45,240 nucleotides of DNA from a virus. The notes below the pieces were generated by a model. That model saw only the letters and a list, made by a program, of their open reading frames with translations, had not been told where the DNA came from and made no database searches. The DNA lies in the IMG/VR virus record IMGVR_UViG_3300048115_000638, positions 1 through 45,240 of that record; one strand, written 5' to 3'. Made by a program: the position numbers and the translations under genes. Positions 1 through 45,240 of this stretch are shown piece by piece. The stretch's first letter is position 1. The number at the start of each line of letters is the position of its first letter.

Positions 1-820
1 TTTCAATGTTTCCTGCTTTAAGTGTGAAATTTTCAATATCACCAGTGTAGGTTGATATTGCGGCATTTGATGCATCGGTAAAATCGCCCGTACCAGCATA
101 TTCAAAGTCTGAAGAAATATTGGCTGCATTAATAGTTAAATTGTCGATTGAACCAGAGTAGGTTGCTATGCCACCAGATATTTGATCAGCATTAATCGTA
201 AATGTATTAATGAATGTACCAACATCTGTTTCTAATTGGCCAATGGTTCTTGAATTAACTGTTAAAGACTCAAGCGCTTCATCGACTTCAATTTTTACTG
301 CAGTTTCTGCTAAAATTTTATTAATTGCGTCTTGACTAAGTTTATCATAGCCAATTGTGGTATTCGCTATTTTATCGTTTGTAATTGATAAATCTGGAAC
401 AACAGTAATTATTTGGTCAAATTCTGAACCAGTATTACTTCTAAAAAGAGTATCGTTAGAAGTATTAACAAAAAGATCACCTGCTCTTATATTACTTGCA
501 TCTGGAGCTTCATTACCATAATGCACTTGTGTCTTTGTGTTAATAGACGATGTTAAAGATGTTATATCGTCTTGATTTGCAAATCCTGATGCAGGTGTAA
601 TATCAAGTTTAAAATTTTCTAAGAGTTGTGATTCTAGCGCATTTGATAATTCAGAAGCACCAACTGCATCTGTTTTTATTTCTTCAGCGCCAATACAATC
701 ATCAAATAGTAAAGTATTTAATGTTATTTTTTTAGTTACGCCACCTTGAACAACTGGTATTACAACTGCACCATCTGCTTGGGTGGCCTCGGGAAGTAAG
801 CTAATTTTAATTTCTGCCAT
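1..820 (-). CDS. Tail-fibre-like virion protein, N-terminal part (cut by window edge)
   Basis: An open frame runs from ATG at 818-820 (minus strand) to the window edge with no stop, giving at least 273 residues. The N-terminus, MAEIKISLLPE followed by about 15 residues and then GGVTKKITLNTLL, is the pattern seen at the start of many marine myovirus fibre and spike proteins and is probably the virion-attachment segment. Near the edge a unit of about 36 residues starts to repeat (ATYSGSIDNLTINAANI, then STYTGDIENFTLKAGNI), as expected of a fibrous beta-rich shaft. It is transcribed away from gp25 from its own late promoter box, 9 nt from the ATG, with no visible Shine-Dalgarno. The C-terminus and true size lie outside the window. 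Fibre identity is inferred from repeat style and context; no receptor-binding domain is visible. Confidence 0.75.
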   Translation of the reverse strand, partial: MAEIKISLLPEATQADGAVVIPVVQGGVTKKITLNTLLFDDCIGAEEIKTDAVGASELSNALESQLLENFKLDITPASGFANQDDITSLTSSINTKTQVHYGNEAPDASNIRAGDLFVNTSNDTLFRSNTGSEFDQIITVVPDLSITNDKIANTTIGYDKLSQDAINKILAETAVKIEVDEALESLTVNSRTIGQLETDVGTFINTFTINADQISGGIATYSGSIDNLTINAANISSDFEYAGTGDFTDASNAAISTYTGDIENFTLKAGNIE

Positions 821-829
821 ATCAATTAT

Positions 830-837
830 TATTTATA
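830..837 (-). promoter_or_regulatory. Late promoter box TATAAATA for the minus-strand fibre gene
   Basis: Perfect T4 late consensus on the minus strand, ending 9 nt before the ATG at 820. It is back-to-back with the gp25 promoter box at 862-869, so the 57-nt gap between the two genes holds a divergent late promoter pair. Confidence 0.75.
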
Positions 838-861
838 TCGTATGACTAGTCAGTAGAACGT

Positions 862-869
862 TATAAATA
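862..869 (+). promoter_or_regulatory. Late promoter box TATAAATA for gp25
   Basis: Perfect late consensus, 8 nt before the gp25 ATG. It is embedded in GAACGTTATAAATAA (856-870), the same 15 bases found at 5565-5579 ahead of the gp8-like gene. There is no Shine-Dalgarno between box and ATG. Confidence 0.8.
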
Positions 870-877
870 AGAATATA

Positions 878-1312
878 ATGATAAGATCAGATTTTAACAT
901 TGACGAAAAAACGCCCTTTAATACCGCTAGGTCGAAGTTATATTCTGACATACCTTTAGCATTTACAGTTCATCCTAACACTAAAGATATAAGACCAATA
1001 ACTGACGTTAGTGCAATAAGACAAGCTGTAAAAGTTTTAGTTCTTTCCAATTTTTCCGATAGGCCTTTTCATCCCGAGCTTGGAGGAAACGTAACAAGAT
1101 ATCTATTTGAAAACGCAAATAAGTTTACAGCTGTTGCAATGAGAGATGAAGTGCTTCGAATACTTCGTAAGAATGAACCTCGCATAAAAAACACAAAAGT
1201 TCAGATTGCATTAAATGAAGATGAAAATAGATTAATGGTTACAATAGCATTTACAATAAATACATCAAACCTTAACACAGAGGTTTCTTTTTACCTCGAC
1301 AGAATAAGATAA
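878..1312 (+). CDS. gp25: Baseplate wedge protein gp25 (GPW/gp25 family)
   Basis: 144 residues against 132 in T4. Gp25 is the small lysozyme-related but non-enzymatic wedge protein that helps nucleate the tail sheath at the baseplate. The family signature is present: a run starting PITDVSAIRQAVKVLVLS (about 47-64), then RPFHPELGGNVTRYLFE (about 69-85) with the conserved F-x-P-x-x-G, and a C-terminal beta segment. It opens the plus-strand baseplate operon and is followed after 1 nt by gp6, the normal partner in T4-like phages. The start lies 8 nt after a late promoter box with no ribosome binding site; no better downstream ATG precedes the conserved part. Confidence 0.93.
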   Translation: MIRSDFNIDEKTPFNTARSKLYSDIPLAFTVHPNTKDIRPITDVSAIRQAVKVLVLSNFSDRPFHPELGGNVTRYLFENANKFTAVAMRDEVLRILRKNEPRIKNTKVQIALNEDENRLMVTIAFTINTSNLNTEVSFYLDRIR

Positions 1313-1313
1313 A

Positions 1314-3134
1314 ATGGCACTTAAACAATTCAACATTACAGAATTAGACTTTGATAAAATCAAAGGCGCAATTAAAGAATATTATAAGAGGACTGATTCC
1401 CCCTTTAAAGATTTTGATTTTGAAGGTTCTGGTTTGAATCTAATACTCGATGTTCTTGCCTATAACACACATTATAACTCAATTCTTGCTCACCTTGCAG
1501 CAAATGAAAGTTTTATTTCTTCAGCACAGCTAAGAAAAAATGTTGTTGCACGAGCTAAAACACTTGGTTATATTCCTCATGGCATTACTGCGTCTAATAC
1601 AGAAATAACTTTAACTAATGTAGACTCAAGCATTTTATCAATTCCTAAAGGTACAATATTTACGAGTTCAGATACGTTAAATGGTACAACATACTCATTT
1701 ATTAATGTTAATGAAATATCTAATCCAACTAAACCATTTCAAATTTATCAAGGTTCATTAAAAACAAGACAATATATTTTTGATAGCTCAAGTGATAATA
1801 TAAAATTTGAAATACCAGATAAAAATGTTGATATTTCACAATTGGCTGTTACCGCATTCGATAATGCCAATACAACAAATAAAGAAACTTATTTAAGATT
1901 CTCAGAATTAGCAGGATTAGACGAAAATTCTCTTGTATATTTTATCAACGAAAATCCAAATGGTAAATATGAAATATCTTTTGGTGATAATATTTTAGGC
2001 AAAAAGCCAAACGCTGCTAGTGTGATTGAAATAACATATCTAATTTCGGCTGGATCAGACGCTAATGGATTATCTGTATTTACTACCTCTGATCCCTTAT
2101 TTGATAGCGTAGCTAAACCTACGATTACACCTTCTGCATCAACAGGCGGTGGAGGTGATAAAGAATCGATTGAAAGTATACGTGCGAACGCTCCTCTTGG
2201 ATTCTTAGCACAAAACAGAGCTGTAACAGTTGATGATTATAAATCAATCATACGTAATAACATTAACGTTAGTGCGATTTCAGTTTGGGGTGGAGAAGAT
2301 AACAATCCTCCCGAATATGGAAGAGTATTTTTATCGATTAAACCTCAAAACGGTTTAACACTTTCAGAATCTGATAAAGATTTCTTACTTCCTATTCTAG
2401 ATAAAAAAGGAATTCTAACTGTTAAGCCAAAATTTGTAGATCCAGAATTTGTGTATCTTTACTTTGATTTTTTTGCAAAATATAATTCAAATTTAACCAA
2501 CTTAAGCGAAGCAGGTGTTTCAGATCTTATAAGAAGAGGATTAGCTGAATTTAACACCGCGTACTTAGCCGACTTTGATGGTGTCTTTAGATATTCTCAG
2601 TTTTTGGCATTTATTGTGAATAAAGACCCCTCGATATTAAGTGCATTTGCTAGAGTTTATGCTTATAAGAAATTTACCGCACAGACACTTTTAAGAGATG
2701 CATATAAAATTAATTTTAATTTTGCATTAGAAGAACCTGAAGATACAACAAAAAGTTTAATTAGTTCAACTCCGTTCTTAATCAATAGTACAAATCATTA
2801 TTTTGCAGATGAACCTTCAACTATAGAGAATATTAGAAGTATTTACATTTATAAAGTAGATAATTTAAGTGGATTAAACGTAATGACACATCGTAACATA
2901 GGTACTGTAAATGTTGCAACAGGTGAAGTTATAATTAATTTCTTTGATATTGACATTAACACAGAAATTAAAATATTTGTAAGACCCGCCTCAAATGATA
3001 TCGCACCAGTGCGTAATCAGATTATTGAAATCGATAATGGAGGTCATACACTAATCGAATCTGAAGTTGATACAATCGCAATATCGGGTTCTATAGGTGC
3101 GATTGATTATAACACAATAGCAAGAGAAGAATAA
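1314..3134 (+). CDS. gp6: Baseplate wedge protein gp6
   Basis: 606 residues (T4: 660). Gp6 forms the inner dodecameric ring of the baseplate and holds the wedges together. The N-terminus carries the family pattern: KQFNITELDFDKIKGAIKEY, then GSGLNLILDVLAYNTHYN (about 39-56), an ANESF motif and ARAKTLGYIPHG. The central region with QNRAVTVDDYKSIIRN (about 301-316) is the baseplate J-like segment shared with gp6/gpJ proteins. It begins 1 nt after gp25 and its TAA shares an A with the next gene's ATG (TAATG), indicating translational coupling. No unusual truncation is seen. Confidence 0.93.
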   Translation: MALKQFNITELDFDKIKGAIKEYYKRTDSPFKDFDFEGSGLNLILDVLAYNTHYNSILAHLAANESFISSAQLRKNVVARAKTLGYIPHGITASNTEITLTNVDSSILSIPKGTIFTSSDTLNGTTYSFINVNEISNPTKPFQIYQGSLKTRQYIFDSSSDNIKFEIPDKNVDISQLAVTAFDNANTTNKETYLRFSELAGLDENSLVYFINENPNGKYEISFGDNILGKKPNAASVIEITYLISAGSDANGLSVFTTSDPLFDSVAKPTITPSASTGGGGDKESIESIRANAPLGFLAQNRAVTVDDYKSIIRNNINVSAISVWGGEDNNPPEYGRVFLSIKPQNGLTLSESDKDFLLPILDKKGILTVKPKFVDPEFVYLYFDFFAKYNSNLTNLSEAGVSDLIRRGLAEFNTAYLADFDGVFRYSQFLAFIVNKDPSILSAFARVYAYKKFTAQTLLRDAYKINFNFALEEPEDTTKSLISSTPFLINSTNHYFADEPSTIENIRSIYIYKVDNLSGLNVMTHRNIGTVNVATGEVIINFFDIDINTEIKIFVRPASNDIAPVRNQIIEIDNGGHTLIESEVDTIAISGSIGAIDYNTIAREE

Positions 3135-5557
3135 TGCACGAAGCATCAGCAAATACGAAACCTTTAAATTACGAAAGAGAAAAAGTAAGAGAGCTTTATC
3201 CTCAATATTTGAGAGAAGGTGCTGCTAATATCATTTCTTTCCTTGAAGAATACTATGAGTATTTAAATCAAGATAGTGGGCCTTCGTATGAATTAAGACA
3301 TATCACAATTGAAAACGATATTGATGAAACGTCTGAAAAATATTTAGATGCTATTCAAGGTGAGATTGCAAAGATCGTTCCTAATTCAAGTGTTATAGAT
3401 AGAAATACTTTATATAAGAGAATAGTACATTATTATAAAATTAAAGGAACACCAGAGAGTGTTGAGATATTTTTCAAATTATTTTTTGATGCAGCTGCAG
3501 AATTATATTTTCCTGGCAATGATTTATTTAAATTGTCTGCACAAGAAAATGGCCAATTGTCTCATACTAAAAAAATACAAGATAGTTTATTTTGGCAAGA
3601 TTTTAGTTATCAAATAGCTACAACAGTTTCGAGTAAAGATTGGGAAGGCGCGTTTAAAAGAATAGTTCATCCGGCCGGAATGAAATTTTTCAGTTTATTA
3701 TTAATTGACGTTTTAATTAAAAATAGATGGGAGGTGTTTGAATCATACTCGCCCTCAGCTGAAAATCCGGAAAGTTGGTATGAAGCGTTGGTTCCTCCAT
3801 CAAAAAGAATAACAAATTTTTCTGATGACGGTTATCACACACCGCGTTATCAGCCTGGTTGGTTAGAATCAACACAAGCGCTATTCGTAATAGTACTACT
3901 CGATATGATTGGAGAAGATCCGATAGTCGATCCAGCGCGAAATGGTTTTACACGTATTGCACAAAGATCTGCTAACAATCCTACTAAAACTATTACGCGA
4001 CAAACTACAAATGATTTTGAAGTTACTGCAGGATATAAACTTAGCGATATGTTACCTCGAGGTGATCTCGTTGGATTTCCTTTAATGCCTCAGATCAAAA
4101 GTGGTGAAACCATTAAATGTAAAATGGATGTTATTTCTGAAAACTATATTGCGCCTTCGATTGGTTTATTGCGAAACAGAGAAGATAGCGCAAAAGAAAA
4201 AAATCAAATTTCGTTCGAACCTTTGTATAACATACCTTCTGCTGGAAGTCCTTTATTCGCGTTACAACCTAATGTAAACTTTCCTTTATCGACCGCAAGT
4301 ATTGCAGCCGGAGGTGCTGAAACAATTTTTTATCCTGCAGAAAGTTCACCAACCATTGATGTTTCAGTTAGTCCTGGAGCCACATCTGAGCTTGGTAAAT
4401 TTAGAATAACAACAAATGTTACAGCACCTTCTGATAAAAAATTTAGATCAGTTGTTAATTACATACCAACAACTGGACCGTTAGGAACTTTACCAAGTTT
4501 AGGTACTTATAGGTTAAGTGGTAAATGTAGAGTTGTGGCGAGTGACACCACTGTTACAGGTGCTACAGCAAGTGTAAGTTTACAGCAACCTAGAAATGCG
4601 AGCACTGGAGCTATTGATACTACAAGTCCAATGAGTAGTCCTGTTCAACCTTATGAAACTACACAGCATTTTTCAACTACCTCAAATGATTTTGTTGAAT
4701 TTACTGTGTTTCTTACTATTGGAAGTTCTAGTGTACCAAATACAATTAACGTAGAATTTGCTGGCGAATGCATTGATAGCGCACAATCAGGAAGTGTTAT
4801 AGTAGAATTTAAAGAAATAAAAATTGTTAAAAATCCTTCAGAAAGGCCTAATTTAATTCATAATGCAAGTGAAATATTTAGAAGTAATGTAGTATCTGCC
4901 CCGGGTGGTTTAACTGGTGTTAATACTATAACGAGTGGTACTCCATTTGAGTTTACTTTAACATCAACAGATGATAAAAATCGTTTCATTGGATTTATTT
5001 TTACTGATGGAGGTTCTTACCTTGGTGGTTTACCATCGTATCGTGTGTTAAACTTCGAAATTCTTGAGTATAATGGAAAACCTTACAATGCTAAAAGAGG
5101 TATTATTCGACAACTTGAATTTATTTCAGAACTTGAATTACAATCTTCAACATATACTTTATCAACAAATACTAACGATTATTTAAGTGGCGTCTTTGGA
5201 AGTCATAATCCTGGTTTCTGGAGTGACGAAAGATTCTTAAATGAAAATGGTTTATTAGCTACACCTATTGAAGCTATGATTGTTTCTCTTGAAGAACAAA
5301 TAGAAAATTTAAATTTTGTTAGACCGAATCTTTCAGGAGTTTATAGCGTTCAAACGGGCGTAGAATTTACTGTTGGAAGTTTAACAGTTGGTCAAGAATA
5401 TATGATAACAGACTTAGGAACTACACCTCAAGCAGATTGGAATACTATAGCAGGAACAACGGGTGTAACTTATATTATAGGAGATAAATTTACAGCAGCC
5501 TCAAACACAGGAACAGGCAATGGAACAGCAATTGATTTTAGATTACATGATATTTAA
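3134..5557 (+). CDS. Large baseplate-associated protein in the gp7 position
   Basis: 807 residues. The N-terminal 190 residues are alpha-rich and contain a segment common in marine T4-like baseplate proteins: LYKRIVHYYKIKGTPESVEI followed by AELYFPGNDLF (about 96-140). The middle and C-terminal parts are Ser/Thr/Gly-rich and beta-like. The last ~65 residues form a small domain (LTVGQEYMITDLGTT, then GDKFTAASNTGTGNGTA) of a kind that recurs at the ends of marine phage tail proteins. Lying between gp6 and a gp8-like gene, it occupies the place of T4 gene 7 (1032 aa), but I cannot show direct similarity to T4 gp7. Start ATG overlaps the gp6 stop. It could also be a baseplate-fibre adaptor. Confidence 0.65.
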   Translation: MHEASANTKPLNYEREKVRELYPQYLREGAANIISFLEEYYEYLNQDSGPSYELRHITIENDIDETSEKYLDAIQGEIAKIVPNSSVIDRNTLYKRIVHYYKIKGTPESVEIFFKLFFDAAAELYFPGNDLFKLSAQENGQLSHTKKIQDSLFWQDFSYQIATTVSSKDWEGAFKRIVHPAGMKFFSLLLIDVLIKNRWEVFESYSPSAENPESWYEALVPPSKRITNFSDDGYHTPRYQPGWLESTQALFVIVLLDMIGEDPIVDPARNGFTRIAQRSANNPTKTITRQTTNDFEVTAGYKLSDMLPRGDLVGFPLMPQIKSGETIKCKMDVISENYIAPSIGLLRNREDSAKEKNQISFEPLYNIPSAGSPLFALQPNVNFPLSTASIAAGGAETIFYPAESSPTIDVSVSPGATSELGKFRITTNVTAPSDKKFRSVVNYIPTTGPLGTLPSLGTYRLSGKCRVVASDTTVTGATASVSLQQPRNASTGAIDTTSPMSSPVQPYETTQHFSTTSNDFVEFTVFLTIGSSSVPNTINVEFAGECIDSAQSGSVIVEFKEIKIVKNPSERPNLIHNASEIFRSNVVSAPGGLTGVNTITSGTPFEFTLTSTDDKNRFIGFIFTDGGSYLGGLPSYRVLNFEILEYNGKPYNAKRGIIRQLEFISELELQSSTYTLSTNTNDYLSGVFGSHNPGFWSDERFLNENGLLATPIEAMIVSLEEQIENLNFVRPNLSGVYSVQTGVEFTVGSLTVGQEYMITDLGTTPQADWNTIAGTTGVTYIIGDKFTAASNTGTGNGTAIDFRLHDI

Positions 5558-5570
5558 TCGTTGCGAACGT

Positions 5571-5578
5571 TATAAATA
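5571..5578 (+). promoter_or_regulatory. Late promoter box TATAAATA for the gp8-like gene
   Basis: Perfect box in the 49-nt gap, with 28 nt between it and the ATG. A 15-base context GAACGTTATAAATAA is identical to that at the gp25 promoter. A small inverted repeat CGTT-GCG-AACG (5559-5569) lies just upstream. Confidence 0.75.
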
Positions 5579-5606
5579 AATATAAATTAATTAAGTAGAT
5601 ACTATT

Positions 5607-7178
5607 ATGGCAGCAATTATTACAGATGATTTTCGTAGAAACCAAGCGAGAAATTTGATGAACGACATTAAAGCGGCGTCAGCGCTTACTAATGCTAGTG
5701 GTCAAGCTGATGGCTCGAGCCCGTATTTTAGAGAAGTAGACACATATGCTATTGGCATTGGAAAATCTGACGCTTGGAAAAATGATTCAAGCAATAATGA
5801 TGAAAACAATGATAGCTTTGTTGTACCAGTTCCAATTGGAGCAAAATATGAAAATAGAGATATTATTAATAACATGTTTTCATTAAGTGAAATTCCTACT
5901 AATGGAGTTAAACAAGTTATTCCAAAAAATCCATGGACAAGTGGAAGAAAATATAAAGTTTACGATCCTAATGACAACGATCTTTATTATGTATCCGGAG
6001 ATTTTTATCCTTGTTACGTAACGCATAACAATAACATTTATATTTGTCTTTCAAATACTGCAGCTGCTGACTCTGATAATACTGGAACTACTCCTGTAGC
6101 ATCAACACAATCACCTTCTGCAGGTGCACAAGGTATTTCAGTTGAAAATGATGGTTATGTATGGGCACACGTTCAAGCGATTGATACGAGTGCAAATGCT
6201 AAATTTATCACAGGACAATTTGTACCAGTCGATGATGCTGGCGCTACTTCATCTACGCAAGATGGTCTTTTAACACACATATCAATTACAGATGGAGGAA
6301 GTGGATATACGAGTGCTCCAACAGTTACGTTATTTTTAAGAGATGACGCAGATCCAGATAGTCCATTAACAAAACACACCACAGCAAAAGCAATTGTTGA
6401 AAGTGGTGTAGTGACAAAAATTCAACTACAAGGTTCAGGTGCAGCATCAACTGATGATGGCGAAAGTTCATATTGGTCAAGTCCAATTGAAGACGTAAGA
6501 AATGCAACTGTAGTTATAGCCGCGCCAACTTCTGGTAGAACAGCAACAGGTGTAGCAGGTGTAGCATTTGCAAGAGGATTTTCAGCAAGACCATTAGATG
6601 TTCTCCCCACTTGGTTTTTAAATATTACCACAGACTTTGATGGAGAAGAAGATGGCGATGCAGCGATTTTACCATTTAGACAAGTATCATTATTGAAAAA
6701 CTTTTCTAGAATTGATGATGGAGAAACACCTACTACAACAAATAAACTTGATGGACTAAAATATTTCCAAGTTGCTTCTCCTACACCTTCAGCATTAGCT
6801 TCTTTAAATCCAGGCGATGTAATTTTTCAAGAAACTGGTAACGCTAACGGTGAACCTAAAATGTATTTTGATAAATGGGATTCACCAAATTCAAGAGTTT
6901 ACTATCATCAAAATACAAACAATGACGTTAACTTTATTCAACCAAATGATGCATCTGGTGCTACACAGCCGCTTAAAGTGGCAGCTACTTCAGGTTCATT
7001 AGATGTAGGGGATACATTAGGAGCAGGCGTAGTTACTAGTTCTCATGCTGATGCAGAATATGCTCACGATGATGGTAACGCTGAGTATAATGGTGAAGTT
7101 ATTTTCTTTGAAAACCGTAGACCATTTAATCGTGCTACTAGTCAAAAGGAAGAAGTCAAATTGATTATACAACTTTAA
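5607..7178 (+). CDS. gp8: Baseplate wedge protein, gp8-like
   Basis: 523 residues; T4 gp8 is 334. Gp8 is the wedge component that joins gp7 and gp10 in the outer baseplate. Support comes from the N-terminal half: an ITDDFRRNQARNLMNDIKAA start, AIGIGKSDAWKND (about 48-60), a YYVSGDFYPCYVTHNNNIYICLSN segment (described as YPCYVTHNNNIYICLSN, about 135-151) and an ENDGYVWAHV motif (about 180-189) characteristic of gp8 relatives. The central part carries an extra beta module with ITDGGSGYTSAPTVTLFL (about 226-243) that also occurs in the next gene. The assignment rests on these motifs and on order gp25-gp6-x-this gene. Confidence 0.72.
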   Translation: MAAIITDDFRRNQARNLMNDIKAASALTNASGQADGSSPYFREVDTYAIGIGKSDAWKNDSSNNDENNDSFVVPVPIGAKYENRDIINNMFSLSEIPTNGVKQVIPKNPWTSGRKYKVYDPNDNDLYYVSGDFYPCYVTHNNNIYICLSNTAAADSDNTGTTPVASTQSPSAGAQGISVENDGYVWAHVQAIDTSANAKFITGQFVPVDDAGATSSTQDGLLTHISITDGGSGYTSAPTVTLFLRDDADPDSPLTKHTTAKAIVESGVVTKIQLQGSGAASTDDGESSYWSSPIEDVRNATVVIAAPTSGRTATGVAGVAFARGFSARPLDVLPTWFLNITTDFDGEEDGDAAILPFRQVSLLKNFSRIDDGETPTTTNKLDGLKYFQVASPTPSALASLNPGDVIFQETGNANGEPKMYFDKWDSPNSRVYYHQNTNNDVNFIQPNDASGATQPLKVAATSGSLDVGDTLGAGVVTSSHADAEYAHDDGNAEYNGEVIFFENRRPFNRATSQKEEVKLIIQL

Positions 7179-7193
7179 AGATAGATACATAAT

Positions 7194-10100
7194 ATGCCAA
7201 TAAATTCTTATTCTCAAGATCCTTATTTTGATGATTTTGCAACCACTGATAAAAATTATCAGAGAATTCTGTTTCAACCCGGAAGAAGTGTTCAGGTTCG
7301 TGAATTAAATCAGTTACAATCGTTATTGCAAGATCAAATTGCAAAATTTGGAGATCACGTATTTAAAGATGGTGATCGTGTATTGAATGGCTATACAACA
7401 TATGATGATGACATTGGAAGTATTCCTGTAACCTTTTCTGTTGTTCCTACAGCAGCGCAGTTAAAAGCTTTAGAAGGTGTAGAAGTTTATAAGTATCATG
7501 CAAGTGATCCCGATGTAAAAGCATTAAAAGCAAAAATCGCAGGTGTTCAATCATTTGTCAATTCAAATACTACTTATTATAGATTATACTTAAAATATTC
7601 TGGTACAGATTTAACAAATAATAAAACAACCTTTGAACATAACGATGGTATTGTATTAGGAGCAAATGAAAGTACTATAACATTAAGCGCTACTCAATAC
7701 ACCGCCAATACACAATTTGCAACTGCTGATGTTAATAATAGCGGTGAAGACCCTGCAGTGTATGGAGGGTTTTTACAAGACGAAGGTGTGTTCTTTGTCA
7801 AAGGTTCTTTTGTGCACACAGACTCACAAAACTTTTTTGAATTAAAAACAACTAATAGTCCTTTATTAACTGGTAATTGCGTATTTGATATTGAAGAAAA
7901 TATTATAACATCTGGTGAGGATGCGACTTTACTCGATAATGCTTCAGGAAGTGCAAATGAAAATTCTCCTGGTGCTGATAGATATCAAATTAAATTAGTT
8001 TTAAATTTTATCGATTCTGCCGATACATCAGTTAGTGCAGATCAACAACGTATAAATCTTTTAGAGATTGTACAAGACAATGTTACACTTCCAGCACGTA
8101 CAGAATATTCTGAACTTGGAAAAACATTAGCTGAAAGAACTTCGGAAGAAAGTGGTTCGTATATTCTTAAACCATTCAAAATTGATGTACGCGAATATTT
8201 AAATGAAAACTCAAATCGAGGTATTTATACTGATCAAGAAATTGTGAACTTGGAAATTCCTGGAGGACCTACTGATACAGGATCAGCTGCTATATATGGA
8301 AGAAAAAGATATTCAATCGACATTGAACCTTCAACCGCATATGTTCAAGGATATCGTGTAGAGTTAGAAGATAAACAAAGATTGATTGTTGAAAAAGGTC
8401 AAGAATCTTCCGATCTTAAAACCGTTAAGAATAATCAATTCACCGCGACAAGAGGACAATATATTGAAGGTTGTTTCTCAGATCAAGGGCACACAACTGA
8501 CATTGGCCATATTACTTTTGCAGCAGATTCTATATTTCATTTTCAAACTAATAACACTGGAAGCGGGGGAACCACTGGTACGTTTAGAATTCATTCAATA
8601 GAATTAACAGGCGTAAATACTTTTAATAAACCTGTCGCAGATATGACTGCTGCAGCAGCAACACACCGATTTTATATTTACGATATTCGTTTAGATAGTG
8701 GTAAAAGAGTTTCAGATTCAAAATCATTTATATTCAACGTCAATGATTCCTCTTTCGCTAATGGTGATATCACGGTTGTCAATAACTCTGGATTCGAATT
8801 ATTTGAAGGAACAGGTACTGCACCTAATTTAGAATTATATGAACTTCCTGCAGATGCAGTAAATTCTGTCACTTCTGTAGAGTTTCAAGTACAAGAAAGA
8901 GTTCAATTCGCCGGAGGCGATACATCTGCTGGAGAAGGTAATAGTTTAATAGCAAATTCACAATTGTTATTAACAGTAACAGCAGGTTCGTTGTTTAGTA
9001 CAAATCCAGATGATTATCAATTCCATAGAGATGATCAAAACGCAAGTGATGGAGATGGTGGAGGTATAGTTACACGCGTTGTTATTACTAGTGCTAATAC
9101 TGCGGTCTTAGACGTAACTCGTGCTGATGGCGGAGGTATAGGTGCTGCTAAAGATACTGTTATTTACGCTCCAGTTAAATTAGCTGGAACATCAGGTAGA
9201 AGAACAAAAACTTTAACCGAAGGCTCAAAAACATTTAATTCAACTAAATTAACTAAAGGCGATGTATTACAATTAGACGATGTTGATATCAATACACTAA
9301 CAGCAATTACACACTCTAATTATTCCGGAGGAAGTAGTGCTGATATAAAAAGTTTATTTACATTAGATAATGGACAAAGAGATTCACATTATGATAAAGG
9401 ACGTGTAATTTATAATGGATCAGAACACATGGCATCTGGAACAATAGTAGTTACATATGAAAATTGGGCTCATAGTGGTGGTTCATACTTTGTTGCTGAT
9501 TCGTATATTGATGGTACAGTTACACCAAGTGAATCAGTCGGTATTTCAAGCATTCCAGAATATAACGGAATAAAATTAGGAAATTGCGTAGATTTTAGAC
9601 GAGCTATTACCGAGTCAACAATTGATAAAACTATTCTACATAATAGTGTCGTTAATGTTAATTTTCAACAATACTTACCACGCCACGATTTAGTTGTTCT
9701 TAATCAATTAGGTGATGTATCTATCGTTAAAGGTAAAGCTGCAGATGTTCCTCAACTTCCAAATTTACCAAAAGATTCTATTGAACTTTATAGAATATAT
9801 AAACCTGCATTTGTTTTTGACTTAAATGATTTGGTAGTCGAAACAGTAGATCAGAAGGTTTATAGAATGTCAGACATTGGAGAACTTGAAGATAGAATTA
9901 AGAGTTTAGAATATTATGCTTCACTTTCTGAATTAGATAAAGAAGCGTCAAGCACACAAATACAAGACGGAAGTGGTGAAAGATTTAAGAATGGTATTAT
10001 TACAGATGCATTCTTAGGACATGGCGTAGGAGATACACAAAATCCTGCATATCGAATTGGCATAGATAGATTAGATTCTACTGCACGACCAATGTATCTT

Positions 10101-12926
10101 TCAGATAATTCACGTTGGAGTTATGTTAGTGGAATGCAAGGTTCGGCGACTAATTTAACTACAACATGGAACGGCAACTCTGTTAGTGAAACAAACATTC
10201 ATTCTGGAAAAAGACAAGGTGCTGTAACATTAGATTTTATTGAAAAGGTATTAATAGACCAACCATTTTCAACTGAACACATGAGTGTTAATCCTTATAA
10301 TGTTGCGACATGGAGTGGTACATTAGAGTTATCACCATCAAGCGATGAATGGAAAGATATAAATCATAGACCAGATATTGTTAATTCTGCTGAAGGAAAT
10401 AACGATGCATTATTAGCTCGAATCGCTAAAAATCCTAATGTTCTTGGCACTGAATGGAATGAATGGTCAACTAATTGGGCAGCTTTACCAAGGCGTGGTA
10501 GAGGAAGATTTAGATGGTTCTTCCGTCGTAGACGTAGACGTCGTCAAAACACATTCACCCGTAGAAATGGCAGATTTGTAGAAACTGTTAGACCAGAAAT
10601 ACGTGATGGAATAAGAACAACATTAAGAGAATCATTTGATAGAGAAGTTACAGATGATAGAGTTGTTGATATTAGTTTTATTCCTTTCATAAGATCACGC
10701 AAAATTTTCTTCAAAGGAAGATTATTAAAACCAAATACTAAATTTTATGTTTATTTTGATGATGTAAATATTACATCGTATGCGAATGAAACAACGTTTA
10801 GTAGTTTTGGTGGAAACGTTGCAGGTATTGGTGGAACAGACGTTCAAAGATATGATGGACTTACCACAGGATTTGGAGCAGGTGGAACACTTACAACAAA
10901 TGCTTCAGGTGAAGTATCCGGCTGGATTGTTATACCAAACAACGATTCATTGAGATTTAGAACTGGTAATCGTCAAATACGCTTAACAAATCATCCGCAA
11001 GGAAGTAAAACACTAGAAACTTCTGCGGCTGAAACTTCATATTTCGCAAAAGGCATTTTAGAAACACGCCAAAGAACAATTTTATCTACACGACAACTTG
11101 CATTAGAAAGAACACGAGTAACTTCTAGAAGAAATGTAGTAACAAGGAGACGTGTTAGACGTGACCCCGTTGCTCAAACATTTATGATTGGCAATGAGCC
11201 AACCGGTGTTTTCTTATCATCAATTGATGTTTGGTTTAAAAGTAAAGACCCGAATATACCAATTGAATTAAGTATTGTTACTGTCGAAAATGGTATACCA
11301 ACACAAGATACTGTACCATTCTCTAAAGTTATAAAAAACCCAAGTGATGTTCCTAACGTTAGTAGCGATTCTGCATCAAATAAAAATACTAATTTCATGT
11401 TTGATACACCAGTTTATTTACAGCCAGGTGTAGAATATGCAGTCGTTTTAATATCAAATAGCGCAAGGTGGAGAGTATGGGTTTCACGAGTAGGAGGACA
11501 AAATATTGTTCCTTCAGGTCAAACATCAGAAAAAGTAACAAAGAATGTGAATCTTGGCGTATTACTGAAAAGCCAAAACGCATCAACATGGACACCTGAC
11601 CAAAGTGCAGATTTGAAATTTAAAATGAATAGAGCAGATTTTAAAACTGACGCGAGTCAAACAGCTTTATTTACTGGTTTATGTCCTGAAAGAGGTGAAG
11701 TAGCTTATATTGATACAGCAGCTGCTGGTTCTGGTTACTTAGCTGGTGCACCTACAGTTACAATAGCTGCACCAGGAGGAACTAATGATATTACCGCAAC
11801 CGCTAAAGCTTATGTTGGTAAAGGTGGTATTTTAGATTCGATTGAAGTATTAGGTGGAGGTACAGGTTACACCGGTGCACCTACAGTTACAATTGCGGCA
11901 CCTGATCCGATAAACGTTGGTGGTACTACAAGTGATAACACATTCTTTATTGATGATACTTTACTTCCAATTCAACGTGGACAAGAGTTTCAATTTAATG
12001 ATAATGGTATAGCGCACAGTGACTTTACAGATGGACAAACATTATACGCTGCACCTATAAATGCAGATAGTAAAGAGGTTGAATTTGGTCATACGTTTAA
12101 AATATATGACGATTCAGCGTTGCAAACTCAAGACACATTTAGTAATGCTCTTAACGCAGTTCATACGATTACTCCTCAAGGAACTGCGACTGCTACATCA
12201 AAAATAAATGAATGGAGAGCATCTACATTTATGAATATGATTCAGGATATGGTATTACCTGAAGCAGAAGTAGATTATTTAATGACAGTGAGGGGCGAAT
12301 CTTCTGGAAGTGCAGGAGATCAATTGGAATACGATATTGTTCCAAATGAAACAGTTTATACTGATACTCGTGTAACACATGATGCGATAAGTGGATCTTC
12401 TCCTGCAGGAGGAAGTCATTTAGATATTTTAAAATTAGAAGCTACATTGTCAAGTGTGGATTCAAAAATTAGTCCAGTCGTCGATATGGATAGATTGTCA
12501 TTAGTATCATTTGATAATTTGATTAATAATACATCTGAATTTGAACTAAGTGCAGATGAAGGTGAATCAGCTGCAAGGTATATCACACGAAGAGTAAATC
12601 TTAAAAATCCTGCCGATAGACTTAATCTTTACTTCGATGCAATGAGACCAGACGAATCAACTACACTTGAAGTATTTGCTAAGTTTAAAACTTTAGATGC
12701 TGATGGACAAAGTAAAGATTTCGATACATTACCGTGGACTAAAATTAATCCTATTAATTCAAAGGATATACAAGTAAGTAGTAACTTTGAATTTAACGAA
12801 GCTGAATTTGAACATGAACTTTCAACTCAAGAATTTGATGCATTTAGTATAAAGATTATTTTCAAATCTTCTAATAAAGCATTCGCGCCAGAAATTAAAA
12901 ACTTAAGAGCAATAGCAACAACATAA
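7194..12926 (+). CDS. Giant virion structural protein, DUF4815-like
   Basis: 1910 residues. The N-terminus (YFDDFATTDKNYQRILFQPG, then VRELNQLQSLLQDQIAKFGD, about 10-57) matches the DUF4815 family found in marine T4-like phages next to gp8 and taken as a baseplate or fibre-network component, roughly where T4 has gp9/gp10. A second conserved block follows a basic region: FIPFIRSRKIFFKGRLLKPNT (shortened: IPFIRSRKIFFKGRLLKPN, about 1162-1180) and RRDPVAQTFMIGNEPTGVFL (about 1321-1340). An unusual arginine tract lies at about 1100-1127 with seven consecutive Arg. Two related beta modules with GAPTVTIAAP occur at about 1515-1575. It starts 15 nt after the gp8-like gene and its stop overlaps the next ATG (TAATG). 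Exact place in the virion is not established from sequence. Confidence 0.8.
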   Translation: MPINSYSQDPYFDDFATTDKNYQRILFQPGRSVQVRELNQLQSLLQDQIAKFGDHVFKDGDRVLNGYTTYDDDIGSIPVTFSVVPTAAQLKALEGVEVYKYHASDPDVKALKAKIAGVQSFVNSNTTYYRLYLKYSGTDLTNNKTTFEHNDGIVLGANESTITLSATQYTANTQFATADVNNSGEDPAVYGGFLQDEGVFFVKGSFVHTDSQNFFELKTTNSPLLTGNCVFDIEENIITSGEDATLLDNASGSANENSPGADRYQIKLVLNFIDSADTSVSADQQRINLLEIVQDNVTLPARTEYSELGKTLAERTSEESGSYILKPFKIDVREYLNENSNRGIYTDQEIVNLEIPGGPTDTGSAAIYGRKRYSIDIEPSTAYVQGYRVELEDKQRLIVEKGQESSDLKTVKNNQFTATRGQYIEGCFSDQGHTTDIGHITFAADSIFHFQTNNTGSGGTTGTFRIHSIELTGVNTFNKPVADMTAAAATHRFYIYDIRLDSGKRVSDSKSFIFNVNDSSFANGDITVVNNSGFELFEGTGTAPNLELYELPADAVNSVTSVEFQVQERVQFAGGDTSAGEGNSLIANSQLLLTVTAGSLFSTNPDDYQFHRDDQNASDGDGGGIVTRVVITSANTAVLDVTRADGGGIGAAKDTVIYAPVKLAGTSGRRTKTLTEGSKTFNSTKLTKGDVLQLDDVDINTLTAITHSNYSGGSSADIKSLFTLDNGQRDSHYDKGRVIYNGSEHMASGTIVVTYENWAHSGGSYFVADSYIDGTVTPSESVGISSIPEYNGIKLGNCVDFRRAITESTIDKTILHNSVVNVNFQQYLPRHDLVVLNQLGDVSIVKGKAADVPQLPNLPKDSIELYRIYKPAFVFDLNDLVVETVDQKVYRMSDIGELEDRIKSLEYYASLSELDKEASSTQIQDGSGERFKNGIITDAFLGHGVGDTQNPAYRIGIDRLDSTARPMYLSDNSRWSYVSGMQGSATNLTTTWNGNSVSETNIHSGKRQGAVTLDFIEKVLIDQPFSTEHMSVNPYNVATWSGTLELSPSSDEWKDINHRPDIVNSAEGNNDALLARIAKNPNVLGTEWNEWSTNWAALPRRGRGRFRWFFRRRRRRRQNTFTRRNGRFVETVRPEIRDGIRTTLRESFDREVTDDRVVDISFIPFIRSRKIFFKGRLLKPNTKFYVYFDDVNITSYANETTFSSFGGNVAGIGGTDVQRYDGLTTGFGAGGTLTTNASGEVSGWIVIPNNDSLRFRTGNRQIRLTNHPQGSKTLETSAAETSYFAKGILETRQRTILSTRQLALERTRVTSRRNVVTRRRVRRDPVAQTFMIGNEPTGVFLSSIDVWFKSKDPNIPIELSIVTVENGIPTQDTVPFSKVIKNPSDVPNVSSDSASNKNTNFMFDTPVYLQPGVEYAVVLISNSARWRVWVSRVGGQNIVPSGQTSEKVTKNVNLGVLLKSQNASTWTPDQSADLKFKMNRADFKTDASQTALFTGLCPERGEVAYIDTAAAGSGYLAGAPTVTIAAPGGTNDITATAKAYVGKGGILDSIEVLGGGTGYTGAPTVTIAAPDPINVGGTTSDNTFFIDDTLLPIQRGQEFQFNDNGIAHSDFTDGQTLYAAPINADSKEVEFGHTFKIYDDSALQTQDTFSNALNAVHTITPQGTATATSKINEWRASTFMNMIQDMVLPEAEVDYLMTVRGESSGSAGDQLEYDIVPNETVYTDTRVTHDAISGSSPAGGSHLDILKLEATLSSVDSKISPVVDMDRLSLVSFDNLINNTSEFELSADEGESAARYITRRVNLKNPADRLNLYFDAMRPDESTTLEVFAKFKTLDADGQSKDFDTLPWTKINPINSKDIQVSSNFEFNEAEFEHELSTQEFDAFSIKIIFKSSNKAFAPEIKNLRAIATT

Positions 12927-13114
12927 TGACAGAACCATACTATAGAGATCCAGTTTCGGGAGCACTTATTAATAATAATAGTAGTGCTTATAATGCTAGA
13001 GTTTCACAAAAGAATAACACAAAAAAACTTAAAGCACAAGAAGTAGAGATAACAGATTTAAAAACACAACTTGCTGATTTAAAAGCAATAGTTGATACAC
13101 TAACAGGTGAATAA
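12926..13114 (+). CDS. Small coiled-coil protein
   Basis: 62 residues, unrecognised. The N-terminal 30 residues (YYRDPVSGALINNNSSAYNA) look flexible; the C-terminal 28 form a heptad-like helix (AQEVEITDLKTQLADLKAIV), suggesting an oligomerising coiled coil. Its ATG overlaps the stop of the DUF4815-like gene in TAATG, so it is likely made in a fixed ratio with it by coupled re-initiation. Small proteins of this kind occur at the same place in marine T4-like phages. A role as a trimerising or adaptor piece of the baseplate or fibres is inference only. Confidence 0.7.
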   Translation: MTEPYYRDPVSGALINNNSSAYNARVSQKNNTKKLKAQEVEITDLKTQLADLKAIVDTLTGE

Positions 13115-13117
13115 ATA
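13110..13117 (+). promoter_or_regulatory. Variant late promoter box AATAAATA
   Basis: One mismatch from the late consensus. It overlaps the end of the 62-aa gene and ends exactly 5 nt before the ATG at 13123, the same spacing as at three perfect boxes in this window. The mismatch makes it less certain. Confidence 0.5.
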
Positions 13118-13122
13118 AAACT

Positions 13123-13965
13123 ATGTCAAATACAACAAATTTCGATGATTTCAAAAATGTAGATGTTTCAACTGCAACAGGAGCATCTGAGGCCGGAGTT
13201 GTATTGACAGATGATTTTGGCAAATGGCGCAAAAAGTCTAATGGTGTAATTGAAAAAGTAAAGGCTTTAGATACAACAGTAACTGATTTAGATGCTAATG
13301 CGGCAATCATCAATAAAACATCATATCAAAAATTTAATAAAGCTATTGGAAGCACTGTTGTTAATTTAACAGATCCTGAAGAAATTGACTTAGCAGCCGG
13401 AAATACTTTTGTTATAACACTAACACAAAGCGTTTCAACTTTAGAATTTTTAAATTCTGGTACTTCAACACAAGGTGGAAGATTTACATTCATTATTAAA
13501 TCCACAGGATCGTATACAATTACATGGCCTAATTCTGGTACTCAAGAAGTTATTTTTGCTGATGGTAGCGGAGCATTAACATCAGGTACAGCAACCGATA
13601 TAATGAATGTATATAATGATGGAACGAAATTATATGCTACATTAAGCGCATACATCGATCAACAAATTGCAGCATCGCAACAAGGTGCAGCGGATATGCA
13701 TTATTTAAATGTAATGAACACCGCAGGATTTAATGATAACGATCACACTAATAGTGGTTTAACTGGAACTGAAATAAATAACGCAAGAATTCTATTAGGT
13801 TCGAGTGTTAAAGCCGGACATACTGTTATGGTTAGATTTAGTCAAAGATATTCGTATAGATGGGGTAATGGTACATCATACGCAACTAGAAGAGCGTTTC
13901 AAGTATTTGTAAGTGGTGGAACATATCCAAATAACGTTTGGTACGATCAAGGAGCATTTGTATAA
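13123..13965 (+). CDS. Virion/tail-fibre-like protein
   Basis: 280 residues, not assigned to a named T4 gene. The N-terminal part (about 1-65) looks helical. The middle is a beta-rich domain with GRFTFIIKSTGSYTITWPN (about 121-139) and TDIMNVYNDGTKLYATLSAY, a pattern common in phage fibre and receptor-facing proteins. The C-terminal 90 residues (RFSQRYSYRWGNGTSYATRR, then VFVSGGTYPNNVWYD) are rich in Tyr, Trp and Gly, as in fibre tips. It sits among structural genes and is followed after 3 nt by the next gene. Fibre association is inferred from composition and location. Confidence 0.65.
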   Translation: MSNTTNFDDFKNVDVSTATGASEAGVVLTDDFGKWRKKSNGVIEKVKALDTTVTDLDANAAIINKTSYQKFNKAIGSTVVNLTDPEEIDLAAGNTFVITLTQSVSTLEFLNSGTSTQGGRFTFIIKSTGSYTITWPNSGTQEVIFADGSGALTSGTATDIMNVYNDGTKLYATLSAYIDQQIAASQQGAADMHYLNVMNTAGFNDNDHTNSGLTGTEINNARILLGSSVKAGHTVMVRFSQRYSYRWGNGTSYATRRAFQVFVSGGTYPNNVWYDQGAFV

Positions 13966-13968
13966 TTT

Positions 13969-14595
13969 ATGAGCGAAGAATTAAAATATCAAGAAGGAGT
14001 TAATCCTTTAGAAAAAATAGAAAACATTGAAACTGGTGAACAGACATATACACTCGTTTTCAACAAAATTTCTGGAGCTTATTACGCCACTGTTGCTACT
14101 GACTCAGCTGGTGATTTAAATAGTGTAAATTTTAAATTTAAAACTGTAACGTACGATAAAAATACACACGAATGGATAGGTGATTACGATACTGGAAGCT
14201 TAGTTCCTATTGATGATGTACCAGCTGTTGTTTTTGAAGAAGACATCGATAGACAAGCTGGACAAGTTATTGGTCAATCATATCCTTGGTTTTCGCAAAT
14301 AAATATTCTAATTGATGTCGTAAATAAATTAGTAGAAGAAAGTGGAATTACAGGTGATGAAGTTGATACATTTACTGATATGGTAACTTTCCTTGAAGCA
14401 CGTAGAGATGCTAATCGCAAATATAAAGAAGCTTATAAGGCTGACAATAGTTTTGATTACAAAACACGAAGAGATGTTTGGAATGAAAATGCAAAACAAT
14501 TGGAAGGTGGATTACACGAACAAATGCCAGGTGGCGCAACTTTACCACATATGAATCCTTCCAATGACGTTGATCAGCCTGGTCAACACTACTAA
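13969..14595 (+). CDS. Conserved-looking hypothetical protein in the fibre cluster
   Basis: 208 residues, not recognised. The first ~100 residues appear beta-rich (GEQTYTLVFNKISGAYYATV). The remainder is helical and charged, with SQINILIDVVNKLVEESGIT and FLEARRDANRKYKEAYK (about 143-159), and ends in a flexible Pro/Gly/His-rich tail (EQMPGGATLPHMNPSND). No signal peptide or membrane segment is seen. A position between a fibre-like protein and two oxygenase-like genes suggests a virion accessory or fibre-assembly role, but nothing in the sequence decides this. Confidence 0.6.
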   Translation: MSEELKYQEGVNPLEKIENIETGEQTYTLVFNKISGAYYATVATDSAGDLNSVNFKFKTVTYDKNTHEWIGDYDTGSLVPIDDVPAVVFEEDIDRQAGQVIGQSYPWFSQINILIDVVNKLVEESGITGDEVDTFTDMVTFLEARRDANRKYKEAYKADNSFDYKTRRDVWNENAKQLEGGLHEQMPGGATLPHMNPSNDVDQPGQHY

Positions 14596-14598
14596 ATA

Positions 14599-15162
14599 AT
14601 GAATTATGAGAATCATCTTGAAGAAATTTCATCAAAACTTGAAGTAATAGATAATTTTTTATCTGCAGAAGAGTGTAACGAAATTTTAGATTTTGTATCA
14701 TCATTAAAATTAAATGATCGTTCAACATTTTTGCCTAATTACGGTTTAAAACAAGATGTCGGTAATTATAATTCAATAGGGTTTACACCATATAATTATC
14801 CTGAATTTTGGAATAAGATTTTTAAAAACAAATTAGTAAATACGTTTGAGCCTGTTGAAGTTCAGATAAATGAATATCAAAAAGGGCATTATATCCCTCC
14901 TCATAAAGATAAAGGCATTTCACTATATACAGTTTCTGTTCCTTTGCAAACAGACGATAAAAATTATTTAATGTTCGGAGATCCAGATGCGTATTATAAA
15001 GAAATGCCAGTTGAAGAATCTAACGAAAAAGAAATGACAAAATCTTTTTCAGATATAAAGGGAAGAGGATATATGTTTTCAGGAACTAATCCTATACATT
15101 GGGTTCCTCCCACAAATTCTTTACGTTATAGCGCAATCTTTTTATATAGCTTTCCTTTATGA
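14599..15162 (+). CDS. 2-oxoglutarate/Fe(II)-dependent oxygenase-like protein
   Basis: 187 residues. The double-stranded beta-helix metal and cosubstrate residues can be placed: an HxD pair in YIPPHKDKG (H102, D104), the distal histidine in NPIHWVPP (H167) and the 2OG-binding arginine in SLRYSAIF (R176). The N-terminal LEVIDNFLSAEECNEILDFV is the usual entry helix of prolyl-hydroxylase and AlkB-like proteins. Marine T4-like phages often carry such genes within structural modules; the substrates are unknown, with protein or fibre hydroxylation and nucleic-acid demethylation both possible. The stop overlaps the start of the next gene by 4 nt (ATGA), pairing the two. Fold call is good; substrate is not known. 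Confidence 0.8.
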   Translation: MNYENHLEEISSKLEVIDNFLSAEECNEILDFVSSLKLNDRSTFLPNYGLKQDVGNYNSIGFTPYNYPEFWNKIFKNKLVNTFEPVEVQINEYQKGHYIPPHKDKGISLYTVSVPLQTDDKNYLMFGDPDAYYKEMPVEESNEKEMTKSFSDIKGRGYMFSGTNPIHWVPPTNSLRYSAIFLYSFPL

Positions 15163-15680
15163 TTTATGATATTACTTATGCAAAAGATGTTTTAAAGGAC
15201 TTTCACGAGTTTTGCGATTCTATTGGATTTAAACGTGCAGAAAGTTTTGGTAGAAGAACAGGTGGAAGCGCTGAAAGAAACAACCTTTCAGAATATGAAT
15301 ACATTAGAACTTCTCGTTTTATAAAAGAACCAAAACTTTATCGAAAAATAAAAGACACGTGCACCAAGCTTTCGATATGGCAATACGCGTTAGTACATTA
15401 TGTTTTACAGTTACAACCGAATGATTTTTTAGATCTTCAAGATGATTGGCAGAGAGACGATCATAATAAACCTTTAGGAAAGTTCTTTTCAATTGCTTTA
15501 ACTGAAGGAAATAAAATAATTATTGAAGATAAAGAGTACTTAGTACCGCAATATCACGCGATTGAATTTAGTCCAACTGATTTGCATGAAATAAAACCAG
15601 TAAATAATAAACAAACTTGGTTGGTTTTTATGGTACCTAAATACCTGAACGTAAGTGAAAGTATTATAAATAGATTATAA
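15159..15680 (+). CDS. Possible second, degenerate 2OG-oxygenase-fold protein
   Basis: 173 residues, translationally coupled (ATGA) to the preceding 2OG oxygenase. The C-terminal half reads like the same fold: LQLQPNDFLDLQDDWQRDD (about 83-101) sits where the HxD motif would be, but with Gln in place of the histidine (Q94, D96), and SPTDLHEIKPV plus TWLVFMVP (about 138-160) resembles the distal-histidine strand with H143. The 2OG-binding Arg is not evident. It may be an inactive partner, a divergent enzyme, or an unrelated cupin. The last codons contain a perfect late promoter box used by the next gene. Family call is tentative. Confidence 0.5.
   Translation: MIYDITYAKDVLKDFHEFCDSIGFKRAESFGRRTGGSAERNNLSEYEYIRTSRFIKEPKLYRKIKDTCTKLSIWQYALVHYVLQLQPNDFLDLQDDWQRDDHNKPLGKFFSIALTEGNKIIIEDKEYLVPQYHAIEFSPTDLHEIKPVNNKQTWLVFMVPKYLNVSESIINRL
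15665..15672 (+). promoter_or_regulatory. Late promoter box TATAAATA inside the end of the preceding gene
   Basis: Perfect consensus formed by the codons for the C-terminal residues Ile-Ile-Asn-Arg of the upstream gene; it ends 9 nt before the ATG at 15682. It likely starts a new late transcript for the 305-aa virion protein and the tail fibre. Confidence 0.65.
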
Positions 15681-15681
15681 T

Positions 15682-16599
15682 ATGGCTACTTATTCAAATC
15701 TTTTTATAGACCAAGGATCGGACTTTTCGTTTTCTATTGATTTACAAGGTGTTAGTTTAAGCACAAACTATAGTGCGAGAGGTCAAATGCGTAAATCTTA
15801 TAATTCTGTTTCTCATACAGATTTTACCACTTCAGTTGATACAACAAATAATGAGTTAGACATATCACTCGACGCTATAACTACACAAGGTTTAAAGGCT
15901 GGAAGATATGTTTACGATGTAGAAATTGTAAATTCCACAACAGGAGAAGTAACTCGTGTATTAGAAGGTCAAGTTGAAGTTACACCGACTGTGACTTCAA
16001 GTGCGTTTGATGACATTGCAAGTGAAGAAGCTATTACTACATTTACTACACAAAACTTAGCTATACCAACTGATTTATCTGGTGACAATAGCATGAATAT
16101 ACGTGATTCATACGCGTTTATCGAATTGAACAACAATCTATATCATCAAAATGGATTTACAACTCAACTTACTGTGACAGGTAAATATTTTCAGATTCAA
16201 AATCCTACTACTTTTACTTTAAAACTATTCTTAACAAATGAAGGATTTGTAAATAAAACAAGTACAACGTCATTTGGTACTTCGGTTGATGGATTTCCTT
16301 CGACAGCAACAATAACATCACAAGGCGCATTTAATGTTGCATTACAATTAAGTGCTGATACTGTTGGTACGTTCAAATATTTAGGTATATGTGCAGAAGA
16401 TGCTAACCCCGGCGATCAAGTTTTAAGACCATTTGGTAAATTCCAAGTTGAAGATTTAGCTATACTTCCTTCATTATCATATCATCCAGATTCAGCTATT
16501 AATGGAACAGTAGATTTTAAAGTAGGCGCAGAAATTATCGATCCTCAACACGTAGGAAAATTTAGTATATCAAATAAAAGTGCAATCTTTGCTAATTAA
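15682..16599 (+). CDS. Virion structural protein with common phage N-terminal beta domain
   Basis: 305 residues. Residues 1-110 follow a pattern common to tail proteins of many marine phages: LFIDQGSDFSFSIDLQG, ARGQMRKSY, then LKAGRYVYDVEIVNSTTG and VLEGQVEVTPTVTSS. The remaining ~190 residues are beta-rich (for example QIQNPTTFTLKLFLTNEGF) with a C-terminal IDPQHVGKFSISNKSAIF. No enzymatic motif is seen. It lies directly upstream of the giant fibre (11 nt gap), suggesting that it connects or assembles the fibre, which is inference. Confidence 0.7.
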   Translation: MATYSNLFIDQGSDFSFSIDLQGVSLSTNYSARGQMRKSYNSVSHTDFTTSVDTTNNELDISLDAITTQGLKAGRYVYDVEIVNSTTGEVTRVLEGQVEVTPTVTSSAFDDIASEEAITTFTTQNLAIPTDLSGDNSMNIRDSYAFIELNNNLYHQNGFTTQLTVTGKYFQIQNPTTFTLKLFLTNEGFVNKTSTTSFGTSVDGFPSTATITSQGAFNVALQLSADTVGTFKYLGICAEDANPGDQVLRPFGKFQVEDLAILPSLSYHPDSAINGTVDFKVGAEIIDPQHVGKFSISNKSAIFAN

Positions 16600-16610
16600 T
16601 ATAAAAAACT

Positions 16611-19600
16611 ATGACAACGATTAAGGCATCAGTTAATACACCAAATAAAATTATTCCAAAGAGTGTTACTCTTAAAGATGACACTTTAACACTAGCAACT
16701 CTCGGTATAGAAAATGTTGATAACACGAGCGATGTCAATAAACCTATTTCAATATTTACACAAGCAGCTTTAGATTTAAAAGCAAACACAAGTGCTTTAA
16801 ATACACATACAAATTCTACGGCAAATCCTCATAATGTTACTAAAACTCAACTTAATTTAGGAAATGTTGATAATACAAGTGATTTAGATAAACCAATTTC
16901 TACTGCAGTTCAAGCTGCGTTAAATACGAAAATAAGTAATACATCAGTATATTCAAGGACAGAAGTTGATCAGAAGTTTACTGATTTAGTAAATGGTTCA
17001 CCTACTACGTTGGATACATTGAATGAATTAGCTGACGCTTTAAATAACGATGTAGCATTTTCTACAACAGTAACAAATCAAATTGCTCTTAAAGCACCTT
17101 TAGATTCTCCTAATTTTAGTAATTACATAAACGTTGCTGGTTATATTAATGCAACTACTGATATTACAGCGATCGGTAATATTACAGCGATCGGTGATAT
17201 TACATCGGGTGGATTAACAACTACAAGTAAACTTTTAGCAACAAGTGTAAGTAATCAGGATAATGCATCTACCACTAGCGCTATCACAGTAGACGTAGCT
17301 GATGGTGGTTCGTCACCAGCATTAACTGCTATAATGCAATTGAAAGGATATGAAGGTAGAGGCGCAGGTATATTTATTCAAGATAGCGTAAATAGCGCGG
17401 CTGATCCATCGGATAGACAATGGTTTATCGGAACAGGTTATGGTCAAAGTAATTTCAATATTGGTTATGCGGCGGACGCTGTTCATACATCTTATGCCGC
17501 AAATAATCAATTAACTATTCAAACAGATGGTGATGTTGGTATTCGTACTAATGATCCGCACGGCGATTTACATGTTGTTGGAAAAGCAGATAGCGCAGGT
17601 AGAATTTACGTAAGCGATCAAGACACTGGTACTGAAACTACAGACTCTTTAATGTTAATGCAAACTGGCTTGAATAGTTACATAACAAATAGAGCTGATG
17701 GTAAATTAATTTTAGGTAGAGAAGCTGGTGACGTAATTACAATTAGTACAGCAAATAACGTTGGTATAGGAACTCCAAATCCAGCTAGATTATTAACTGT
17801 ATATGAAGATACGAGTGCTGATTCTATAATACAAATAAAAGTTTCTGATAATCAATACGCGTCAAGAATCGATTTCGGCGATCCAGAACTTGATAACGCA
17901 GGAAGAATTAATTACGAGCATAGTAATAATAATCTATCTTTTTGGACTGATAATTCAAATAGGATGTCAATCGATAGCAGCGGAAATGTTGGCATAGGTG
18001 TAACTTCACCTTCAACTAAATTAGAAGTTGTAGATGATATGGCAGTTATTGGTAATAGTCCTTCAATAATATTAAGAAAAACACCTGCTGATGATACACA
18101 CGAAACAACACGTCTTACGATTGGAACTGATAATTCATTAGCTGCTTTTGAAATTCAAACGCGCTCTTCTGATGACACTTTTATTTCAAATGATTATCGA
18201 ATATTAAAAGATTTGAGCGGTGCTACTAATCATAGATTTGCCATTGCAAATAGTACTAAACTTGAAGTAACTTCAACCGGTGCTGCTATTACAGGTGACG
18301 CAACTGTTAGTGGTAACATCACCACAACTGGTGGTAGTTTTTTTGGAGAATTTAACGGAAGTCTTGGTGTTATAACAACTGCAGTAACAGCTAATGTTGG
18401 TGATAGTTCAACTGCAGTTTCAACTACGCAATTTGTAACAAGAGCAATTGATAATCTTTTAGCGAGTGCACCAGGAACTTTAGATACACTTAACGAACTT
18501 GCAACTGCATTAGGTAACGATCCAAACTTCGCAACAACAGTAACGAATTCAATTGCGCTTAAAGCACCAATCGCAGATCCAACATTTACCGGAACATTAC
18601 AAACTACGAATATAATTGAAAAATCAAACGATAATGGTAATTCATTAGTTCTTAAAGGTGGTGGTCACACTGCAGCAAATATTGAAATTGATGACGGAAG
18701 CGCTTCTCAACATATTCGTTACGACGCTGTTAAACATATTTTCAGAGATAGAGATGCAACACCAAATGATTTATTAATTCTCGATGCTGCAGCAGAACGT
18801 GTCTTTATAGGAGAAGGCCTTACAATAGGTAAACTTTCAGGAGGTACTCACCAATTAACTCTCGATGGAAGTAATTACAGCGGTTCGAATCGAGGTATCT
18901 TGATTGAACATAATGCAAGTGCTGATGGCGAACAACTTGGTGAAATAACATTTTATAATACAAATAATGCAGGTAATGATTCTAACGATGATATAACAGT
19001 TGCTAAAATAGATGCTTCAGTTCAATCTGTAAGTGGTAATGCTGCTGATAACTCGGGTGCACATATACAATTTAGAACAAAAGACATAGCTGGACCTCTT
19101 ACACCTCGATTGACTATACGCTCAAATGGTAAGGTTGGTATTGGAACACAAGCTCCTGCTAAAGAATTGGAAGTTATTGGCGATATTCAAATGTCTGGTA
19201 GACTAACCGACGTTATAAGAAGGGATGGACGATTTGAACATCACGATCCTGGCAATCGAGCAAGTTTATCTTCGAGAGCAATGAATGGTGGTGTATATCG
19301 CCAACTATTAACTTATACACCACCTTATTTACAAGAAGAATCGACTGATGACGTAAATTATACCACATCAACTCAATTAACAGAAAATCAATTAAAAGAT
19401 TTGATGTTAGGTGAAGGAATGTCTACTTCATCTAAGAATATTCTTCCAAACAATGCTACAACATCAGCAGCAGGAAATGCTTATTACAGATTAACGTGGG
19501 ATGCTGCAGATACTAGTTATGTATTTATTAATTCAATGTTATTGTATGGCTCTTTTAAGTCAGATAGCATTGACGTTAAAGTTGAAATACAAAATCACGG

Positions 19601-22301
19601 ATCAACTGATTGGATATTAGTAGCACAAACTGATCCAGATTTAGGCATGCAACCTGGTTTAGCCTATGTCGATTTTTTACATGGCCAACTAAATTATATA
19701 AGAATGCGCAATGACACGGGTGGTATCAAATATCTACGTGTCACTTTCCATCGCGATGAGTTTGATAATGCCGATTCAATTGCATTGACTACATTAAATT
19801 TTTATGGATCGTATCCTCATGGTAATTCTCTACCTTATCGATATGACAGAGATGGTAAATTCATAACAAAGAAAGATTTACAAGTTACCAGCGGATATGA
19901 CTTTATTGTAGATACGGATTTGATATTTGCTGATGCAAGCACTAATAGAGTTGGATTTGGAACAGACACACCGCACACACTTTCAAAGGTGACTGTCGCT
20001 GGTAGACTACGTGTCGATGGGCCTGACTTATATCTTTATAATCACGGCAGAGCAGGAGGAACATCAGGTTCAGCTGAATTGCATAGTGGTAGAGCGTTAG
20101 TTCACGATTCTGATGATTCATTACATTTGAATTATAATGGTGATTATACGGGTGGTATCAAATTCGGAAATGGTTTTCACTTTAAGCCGGGTGGCGCTTT
20201 AGGTGTTAACACCGAACCAACTGGTAATTTCAAATTAGATGTTAATGGAAAAGTAAGATTAAGAGATAATGTAAAACTCGGAAATGGAAGCGTATTAGAT
20301 TCTACTAACGATCCTGATTGTGCGCTTGAAGTTGGTGGCAAAATAGTAGTTCATGGAGAACCTGCTGATGCGGACGTTGGTGAAACAGATGGTTCACGTA
20401 AAGCATATTTAAAATTTAATAGAATTGATAGTGACACAACGAGTGGTGGAAGTGACCATGCTATTATTTACGCTGAAAATACAGCAAGCGATCATGGAAG
20501 ACTTGTATTCCAAGTTATGGATAATGGAAACACAAGTGAGAAATTTGTATTTAGATCAGGAAGAACTAGTGGAACACCAGATGCTTTTTACGATATTCTT
20601 CAATTTTATAATTCCAACGCGAATGCTAATCAACCACGTGTAGGAATAGGATTAGATTCACTTGCCAATGACTCTGCAAATACTGGTGGTACAGACAATG
20701 TATTACATTTAAAATCAAATGAAGATGTCTGTGAAATCGTAATTCAAACATCTAAAGCAACAAGTGCAGCTTCAAAAAGTGAAATATTATTTGGCAGTTC
20801 AACAGATGTAGATGTTGGAAAATTATCTTATCTACATAATGATGATGCAATGGTATTTCGCACGCAAAATTCGGATAAAATGAGATTACACGCTGGTGGT
20901 GATTTATCACTTGGTAGCACGACAGCAAATGCCAAATTGCACGTCACGGGTGGCGTTTATACAGAAGCGATTAATTATGGTATGAACCAAGATGCGGCTT
21001 ACTTGATAGCCGGAACACACATTTGGACTGGCGCAACAGATGGCAATTGGGGTAATTACGGTTTCCAACATAAATTTAAATCTTCAAGCGGTGGCGTACC
21101 TCGTATTACAATTGATTCAAAAAATGGTGAAATTATTTGTTTTAAAGAAAATGGTAGTGTTGGTATAGGTACAACTAATCCTGACGAAGCATTGCATGTT
21201 GTAGGTGATATCAAAGTTTCACAAGATTTACACGTTTTAAATAATATCGATGTTGCAGGTAATGCGCAAATTGATGGAACATTACGTACAACCGGTGCAG
21301 TTCAAATTGATGTTGTAGGTGGAGGTGAAGTTTTAAGAATTACTGGTGATGGCACTGCAGACAACGATGATTATGATATTGTTTTTGGAAACGTTAATTA
21401 TGACTATACGTTTAGATATGAAGGAACTGGCACTGGTAATGATAATAAATTAAAAATCATTTCAGGTAGTGGCGGGTCTCCACACACTTTATTTGAAACA
21501 ACCCAAAACGGAAGCGATCTAATCTTTGCTGCAAATAATATTGCTGTAGATTCTGACTCACAAGCAAGATTAAAATTTAGAAAAATTGGTTTAAATGGAT
21601 TAGATGCTTCTACTGATATGTTTAATACTACCGGTGGAGGTTTTGATTATTTAGCTCTTGGAGATACAGGCCAAAGTGTTACAGGTATGTCAATTGTCGG
21701 TGCTGAAAATTCAACAGGTAATATAGCGTTCAATGATGGTGTAGGTACTTTTGGTGGTTTAATTACGTACAATCATGAATATGAACAATTCTTATTTGGT
21801 GTTAATGGAGAAGGTTGGCCGAACAGTGGTCAGGAATTCAACGCACTTGCTATAGGTGAAAATGGAATAGCAATATTACCACAAGGAGGCTCTGGCAATT
21901 CTGTGGCGGCTATTACTAAAGCATTAGAAGTAAATGGCGATGGTGAAGTTACTGGAGATTTTGAAGCTGGTCAACTAAAACAAAAAATTTCAGGAAATAG
22001 TAACACGATTGAAGATGTAATAGCGTGTGTGGCAGCAGGAAATTGCACAGCTCTTGGCACATCGGTAAAAATTAAAGGCGCTACGGTGAGTTTAGATACT
22101 ACTGGTGTATATAGCATTACGTTTTCAAGTACTAGAGCTAATAATACGTATGTAGTAAATGCGACAGTAGAAGATGCTGCAGCACCCATGATAGCAACAA
22201 TTAGTAATAGAGCTACGTCTGGATTCAAGATTAAAATATTTAATACATTCACCGCGACAGCAACAAGTGAAGCATTCTCGTTCTCAGTTTTCGATTTTTA
22301 A
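16611..22301 (+). CDS. Very long tail fibre protein
   Basis: 1896 residues. Repeats typical of long tail fibres are obvious: LGIENVDNTSDVNKPIS (about 32-48) and LNLGNVDNTSDLDKPIS (about 81-97); TLDTLNELADALNND and TLDTLNELATALGNDP (about 138 and 623) with IALKAP after each; and many shaft repeats of the VGIGTxxPxxxLxVxG type (for example KVGIGTQAPAKELEVIGD and SVGIGTTNPDEALHVVGD). The C-terminus is a beta domain (ATVSLDTTGVYSITFSSTRA) rather than a recognisable S74 chaperone. It should form a trimeric host-recognition fibre. A TATAAAAA box 3 nt upstream is a weak late-promoter candidate. Gp13 follows after a new late promoter, so the fibre ends its transcription group. Confidence 0.88.
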   Translation: MTTIKASVNTPNKIIPKSVTLKDDTLTLATLGIENVDNTSDVNKPISIFTQAALDLKANTSALNTHTNSTANPHNVTKTQLNLGNVDNTSDLDKPISTAVQAALNTKISNTSVYSRTEVDQKFTDLVNGSPTTLDTLNELADALNNDVAFSTTVTNQIALKAPLDSPNFSNYINVAGYINATTDITAIGNITAIGDITSGGLTTTSKLLATSVSNQDNASTTSAITVDVADGGSSPALTAIMQLKGYEGRGAGIFIQDSVNSAADPSDRQWFIGTGYGQSNFNIGYAADAVHTSYAANNQLTIQTDGDVGIRTNDPHGDLHVVGKADSAGRIYVSDQDTGTETTDSLMLMQTGLNSYITNRADGKLILGREAGDVITISTANNVGIGTPNPARLLTVYEDTSADSIIQIKVSDNQYASRIDFGDPELDNAGRINYEHSNNNLSFWTDNSNRMSIDSSGNVGIGVTSPSTKLEVVDDMAVIGNSPSIILRKTPADDTHETTRLTIGTDNSLAAFEIQTRSSDDTFISNDYRILKDLSGATNHRFAIANSTKLEVTSTGAAITGDATVSGNITTTGGSFFGEFNGSLGVITTAVTANVGDSSTAVSTTQFVTRAIDNLLASAPGTLDTLNELATALGNDPNFATTVTNSIALKAPIADPTFTGTLQTTNIIEKSNDNGNSLVLKGGGHTAANIEIDDGSASQHIRYDAVKHIFRDRDATPNDLLILDAAAERVFIGEGLTIGKLSGGTHQLTLDGSNYSGSNRGILIEHNASADGEQLGEITFYNTNNAGNDSNDDITVAKIDASVQSVSGNAADNSGAHIQFRTKDIAGPLTPRLTIRSNGKVGIGTQAPAKELEVIGDIQMSGRLTDVIRRDGRFEHHDPGNRASLSSRAMNGGVYRQLLTYTPPYLQEESTDDVNYTTSTQLTENQLKDLMLGEGMSTSSKNILPNNATTSAAGNAYYRLTWDAADTSYVFINSMLLYGSFKSDSIDVKVEIQNHGSTDWILVAQTDPDLGMQPGLAYVDFLHGQLNYIRMRNDTGGIKYLRVTFHRDEFDNADSIALTTLNFYGSYPHGNSLPYRYDRDGKFITKKDLQVTSGYDFIVDTDLIFADASTNRVGFGTDTPHTLSKVTVAGRLRVDGPDLYLYNHGRAGGTSGSAELHSGRALVHDSDDSLHLNYNGDYTGGIKFGNGFHFKPGGALGVNTEPTGNFKLDVNGKVRLRDNVKLGNGSVLDSTNDPDCALEVGGKIVVHGEPADADVGETDGSRKAYLKFNRIDSDTTSGGSDHAIIYAENTASDHGRLVFQVMDNGNTSEKFVFRSGRTSGTPDAFYDILQFYNSNANANQPRVGIGLDSLANDSANTGGTDNVLHLKSNEDVCEIVIQTSKATSAASKSEILFGSSTDVDVGKLSYLHNDDAMVFRTQNSDKMRLHAGGDLSLGSTTANAKLHVTGGVYTEAINYGMNQDAAYLIAGTHIWTGATDGNWGNYGFQHKFKSSSGGVPRITIDSKNGEIICFKENGSVGIGTTNPDEALHVVGDIKVSQDLHVLNNIDVAGNAQIDGTLRTTGAVQIDVVGGGEVLRITGDGTADNDDYDIVFGNVNYDYTFRYEGTGTGNDNKLKIISGSGGSPHTLFETTQNGSDLIFAANNIAVDSDSQARLKFRKIGLNGLDASTDMFNTTGGGFDYLALGDTGQSVTGMSIVGAENSTGNIAFNDGVGTFGGLITYNHEYEQFLFGVNGEGWPNSGQEFNALAIGENGIAILPQGGSGNSVAAITKALEVNGDGEVTGDFEAGQLKQKISGNSNTIEDVIACVAAGNCTALGTSVKIKGATVSLDTTGVYSITFSSTRANNTYVVNATVEDAAAPMIATISNRATSGFKIKIFNTFTATATSEAFSFSVFDF
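17160..17210 (+). repeat. Short in-frame tandem repeat in the fibre gene (18-nt unit)
   Basis: Two near-identical 18-nt units (17160-17177 and 17178-17195, differing in the first base) followed by a partial third. They encode DITAIG-NITAIG-DITSGG. Because the unit is a multiple of three, copy changes would lengthen the shaft without shifting frame. Confidence 0.85.
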
Positions 22302-22307
22302 AATAGG

Positions 22308-22315
22308 TATAAATA
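22308..22315 (+). promoter_or_regulatory. Late promoter box TATAAATA for the gp13-gp17 operon
   Basis: Perfect box in the 20-nt gap after the tail fibre, 6 nt before the gp13 ATG. No other perfect late box was seen between it and gp18, so gp13-gp14-gp15-gp16-gp17 probably share this transcript. Confidence 0.8.
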
Positions 22316-22321
22316 AGTAAT

Positions 22322-23074
22322 ATGGCAAAGGTTACATCAAGAGAAACATTAAAAAATTATTGTCTAAGAGCTTTAGGCGATCCGGTCATCGAAATCAATG
22401 TCGATGATGACCAAGTAGAAGATCGTGTAGATGAAGCTTTACAATTTTATCAAGAATATCATGGCGATGCTGTTGTAAGAAATTTGCGTAAACACCAAGT
22501 AACATCTACAGACGTATCAAACGGTTATATCGAAGTTCCGAATACCGCGAACATATTTTCTATTAATAACGTATTTAACACAAATAATTCAAATACAGCA
22601 TCAATGTTTTCGGTGGATTATCAAATACACTTAAATGATATTTTTGATTTGAATGGAACTCACGGTGGCATAATTAATTACGAATTGACAAAACAATATA
22701 TGTCATTGATTGATAGAAATATAAATGGTGCATATGAAATGATTGAATGGTCACGCCATAAAAATAGAGTCAACTTTCATTCAGACACACTTAAAAATTT
22801 AGAAGGTCAATTTGTCGTATTTGACGCTTATGAAGCAATAGATCCCGAAACATTTAGAGATGTTTATAACGATATGTTTTTGAAAAGATATACAACTGCT
22901 TTGATTAAACGCCAATGGGGATTAAATTTAATTAAATTCGAAGGTATGACAATGCCAGGTGGAGTTACATTGAATGGTAGACAAATATTTGACGATGCTA
23001 AAGAAGAAATACAACAATTAGAAGAACAAATGCAATTAAAGCATGAAATGCCACCATTAGACTTTATCGGTTAA
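22322..23074 (+). CDS. gp13: Neck protein gp13
   Basis: 250 residues (T4: 309). Gp13 forms the neck ring, with gp14, that closes the filled head and prepares it for tail joining. Diagnostic segments include SRETLKNYCLRALGDPVIEI (about 6-25), VEDRVDEALQFYQEYH and, near the end, KRQWGLNLIKFEGMTMPGGV (about 196-215) followed by LNGRQIFDDAKEEI and a PPLDFIG terminus, all typical of marine T4-like gp13. It starts 6 nt after a late promoter box without a Shine-Dalgarno. Gp14 follows after 6 nt. Confidence 0.93.
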   Translation: MAKVTSRETLKNYCLRALGDPVIEINVDDDQVEDRVDEALQFYQEYHGDAVVRNLRKHQVTSTDVSNGYIEVPNTANIFSINNVFNTNNSNTASMFSVDYQIHLNDIFDLNGTHGGIINYELTKQYMSLIDRNINGAYEMIEWSRHKNRVNFHSDTLKNLEGQFVVFDAYEAIDPETFRDVYNDMFLKRYTTALIKRQWGLNLIKFEGMTMPGGVTLNGRQIFDDAKEEIQQLEEQMQLKHEMPPLDFIG

Positions 23075-23080
23075 TATGTT

Positions 23081-24703
23081 ATGCCAAGAAACGTATATTT
23101 TAGTCAAGGAAGAACATCAGAACAAAGACTCTACGAAGATATTACGATAGAGGCTCTAAAGATATATGGTCATGATGTTTATTACATACCTCGCACAATA
23201 GTCAATCAAGACGCCATCTTCAATGAAGCTACATTAAGTAGATTTGGCGAATCATTTATGATTGAAATGTATGTTGAAAACACTGATGGGTTTGAGGGTG
23301 AAGGTGATTTACTTTCAAAGTTTGGTGTAGAAGTTCGTGATTCTTTAACACTTGTTTTATCGACACGTAGATGGGAACAACTAGTAGGAAGATTCCAAAC
23401 TGTAGCTGAATCACGCCCTCAAGAAGGTGATTTAATTTACTTCCCTTTAGTGAAAGGTTTATTTGAAATTAAGTTTGTTGAAGACGAATCACCTTTTTAC
23501 CAATTACAAAATTTGCCAACCTTCAAACTATCTTGTGAAACATTTGCATATAGTCAAGAAGAAATTGACACAGGTATAACACCTATCGACGATATAGAAC
23601 TCGCTTATTCAAATACCACAACTCTTAATTTATCCTCATCAAATCCATGGTGGTATCGAGAGGCTGAAGAATTAGATCCACCTGGATTTACTAACAATGG
23701 AGGTGGCGGAACTATTTTAACACCTTCGATAATAGCGTTCGAAGGTTACACTGGATTTTTTAAAGATGAAACTATTACACAACGTGATCGAACAAACGCT
23801 GATTTTGTCTTAACTGTTTATAATCGTACCGTTGGTGATTCAAATTTGGCTATTACTGTCGGTGGTAATTGGACAGCAACTAATACTAAACATAATGATA
23901 AAAGAGTCTGGGAACATACTGGTTCTGGTGGACAAAAATGGTATATGTGGTGGGCTACTGGTTTTGATGTTGTAGATGACAACGATAGTAGGTGGGTGAT
24001 TCAAGGAAGTGACGATCCTAATGTAGATGCTCTTGATTTAAAATCTGCACCTTCAGTATCTGATCACAGCGATAACATTTATTTTACGTATGAACCTAAT
24101 GCTTCTAGGCAAAATTTAGGAGAAGTTGCTGATCACCCAGATGCTCAATTTGAAGTACATGGTTCTACTTTCGAGGATGCATCTACTAACGTAAACCAAA
24201 TTAGTTTCAGAAATGACGAGTTATTTAGACCAGTAGGTCAACTTAATATAGATCTTAATGCTAACGATCCAAACGGAAATGGATTTCAGAATACCATTTT
24301 TGCAATTCCTACTTCATTTTCAAATGAAACTGTTACTACTGCTGAAGTTGCTAAATACGACTCAGAAACGGGTGCAACCGGATTAAAAGTAGTTGATATT
24401 GTTAGTACAAATAATAGAACTGGTGAGACTATACCGAATGGAGGATTTGCAGTTGGAATAAATAAAATGCCGATTGAAGCTTCAGAAGGTAGAGTAAGAG
24501 TTATCGAAACTTTATCTGGTACCAGTGGAGAACAAACACTTTATACAAAATCTTACGTAATTGCATCTTCATCTTCAACTGGAACACTTGCAACATCTGA
24601 TAGTGATGTATTCGCAGACAATCCTGAAATTGAAACTACAGGAAATAATTTTATTGACTTTACAGAATCAAATCCATTTGGAGAACCTAACATAACGACG
24701 TAA
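23081..24703 (+). CDS. gp14: Neck protein gp14 with large C-terminal extension
   Basis: 540 residues, about twice T4 gp14 (256). Residues 1-185 are canonical gp14: RNVYFSQGRTSEQRLYEDIT (about 3-22), IYGHDVYYIPRTIVNQDAIF, then STRRWEQLVGRFQTV and GDLIYFPLVKGLFEIKFVE (about 126-144). After about residue 205 there is an added region unlike T4 gp14: a Trp-rich beta segment (GGNWTATNTKHNDKRVWEH, QKWYMWWATGFDVVDDNDS) and a Ser/Thr-rich end. The extension may decorate the neck like whiskers or collars; that is inference. Neighbours gp13 (6 nt before) and gp15 (1 nt after) confirm the assignment. Confidence 0.92.
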   Translation: MPRNVYFSQGRTSEQRLYEDITIEALKIYGHDVYYIPRTIVNQDAIFNEATLSRFGESFMIEMYVENTDGFEGEGDLLSKFGVEVRDSLTLVLSTRRWEQLVGRFQTVAESRPQEGDLIYFPLVKGLFEIKFVEDESPFYQLQNLPTFKLSCETFAYSQEEIDTGITPIDDIELAYSNTTTLNLSSSNPWWYREAEELDPPGFTNNGGGGTILTPSIIAFEGYTGFFKDETITQRDRTNADFVLTVYNRTVGDSNLAITVGGNWTATNTKHNDKRVWEHTGSGGQKWYMWWATGFDVVDDNDSRWVIQGSDDPNVDALDLKSAPSVSDHSDNIYFTYEPNASRQNLGEVADHPDAQFEVHGSTFEDASTNVNQISFRNDELFRPVGQLNIDLNANDPNGNGFQNTIFAIPTSFSNETVTTAEVAKYDSETGATGLKVVDIVSTNNRTGETIPNGGFAVGINKMPIEASEGRVRVIETLSGTSGEQTLYTKSYVIASSSSTGTLATSDSDVFADNPEIETTGNNFIDFTESNPFGEPNITT

Positions 24704-24704
24704 T

Positions 24705-25502
24705 ATGCTAAGTAGTTACTTTTATAATCAAACATTGAAGAAAGCTGTTGCTGTTTTTGGTACATTGTTTAATAACATGAAAACCAAAAGACCAGGAAAG
24801 AGCGAAGTGCGCGTACCTATTGCTTATGGTCCTAGAGAAAAATTTCTTGCAAGAATTACGGCTGATACAGTTGCTGCAACTGATGATACTATCGCTATTA
24901 AATTACCAAGAATGAGTTTTGAAATAACCTCTATTGAATTTGATTCTACAAGCAAATTAAACAAATTCAATAAAAGAGTATTTAGACAAACCGATACGAA
25001 TGAGATCGATAACACAGAAATAAAAAGTACAAAAGTAGTAAATCAAAGTGTGCCATACAATATTAGTATGCAATTAAACATATTTGCAAAAACACAAGAT
25101 GATGCTTTACAAATATTCGAACAAATACTTCCTACATTTACTCCCGAATATACAGTTGCAGTAAAAGATATGGAAGGACCTGGTTCTATAACTGATGTTC
25201 CTATTGTGTTGAATAGCACATCTTTTACTGATGATTATGAAGGTGATTTTGAAACAAGAAGAACATTAGTTTACACCTTAGATTTTACTATGAAAGTAAG
25301 ATTTGCAGGAGGAGTAAGCGATGGGAAGATTATACGAACAATTGATACTTTCTTTTATGCAGATACGAAAGATAAACACATTTTGAAACAAAACGCACCG
25401 TATGGCGATGAAAATGTAAGAATAACTGTAGCTTCAACTGATGAACCGCCATTAGATGATACAGATACTGTTACAACAACATTCGGTTTTGACCATGGCT
25501 AA
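24705..25502 (+). CDS. gp15: Tail completion/sheath stabiliser gp15
   Basis: 265 residues (T4: 272). Gp15 caps the tail as a hexamer and provides the surface to which the head neck binds. The N-terminus SSYFYNQTLKKAVAVFGTLF (about 3-22), followed by VPIAYGPREKFLARI (about 37-51), and LPRMSFEITSIEFD are characteristic. It starts 1 nt after gp14, and its last codons overlap the gp16 start (ATGGCTAA), so gp15 and gp16 are coupled. No anomalies are seen. Confidence 0.93.
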   Translation: MLSSYFYNQTLKKAVAVFGTLFNNMKTKRPGKSEVRVPIAYGPREKFLARITADTVAATDDTIAIKLPRMSFEITSIEFDSTSKLNKFNKRVFRQTDTNEIDNTEIKSTKVVNQSVPYNISMQLNIFAKTQDDALQIFEQILPTFTPEYTVAVKDMEGPGSITDVPIVLNSTSFTDDYEGDFETRRTLVYTLDFTMKVRFAGGVSDGKIIRTIDTFFYADTKDKHILKQNAPYGDENVRITVASTDEPPLDDTDTVTTTFGFDHG

Positions 25503-25917
25503 AAAAAATATATTAAGTGAACTTGAAAAAAATCTAAATATCGTAGAAAAACCCAAATCAGAAGTATCGAAACAAGAAATTGTAAATGATACTGAAAAAG
25601 ATATTGAATTTTCTCGAGAAAAGATGAAAGAACTCATTGGACAATCGTGCGAGGCAATCAATACTATGATGGCCTTAGCTTCAGAGTCTGAACATCCACG
25701 CGCATTTGAAGTTTTATCTAATATGATAAAAGATGCTAGTACAATGTCGCAAGATCTTGTTAAGTTACAAAAAGTAAGAAAAGACATTACACAAGAAAAG
25801 GATGATTCATCATCTGGCTCAACTACAAATAATGCAATTTTTGTAGGTTCAACAAGCGAATTGCAAAAGTTCTTAAAAAATAAGGATGAAAAAATAATCG
25901 ATGCCGAGGAAAGTTAA
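25495..25917 (+). CDS. gp16: Small terminase subunit gp16
   Basis: 140 residues from ATG 25495 (T4: 164). An upstream in-frame ATG at 25456 would add 13 residues lying inside gp15; I prefer 25495 because MAKKNILSELEKNL is the usual kind of start and gives the compact ATGGCTAA overlap with gp15. The central helical pair (EFSREKMKELIGQSCEAIN, EVLSNMIKDASTMSQDLVKL) is the oligomerising core of T4-type small terminases, which stimulate gp17 and select DNA for packaging. The C-terminus overlaps the gp17 start by 17 nt. Identity rests strongly on position between gp15 and gp17. Confidence 0.9.
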   Translation: MAKKNILSELEKNLNIVEKPKSEVSKQEIVNDTEKDIEFSREKMKELIGQSCEAINTMMALASESEHPRAFEVLSNMIKDASTMSQDLVKLQKVRKDITQEKDDSSSGSTTNNAIFVGSTSELQKFLKNKDEKIIDAEES

Positions 25918-27493
25918 TCCAGATGCTGGCTATCTTGGAAATAACTTAGTTAAAAAAGATGGCGTAAAAGAAAACTTCACTCGTGAAGAGGTTGACGAAT
26001 ATGTAAAATGCATGAATGATCCGATGTATTTTGCAACAAAGTACATTAAACTCATTTCACTTGATGATGGATTAATTAATTTCAAACCTTATGATTATCA
26101 AAGAAAAATGTTTAATCATTTTGAAGAAAATCGTTTTTCGATTGTTTTAGCATGTCGGCAATCAGGTAAATCGATTAGTACAGTAATTTATATTTTATGG
26201 TATGCTATTTTTAATCCCGAAAAAACAATTGCGATATTGGCGAATAAAGGTGCAACAGCAAGAGAAATGTTAGCACGTATTACGTTAGCATTAGAAAATT
26301 TACCATTCTTTTTACAACCTGGCTGTAAGTCACTTAATAAAGGTAATATTACTTTTGGCAATAACACGAAAATTATCGCATCGGCTACGACAGGTAGTTC
26401 TATTCGTGGTTTATCAGTAAACTTACTTTATCTTGATGAGTTTGCCTTTGTTGAAAACGCAGCAGAGTTTTATACTTCAACTTATCCTGTTGTTTCAGCG
26501 GGTAAAGATACAAAGGTGATTATAACTTCAACCGCGAATGGCGTAGGAAATATATACCATAGACTTTATGAAGGAGCAGTAAACGGAACTAATGGGTTTA
26601 AAGCATTTAGAGTAGATTGGTTTGATGTTCCTGGAAGAGATGAAGATTGGAAAGCAATGACAATTGCTAATACTTCCGAGTTACAATTTGAACAAGAGTT
26701 TGGAAATAATTTTCATGGTACATCTAATACTTTAGTTTCAACTAATACGTTATTAGAAATGAAGTCAATTAATCCTATTGAATTACGTAATGATGTCTAT
26801 TATTATGAAAAGCCAATTGAAAGTGCTGAATATATTATGACTGTTGACGTATCAAAGGGTAGAGGACAAGATTATTCAACATTTAATGTTATAAAAATTG
26901 AAAAGGATTTGTTCACACAGGTTTGTACGTACCGTAATAATTTAATATCACCAATGTTATTTCCTGACGTTATAGTGAAAGTGGCACAAATGTATAACGA
27001 TGCTATTGTTGTTATTGAAAATAATGACGCAGGACAAGTCGTTTGTAATCATGTTTATTATGATTACGAATATGAAAATATGTTTGTGTCGTCATCGGTG
27101 AAAGCGAGTGGATTAGGTGTCATGATGACAAAACGAATTAAACGCATTGGTTGTTCGAATTTAAAAGATATTTTAGAAATGAATAAACTTAAAATAGTTG
27201 ATGCTTATACAATTGATGAACTAACGACATTTGAAATAAGTGGAAATAGTTTTGCGGCGTCTTCAGGAAATCACGACGATTTAGTTATGAACTTAGTCAT
27301 GTTTTCTTGGTTTGTTTCTTCTGATGCCTTTGGCGATTTAACTGATTTAGATTTAAAACAAATGCTATTTAAAGATAGACAAATTGAAATAGAAGAAGAT
27401 GTTCCAGAATTTGGTATTATAGATGATGGTAGATTTGGAAGAACACAGTACGATAAAATGTATAATGAAATGCAAGAGTGGAAAAATCTCTAA
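25901..27493 (+). CDS. gp17: Large terminase subunit gp17 (ATPase-nuclease)
   Basis: 530 residues (T4: 610). This is the DNA-packaging motor. ATPase domain: Walker A ACRQSGKS (84-91), Walker B LLYLDE (175-180) followed by the ITSTANG coupling motif (about 208-214). RNase H-like nuclease domain: first acid in YIMTVDVSKG (D316), second in VVIENND (E373), third in GNHDDLVMN (D459/D460). All catalytic positions are present, so it should be active. It overlaps gp16 by 17 nt and ends in the left arm of an inverted repeat that surrounds the gp18 promoter. Confidence 0.96.
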   Translation: MPRKVNPDAGYLGNNLVKKDGVKENFTREEVDEYVKCMNDPMYFATKYIKLISLDDGLINFKPYDYQRKMFNHFEENRFSIVLACRQSGKSISTVIYILWYAIFNPEKTIAILANKGATAREMLARITLALENLPFFLQPGCKSLNKGNITFGNNTKIIASATTGSSIRGLSVNLLYLDEFAFVENAAEFYTSTYPVVSAGKDTKVIITSTANGVGNIYHRLYEGAVNGTNGFKAFRVDWFDVPGRDEDWKAMTIANTSELQFEQEFGNNFHGTSNTLVSTNTLLEMKSINPIELRNDVYYYEKPIESAEYIMTVDVSKGRGQDYSTFNVIKIEKDLFTQVCTYRNNLISPMLFPDVIVKVAQMYNDAIVVIENNDAGQVVCNHVYYDYEYENMFVSSSVKASGLGVMMTKRIKRIGCSNLKDILEMNKLKIVDAYTIDELTTFEISGNSFAASSGNHDDLVMNLVMFSWFVSSDAFGDLTDLDLKQMLFKDRQIEIEEDVPEFGIIDDGRFGRTQYDKMYNEMQEWKNL

Positions 27494-27529
27494 ATTTCGT
27501 TTATTATAAATAGAAATATTGAAATTTAG
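27490..27529 (+). promoter_or_regulatory. Late promoter TATAAATA of gp18 inside a perfect 9-bp inverted repeat
   Basis: The late box is at 27505-27512. It is flanked by CTAAATTTC (27490-27498, containing the gp17 stop) and GAAATTTAG (27521-27529), a perfect inverted repeat with a 22-nt loop. The leader to the gp18 ATG is about 65 nt and carries AAAGGA, the longest leader of any late unit here. The dyad could be an operator or a hairpin formed only in read-through RNA from gp17. Confidence 0.7.
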
Positions 27530-27582
27530 ACTTATTATGATAAACTTAATATTAACAAATTATTTGAAAGGATATAACTAAC

Positions 27583-29955
27583 ATGGGATTCCAAGTATCA
27601 CCTGGCGTTCAAGTCAAAGAAGTTGACTTGACAAACGTGATTCCTGCAGTATCAACTTCGATTGGTGCATTTGCAGGTCACTTCAGCTGGGGCCCTGGTG
27701 GAGAATCGAAACTCGTTTCTTCCGAAAAGGAATTATCAGCAGCTTATGGTGTACCAACCGAAGATGCCGATAATTATGTTCCTTTTTTACAGGCTTCTAG
27801 CTTTTTAAAATATACGACGGCACTTCGAGTTTCGAGAGCACTACCAAGTGATTCTAGAAATTCAGTGGGTTCACCTTACGGAGAAGCAATAACAGCATAC
27901 TCTTCAGCAATTGGCAATTCAGAAGCATTCGATGGTATAACATTCGGTGCAACTGGATCTAAAGAAACAAATGGTCAAGTAATTATTGGCCGCTATCCCG
28001 GAAAACTCGGTGATAGTATTAAAGTTCTTATGGCCAATCAGCAAGTGTTGAATACTGTTTTAGAAAACGCAACTGGTGTTGTTGATGGTGGAACTACATC
28101 TTCAACTACAGTAGTATTGCAAAGTGTTCAAAACCAAATTGTAAATGGAATGGTTGTTTCAGGTACCAGTATCTCTGGTTCACCTACAGTAACAAACGTT
28201 TCTGGAAATACAATAACACTAAGCGTGGCTCAAACAATTGCTAATGCAGAAACATTAACATTCACTTCAGTGGCTGAAGCGGGTAAATTTTCACTATCTG
28301 ATTTAGATTCAGTAGTAAGTGGACCAGCGACTACAACAGCATGGGCAGAAAATAATGTTCTAGACACACAATCAGCGGGAACAAATACATACGACGAATT
28401 ACACGTTGTAGTAATTGATGAAGATGGTTTAATAACTGGTGTTAAGAATACTGTTCTCGAAGTTTTTGAAGGATTATCTTTATATAGAGATGCTCTTAAA
28501 AATGGAGGAAGTAATTATTACAAAACTGTTATCAATCGCGATTCCGAGTGGATCTACATTAACGAAACTGCCTTTAAAGACTTTTTCTCTGTAGGTACAG
28601 ATAATCAAGGTGCAAAACCAGGAGATATAGGTGTTGGAGGAACAAAATTCTTTGACAATAATATTGTTAATTCAAGAGCTTCTGAATTTGATTCATACGA
28701 TGTTACTAATATAACAGGTACACTCGTTAATGGAACATATACAGTAGTTGATGGTTTATCATATAGCGGTAACGCAGTTACATCACACACTAACGGAAAT
28801 AGTGGCGGACTTGGTGTAGGTGCTTCTTTAGAAATTACATTAAGTGGAACAGCTGGTTCAGTTGGTGCAGCAGTACTTACAGTTTCAGACGCTAATGGTG
28901 TAAATACTGGAGGATTTGGATATAAGGTTGACGATGAAATTCGAATTCCTGAGCAAATTCTTGGAAGTTCCGGAACTGGATATGTTGCATTTGACGTATC
29001 ACACATCGACTCTGCACCATCTGACGGTGTAGCAACAACAGAAGCTCTATTTGACTTCACACTTCAAAAAGGTGAAAATGGAACTGCTGGACATGGTAAC
29101 ATTACAACAGCGCTTGACGTATTCAATAACGCAGAAGAAGTTGATATCAACTTAGTGTTTGCGGAAGATTACGGTACAGGTACAGATGTTGGTAATAAAA
29201 TTGTTCAACTTTGTGGTACTACACGTAAAGACTGCGTAGGGTTTTTATCACCTAAGGTAAGTTCAAATAGTAGTTCAGAAGTTAAAGCAGATTTATCAGC
29301 TTACAATAGTTCTTACGTTGTAATGGATAGTGGAGCAGTTTATGTTTATAACAAATATAAAGATGAATACATTTATATTCCTGCTTCAGGACACATTGCT
29401 GGTCTTTGTGCACGAACTGATGATACTAACGATCCTTGGTTCTCACCTGCAGGTTACAATAGAGGAAATCTTTTAGGTGTTACTAAACTTAAATGGAACC
29501 CAACAAAAACAGATCGCGACGAGTTATATAAAGCTGGCATTAATCCAATTATTGCACAGCCTGGTCAAGGAATTTTATTATTCGGCGACAAAACAGCTCA
29601 AAGTAAACCATCTGCATTTGATAGAATTAACGTACGTAGATTGTTCATTGTTTTAGAAAAAGCAATTTCAACAGCGTCTAAATTCCAATTATTCGAATTG
29701 AATGATGAGTTTACACGGGCAATGTTCCGTAACATGACTGAACCATTCCTAAGGGATGTTAAAGGTCGACGTGGTATTACTGACTTCTTAGTAGTTTGTG
29801 ATGAAACAAACAATACTGGTGAAGTTATTGATACTAATCGTTTTGTTGCAGATATCTACATTAAGCCTGCACGTTCTATTAATTTCATCACTCTCAACTT
29901 TGTTGCCACTCGTACTGGCGTAGAGTTCTCAGAGATTGTTGGTACAGGTAACTAA
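27583..29955 (+). CDS. gp18: Contractile tail sheath protein gp18
   Basis: 790 residues (T4: 659). The N-terminus FQVSPGVQVKEVDLTNVIPA (about 3-22), STSIGAFAGHFSWGPGG and the C-terminal domain with KTDRDELYKAGINPII, QGILLFGDKTAQ, RINVRRLFIVLEKAI and FVATRTGVEFSEIVG are canonical. Two insertions explain the extra length: about residues 165-228 (VSGTSISGSPTVTNVSGNT, an Ig-like beta module) and about 372-470 (Gly/Ser-rich with GGLGVGASLEITLSG and GFGYKVDDEIRIP). These probably decorate the outer surface of the tail. Translation starts from AAAGGA 10 nt upstream, one of the few strong Shine-Dalgarno sites among late genes here, consistent with high output. Confidence 0.95.
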   Translation: MGFQVSPGVQVKEVDLTNVIPAVSTSIGAFAGHFSWGPGGESKLVSSEKELSAAYGVPTEDADNYVPFLQASSFLKYTTALRVSRALPSDSRNSVGSPYGEAITAYSSAIGNSEAFDGITFGATGSKETNGQVIIGRYPGKLGDSIKVLMANQQVLNTVLENATGVVDGGTTSSTTVVLQSVQNQIVNGMVVSGTSISGSPTVTNVSGNTITLSVAQTIANAETLTFTSVAEAGKFSLSDLDSVVSGPATTTAWAENNVLDTQSAGTNTYDELHVVVIDEDGLITGVKNTVLEVFEGLSLYRDALKNGGSNYYKTVINRDSEWIYINETAFKDFFSVGTDNQGAKPGDIGVGGTKFFDNNIVNSRASEFDSYDVTNITGTLVNGTYTVVDGLSYSGNAVTSHTNGNSGGLGVGASLEITLSGTAGSVGAAVLTVSDANGVNTGGFGYKVDDEIRIPEQILGSSGTGYVAFDVSHIDSAPSDGVATTEALFDFTLQKGENGTAGHGNITTALDVFNNAEEVDINLVFAEDYGTGTDVGNKIVQLCGTTRKDCVGFLSPKVSSNSSSEVKADLSAYNSSYVVMDSGAVYVYNKYKDEYIYIPASGHIAGLCARTDDTNDPWFSPAGYNRGNLLGVTKLKWNPTKTDRDELYKAGINPIIAQPGQGILLFGDKTAQSKPSAFDRINVRRLFIVLEKAISTASKFQLFELNDEFTRAMFRNMTEPFLRDVKGRRGITDFLVVCDETNNTGEVIDTNRFVADIYIKPARSINFITLNFVATRTGVEFSEIVGTGN

Positions 29956-29963
29956 TATAAATA
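29956..29963 (+). promoter_or_regulatory. Late promoter box TATAAATA for gp19
   Basis: Perfect box directly after the gp18 stop with 22 nt to the gp19 ATG; the leader contains AAAGGA 11 nt before the ATG. Confidence 0.8.
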
Positions 29964-29985
29964 ATTAGAAAGGAACATAATAAAA

Positions 29986-30510
29986 ATGGCAACTGTAGAC
30001 GATTTTAAAGCAAAATTAATTGGAGGAGGTTCAAGAGCAAACTTGTTTAAAGCTACTCTTTCTTTTCCAGCATACGCGGGTGGTGACACTGAATTAGCAC
30101 AATTTATGTGTAAAGGTGCACAACTCCCTTCATCTGTTATTGGACAGATTGACGTACCTTATCGTGGTAGACAACTTAAGATTGCCGGTGATCGAACATT
30201 CGAAAACTGGACAGTCACAATTATCAACGATGGAACAATGGATATTAGAAATGCATTCGAACGTTGGATGAATGGTATAAATGAACATGTTAATAACACG
30301 GGGTTAACAAATCCTGCTGATTACATGGCAGATATGGCAGTCGAACAACTTGATAAAGCAGGTGTAGTAACTAAAAAATACGACATCCGCGGTGCTTATC
30401 CAGTTAATGTTTCAGCGATTGACGTAAGCTACGATTCGGCTGACACAATTGAAGAATTTACTGTTGAGCTTGCTTATCAGTATTGGGAATCAAACGGAGT
30501 AACCTCATAG
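29986..30510 (+). CDS. gp19: Tail tube protein gp19
   Basis: 174 residues (T4: 163). Gp19 stacks as hexamers to make the inner tail tube. Conserved segments: ARANLFKATLSFPAY-like start (SRANLFKATLSFPAY, about 17-31), CKGAQLPSSVIGQIDVPYRG (about 43-62), then FENWTVTIINDGTMDIRNAF (about 73-92) and FTVELAYQYWE at the C-terminus. It has its own late promoter and a good Shine-Dalgarno, as does gp18 immediately upstream, and is followed by a hairpin terminator that isolates the tail pair from gp20. Confidence 0.95.
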   Translation: MATVDDFKAKLIGGGSRANLFKATLSFPAYAGGDTELAQFMCKGAQLPSSVIGQIDVPYRGRQLKIAGDRTFENWTVTIINDGTMDIRNAFERWMNGINEHVNNTGLTNPADYMADMAVEQLDKAGVVTKKYDIRGAYPVNVSAIDVSYDSADTIEEFTVELAYQYWESNGVTS

Positions 30511-30535
30511 GGGTTTTAATTAATAAGTTAAGTGT

Positions 30536-30566
30536 CTTTAGTGGAGGTCTAATCCCTCCACTAAAG
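30536..30566 (+). terminator. Hairpin terminator after gp19
   Basis: A perfect 12-bp stem, CTTTAGTGGAGG (30536-30547) with CCTCCACTAAAG (30555-30566), and a 7-nt loop. The following bases (CTCTTATAAATA) give only a poor U tract, so it may be a terminator or an RNA-stabilising 3' hairpin. It ends 4 nt before the gp20 late promoter box. Confidence 0.8.
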
Positions 30567-30570
30567 CTCT

Positions 30571-30578
30571 TATAAATA
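30571..30578 (+). promoter_or_regulatory. Late promoter box TATAAATA for gp20
   Basis: Perfect box ending 5 nt before the gp20 ATG, with no room for a ribosome binding site. By T4 late-promoter geometry transcription would start at or next to the A of the ATG. Confidence 0.8.
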
Positions 30579-30583
30579 ACATT

Positions 30584-32098
30584 ATGGAATTATTCGGATA
30601 CGAAATTAGTAAAAAGGTTTCATCGAAACAAACGGAAACAGAGAAAAAAATTATTTCTCCAATTCCTAAGATTAACGATGAAGGAGGAGCGACTGTCACA
30701 GTTGGTGGTGGTTACTATGGAAGTTATATAGATTTAGATAATAGTGATACTATTTCAGATCATGAACTCATTATAAAATATAGACAAGCAGCACAGCAAC
30801 CTGAGTGTGATGCTGCTATCAATGATATTTTAGATGGTGCAATTGCTTCAGGCGATGTATCGGCACCAGTTAGTTTACATCTTGAAGATTTAGATCAACC
30901 GGATAATGTTAAAAAAGAAATTATAAAAGAATTTAATAAAGTATTAGAGCTTTATAAATTCAATCACCGAGCTTCGGACTATTTTAGAAATTGGTATATT
31001 GATGGAAGATTATATTTTCACATTATGATCGATCCTGCTAATCCTCAAAGAGGTATAGTTGAATTAAGACCAATCGAACCTACTGATATTAGTAGAGTTA
31101 AAGAAGTACAGAAAATCACAGATCCTAAGACAAAAGTAGAATATGAAAAAGTGGTTGATGAATACTACATATATTCTAAAAACGCAGATACAAACATCGA
31201 AGGAAAAAGTAGTGGAATTAAATTTGCTAAAGACGCAATCATACAATGTAATTCAGGATTGTTTGACGCTACTAAAATAAGAACAATTAGTCACTTACAT
31301 AAAGCTTTAAAGCTTGTAAATCAATTGCGTTATATGGAAGACTCATTGGTCGTTTATAGAACATCAAGAGCGCCGGAACGTAGAATTTTTTATATTGATG
31401 TTGGTAATTTACCAAAAGGTAAAGCAGAAGAATACGTACAACAAGTCGTATCTAGATATCGTAATAAAATGGTATATGACGCATCGACTGGAGAAATTTC
31501 AGATGATAGACGTCACATGTCAATGTTAGAAGATTTTTATTTGCCACGAAGAGAAGGTGGTAGAGGAACTGAAATTACTACATTAAGTGGTGGAGATAAT
31601 TTAGGCCAAATCGATGACGTAGTATTTTTCCAGAAAAAACTATATAGAGCATTAAACGTTCCAGTTTCAAGATTAGAACAAGAATCTACATTTACTATTG
31701 GTAGATCTACTGAAATTTCTAGAGAAGAATTAAAATTTCAGAAGTTTATCGATAGATTACGTAAAAAATTCTCATTCATGATTATTGACGCATTGCGTGT
31801 TCAATTAATATTGAAAGGAATTATTACTGAATCGGATTGGCAGGATATCGAAGAATCAGTTAATGTTGACTTTTTAGAAGATAACTATTTTGCCGAATTA
31901 AAAGAATTTGAAATTTTAAGAGAAAGATTAGAAATGGCTCAACAATTTGAAGACTTAGTTGGCAAATATTTTTCTAATAAATATATTCGTCAAGTTATTC
32001 TTAAACAATCTGAAGAAGATATGATGAAATTAAACGATGAAATGGAAGCAGAAAAAGATGCTGCTGGCGAAGAAGAAGAAGATGATTTAGACTTTTAA
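30584..32098 (+). CDS. gp20: Portal protein gp20
   Basis: 504 residues (T4: 524). It forms the dodecameric portal at one capsid vertex, initiates head assembly and docks the gp17 motor. The strongly conserved central-to-C-terminal block is present: VYRTSRAPERRIFYIDVGNL (about 261-280), KMVYDASTGEISDDRRHMSM (about 300-319), LPRREGGRGTEITTLSGGDN, then QKKLYRALNVPVSRL and STEISREELKFQKFI. The C-terminus is highly acidic (EAEKDAAGEEEEDDLDF). It has its own late promoter adjoining the ATG and is isolated upstream by the gp19 hairpin. Confidence 0.96.
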   Translation: MELFGYEISKKVSSKQTETEKKIISPIPKINDEGGATVTVGGGYYGSYIDLDNSDTISDHELIIKYRQAAQQPECDAAINDILDGAIASGDVSAPVSLHLEDLDQPDNVKKEIIKEFNKVLELYKFNHRASDYFRNWYIDGRLYFHIMIDPANPQRGIVELRPIEPTDISRVKEVQKITDPKTKVEYEKVVDEYYIYSKNADTNIEGKSSGIKFAKDAIIQCNSGLFDATKIRTISHLHKALKLVNQLRYMEDSLVVYRTSRAPERRIFYIDVGNLPKGKAEEYVQQVVSRYRNKMVYDASTGEISDDRRHMSMLEDFYLPRREGGRGTEITTLSGGDNLGQIDDVVFFQKKLYRALNVPVSRLEQESTFTIGRSTEISREELKFQKFIDRLRKKFSFMIIDALRVQLILKGIITESDWQDIEESVNVDFLEDNYFAELKEFEILRERLEMAQQFEDLVGKYFSNKYIRQVILKQSEEDMMKLNDEMEAEKDAAGEEEEDDLDF

Positions 32099-32124
32099 AT
32101 AGTCTTTTTTAAAAACTAAAATAT

Positions 32125-32132
32125 TATAAATA
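32125..32132 (+). promoter_or_regulatory. Late promoter box TATAAATA for the prohead gene group
   Basis: Perfect box ending 5 nt before the ATG of the 54-aa gene at 32138; context ATTATAAATAGAATTATG closely matches that at 35804-35821. Confidence 0.8.
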
Positions 32133-32137
32133 GAATT

Positions 32138-32302
32138 ATGAGTGAAAAAACAAATAAGTTATTTAACAATATTGTTAAAAATGATAAAGTAGGTTCTGCA
32201 AAAGCTTTTGGAGAAACTATGAAAGAAAAATTAGATGATGCTCTTGAAATACGTAAGGTAGGACTAACATCAGAAATTTTTAATAAAGCAAAAGAAAAAT
32301 GA
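32138..32302 (+). CDS. Small prohead core protein, gp67/gp68 position
   Basis: 54 residues: starts MSEKTNKLFNNIVKNDKVGS, continues with KAFGETMKEKLDDALEIRKV and ends SEIFNKAKEK. It is short, charged and helical, like the small internal prohead proteins (gp67, gp68) that T4 encodes between gp20 and gp21. The DALEIRKVGLTSEIF stretch is the kind of motif seen in small marine-phage prohead proteins (xEAIExRKxxLAxxxF). The gene is real: a perfect late promoter lies 5 nt upstream and its TGA overlaps the gp21 ATG (ATGA). Which T4 protein it corresponds to is uncertain; gp68 is a little more likely by motif and by direct adjacency to gp21. Confidence 0.75.
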   Translation: MSEKTNKLFNNIVKNDKVGSAKAFGETMKEKLDDALEIRKVGLTSEIFNKAKEK

Positions 32303-32943
32303 AGCTAATAACAGAACATTTAGAAAAACTTGATTACATCACCGAAGCAAAAAAGGACGGCAGTAAAGACGTTTATATCGAAGGTGTATTCATGCAAGCG
32401 GAAAAGCAAAACCGCAATAATAGAATTTATCCGAAAGATGTTTTAGCTGAGGCTACAAAAAAATATGTTTCGGAACAGGTTAGAACTGGAAGAGCCGTTG
32501 GTGAATTAAATCACCCTGAAGGGCCACAGATTAACCTTGATAAAGTTTCACACAGAATTACCGATCTCAAATGGGAAGGTAATGATGTTGTTGGAAGAGC
32601 GCTTATCTTAGATACACCTATGGGTAAAATCGTGAAAGGACTCGTCGAAGGCGGGTGCAAGTTAGGCGTTTCGAGTCGTGGTATGGGTACTGTTGAACAG
32701 AAAGAAGGTAAAACATATGTTAAGGACGATTTTGTTCTTGCTACTGTTGACATTGTCCAAGATCCGAGTGCACCATCTGCTTTCGTTGAAGGCATCATGG
32801 AAGGTGTAGAATGGATTTGGGAGAATGGAATTCTGAAACCTCAACAAATTGAAGAATATGAGACTGAAATTAAAAAGGTTCCTATGGGTCGCATTAGCGA
32901 AGCCCAAGAAAGAATCTTCAGTGATTTCCTCTCCAAACTCTAA
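32299..32943 (+). CDS. gp21: Prohead maturation protease gp21
   Basis: 214 residues (T4: 212). This serine protease of the herpesvirus-assemblin type cleaves scaffold and capsid proteins before DNA packaging. Motifs: GVFMQAEKQNRNNRIYP (about 29-45), the catalytic-His segment GELNHPEGP (H72), the nucleophile segment KLGVSSRGMG (S126, alternatively S125) and VDIVQDPSAPSAF (about 150-162) with D151 as the likely third member. It is coupled to the small prohead gene by ATGA. Its substrates gp22 and gp23 follow, and gp23 carries a matching LTE site. Confidence 0.95.
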   Translation: MKLITEHLEKLDYITEAKKDGSKDVYIEGVFMQAEKQNRNNRIYPKDVLAEATKKYVSEQVRTGRAVGELNHPEGPQINLDKVSHRITDLKWEGNDVVGRALILDTPMGKIVKGLVEGGCKLGVSSRGMGTVEQKEGKTYVKDDFVLATVDIVQDPSAPSAFVEGIMEGVEWIWENGILKPQQIEEYETEIKKVPMGRISEAQERIFSDFLSKL

Positions 32944-32972
32944 TTCAAAAAAATATAAGGAAACTTAATTAT

Positions 32973-34427
32973 ATGTCAAACGAAATCGAACAAATTGTCG
33001 AAGATGTAGAAGAGAAGGAGCTTATTGAATCAGAGGTTGAAGTTTCTGAGGAGACTGAAGTCACTGAACCAGAGCAAACCTTATCTAACGCAGTCTTAGA
33101 CGTACTTCTTGGCGAAGCTAAGAAGAAAAACGAAGCGGAAGAATCCGACGAAGAGGATGAAGCTTCTGAAGAAAACGATGATGAAGAATTAGAAGAAGCT
33201 AAAAAAGTATCTGAAGAAGACGAAGAAGAATCTGAAGACGAGGAAGAAGAAGAAGTTTCTGAAGCCAAAGTCGAAGAAGAAGAAGACGAATCTGATGAAG
33301 AGGAAGAGGAAGAAGTTTCCGAAGCCGCTGAAGAAGATGAAGATGATTCCGAAGAAGAGGAAGAAGAGTCTGATGAAGATGAAGAAGAAACTGACGAAGA
33401 AGTAATTCCTGAAGTACAAACTAAAGCTGGTTATCTAGCTGCTAGTTTTGATGCTCTTAAAGGTATGAAAAAGTCAGAATTGGTTTCAGCTTATCAAGCT
33501 GTTAACATGTCAGAAGACGAAGAAGGCGAAGTCGAAGTTCCTAAGACTAAAGCTGACATCATTAATGCAATGTATGGTCAACTTAAGGCGATGAAGAAAG
33601 ACGATCTTATGGCTTCATATAAAATGATTCAAGCTTCTCATTGTGAGAGCGTTAAGGAAGACACAGAAGTTGATGCTTTTGCTGCCGACCTTAAAGTACT
33701 TGCTGAAGCTGATCAAGAGTTAACTGAAGACTTCAAAGCTAAAGCTTCTATCTTATTTGAAGCCGCCGTTGCTAATAAAGTACAAACAATCAAAGAAGAG
33801 CTTGAAGCTCAGTATTCTGAAGATTTAGAAGAAGAGGTATCTTACGTTCGTGAGTCTCTCATCGAAAAAATCGACAATTACTTAGGCTTCGTAGTTGAAT
33901 CTTGGGTTGAAGAAAATCAGGAGTTTGTTGATAGCAAACTACGCACAGAGATTACAGAAAACTTCATGAAAGCATTGCAAAATACTTTCACTGAACATTA
34001 CATTGAAGTTCCTGAGTCTAAAGTTGATCTTGTAGATGAGCTTGCAGAACAGGTTACTGATATTAAGGAATCTCTTGCTAGTGCTGAAGCTGAAAAAGCA
34101 GAACTTGCGAGTCAAGTTGAAACTTTACAGCGTGAGAAAATTATCTCAGAAGCAACTGCTGATTTAGCATCTACACAAGCAAGTAAGTTTGCTTCACTAG
34201 TTGAAGAAACAGAGTTTGTCGATGCTGAAACTTTTACAGCAAAGGTAGCAACTATCAAAGAAGGATTCTTTAAAGAGTCAACTGAAACAGAAGAAACAGA
34301 ATCTTTAACTGAAGATTCCGCAACAACTGAAGTAAAAACAATCGTAGAGGGTGAAGTAGATTCTACAGCCAAGCTTAATAAAAACATGGCTAAGTATGTA
34401 CAGCAACTTTCTCGTTTCAATAAATAA
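32973..34427 (+). CDS. gp22: Prohead scaffold/core protein gp22 with very acidic insertion
   Basis: 484 residues against 269 in T4. Residues about 52-145 are almost entirely Glu/Asp/Ser, with repeated EEVSEA and DESDEEEEEE blocks. A pair of related helical repeats follows (MKKSELVSAYQAV, about 165-177, and MKKDDLMASYKMI, about 207-219). The C-terminal half is typical gp22: a long helical coiled-coil region including AELASQVETLQREKIISEA and KFASLVEETEFVDAETF. Gp22 forms the internal scaffold and is degraded by gp21. AAGGA lies 10 nt before the ATG, matching high expression. The very acidic part may fill the prohead or bind basic proteins; this is inference. Confidence 0.92.
   Translation: MSNEIEQIVEDVEEKELIESEVEVSEETEVTEPEQTLSNAVLDVLLGEAKKKNEAEESDEEDEASEENDDEELEEAKKVSEEDEEESEDEEEEEVSEAKVEEEEDESDEEEEEEVSEAAEEDEDDSEEEEEESDEDEEETDEEVIPEVQTKAGYLAASFDALKGMKKSELVSAYQAVNMSEDEEGEVEVPKTKADIINAMYGQLKAMKKDDLMASYKMIQASHCESVKEDTEVDAFAADLKVLAEADQELTEDFKAKASILFEAAVANKVQTIKEELEAQYSEDLEEEVSYVRESLIEKIDNYLGFVVESWVEENQEFVDSKLRTEITENFMKALQNTFTEHYIEVPESKVDLVDELAEQVTDIKESLASAEAEKAELASQVETLQREKIISEATADLASTQASKFASLVEETEFVDAETFTAKVATIKEGFFKESTETEETESLTEDSATTEVKTIVEGEVDSTAKLNKNMAKYVQQLSRFNK
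34419..34426 (+). promoter_or_regulatory. Variant late promoter box AATAAATA before gp23
   Basis: One mismatch from consensus, overlapping the gp22 stop codon, with 43 nt to the gp23 ATG. Gp23 would otherwise depend on read-through from upstream. Plausible but weaker than the perfect boxes. Confidence 0.45.
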
Positions 34428-34469
34428 ACCCAAAACAATAATTCTAACAACTAGAAGGAAATTTAAAAA

Positions 34470-35741
34470 ATGCTAAACGCAGAAAAAGAACTACAAAAGT
34501 GGGCACCAGTATTAGAACATGCTGATGCTCCAACTATCACAGATAGTTACAAGAAAGCTGTTACAGCAAAACTTTTGGAGAATACCGAAAAGGCTCTTCA
34601 AGAGGAACGCGCACACAGCAGCTTCTCTTTGACAGAAGATGCAGCTACTAACACAGCATCTGCAACTTACTCAGATCCAGTATTAATCTCACTTGTACGC
34701 CGTGCAATGCCTCAGCTTATCGCTTATGATGTTGCTGGTGTTCAGCCAATGTCTGGTCCTACAGGTTTAATCTTCGCAATGAAAGCTCGCTATAGCGATA
34801 CTTCAACTGTCGAAGGTCAAATCAATACTAACGACACAGAAGCGTTGTTCGATGATATCGACACAGCATTCTCTGGCGGAGGTACACACGGTTCATCAGA
34901 CGATCCATTCAATGCTTCTTATGGCGCTGGTAATGGTCTACAAAGTCAAGCTGACGGTGGTACATCAGAAACTGGTAACATCGACAAAGAAATGGGCTTC
35001 ACAATTGAGAAAGCAACTGTGGCTGCTCGAACACGTCAGTTAAAAGCAGAATACTCAATGGAGCTTGCACAAGACCTTAAAGCAATTCACGGTCTTGACG
35101 CTGAGTCTGAGTTGGCTAACATCCTATCAACAGAAATCCTAGCTGAAATTAACCAAGAAGTTATTCGTACGATTAACAACTCTGCTAAAATCGGTGAAGA
35201 TGGTCCTGTTGGAGCTGATGGTATCTTCGACTTAGTCGCTGATGCAGATGGCCGCTGGGCAGTTGAGAAATTCCAGTCTCTTGCTTATCAGCTTGAAGTA
35301 CAAGCAAATAAGATCGCTACTGAAACACGTCGTGGAAAAGGTAACTTCGTTATCTGCTCACCTAACGTAGCATCTGCTCTTGCTTCTACTGGAGCTCTTA
35401 AGTTTGGTGGAGATGGTGCAATCAACGCCGATGCAATGGGTAACACATTTGCTGGTACACTTAACGGACGCCTTAAAGTCTACATCGATGCATACGCATC
35501 AGTTGATTATGCAACTGTAGGTTATAAGGGTTCTAATGCATATGACGCAGGACTTTACTACTGCCCATACGTTCCATTAACTATGGTACGTGCAGTTGGT
35601 GAAAATAGCTTCCAGCCGAAGATTGCATTCAAGACACGTTATGGTATCAAAGCGAATCCATTCACATCTTTGAGTGCTGATGCTAACTCTTACTTCCGTA
35701 AGACTAAGATCACAAACCTTAACGTAGGTGGCGTATCCTAA
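34470..35741 (+). CDS. gp23: Major capsid protein gp23
   Basis: 423 residues (T4: 521, marine relatives shorter). HK97-fold shell protein. The N-terminal helical prosequence ends in SFSLTEDAAT; the LTE at 54-56 fits the gp21 cleavage rule, predicting a mature start at D57. The body has SDPVLISLVRRAMPQLIAYD (about 68-87), GVQPMSGPTGLIFAMKARY (about 90-108), FTIEKATVAARTRQLKAEYS and the C-terminal PFTSLSADANSYFRKTKI. AAGGA is 10 nt before the ATG. A strong terminator follows, so gp23 ends its transcript. No gp24-like vertex paralogue follows, as in cyanophages. Confidence 0.97.
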   Translation: MLNAEKELQKWAPVLEHADAPTITDSYKKAVTAKLLENTEKALQEERAHSSFSLTEDAATNTASATYSDPVLISLVRRAMPQLIAYDVAGVQPMSGPTGLIFAMKARYSDTSTVEGQINTNDTEALFDDIDTAFSGGGTHGSSDDPFNASYGAGNGLQSQADGGTSETGNIDKEMGFTIEKATVAARTRQLKAEYSMELAQDLKAIHGLDAESELANILSTEILAEINQEVIRTINNSAKIGEDGPVGADGIFDLVADADGRWAVEKFQSLAYQLEVQANKIATETRRGKGNFVICSPNVASALASTGALKFGGDGAINADAMGNTFAGTLNGRLKVYIDAYASVDYATVGYKGSNAYDAGLYYCPYVPLTMVRAVGENSFQPKIAFKTRYGIKANPFTSLSADANSYFRKTKITNLNVGGVS

Positions 35742-35771
35742 TTAATTAGGAGTTCACAAACCTTTAAAACT

Positions 35772-35802
35772 AAGAGGAGTTCTTCGGAGCTCCTCTTTTT
35801 TT
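35772..35802 (+). terminator. Intrinsic terminator after gp23 with UUCG tetraloop
   Basis: AAGAGGAGTTC (35772-35782), loop TTCG (35783-35786), GAGCTCCTCTT (35787-35797): an 11-bp stem with one G-U pair, closed by the exceptionally stable C(UUCG)G tetraloop and followed by a seven-T run. The next late box begins 4 nt later. Confidence 0.93.
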
Positions 35803-35805
35803 CAT

Positions 35806-35813
35806 TATAAATA
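35806..35813 (+). promoter_or_regulatory. Late promoter box TATAAATA for the second tube-like gene
   Basis: Perfect box, 5 nt before the ATG at 35819, directly abutting the gp23 terminator. No Shine-Dalgarno. Confidence 0.8.
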
Positions 35814-35818
35814 GTATT

Positions 35819-36304
35819 ATGAGTGGTACAAACTTAACAACAAATATTAACATGCTTTCTCCAACTGGATTTAAGCTTACGATTAATAAAGAAAAGTTTG
35901 CGAATACTGAATTCTTTATTACGAGCTTTACTATTCCAGACATTAGCGTTTCACCTATAGAAACACGATATCGTAATTCAATTAATTACGAGGCTGGTGA
36001 GCCACGATCTTTTGGAGACTTATCTTTAAGATTTGCAATCGATGAAGATATGAAAAACTACACAGAAATTTATGATTGGCTTAAATCATGTAGTGAAGAA
36101 GGTTCAGTGAAAGGACAAATAGAACAACATGATATGATTTTGTCTGTGATGTCAAGTCATAACAATATTAACAAACAATTTCAATTTAGAGATGCATTTC
36201 CTACATCATTAAGTGGTGTAGAATTTAATGCTCAATCAACAGATGTTGAATATTTACAAGCAGACGTAACATTTAGATACAACGAATTTAGTATTATTAA
36301 ATAA
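35819..36304 (+). CDS. Tail-tube-fold (gp19-like) virion protein
   Basis: 161 residues. The order of motifs echoes gp19: an opening beta strand (GFKLTINKEKF), an IP turn (FTIPDISVSPIETRYRNS, about 38-55, compare gp19 QLPSSVIGQIDVPYRG), then FGDLSLRFAIDEDMKNYTEI (about 67-86) followed by YDWL, aligning with gp19's FENWTVTIINDGTMDIRNAF-ERW. It is therefore probably a tube paralogue such as a tube initiator or terminator in the baseplate or tail end. Marine T4-like phages keep such a gene after gp23. I cannot assign it to a specific T4 gene (gp3, gp48 and gp54 are alternatives by role). Confidence 0.65.
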   Translation: MSGTNLTTNINMLSPTGFKLTINKEKFANTEFFITSFTIPDISVSPIETRYRNSINYEAGEPRSFGDLSLRFAIDEDMKNYTEIYDWLKSCSEEGSVKGQIEQHDMILSVMSSHNNINKQFQFRDAFPTSLSGVEFNAQSTDVEYLQADVTFRYNEFSIIK

Positions 36305-36305
36305 G

Positions 36306-36313
36306 AATAAATA
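36306..36313 (+). promoter_or_regulatory. Variant late promoter box AATAAATA before uvsY
   Basis: One mismatch from consensus, 8 nt before the uvsY ATG. It could give late expression of the recombination genes uvsY-uvsW, which may also be read from middle or upstream promoters. Confidence 0.4.
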
Positions 36314-36321
36314 ATTATATT

Positions 36322-36768
36322 ATGACACTTGATGAAATTTTGATTATGTGGAAAAAGGACGTCGTTATCGATGACGTATGCCTTGACGAAGAAACTTTAA
36401 AGTCTTCTAAACTACACGCCAAATATCTTGAATTATATTCAATGGCAAAACTCCAACTGAAGAAAAAGGAAATGGAGTTAGACGCTACTAAAAAAGATAA
36501 GTGGCTTTATTATAATGGAAAGATGACGCAGCAAGATATGGATAAACGTAGTTGGAAATACGATCCATTCGATGGTATGACTAAACCATTAAAAAGCGAC
36601 ATGGATATGTATTACGATACTGATGAAGATCTTGTAAAAATAAAAGCACAGATTGATTATCACAAAACAGTAATTGAAACACTTGAAGAAATAATGGGTA
36701 ACATTAGATGGAGGCACACCCACGTCAAGAATATACTTGACTTTAAGAAGTTTACTTCTGGAATGTAA
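36322..36768 (+). CDS. uvsY: Recombination mediator UvsY
   Basis: 148 residues (T4: 137). UvsY loads the UvsX recombinase onto gp32-coated single-stranded DNA. The family pattern is clear: LDEILIMWKKDVVIDD (about 3-18), KLHAKYLELYSMAKLQLKKK (about 30-49), the KWLYYNGKM segment (about 60-68) and the C-terminal MGNIRWRHTHVKNILDFKKF (about 125-144). Lysine-rich helices fit DNA and protein binding. Its stop overlaps the uvsW start (TAATG), coupling the two, as in many T4-like genomes. Confidence 0.94.
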   Translation: MTLDEILIMWKKDVVIDDVCLDEETLKSSKLHAKYLELYSMAKLQLKKKEMELDATKKDKWLYYNGKMTQQDMDKRSWKYDPFDGMTKPLKSDMDMYYDTDEDLVKIKAQIDYHKTVIETLEEIMGNIRWRHTHVKNILDFKKFTSGM

Positions 36769-38261
36769 TGATAAAAGCTTTTAAAAAAGATGAGTCTAAG
36801 GTTCTACTTAGATGTGACGACTCAGGAATATTGATGGAGTTGTCAGAATACTTCACCTTCTACGCAGAAGGATATAAATTCATGCCTGCATATCGTAATA
36901 AAATGTGGGACGGTAAAATACGTTTATATGATTCACGTTCACAAACTATTCCTTATGGTTTATTGAAAAGAGTTGCAGAGTTTTGTTATGAACGTGGTTA
37001 TGAATTAGAAGTTGACGATTCGTTAAAACACGTAGTAGAAGAAAAAGATGCGCTAAAAGATTTTATTGACAAACTATCTATTACTATTAAAGGTAAACCC
37101 ATTAATCCAAGAGATTATCAATTAGATGCATTTATACACGCAGCACAAAATAGTAGATGTATTTTAATATCGCCAACAGGTTCTGGTAAATCATTAATCA
37201 TTTATATGCTAATGAGATACTTTTTAGAAAATGACGTTGATTTTAGAGCGTTAGTTGTTGTGCCTACTACATCATTAGTTGAACAGATGTATAAAGACTT
37301 CGCAGATTATTCAAGTTGCGATGATACATTTGACGTAGAAGAAGATGTACATAGAATTTATTCTGGAAAAGAAAAACTTGATTTTGACCAATCAGTTGTT
37401 ATTACTACATGGCAAAGTGCTATAAGGTTACCACAATCGTGGTTTCAGCAATATGGATTTGTAATTGGCGATGAAGCGCATACATTTAAAGCAAAGTCGT
37501 TAACTACTATTATGAATCGATTATCACGTGCTTATATGCGTATAGGTACTACAGGTACATTAGATGGTGCAGTTGTAAACCAATTGACATTAGAAGGTAA
37601 CTTTGGTCCTGTTTATAAAGTAACGTCGACTAAAGAGTTAATTGATTCGAATACGTTAGCAGATCTTAACGTTCAGTGTTTAGTTTTAAAATATCCTGAT
37701 GAAGAAAAGAAGTTATGTAAGTCTTTTAAATACCAGGAAGAAATAGATTATATAGTAAGCCACGAAAAACGTAATCGCTTTATAGTTAACTTAACTTGTG
37801 ATCAGAAAGGTAACTCATTAGTGTTATATAATCTTGTGCAAAAACACGGCAAACCATTATATGACATGTTTGTTGAAAGATTGAAAGGTACAAATCGTAA
37901 AGTGTTTTTCGTATCAGGAGCAGTGAATGCTGAAGAGCGTGAAAGAATACGTGAAATAACTGAAAAAGAAAAGAATGCTATTATTGTAGCAAGTGTTGGA
38001 ACGTTTTCGACAGGTATAAATATAATTAACCTACACAATATAATGTTTGCATCACCTACAAAATCACAAATAAGAGTTCTACAATCTATCGGAAGAGGAT
38101 TGAGAAAAACGGAAGATGGACAAGGAACGACTATTTACGATTTAGCAGATGATTTATCGTGGAAAAGGCGAAAGAATTATACACTGAATCATGCTATACA
38201 ACGAGTAAAAATATACGCTAAAGAAAAGTTTAACCATAAAATACATGAGGTACCGCTATGA
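36768..38261 (+). CDS. uvsW: UvsW ATP-dependent DNA helicase
   Basis: 497 residues (T4: about 500). SF2 helicase that unwinds R-loops and regresses or branch-migrates recombination structures, shifting T4 from origin-dependent to recombination-dependent replication. N-terminal substrate domain with MPAYRNKMWDGKIRLYD (about 39-55); Q-like motif PRDYQLDAF; Walker A SPTGSGKS (135-142); DEAH (235-238); GTTGTLDG motif III (about 260-267); and QSIGRGLRKTEDG motif VI. All helicase motifs are intact. The 3' end overlaps the next gene by 4 nt (ATGA). Confidence 0.96.
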   Translation: MIKAFKKDESKVLLRCDDSGILMELSEYFTFYAEGYKFMPAYRNKMWDGKIRLYDSRSQTIPYGLLKRVAEFCYERGYELEVDDSLKHVVEEKDALKDFIDKLSITIKGKPINPRDYQLDAFIHAAQNSRCILISPTGSGKSLIIYMLMRYFLENDVDFRALVVVPTTSLVEQMYKDFADYSSCDDTFDVEEDVHRIYSGKEKLDFDQSVVITTWQSAIRLPQSWFQQYGFVIGDEAHTFKAKSLTTIMNRLSRAYMRIGTTGTLDGAVVNQLTLEGNFGPVYKVTSTKELIDSNTLADLNVQCLVLKYPDEEKKLCKSFKYQEEIDYIVSHEKRNRFIVNLTCDQKGNSLVLYNLVQKHGKPLYDMFVERLKGTNRKVFFVSGAVNAEERERIREITEKEKNAIIVASVGTFSTGINIINLHNIMFASPTKSQIRVLQSIGRGLRKTEDGQGTTIYDLADDLSWKRRKNYTLNHAIQRVKIYAKEKFNHKIHEVPL

Positions 38262-38806
38262 CAGATAAATACGAACCTTCAGAAGAATTGAAAGACTACA
38301 TTAATGATTGTCCGATACAAAGTTATCGTTTAGTAGATGGCAGTTATGTAATTGCCGAAGAAGTAGACCACGATGTCGACACTAACGTCTTGTATATTGC
38401 AGGCGCGTTATCATTCGAATTTGGAAATCGTGGTAAAGGATTTTTACGACCTTGGCTTGATACACAAGATGATGACTTAATACAATTAGTCGGAGATAAG
38501 ATTGTAGGTAGGTCTGACACTCCATTTGAGCTTAAGCTACACTATCACCGTTATTTTGTGATGGATAAGTTGAAAAACATTTTAACACCAAATGAGATAG
38601 ATACAGTAATAGAGGAAATGTTTAAACCACCAGTTGATAAACTAGATTCATCAGAAGATAGTGATGAAATGGAAGAAGGTGAATCGTGGAAAGTAGACAA
38701 TGGGATAGATGACTCACCAGGACTGAAAGAAGATACAGGATTTAAATCACCTATCGATATTCATATGGAATGGAGAAGAAAACATAAGAACAATAGAGAA
38801 GACTAG
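38258..38806 (+). CDS. Hypothetical protein between uvsW and gp55, possibly LSm-like
   Basis: 182 residues. The N-terminal 60 residues (CPIQSYRLVDGSYVIAEEVD, about 14-33, then TNVLYIAGALSFEF) look like the small beta-barrel of LSm/Hfq-like proteins, and relatives with the pattern 'QxYxLxxGxxIIxE' occur near replication and transcription genes in marine T4-like phages. The C-terminal ~55 residues are acidic and probably disordered (SSEDSDEMEEGESWKVDNG), ending in a basic MEWRRKHKNNRED. A GAGG sits 7 nt before the ATG. It overlaps uvsW by 4 nt. Function unknown; the LSm suggestion is a weak inference from pattern only. Confidence 0.6.
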   Translation: MTDKYEPSEELKDYINDCPIQSYRLVDGSYVIAEEVDHDVDTNVLYIAGALSFEFGNRGKGFLRPWLDTQDDDLIQLVGDKIVGRSDTPFELKLHYHRYFVMDKLKNILTPNEIDTVIEEMFKPPVDKLDSSEDSDEMEEGESWKVDNGIDDSPGLKEDTGFKSPIDIHMEWRRKHKNNRED

Positions 38807-38939
38807 CTATTCTTTGTTTGTACTTAATTATTATACCAAAAGCTTTAACAGTTGTACACCACAAAATGACAAAAAAATGAAAAAAGTTTAATTTTTAGTG
38901 TACGTGAGATGAAACATATTATATAATAGATACTTAATT
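38807..38939 (+). promoter_or_regulatory. Promoter region of gp55 (TGTAC-N18-TATAAT)
   Basis: 133-nt gene-free stretch. The -35-like GTGTAC is at 38898-38903 and TATAAT at 38922-38927 with an 18-nt spacer, ending 12 nt before the gp55 ATG. Two further TTGTAC copies lie upstream (38818-38823, 38852-38857) without a matching -10. The same promoter design precedes the VWA and AAA+ genes. Probably recognised by host sigma-70-type RNA polymerase, so an early or middle promoter. Confidence 0.75.
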
Positions 38940-39581
38940 ATGGAAAAGAAAACTAGAAAAAAGGCAAGAGAAAAACCTCATTACGTAAACAATAAAGAGT
39001 TTTCACAAGCCGTAGTAGATTATGTCACTTCAGTTAATGAAGCAAGAGATAAGTTAGAAGACGAACCGATTATCCCCGAGTACATTGGAAGATGTTTTTT
39101 AAAGATAGCAGAAGGATTATCGCACAAACCAAACTTTGTAGGATATACATATAGGGAAGAAATGGTAATGGATGCTGTCGAAAATTGTATTAAAGCAATT
39201 ATGAATTATGATGTTAAGAAAGCAACACGTACTGGCTTACCAAATGCATTCGCTTATTTTACACAAATTACTTATTATGCCTTTTTAAGACGTATTGCAA
39301 AAGAGAAAAAGCAACAAGAGATTAAAGAAAAATACATAGACTTTGCAGGTGCTGAAGCCTTTATGGATATTGGCGATCATCCGGATCCATCTGGCATTGT
39401 AGATCGTGTAAGGTATAAATCACAACAAATACGTGATCGCGATAATAAGATTAAAGAATATGGAAAAGAACTTAAACAACGTAAGAAACGTTCTAAAAAG
39501 AAAATCGTTGGTGGTCTTGAACAGTTCTTAAAATATTTTGACGAAAACGAAAAACCAATACAAGATTTCCCAGAAAAATAA
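38940..39581 (+). CDS. gp55: Late-transcription sigma factor gp55
   Basis: 213 residues (T4: 185). Gp55 replaces host sigma-70 on RNA polymerase and recognises TATAAATA late promoters; many such boxes occur in this window. Family features: an N-terminal basic segment (KKTRKKAREKPHYVNNKEF), the region-2-like helices with YREEMVMDAVENCIKAIMNY (about 76-95) and the highly typical NAFAYFTQITYYAFLRRIAK (about 111-130), then KEKKQQEIKEKY. The C-terminus GGLEQFLKYFDENEKPI is hydrophobic-acidic and may be the sliding-clamp-binding tail that tethers gp55 to the replication clamp in T4. No Shine-Dalgarno precedes the ATG and the predicted leader is only a few bases. Confidence 0.94.
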   Translation: MEKKTRKKAREKPHYVNNKEFSQAVVDYVTSVNEARDKLEDEPIIPEYIGRCFLKIAEGLSHKPNFVGYTYREEMVMDAVENCIKAIMNYDVKKATRTGLPNAFAYFTQITYYAFLRRIAKEKKQQEIKEKYIDFAGAEAFMDIGDHPDPSGIVDRVRYKSQQIRDRDNKIKEYGKELKQRKKRSKKKIVGGLEQFLKYFDENEKPIQDFPEK

Positions 39582-39584
39582 ATT

Positions 39585-40643
39585 ATGCAGATAGCGATAT
39601 TGAATGACACCCACGCTGGTGTCAAAAATGGCTCAGATATCTTTTTAGATTATTCAGCCAAATTTTATAATGAAACATTTTTCCCTTACTTATTAGAAAA
39701 GGGAATCAAAAAGATAGTGCACTTAGGCGATTATTTCGAACATCGTAAGTATGTCAACTATAAAGTTTTAGAACATAATTATAAATGTTTTATATCTAAG
39801 CTTTATGAGTATGATATAACGATGGACATTATTCCTGGTAATCATGATGTTTACTATAAAAATACGAATTCATTAAATTCAATTGAAACTATCTTAAGTC
39901 AATATAGCGATCGTATAACAATTCATATGAATCCAGTCATTAATAATTATGATGGTTTGGATGTAGCATTAGTCCCTTGGATTTGCAAAGAAAACGAAGA
40001 AGTGTGTATGGACTTTATTGCTAATGCCTCAGCACCTATACTTATGGGCCATTTAGAATTAGGTGGTTTTCAATATATGGCAGGTGCTAATATTAAATCG
40101 CATGGCATGGATAAGAAAGTGTTTAATCGTTATGAAGCAGTTTATTCAGGTCACTATCACACAAAAAGTACACAAGAAAACGTAACGTATCTTGGTACAC
40201 AATATGAATTGACGTGGTCAGATGCCGGCGATCCTAAGTATTTTCACGTTTTAGATACAAATACAAGAGAACTTACACCCGTTAAAAACGAAAACGTTTT
40301 ATTTCAAAAGATATATTATAATGAAGATGAACTAGTTCCTTTAACAAGAAAACTAATTGAAGGTACATATATTAAAGTAATAGTAACAAACAAAAAGGAC
40401 TTATATGCTTTTGATAAATATATGGAAAAACTGTATGACTTTAATCCTCATGAAGTACGTATTATAGAAAACTTTGACGAGTACGGAGGTGACAAGGTTG
40501 AAGACGATAGTGTTAAAGTTGATGATACACCTACATTACTAAATAGTTATATTGACGCTACTGAAACGAATTTAAACAATGATATTTTGAAAAAGATGAT
40601 GCAAGAACTTCTTACTGAAGCTCAAGCACTCGATACTATATAA
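39585..40643 (+). CDS. gp47: Recombination nuclease subunit gp47 (Mre11/SbcD-like)
   Basis: 352 residues (T4: 339). Mre11-type metallophosphoesterase that with gp46 resects DNA ends for recombination-dependent replication and host DNA degradation. Phosphoesterase motifs are all present: NDTHAG (D8, H10), HLGDYFEHR (about 46-54), IPGNHDVY (about 83-90), a GHLELGG segment (about 155) and SGHYHTK (about 189-195). It begins 3 nt after gp55 and ends in TAATG overlapping gp46, so the nuclease and ATPase subunits are translationally coupled. Confidence 0.96.
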   Translation: MQIAILNDTHAGVKNGSDIFLDYSAKFYNETFFPYLLEKGIKKIVHLGDYFEHRKYVNYKVLEHNYKCFISKLYEYDITMDIIPGNHDVYYKNTNSLNSIETILSQYSDRITIHMNPVINNYDGLDVALVPWICKENEEVCMDFIANASAPILMGHLELGGFQYMAGANIKSHGMDKKVFNRYEAVYSGHYHTKSTQENVTYLGTQYELTWSDAGDPKYFHVLDTNTRELTPVKNENVLFQKIYYNEDELVPLTRKLIEGTYIKVIVTNKKDLYAFDKYMEKLYDFNPHEVRIIENFDEYGGDKVEDDSVKVDDTPTLLNSYIDATETNLNNDILKKMMQELLTEAQALDTI

Positions 40644-42346
40644 TGATTACATTTAAAAAACTTACTTGGAAAAATTTTCTATCTACAGGAAATAACGAAA
40701 CAACAATTTACTTAAATCAGGACTCATCTACATTAGTAGTAGGTGCAAATGGTGCAGGTAAATCTACTATGTTAGATGCTTTATCTTATGCTTTATTTGG
40801 TAAACCACACCGTAGTATTAATAAACCACAACTTGTAAATTCAATCAATAATAAAAACTGTTTAGTTACGGTTGAGTTTTCAGTTGGTAAAATCGAATAC
40901 AAGATTATTCGTGGTATGAAACCAAACATTTTCGAGGTTTATAGAAGTGGTAAGTTGTTAGACCAAGAATCACATAGCCGTGATTACCAAAAAATCATTG
41001 AACAAAATATTTTAAAACTCAATCACAAGTCTTTTCACCAAGTAGTTGTATTAGGTTCATCTAACTTTATTCCTTTTATGCAACTACCATCATACCAACG
41101 TAGGAATGTGATTGAGGACTTATTAGATATTGGCATCTTCACAAAAATGAATGGTGTATTAAAAGAAAAGATTGCGATGTTAAGAAGTCAAATGAATGAC
41201 ACTGATCATCAATTAGAACTTTTAAAGGAAACAATCAAACTACAAACTGAACACATTGGTGAATTAAAACGTATTGATACATCACAAGCAGAAAAACGTG
41301 AAAAAGAAGTTAAGAGGATTGAAGAAGAAATAGAAAGTATTAAAGAGAGCAATCAAACTTTACAAGAAGAATACGACGAATTTTATAACACAACAACTAC
41401 TGACTATCAAAAAGCACAGGATGAAAAGCGTGAATTAGAAAGTAGTAAGAGTAGTATTAAAACAAAAATGGATGATGTTGTTAATGAGTCTTTATTTTAT
41501 GAAAACAACAACACTTGTCCAACATGCTCTCAAGATATTTCAATCGAATTAAAAGATAGTAAAAATCATGATTGTAAAGAAAAAGCTAAATCTTTAAACA
41601 GCGAATATTATACTATCAAAGATAAGATTAACGAAACGAACGAAGAAGCAGATGAATTATATAAAAAGATAGTTCACCTTAATGAAGTCAATTCAAGTAT
41701 ACGTCAAAATGATGTAAAGATTAAAGGTTTACAAGAAAGAATAAGTTCTTTACAAGAAACGGTTGAAGTTCAAGATACTACCGAAGCAGAAAACAAATTG
41801 ACTGAGGATAAAGAAAAGCGAAGTGAACTTATGACTAAACGTACAGAACAATCTAAACTAAGTTCTTACTTTGATGCTATTAGTGAGTTATTACGCGACA
41901 CAGGTATTAAAACAAAAGTCATTCGTCAATACTTACCAGTGATGAATAAGCTTATTAATCAATACTTACAAATATTAGACTTCTTTGTATTATTCCATCT
42001 TGACGATTCATTCAATGAAACAATTAAATCACGTCATCGCGATGAATTTACGTATGCATCTTTTTCTGAAGGTGAAAAACAAAGGATTGATTTGAGTTTA
42101 TTGTTTGCTTGGCGTCAGATTGCTAAAATGAAAAACTCTGCAAATACTAATTTGCTTATACTCGATGAAACATTTGACTCAAGTATGGATGCAGATGGTG
42201 TAGACAACCTCCTTAAAATACTATATGCGTTTAAAGACGATACTAACGTATTCATTATTTCCCATAAACAAGACCTACTTGAAGGCAAATTTCCACGGAA
42301 AATAGAGTTTGAGAAGGTAAATAACTTCAGCAAAATGAAGTCATAA
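40643..42346 (+). CDS. gp46: Recombination ATPase subunit gp46 (Rad50/SbcC-like)
   Basis: 567 residues (T4: 560). SMC-type ATPase partner of gp47. Walker A GANGAGKST (34-42); a long coiled coil interrupted by a zinc hook CPTC (292-295); the ABC signature FSEGEKQRIDLSLLFAW (about 474-490); Walker B/D-loop LLILDETFDSSMDADG (about 504-519) with D508 and E509; and an H-loop in VFIISHKQ. All functional sites are intact. The coiled coil is short, as in other phage homologues. An AT-rich hairpin terminator follows. Confidence 0.96.
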   Translation: MITFKKLTWKNFLSTGNNETTIYLNQDSSTLVVGANGAGKSTMLDALSYALFGKPHRSINKPQLVNSINNKNCLVTVEFSVGKIEYKIIRGMKPNIFEVYRSGKLLDQESHSRDYQKIIEQNILKLNHKSFHQVVVLGSSNFIPFMQLPSYQRRNVIEDLLDIGIFTKMNGVLKEKIAMLRSQMNDTDHQLELLKETIKLQTEHIGELKRIDTSQAEKREKEVKRIEEEIESIKESNQTLQEEYDEFYNTTTTDYQKAQDEKRELESSKSSIKTKMDDVVNESLFYENNNTCPTCSQDISIELKDSKNHDCKEKAKSLNSEYYTIKDKINETNEEADELYKKIVHLNEVNSSIRQNDVKIKGLQERISSLQETVEVQDTTEAENKLTEDKEKRSELMTKRTEQSKLSSYFDAISELLRDTGIKTKVIRQYLPVMNKLINQYLQILDFFVLFHLDDSFNETIKSRHRDEFTYASFSEGEKQRIDLSLLFAWRQIAKMKNSANTNLLILDETFDSSMDADGVDNLLKILYAFKDDTNVFIISHKQDLLEGKFPRKIEFEKVNNFSKMKS

Positions 42347-42371
42347 GTGGTTGATTACCAACAAAAGCTGT

Positions 42372-42398
42372 AAAAAAGTGCAAAAAACTGCATTTTTT
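42372..42398 (+). terminator. AT-rich hairpin terminator after gp46
   Basis: AAAAAAGTGCA (42372-42382) pairs with TGCATTTTTT (42389-42398) across a 6-nt loop, including one G-U pair; the T run ends the stem. Such A-tract/T-tract hairpins can act in both directions. The -35 element of the next promoter begins 2 nt later. Confidence 0.65.
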
Positions 42399-42399
42399 A

Positions 42400-42429
42400 T
42401 TGTACATACGCGTTTTCTTAGAGTATAAT
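42400..42429 (+). promoter_or_regulatory. Promoter TTGTAC-N18-TATAAT for the VWA gene
   Basis: TTGTAC at 42400-42405 and TATAAT at 42424-42429 with an 18-nt spacer; the TATAATAG context is the same as upstream of gp55 and the AAA+ gene. The palindrome TGTACA overlaps the -35. The leader to the ATG is about 20 nt and carries TAAGGTAAGG. Confidence 0.8.
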
Positions 42430-42456
42430 AGTATTATAACAATTAAGGTAAGGTTT

Positions 42457-44739
42457 ATGGAAAAAATACTCGATTTACAGAATCAATCATCTCTGGCCAA
42501 ATTATTGGCTACAGAAAATATCACTGTCACTCACAAGACCGGTTTAAAAACAGCATACTTTGATGTAAAGCATCGTGTCCTTGGTCTTCCAGTCTGGAAA
42601 GATAAAGGTAAAGTTGTATATGACATGCTTGTTGGTCATGAAGTTTCTCATGCTTTGTATACACCAGCAAATGCTATGGAAGAATTTGTTGAAGAACATG
42701 GTCGTAAGAATTTTGACGTTTTAAACATTATTGAAGATATTCGTATCGAGCGTCTAATTAAAAACAAGTATGCTGGTATGCCAAGAATTTTCAAAGGTGC
42801 TTATACACAACTTGTTCAAGACGATTTTTTCGGTGTTGCCGATAAAGATATTGCTGAAATGAATTTCCTTGATAGATTAAATTTACGTGCCAAAATTGGC
42901 GATATTGTTGATATTCCTTTAAATGAAAAAGAGGAAGAATTATATAACAAATGCTACGCTGCAGAAACTTTCGAAGAAGTTACTAATCTTTATCACGAAG
43001 TATTAGGATATGCTAAAGAAGAAGCAAAAGAAAAAGAAGCTGAAAAGCCTAAAGCACAAGTTCCTAATCCTGATGCAGATGGTGAAGAACAAGAACAAGA
43101 AGAAGATAGTTCACCTATTGGATCAGACGAAGGTAGTGACGATAACGAAGACTTTAGTAACTCATCAAGCTTTGACGATAATTCAAATGTAGAAGACGAT
43201 GGCACAGAATCACACAGTCTTACATCAAATATTACAGATGAAACTTTTGAAAAAGCTATGGAAGAAGCTATGGACGAAATGTTAGAAGCTTCTTATAAAA
43301 ATGATGATGATAATCAAACAGTAAGTCTAGATGGTGCATCTGATGCAAGTGACACACACGGCAAAGACGTTATACTTGAACCAACTACTACTAAAGCTTT
43401 TGAAGATAACATGGTTGAAGATTTTGATGAAGATGATATGTGGGTACAAACACATGTTGCCTTATGGCCTACAAAGAAAACTGTTAACAAGCACATTATT
43501 GGTTACAAACAAGTAATGGCAGATCGTAAAGGCATTGAATCTTTCTATCCTGAATCTTACTATGACGAAGCTGATAGGCAAGACGAAATATCTCGTCTAC
43601 TTGAAAGAGGTTTAGAATTTAAAAAGAAAACAAACAAAAAGGTAAGCGTACTTGTTCGTGAATTCGAACGTAGAAAAGCAGCGTACCAATACTCACGAGC
43701 TCAAGAATCTCGTAAAGGTTCATTAGACGTGAACAAACTTCACAAATACAAATACGATGATCAGATTTTTCAATCAGTCATGCACCTTGCAGATGCTAAA
43801 AGCCATGGTATGATTTTCTTTATTGACTACTCAGGTTCAATGGGTAGCGTTTTACAAGACGTATTAGAACACACTTTAAACTTAGTACACTTTTGCAGAA
43901 AAGTTGGTATTCCTTTTAAGGTTTACTCATTTACTTCAAACTATGCACTTGACGATCTTGATGAATCACAATCTGAAATGGAATTTGATATGACTAACTT
44001 GGTGCTTGCAGAATTATTCTCAAGTGAAATGTCTAAAAGCGAATACGAAAAAGCTTTTCAAATGGTAACATACCAAATACTAAATTCTAATCGCTTTAGT
44101 TTCAGCCAACAAGGAATTTCAAAATGGGAACACTTAGGTGGTACACCATTAGATGCAACAGCGATTGCAGCTCACCACATTATTGACGATTTTAGAAAAA
44201 AGAATAATGTTCAGAAGTTGAATGTTATCTTTCTAACAGATGGTGATTCTCATAGCTGCAGACCAAATTACGCAAGAAGTAGTAAATTAGTAACTAACAT
44301 TGCTGGAAAACAATATGAAATCGAACGTATGTCAGCTGGTACAACTCAACAATATATGAAGTTGTTAAGAGATATCAAAAACGTAAATCTTATTGGTTTC
44401 TTTTTACCAGAAAGTAAGTCAACTGGAAACTCTCACTTGAATCGTATGGCAAGAAACTCATCAAATAACGCTTATAAATTAGCTGGCGAATGGATGAAAA
44501 AATACCGCAAAGAAAAATTCTTCCACAGATCAGAATGTTTTGGCTATAACTCATACTTTTTACTTTCATCAGACATTGAAATTAAAGATGAAGAATTTGA
44601 CTTCTCAAGTTCAGAAGGAAAAACCCTAACTGACAATCGTGGAGAACAAAGCAAATTAGCAAGGCAATTTGCCAAACATAATGTTGCAAATCGTACAAAT
44701 CGGATCATTATGACCAAATTTGCTGAAATAATTGCATAA
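42457..44739 (+). CDS. VWA-domain protein with HExxH motif (CobT/MoxR-partner type)
   Basis: 760 residues from ATG 42457, chosen because TAAGGTAAGG lies just upstream and the promoter -10 is at 42424; an earlier in-frame ATG (42400) would overlap the promoter. N-terminal domain: GHEVSHALYTP is a zinc-protease-like HExxH (H61, E62, H65) followed by NIIEDIRIER (E93 a possible third ligand). Residues about 185-330 are acidic and low-complexity. The C-terminal von Willebrand A domain has a full MIDAS: DYSGS (D457, S459, S461), GGTPLD (T563) and LTDGD (D595). Together with the AAA+ gene that follows, this resembles MoxR/CobS-VWA chelatase-like pairs found in T4-like marine phages. The substrate is unknown; cobalt chelation is not implied. 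Confidence 0.85.
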   Translation: MEKILDLQNQSSLAKLLATENITVTHKTGLKTAYFDVKHRVLGLPVWKDKGKVVYDMLVGHEVSHALYTPANAMEEFVEEHGRKNFDVLNIIEDIRIERLIKNKYAGMPRIFKGAYTQLVQDDFFGVADKDIAEMNFLDRLNLRAKIGDIVDIPLNEKEEELYNKCYAAETFEEVTNLYHEVLGYAKEEAKEKEAEKPKAQVPNPDADGEEQEQEEDSSPIGSDEGSDDNEDFSNSSSFDDNSNVEDDGTESHSLTSNITDETFEKAMEEAMDEMLEASYKNDDDNQTVSLDGASDASDTHGKDVILEPTTTKAFEDNMVEDFDEDDMWVQTHVALWPTKKTVNKHIIGYKQVMADRKGIESFYPESYYDEADRQDEISRLLERGLEFKKKTNKKVSVLVREFERRKAAYQYSRAQESRKGSLDVNKLHKYKYDDQIFQSVMHLADAKSHGMIFFIDYSGSMGSVLQDVLEHTLNLVHFCRKVGIPFKVYSFTSNYALDDLDESQSEMEFDMTNLVLAELFSSEMSKSEYEKAFQMVTYQILNSNRFSFSQQGISKWEHLGGTPLDATAIAAHHIIDDFRKKNNVQKLNVIFLTDGDSHSCRPNYARSSKLVTNIAGKQYEIERMSAGTTQQYMKLLRDIKNVNLIGFFLPESKSTGNSHLNRMARNSSNNAYKLAGEWMKKYRKEKFFHRSECFGYNSYFLLSSDIEIKDEEFDFSSSEGKTLTDNRGEQSKLARQFAKHNVANRTNRIIMTKFAEIIA

Positions 44740-44753
44740 AAATGAAAAAAACG

Positions 44754-44783
44754 GTGTACAAACTAGGTTTCTAGGAGTATAAT
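44754..44783 (+). promoter_or_regulatory. Promoter GTGTAC-N18-TATAAT for the AAA+ gene
   Basis: GTGTAC at 44754-44759 and TATAAT at 44778-44783, again with an 18-nt spacer and TATAATAGATACT context matching the gp55 promoter. AAGG lies 7-10 nt before the ATG at 44812. Confidence 0.8.
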
Positions 44784-44811
44784 AGATACTATAATTAAAA
44801 AAGGTTAGATT

Positions 44812-45240
44812 ATGAATGAATTATTAAATATATTGAAAAACGCCGAAAAGGCAAACTTCACCCGCCAGGAAATCTTGGCTATCGCTGCCGAAAATGGCAT
44901 CGACGTAAAAGACGCTTATAGTGTCATTAACAGCAAGCTAAATCGTGTAAAACGTGGTATATATACTACTGAAACAATTATGCCAAGCACTCCAGTCACT
45001 CCTGAGGTGCCTCAAACAGCAATGGCTAATATAGCATTCAGAGGAGTAGCTTCAGTCTCTAACGATGAAGTATACGTCCCTTCAGTCGATTCCACTTATG
45101 TCAAGTGGGGTGAGTACAATACGATTATGAAAATAATCAAGTCAAAACTATTTTTTCCTACTTACATCGCTGGTCTTTCAGGTAATGGTAAGACTATGAT
45201 GGTAGAACAAGCATGTGCCAAAACAGGACGTGAATACGTA
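44812..45240 (+). CDS. MoxR/CobS-like AAA+ ATPase, N-terminal part (cut by window edge)
   Basis: 143 residues to the window edge, frame still open. Residues 15-50 (NFTRQEILAIAAENGIDVKD) look like a small helical, possibly winged-helix, domain. Walker A is in PTYIAGLSGNGKTMMVEQAC (GLSGNGKT, 121-128), with the GLSGNGKT form typical of the CobS/MoxR ATPases of marine T4-like phages. It lies 72 nt after the VWA protein, each with the same promoter type, which supports a working pair in which the ATPase remodels a target selected by the VWA subunit. The first ~30 codons use more C-ending codons (GCC, ATC, CGC) than neighbouring genes. Walker B and sensor regions lie outside the window. Confidence 0.85.
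   Translation, partial: MNELLNILKNAEKANFTRQEILAIAAENGIDVKDAYSVINSKLNRVKRGIYTTETIMPSTPVTPEVPQTAMANIAFRGVASVSNDEVYVPSVDSTYVKWGEYNTIMKIIKSKLFFPTYIAGLSGNGKTMMVEQACAKTGREYV

Follow-up and report, generated by a model that had tools for sequence, protein, structure and literature searches.

In a marine relative of phage T4 the promoter box of many late genes lies exactly where the ribosome-binding site should be, which raises the question of whether the messages of these genes begin at the start codon itself. We addressed this question in a 45,240-nucleotide fragment of a marine T4-like phage (34% G+C; viral metagenome record IMGVR_UViG_3300048115_000638), hereafter the window, and in about 260 related viral contigs. 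The window holds the late cluster from gp25 through gp13-gp23 to uvsY, uvsW, gp55, gp47 and gp46. The original prediction listed eight late promoter boxes ending 5 to 9 nt before a start codon and proposed that a whole class of late virion genes may be translated from leaderless mRNA, with leaders of 0 nt at the 5-nt sites and 1-4 nt elsewhere. All eight boxes were confirmed at exactly these positions and spacings. The original prediction missed a ninth short-spacer box before uvsY and did not mention boxes with ordinary leaders before gp8, gp18 and gp19. The features of the window are as follows.

830..837 (-), TATAAATA, 9 nt before the minus-strand fibre ATG at 820, divergent from the gp25 box
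862..869 (+), TATAAATA, 8 nt before the gp25 ATG at 878; 5-8 nt in all close relatives
5571..5578 (+), late promoter box 28 nt before the gp8 ATG at 5607
13110..13117 (+), variant box AATAAATA, 5 nt before gene 13123-13965, overlapping the upstream stop codon
15665..15672 (+), TATAAATA, 9 nt before the 305-aa fibre-assembly-like gene 15682-16599; the box lies inside the end of the upstream gene
22308..22315 (+), TATAAATA, 6 nt before the gp13 (neck) ATG at 22322; 5-6 nt in 7 of 8 close relatives
27505..27512 (+), late promoter box 70 nt before the gp18 ATG at 27583, with a Shine-Dalgarno (SD) sequence
29956..29963 (+), ordinary late promoter 22 nt before the gp19 ATG, followed by an SD (AGAAAGGA)
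30536..30566 (+), strong hairpin with a 12-bp stem and without a T run, ending 4 nt before the gp20 box (-19.3 kcal/mol for 30530-30570, z -6.6)
30571..30578 (+), TATAAATA, 5 nt before the gp20 (portal) ATG at 30584; same abutting arrangement in all 34 members of its gp20 branch
32125..32132 (+), TATAAATA, 5 nt before the small prohead gene 32138-32302 (PHROG 1064 prohead, E 0.0016); spacers 5-11 in relatives
35772..35802 (+), intrinsic terminator (11-bp stem, UUCG loop, T run) ending 3 nt before the next box (-17.4 kcal/mol, z -4.7)
35806..35813 (+), TATAAATA, 5 nt before the gp3-like tail tube/completion gene 35819-36304; exactly 5 nt in 16 of 19 deduplicated close relatives
36306..36313 (+), variant box AATAAATA, 8 nt before the uvsY ATG at 36322; short spacers (mostly 10) in 13 of 14 close relatives
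38940..39581 (+), gp55-like late sigma factor, the expected reader of these boxes (PHROG 234, E 9e-54; aligned with five gp55 homologues)

The two back-to-back boxes at 830-869 stand 24 nt apart and drive the minus-strand fibre and gp25, both with short spacers. This divergent arrangement was not seen before gp25 in relatives by the pattern used. Within the gp18 leader (27537-27583), an ATG 24 nt after the box opens a short reading frame ahead of the SD and the gp18 start, which might represent a leader peptide or chance.

The raw number of TATAAATA boxes in the window was not unusual (12, against 7.8 +/- 2.9 in shuffled sequences), and two of the boxes (38015 and 8222 minus) lie inside genes and look like chance. 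Their position, however, is unusual. Among 32 gene starts TATAAATA occurred 7 times at spacer 5-9, while of the 56 same-composition 8-mers the next best occurred twice and 50 never occurred. In the relatives we located starts by homology and removed near-duplicates, which left 916 starts. In the clade, i.e. the group at 58% identity or more, TATAAATA at spacer 5 occurred 35 times and the next best permutation twice. Chance in an A/T-rich genome was therefore rejected.

The distance from NATAAATA to a homology-supported start codon showed a sharp peak at 5 nt, which the original prediction had named as a supporting test, fell off over 6-13 nt and stopped below 5 nt. The only apparent 4-nt spacer, in the related contig L128, was rejected because a second, overlapping box gives 8 nt. 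A purely mechanical scan of 213 loci, not deduplicated, gave 144 sites at 5 nt, 29 at 6, 20 at 7, 20 at 8, 12 at 9 and 24 at 10, against 7 in total at 0-4, with a second mode at 20-22 nt. T4 late boxes are 8 bp long and occupy -13 to -6 (PMC2988020). A 5-nt spacer then puts +1 on the A of ATG and is the shortest that keeps the whole AUG in the RNA, and a floor at that value is what leaderless transcripts predict.

The bases around the start codon showed the pattern expected at a transcription start. At spacer 5 the base before ATG was T or C in 63 of 63 sites, and at spacer 6 it was T in 20 of 20, compared to 58% pyrimidine for long-spacer genes and 45% for box-less genes (Fisher p 2e-12 and 1e-19 for the 5-nt class). 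These counts include related sequences, so the p-values overstate the independent evidence, and a T before ATG is also common at some leadered genes (gp22, 12 of 12). At spacers 8-11 the same pyrimidine-A step sits at box+5/+6, and in leadered promoters of the same relatives purine use steps up from 49% to 76% at box+6. Together this would place +1 where T4 does, on the A of ATG for spacer 5 and probably 6. The pattern suggests two refinements of leader length: at spacer 6, +1 would slide one base to the A of ATG instead of leaving a 1-nt leader, and at spacers 7-11 a pyrimidine-purine step at box+5/+6 predicts leaders of about 2-6 nt.

Translation signals differed between short-spacer and long-spacer genes. 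In the clade, SD-like cores occurred in 0 of 68 short-spacer starts, 67% of long-spacer starts and 43% of box-less starts. An SD was found in 95% of gp19 relatives and 64% of those of gp23, while gp13, gp25, the gp3-like gene and the small prohead gene had none. At spacer 5 the start codon was ATG 134 times, GTG once and TTG never, in line with the AUG preference described for leaderless mRNAs (PMC9031893). Homologues starting further downstream behind an SD were not found. Orthologous starts coincided, and codon-position bias began at codon 2, so the ATG is the real start.

Over a third of the 5-nt sites appear insulated from upstream transcription. In 24 of 63 5-nt sites an intrinsic terminator ended within 12 nt of the box, against 14 of 169 long-spacer sites (p 3e-7). 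In the window the gp3-like gene has the full module of 11-bp stem, UUCG loop, T run, box, 5 nt and ATG. Compact terminator-box-ATG modules, many with UUCG or CGAAAG loops, recur before gp20, the gp3-like gene and other genes in many contigs (among them L004, L009, L014, L017, L022, L092 and L117). Upstream transcripts should therefore stop just before the box, leaving the box itself as the main source of mRNA at such sites. About 60% of the 5-nt sites lack a terminator recognised by our scan, and read-through mRNA with a long upstream sequence may also exist there, for example at 15682 and 13123, where the box overlaps the previous gene.

On a gp20 tree of 111 sequences all 34 members of one branch had spacers of 5-13 nt and no SD core, whereas all 77 others had long spacers or no box, indicating a single change that was never lost. 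The sister group of this branch (contigs L047, L049 and L063) has boxes 63-66 nt upstream and no recognisable SD. Adding 13 sequences from bacterial bins and leaving out T4 gave two changes, a second small group having gained the trait independently. This group includes gp20 genes with 5-6 nt spacers on contigs binned as Sphingobacteriales, Synechococcus and Flavobacteriales (L285, L286 and L291), although bin labels are unreliable. Host identification through these bins gave conflicting taxa, probably owing to binning errors. Where gp20 starts 6 or 18 nt earlier, the box has moved with it. For the gp3-like gene and gp13 the trait changed 6 and 8 times on quick trees. A phage-encoded ribosomal protein S21 was absent from the clade fragments searched and present in HTVC008M, Mosig and Melnitz, so no link to the trait could be made.

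Leaderless or near-leaderless late mRNA is the best explanation of these observations, and we hold it with good confidence, although it rests on sequence only and remains a prediction without a measured 5' end or a known host. In this reading host RNA polymerase with the phage's gp55 starts RNA about 6 bp after the box, so that at spacers of 5-6 nt the mRNA begins with the AUG itself and at 7-11 nt it has a leader of about 2-6 nt. The exact +1 is inferred from T4, and initiation can vary by a base or two. The ribosome would then have to start at or next to the 5' end without an SD, and the box would set both +1 and the reading start. The original interpretation is supported, with the further restriction that not all late virion genes are involved, since the high-output genes gp18, gp19, gp22 and gp23 keep SD-type leaders.

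An unlikely alternative is that the abutting boxes are active promoters but functional mRNA comes mainly by read-through from upstream, with ribosomes reaching the SD-less start by translational coupling or through an A/U-rich, unstructured standby region that happens to contain the box. Several genes are indeed packed head to tail (15682 starts 1 nt and 13123 starts 8 nt after the upstream stop), and with an SD in only 43% of box-less internal genes non-SD starts are common anyway. However, many 5-nt sites directly follow a terminator, and neither coupling nor A/U-richness explains a floor at exactly 5 nt, the preference for TATAAATA over its permutations or the pyrimidine at -1 in 83 of 83 sites. 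It is very doubtful that initiation in this lineage is displaced relative to T4, with RNA starting within or before the box. Marine gp55 proteins diverge from that of T4 and no start site has been mapped for this lineage, but such a start would not follow from -10-type recognition, and the base steps at box+5/+6 agree with +1 lying where it does in T4. That the ATG merely belongs to an extended late-promoter consensus, as the A/T-rich stretch downstream of T4-type boxes (PMC2988020) might suggest, was rejected because 0 of 169 long-spacer boxes have ATG at box+6, codon-position bias starts at codon 2 and orthologous proteins align from residue 1.

It is possible, though tentative, that a large lineage of uncultured marine T4-like phages has rewired its late programme into two translation classes on the same sigma factor, with SD-leadered mRNAs for abundant structural proteins and leaderless mRNAs, insulated by a terminator-box-AUG module, for scarce assembly parts. 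Judging by T4 stoichiometry, the predicted leaderless genes seem to be mostly low-copy parts (portal, neck, gp25, tail terminator) and the SD-leadered ones the abundant parts (gp18, gp19, gp22, gp23), with the small prohead gene as a likely exception. Box placement might then help to set protein dosage, which is an inference, and initiation on 5'-terminal AUGs would become selectively controllable late in infection.

Late promoters of this type and leaderless mRNAs are both known, but in the open-licence literature searched we found no description of leaderless late mRNAs in T4-like phages, which are among the most abundant viruses in the ocean, or of a switch to them from SD leaders. The Melnitz paper lists late promoters without commenting on spacing in the passages found. 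Such a switch would show that translation initiation mode is an evolvable setting of single phage genes and would improve start-codon calling in marine phages (box at -13, no SD). T4 late promoters (gp55/gp33/gp45) share with the window the box TATAAATA with A(-13) variants, the lack of a -35 element, the A/T-rich downstream stretch and a gp55 homologue. In the 98 kb of T4 examined, however, the shortest box-to-start distance was 12-13 nt and the shortest-spacer examples carried an SD between box and start. In S-PM2 no spacer was below 19 nt and in Syn9 none below 15. Leaderless mRNAs of bacteria and phage (lambda cI, mycobacteria) share with the window a promoter box about 12 bp before the start (PMC3160421), no SD and a strict AUG start. 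Here the messages would be made by a phage sigma factor, for virion and recombination genes of a T4-like phage, with a terminator often placed directly before the box.

The arrangement also occurs in a cultured phage. Pelagiphage HTVC008M has five exact 5-nt TATAAATA sites in its whole genome, at 6280, 7562, 18916 minus (gp2), 31132 (gp25) and 49760, and all five are annotated gene starts. HTVC008M on Pelagibacter HTCC1062 would provide a cultured system for studying leaderless translation in one of the most abundant marine bacteria. In Mosig the gp3-like gene has a box exactly 5 nt before its annotated start. In both phages gp20 and many other late genes still have leaders and SDs. In Melnitz (L266, 25504-25534) the gp3-like gene has a box, 5 nt and an out-of-frame ATG, followed by an SD and the annotated start, which is possibly an intermediate state.
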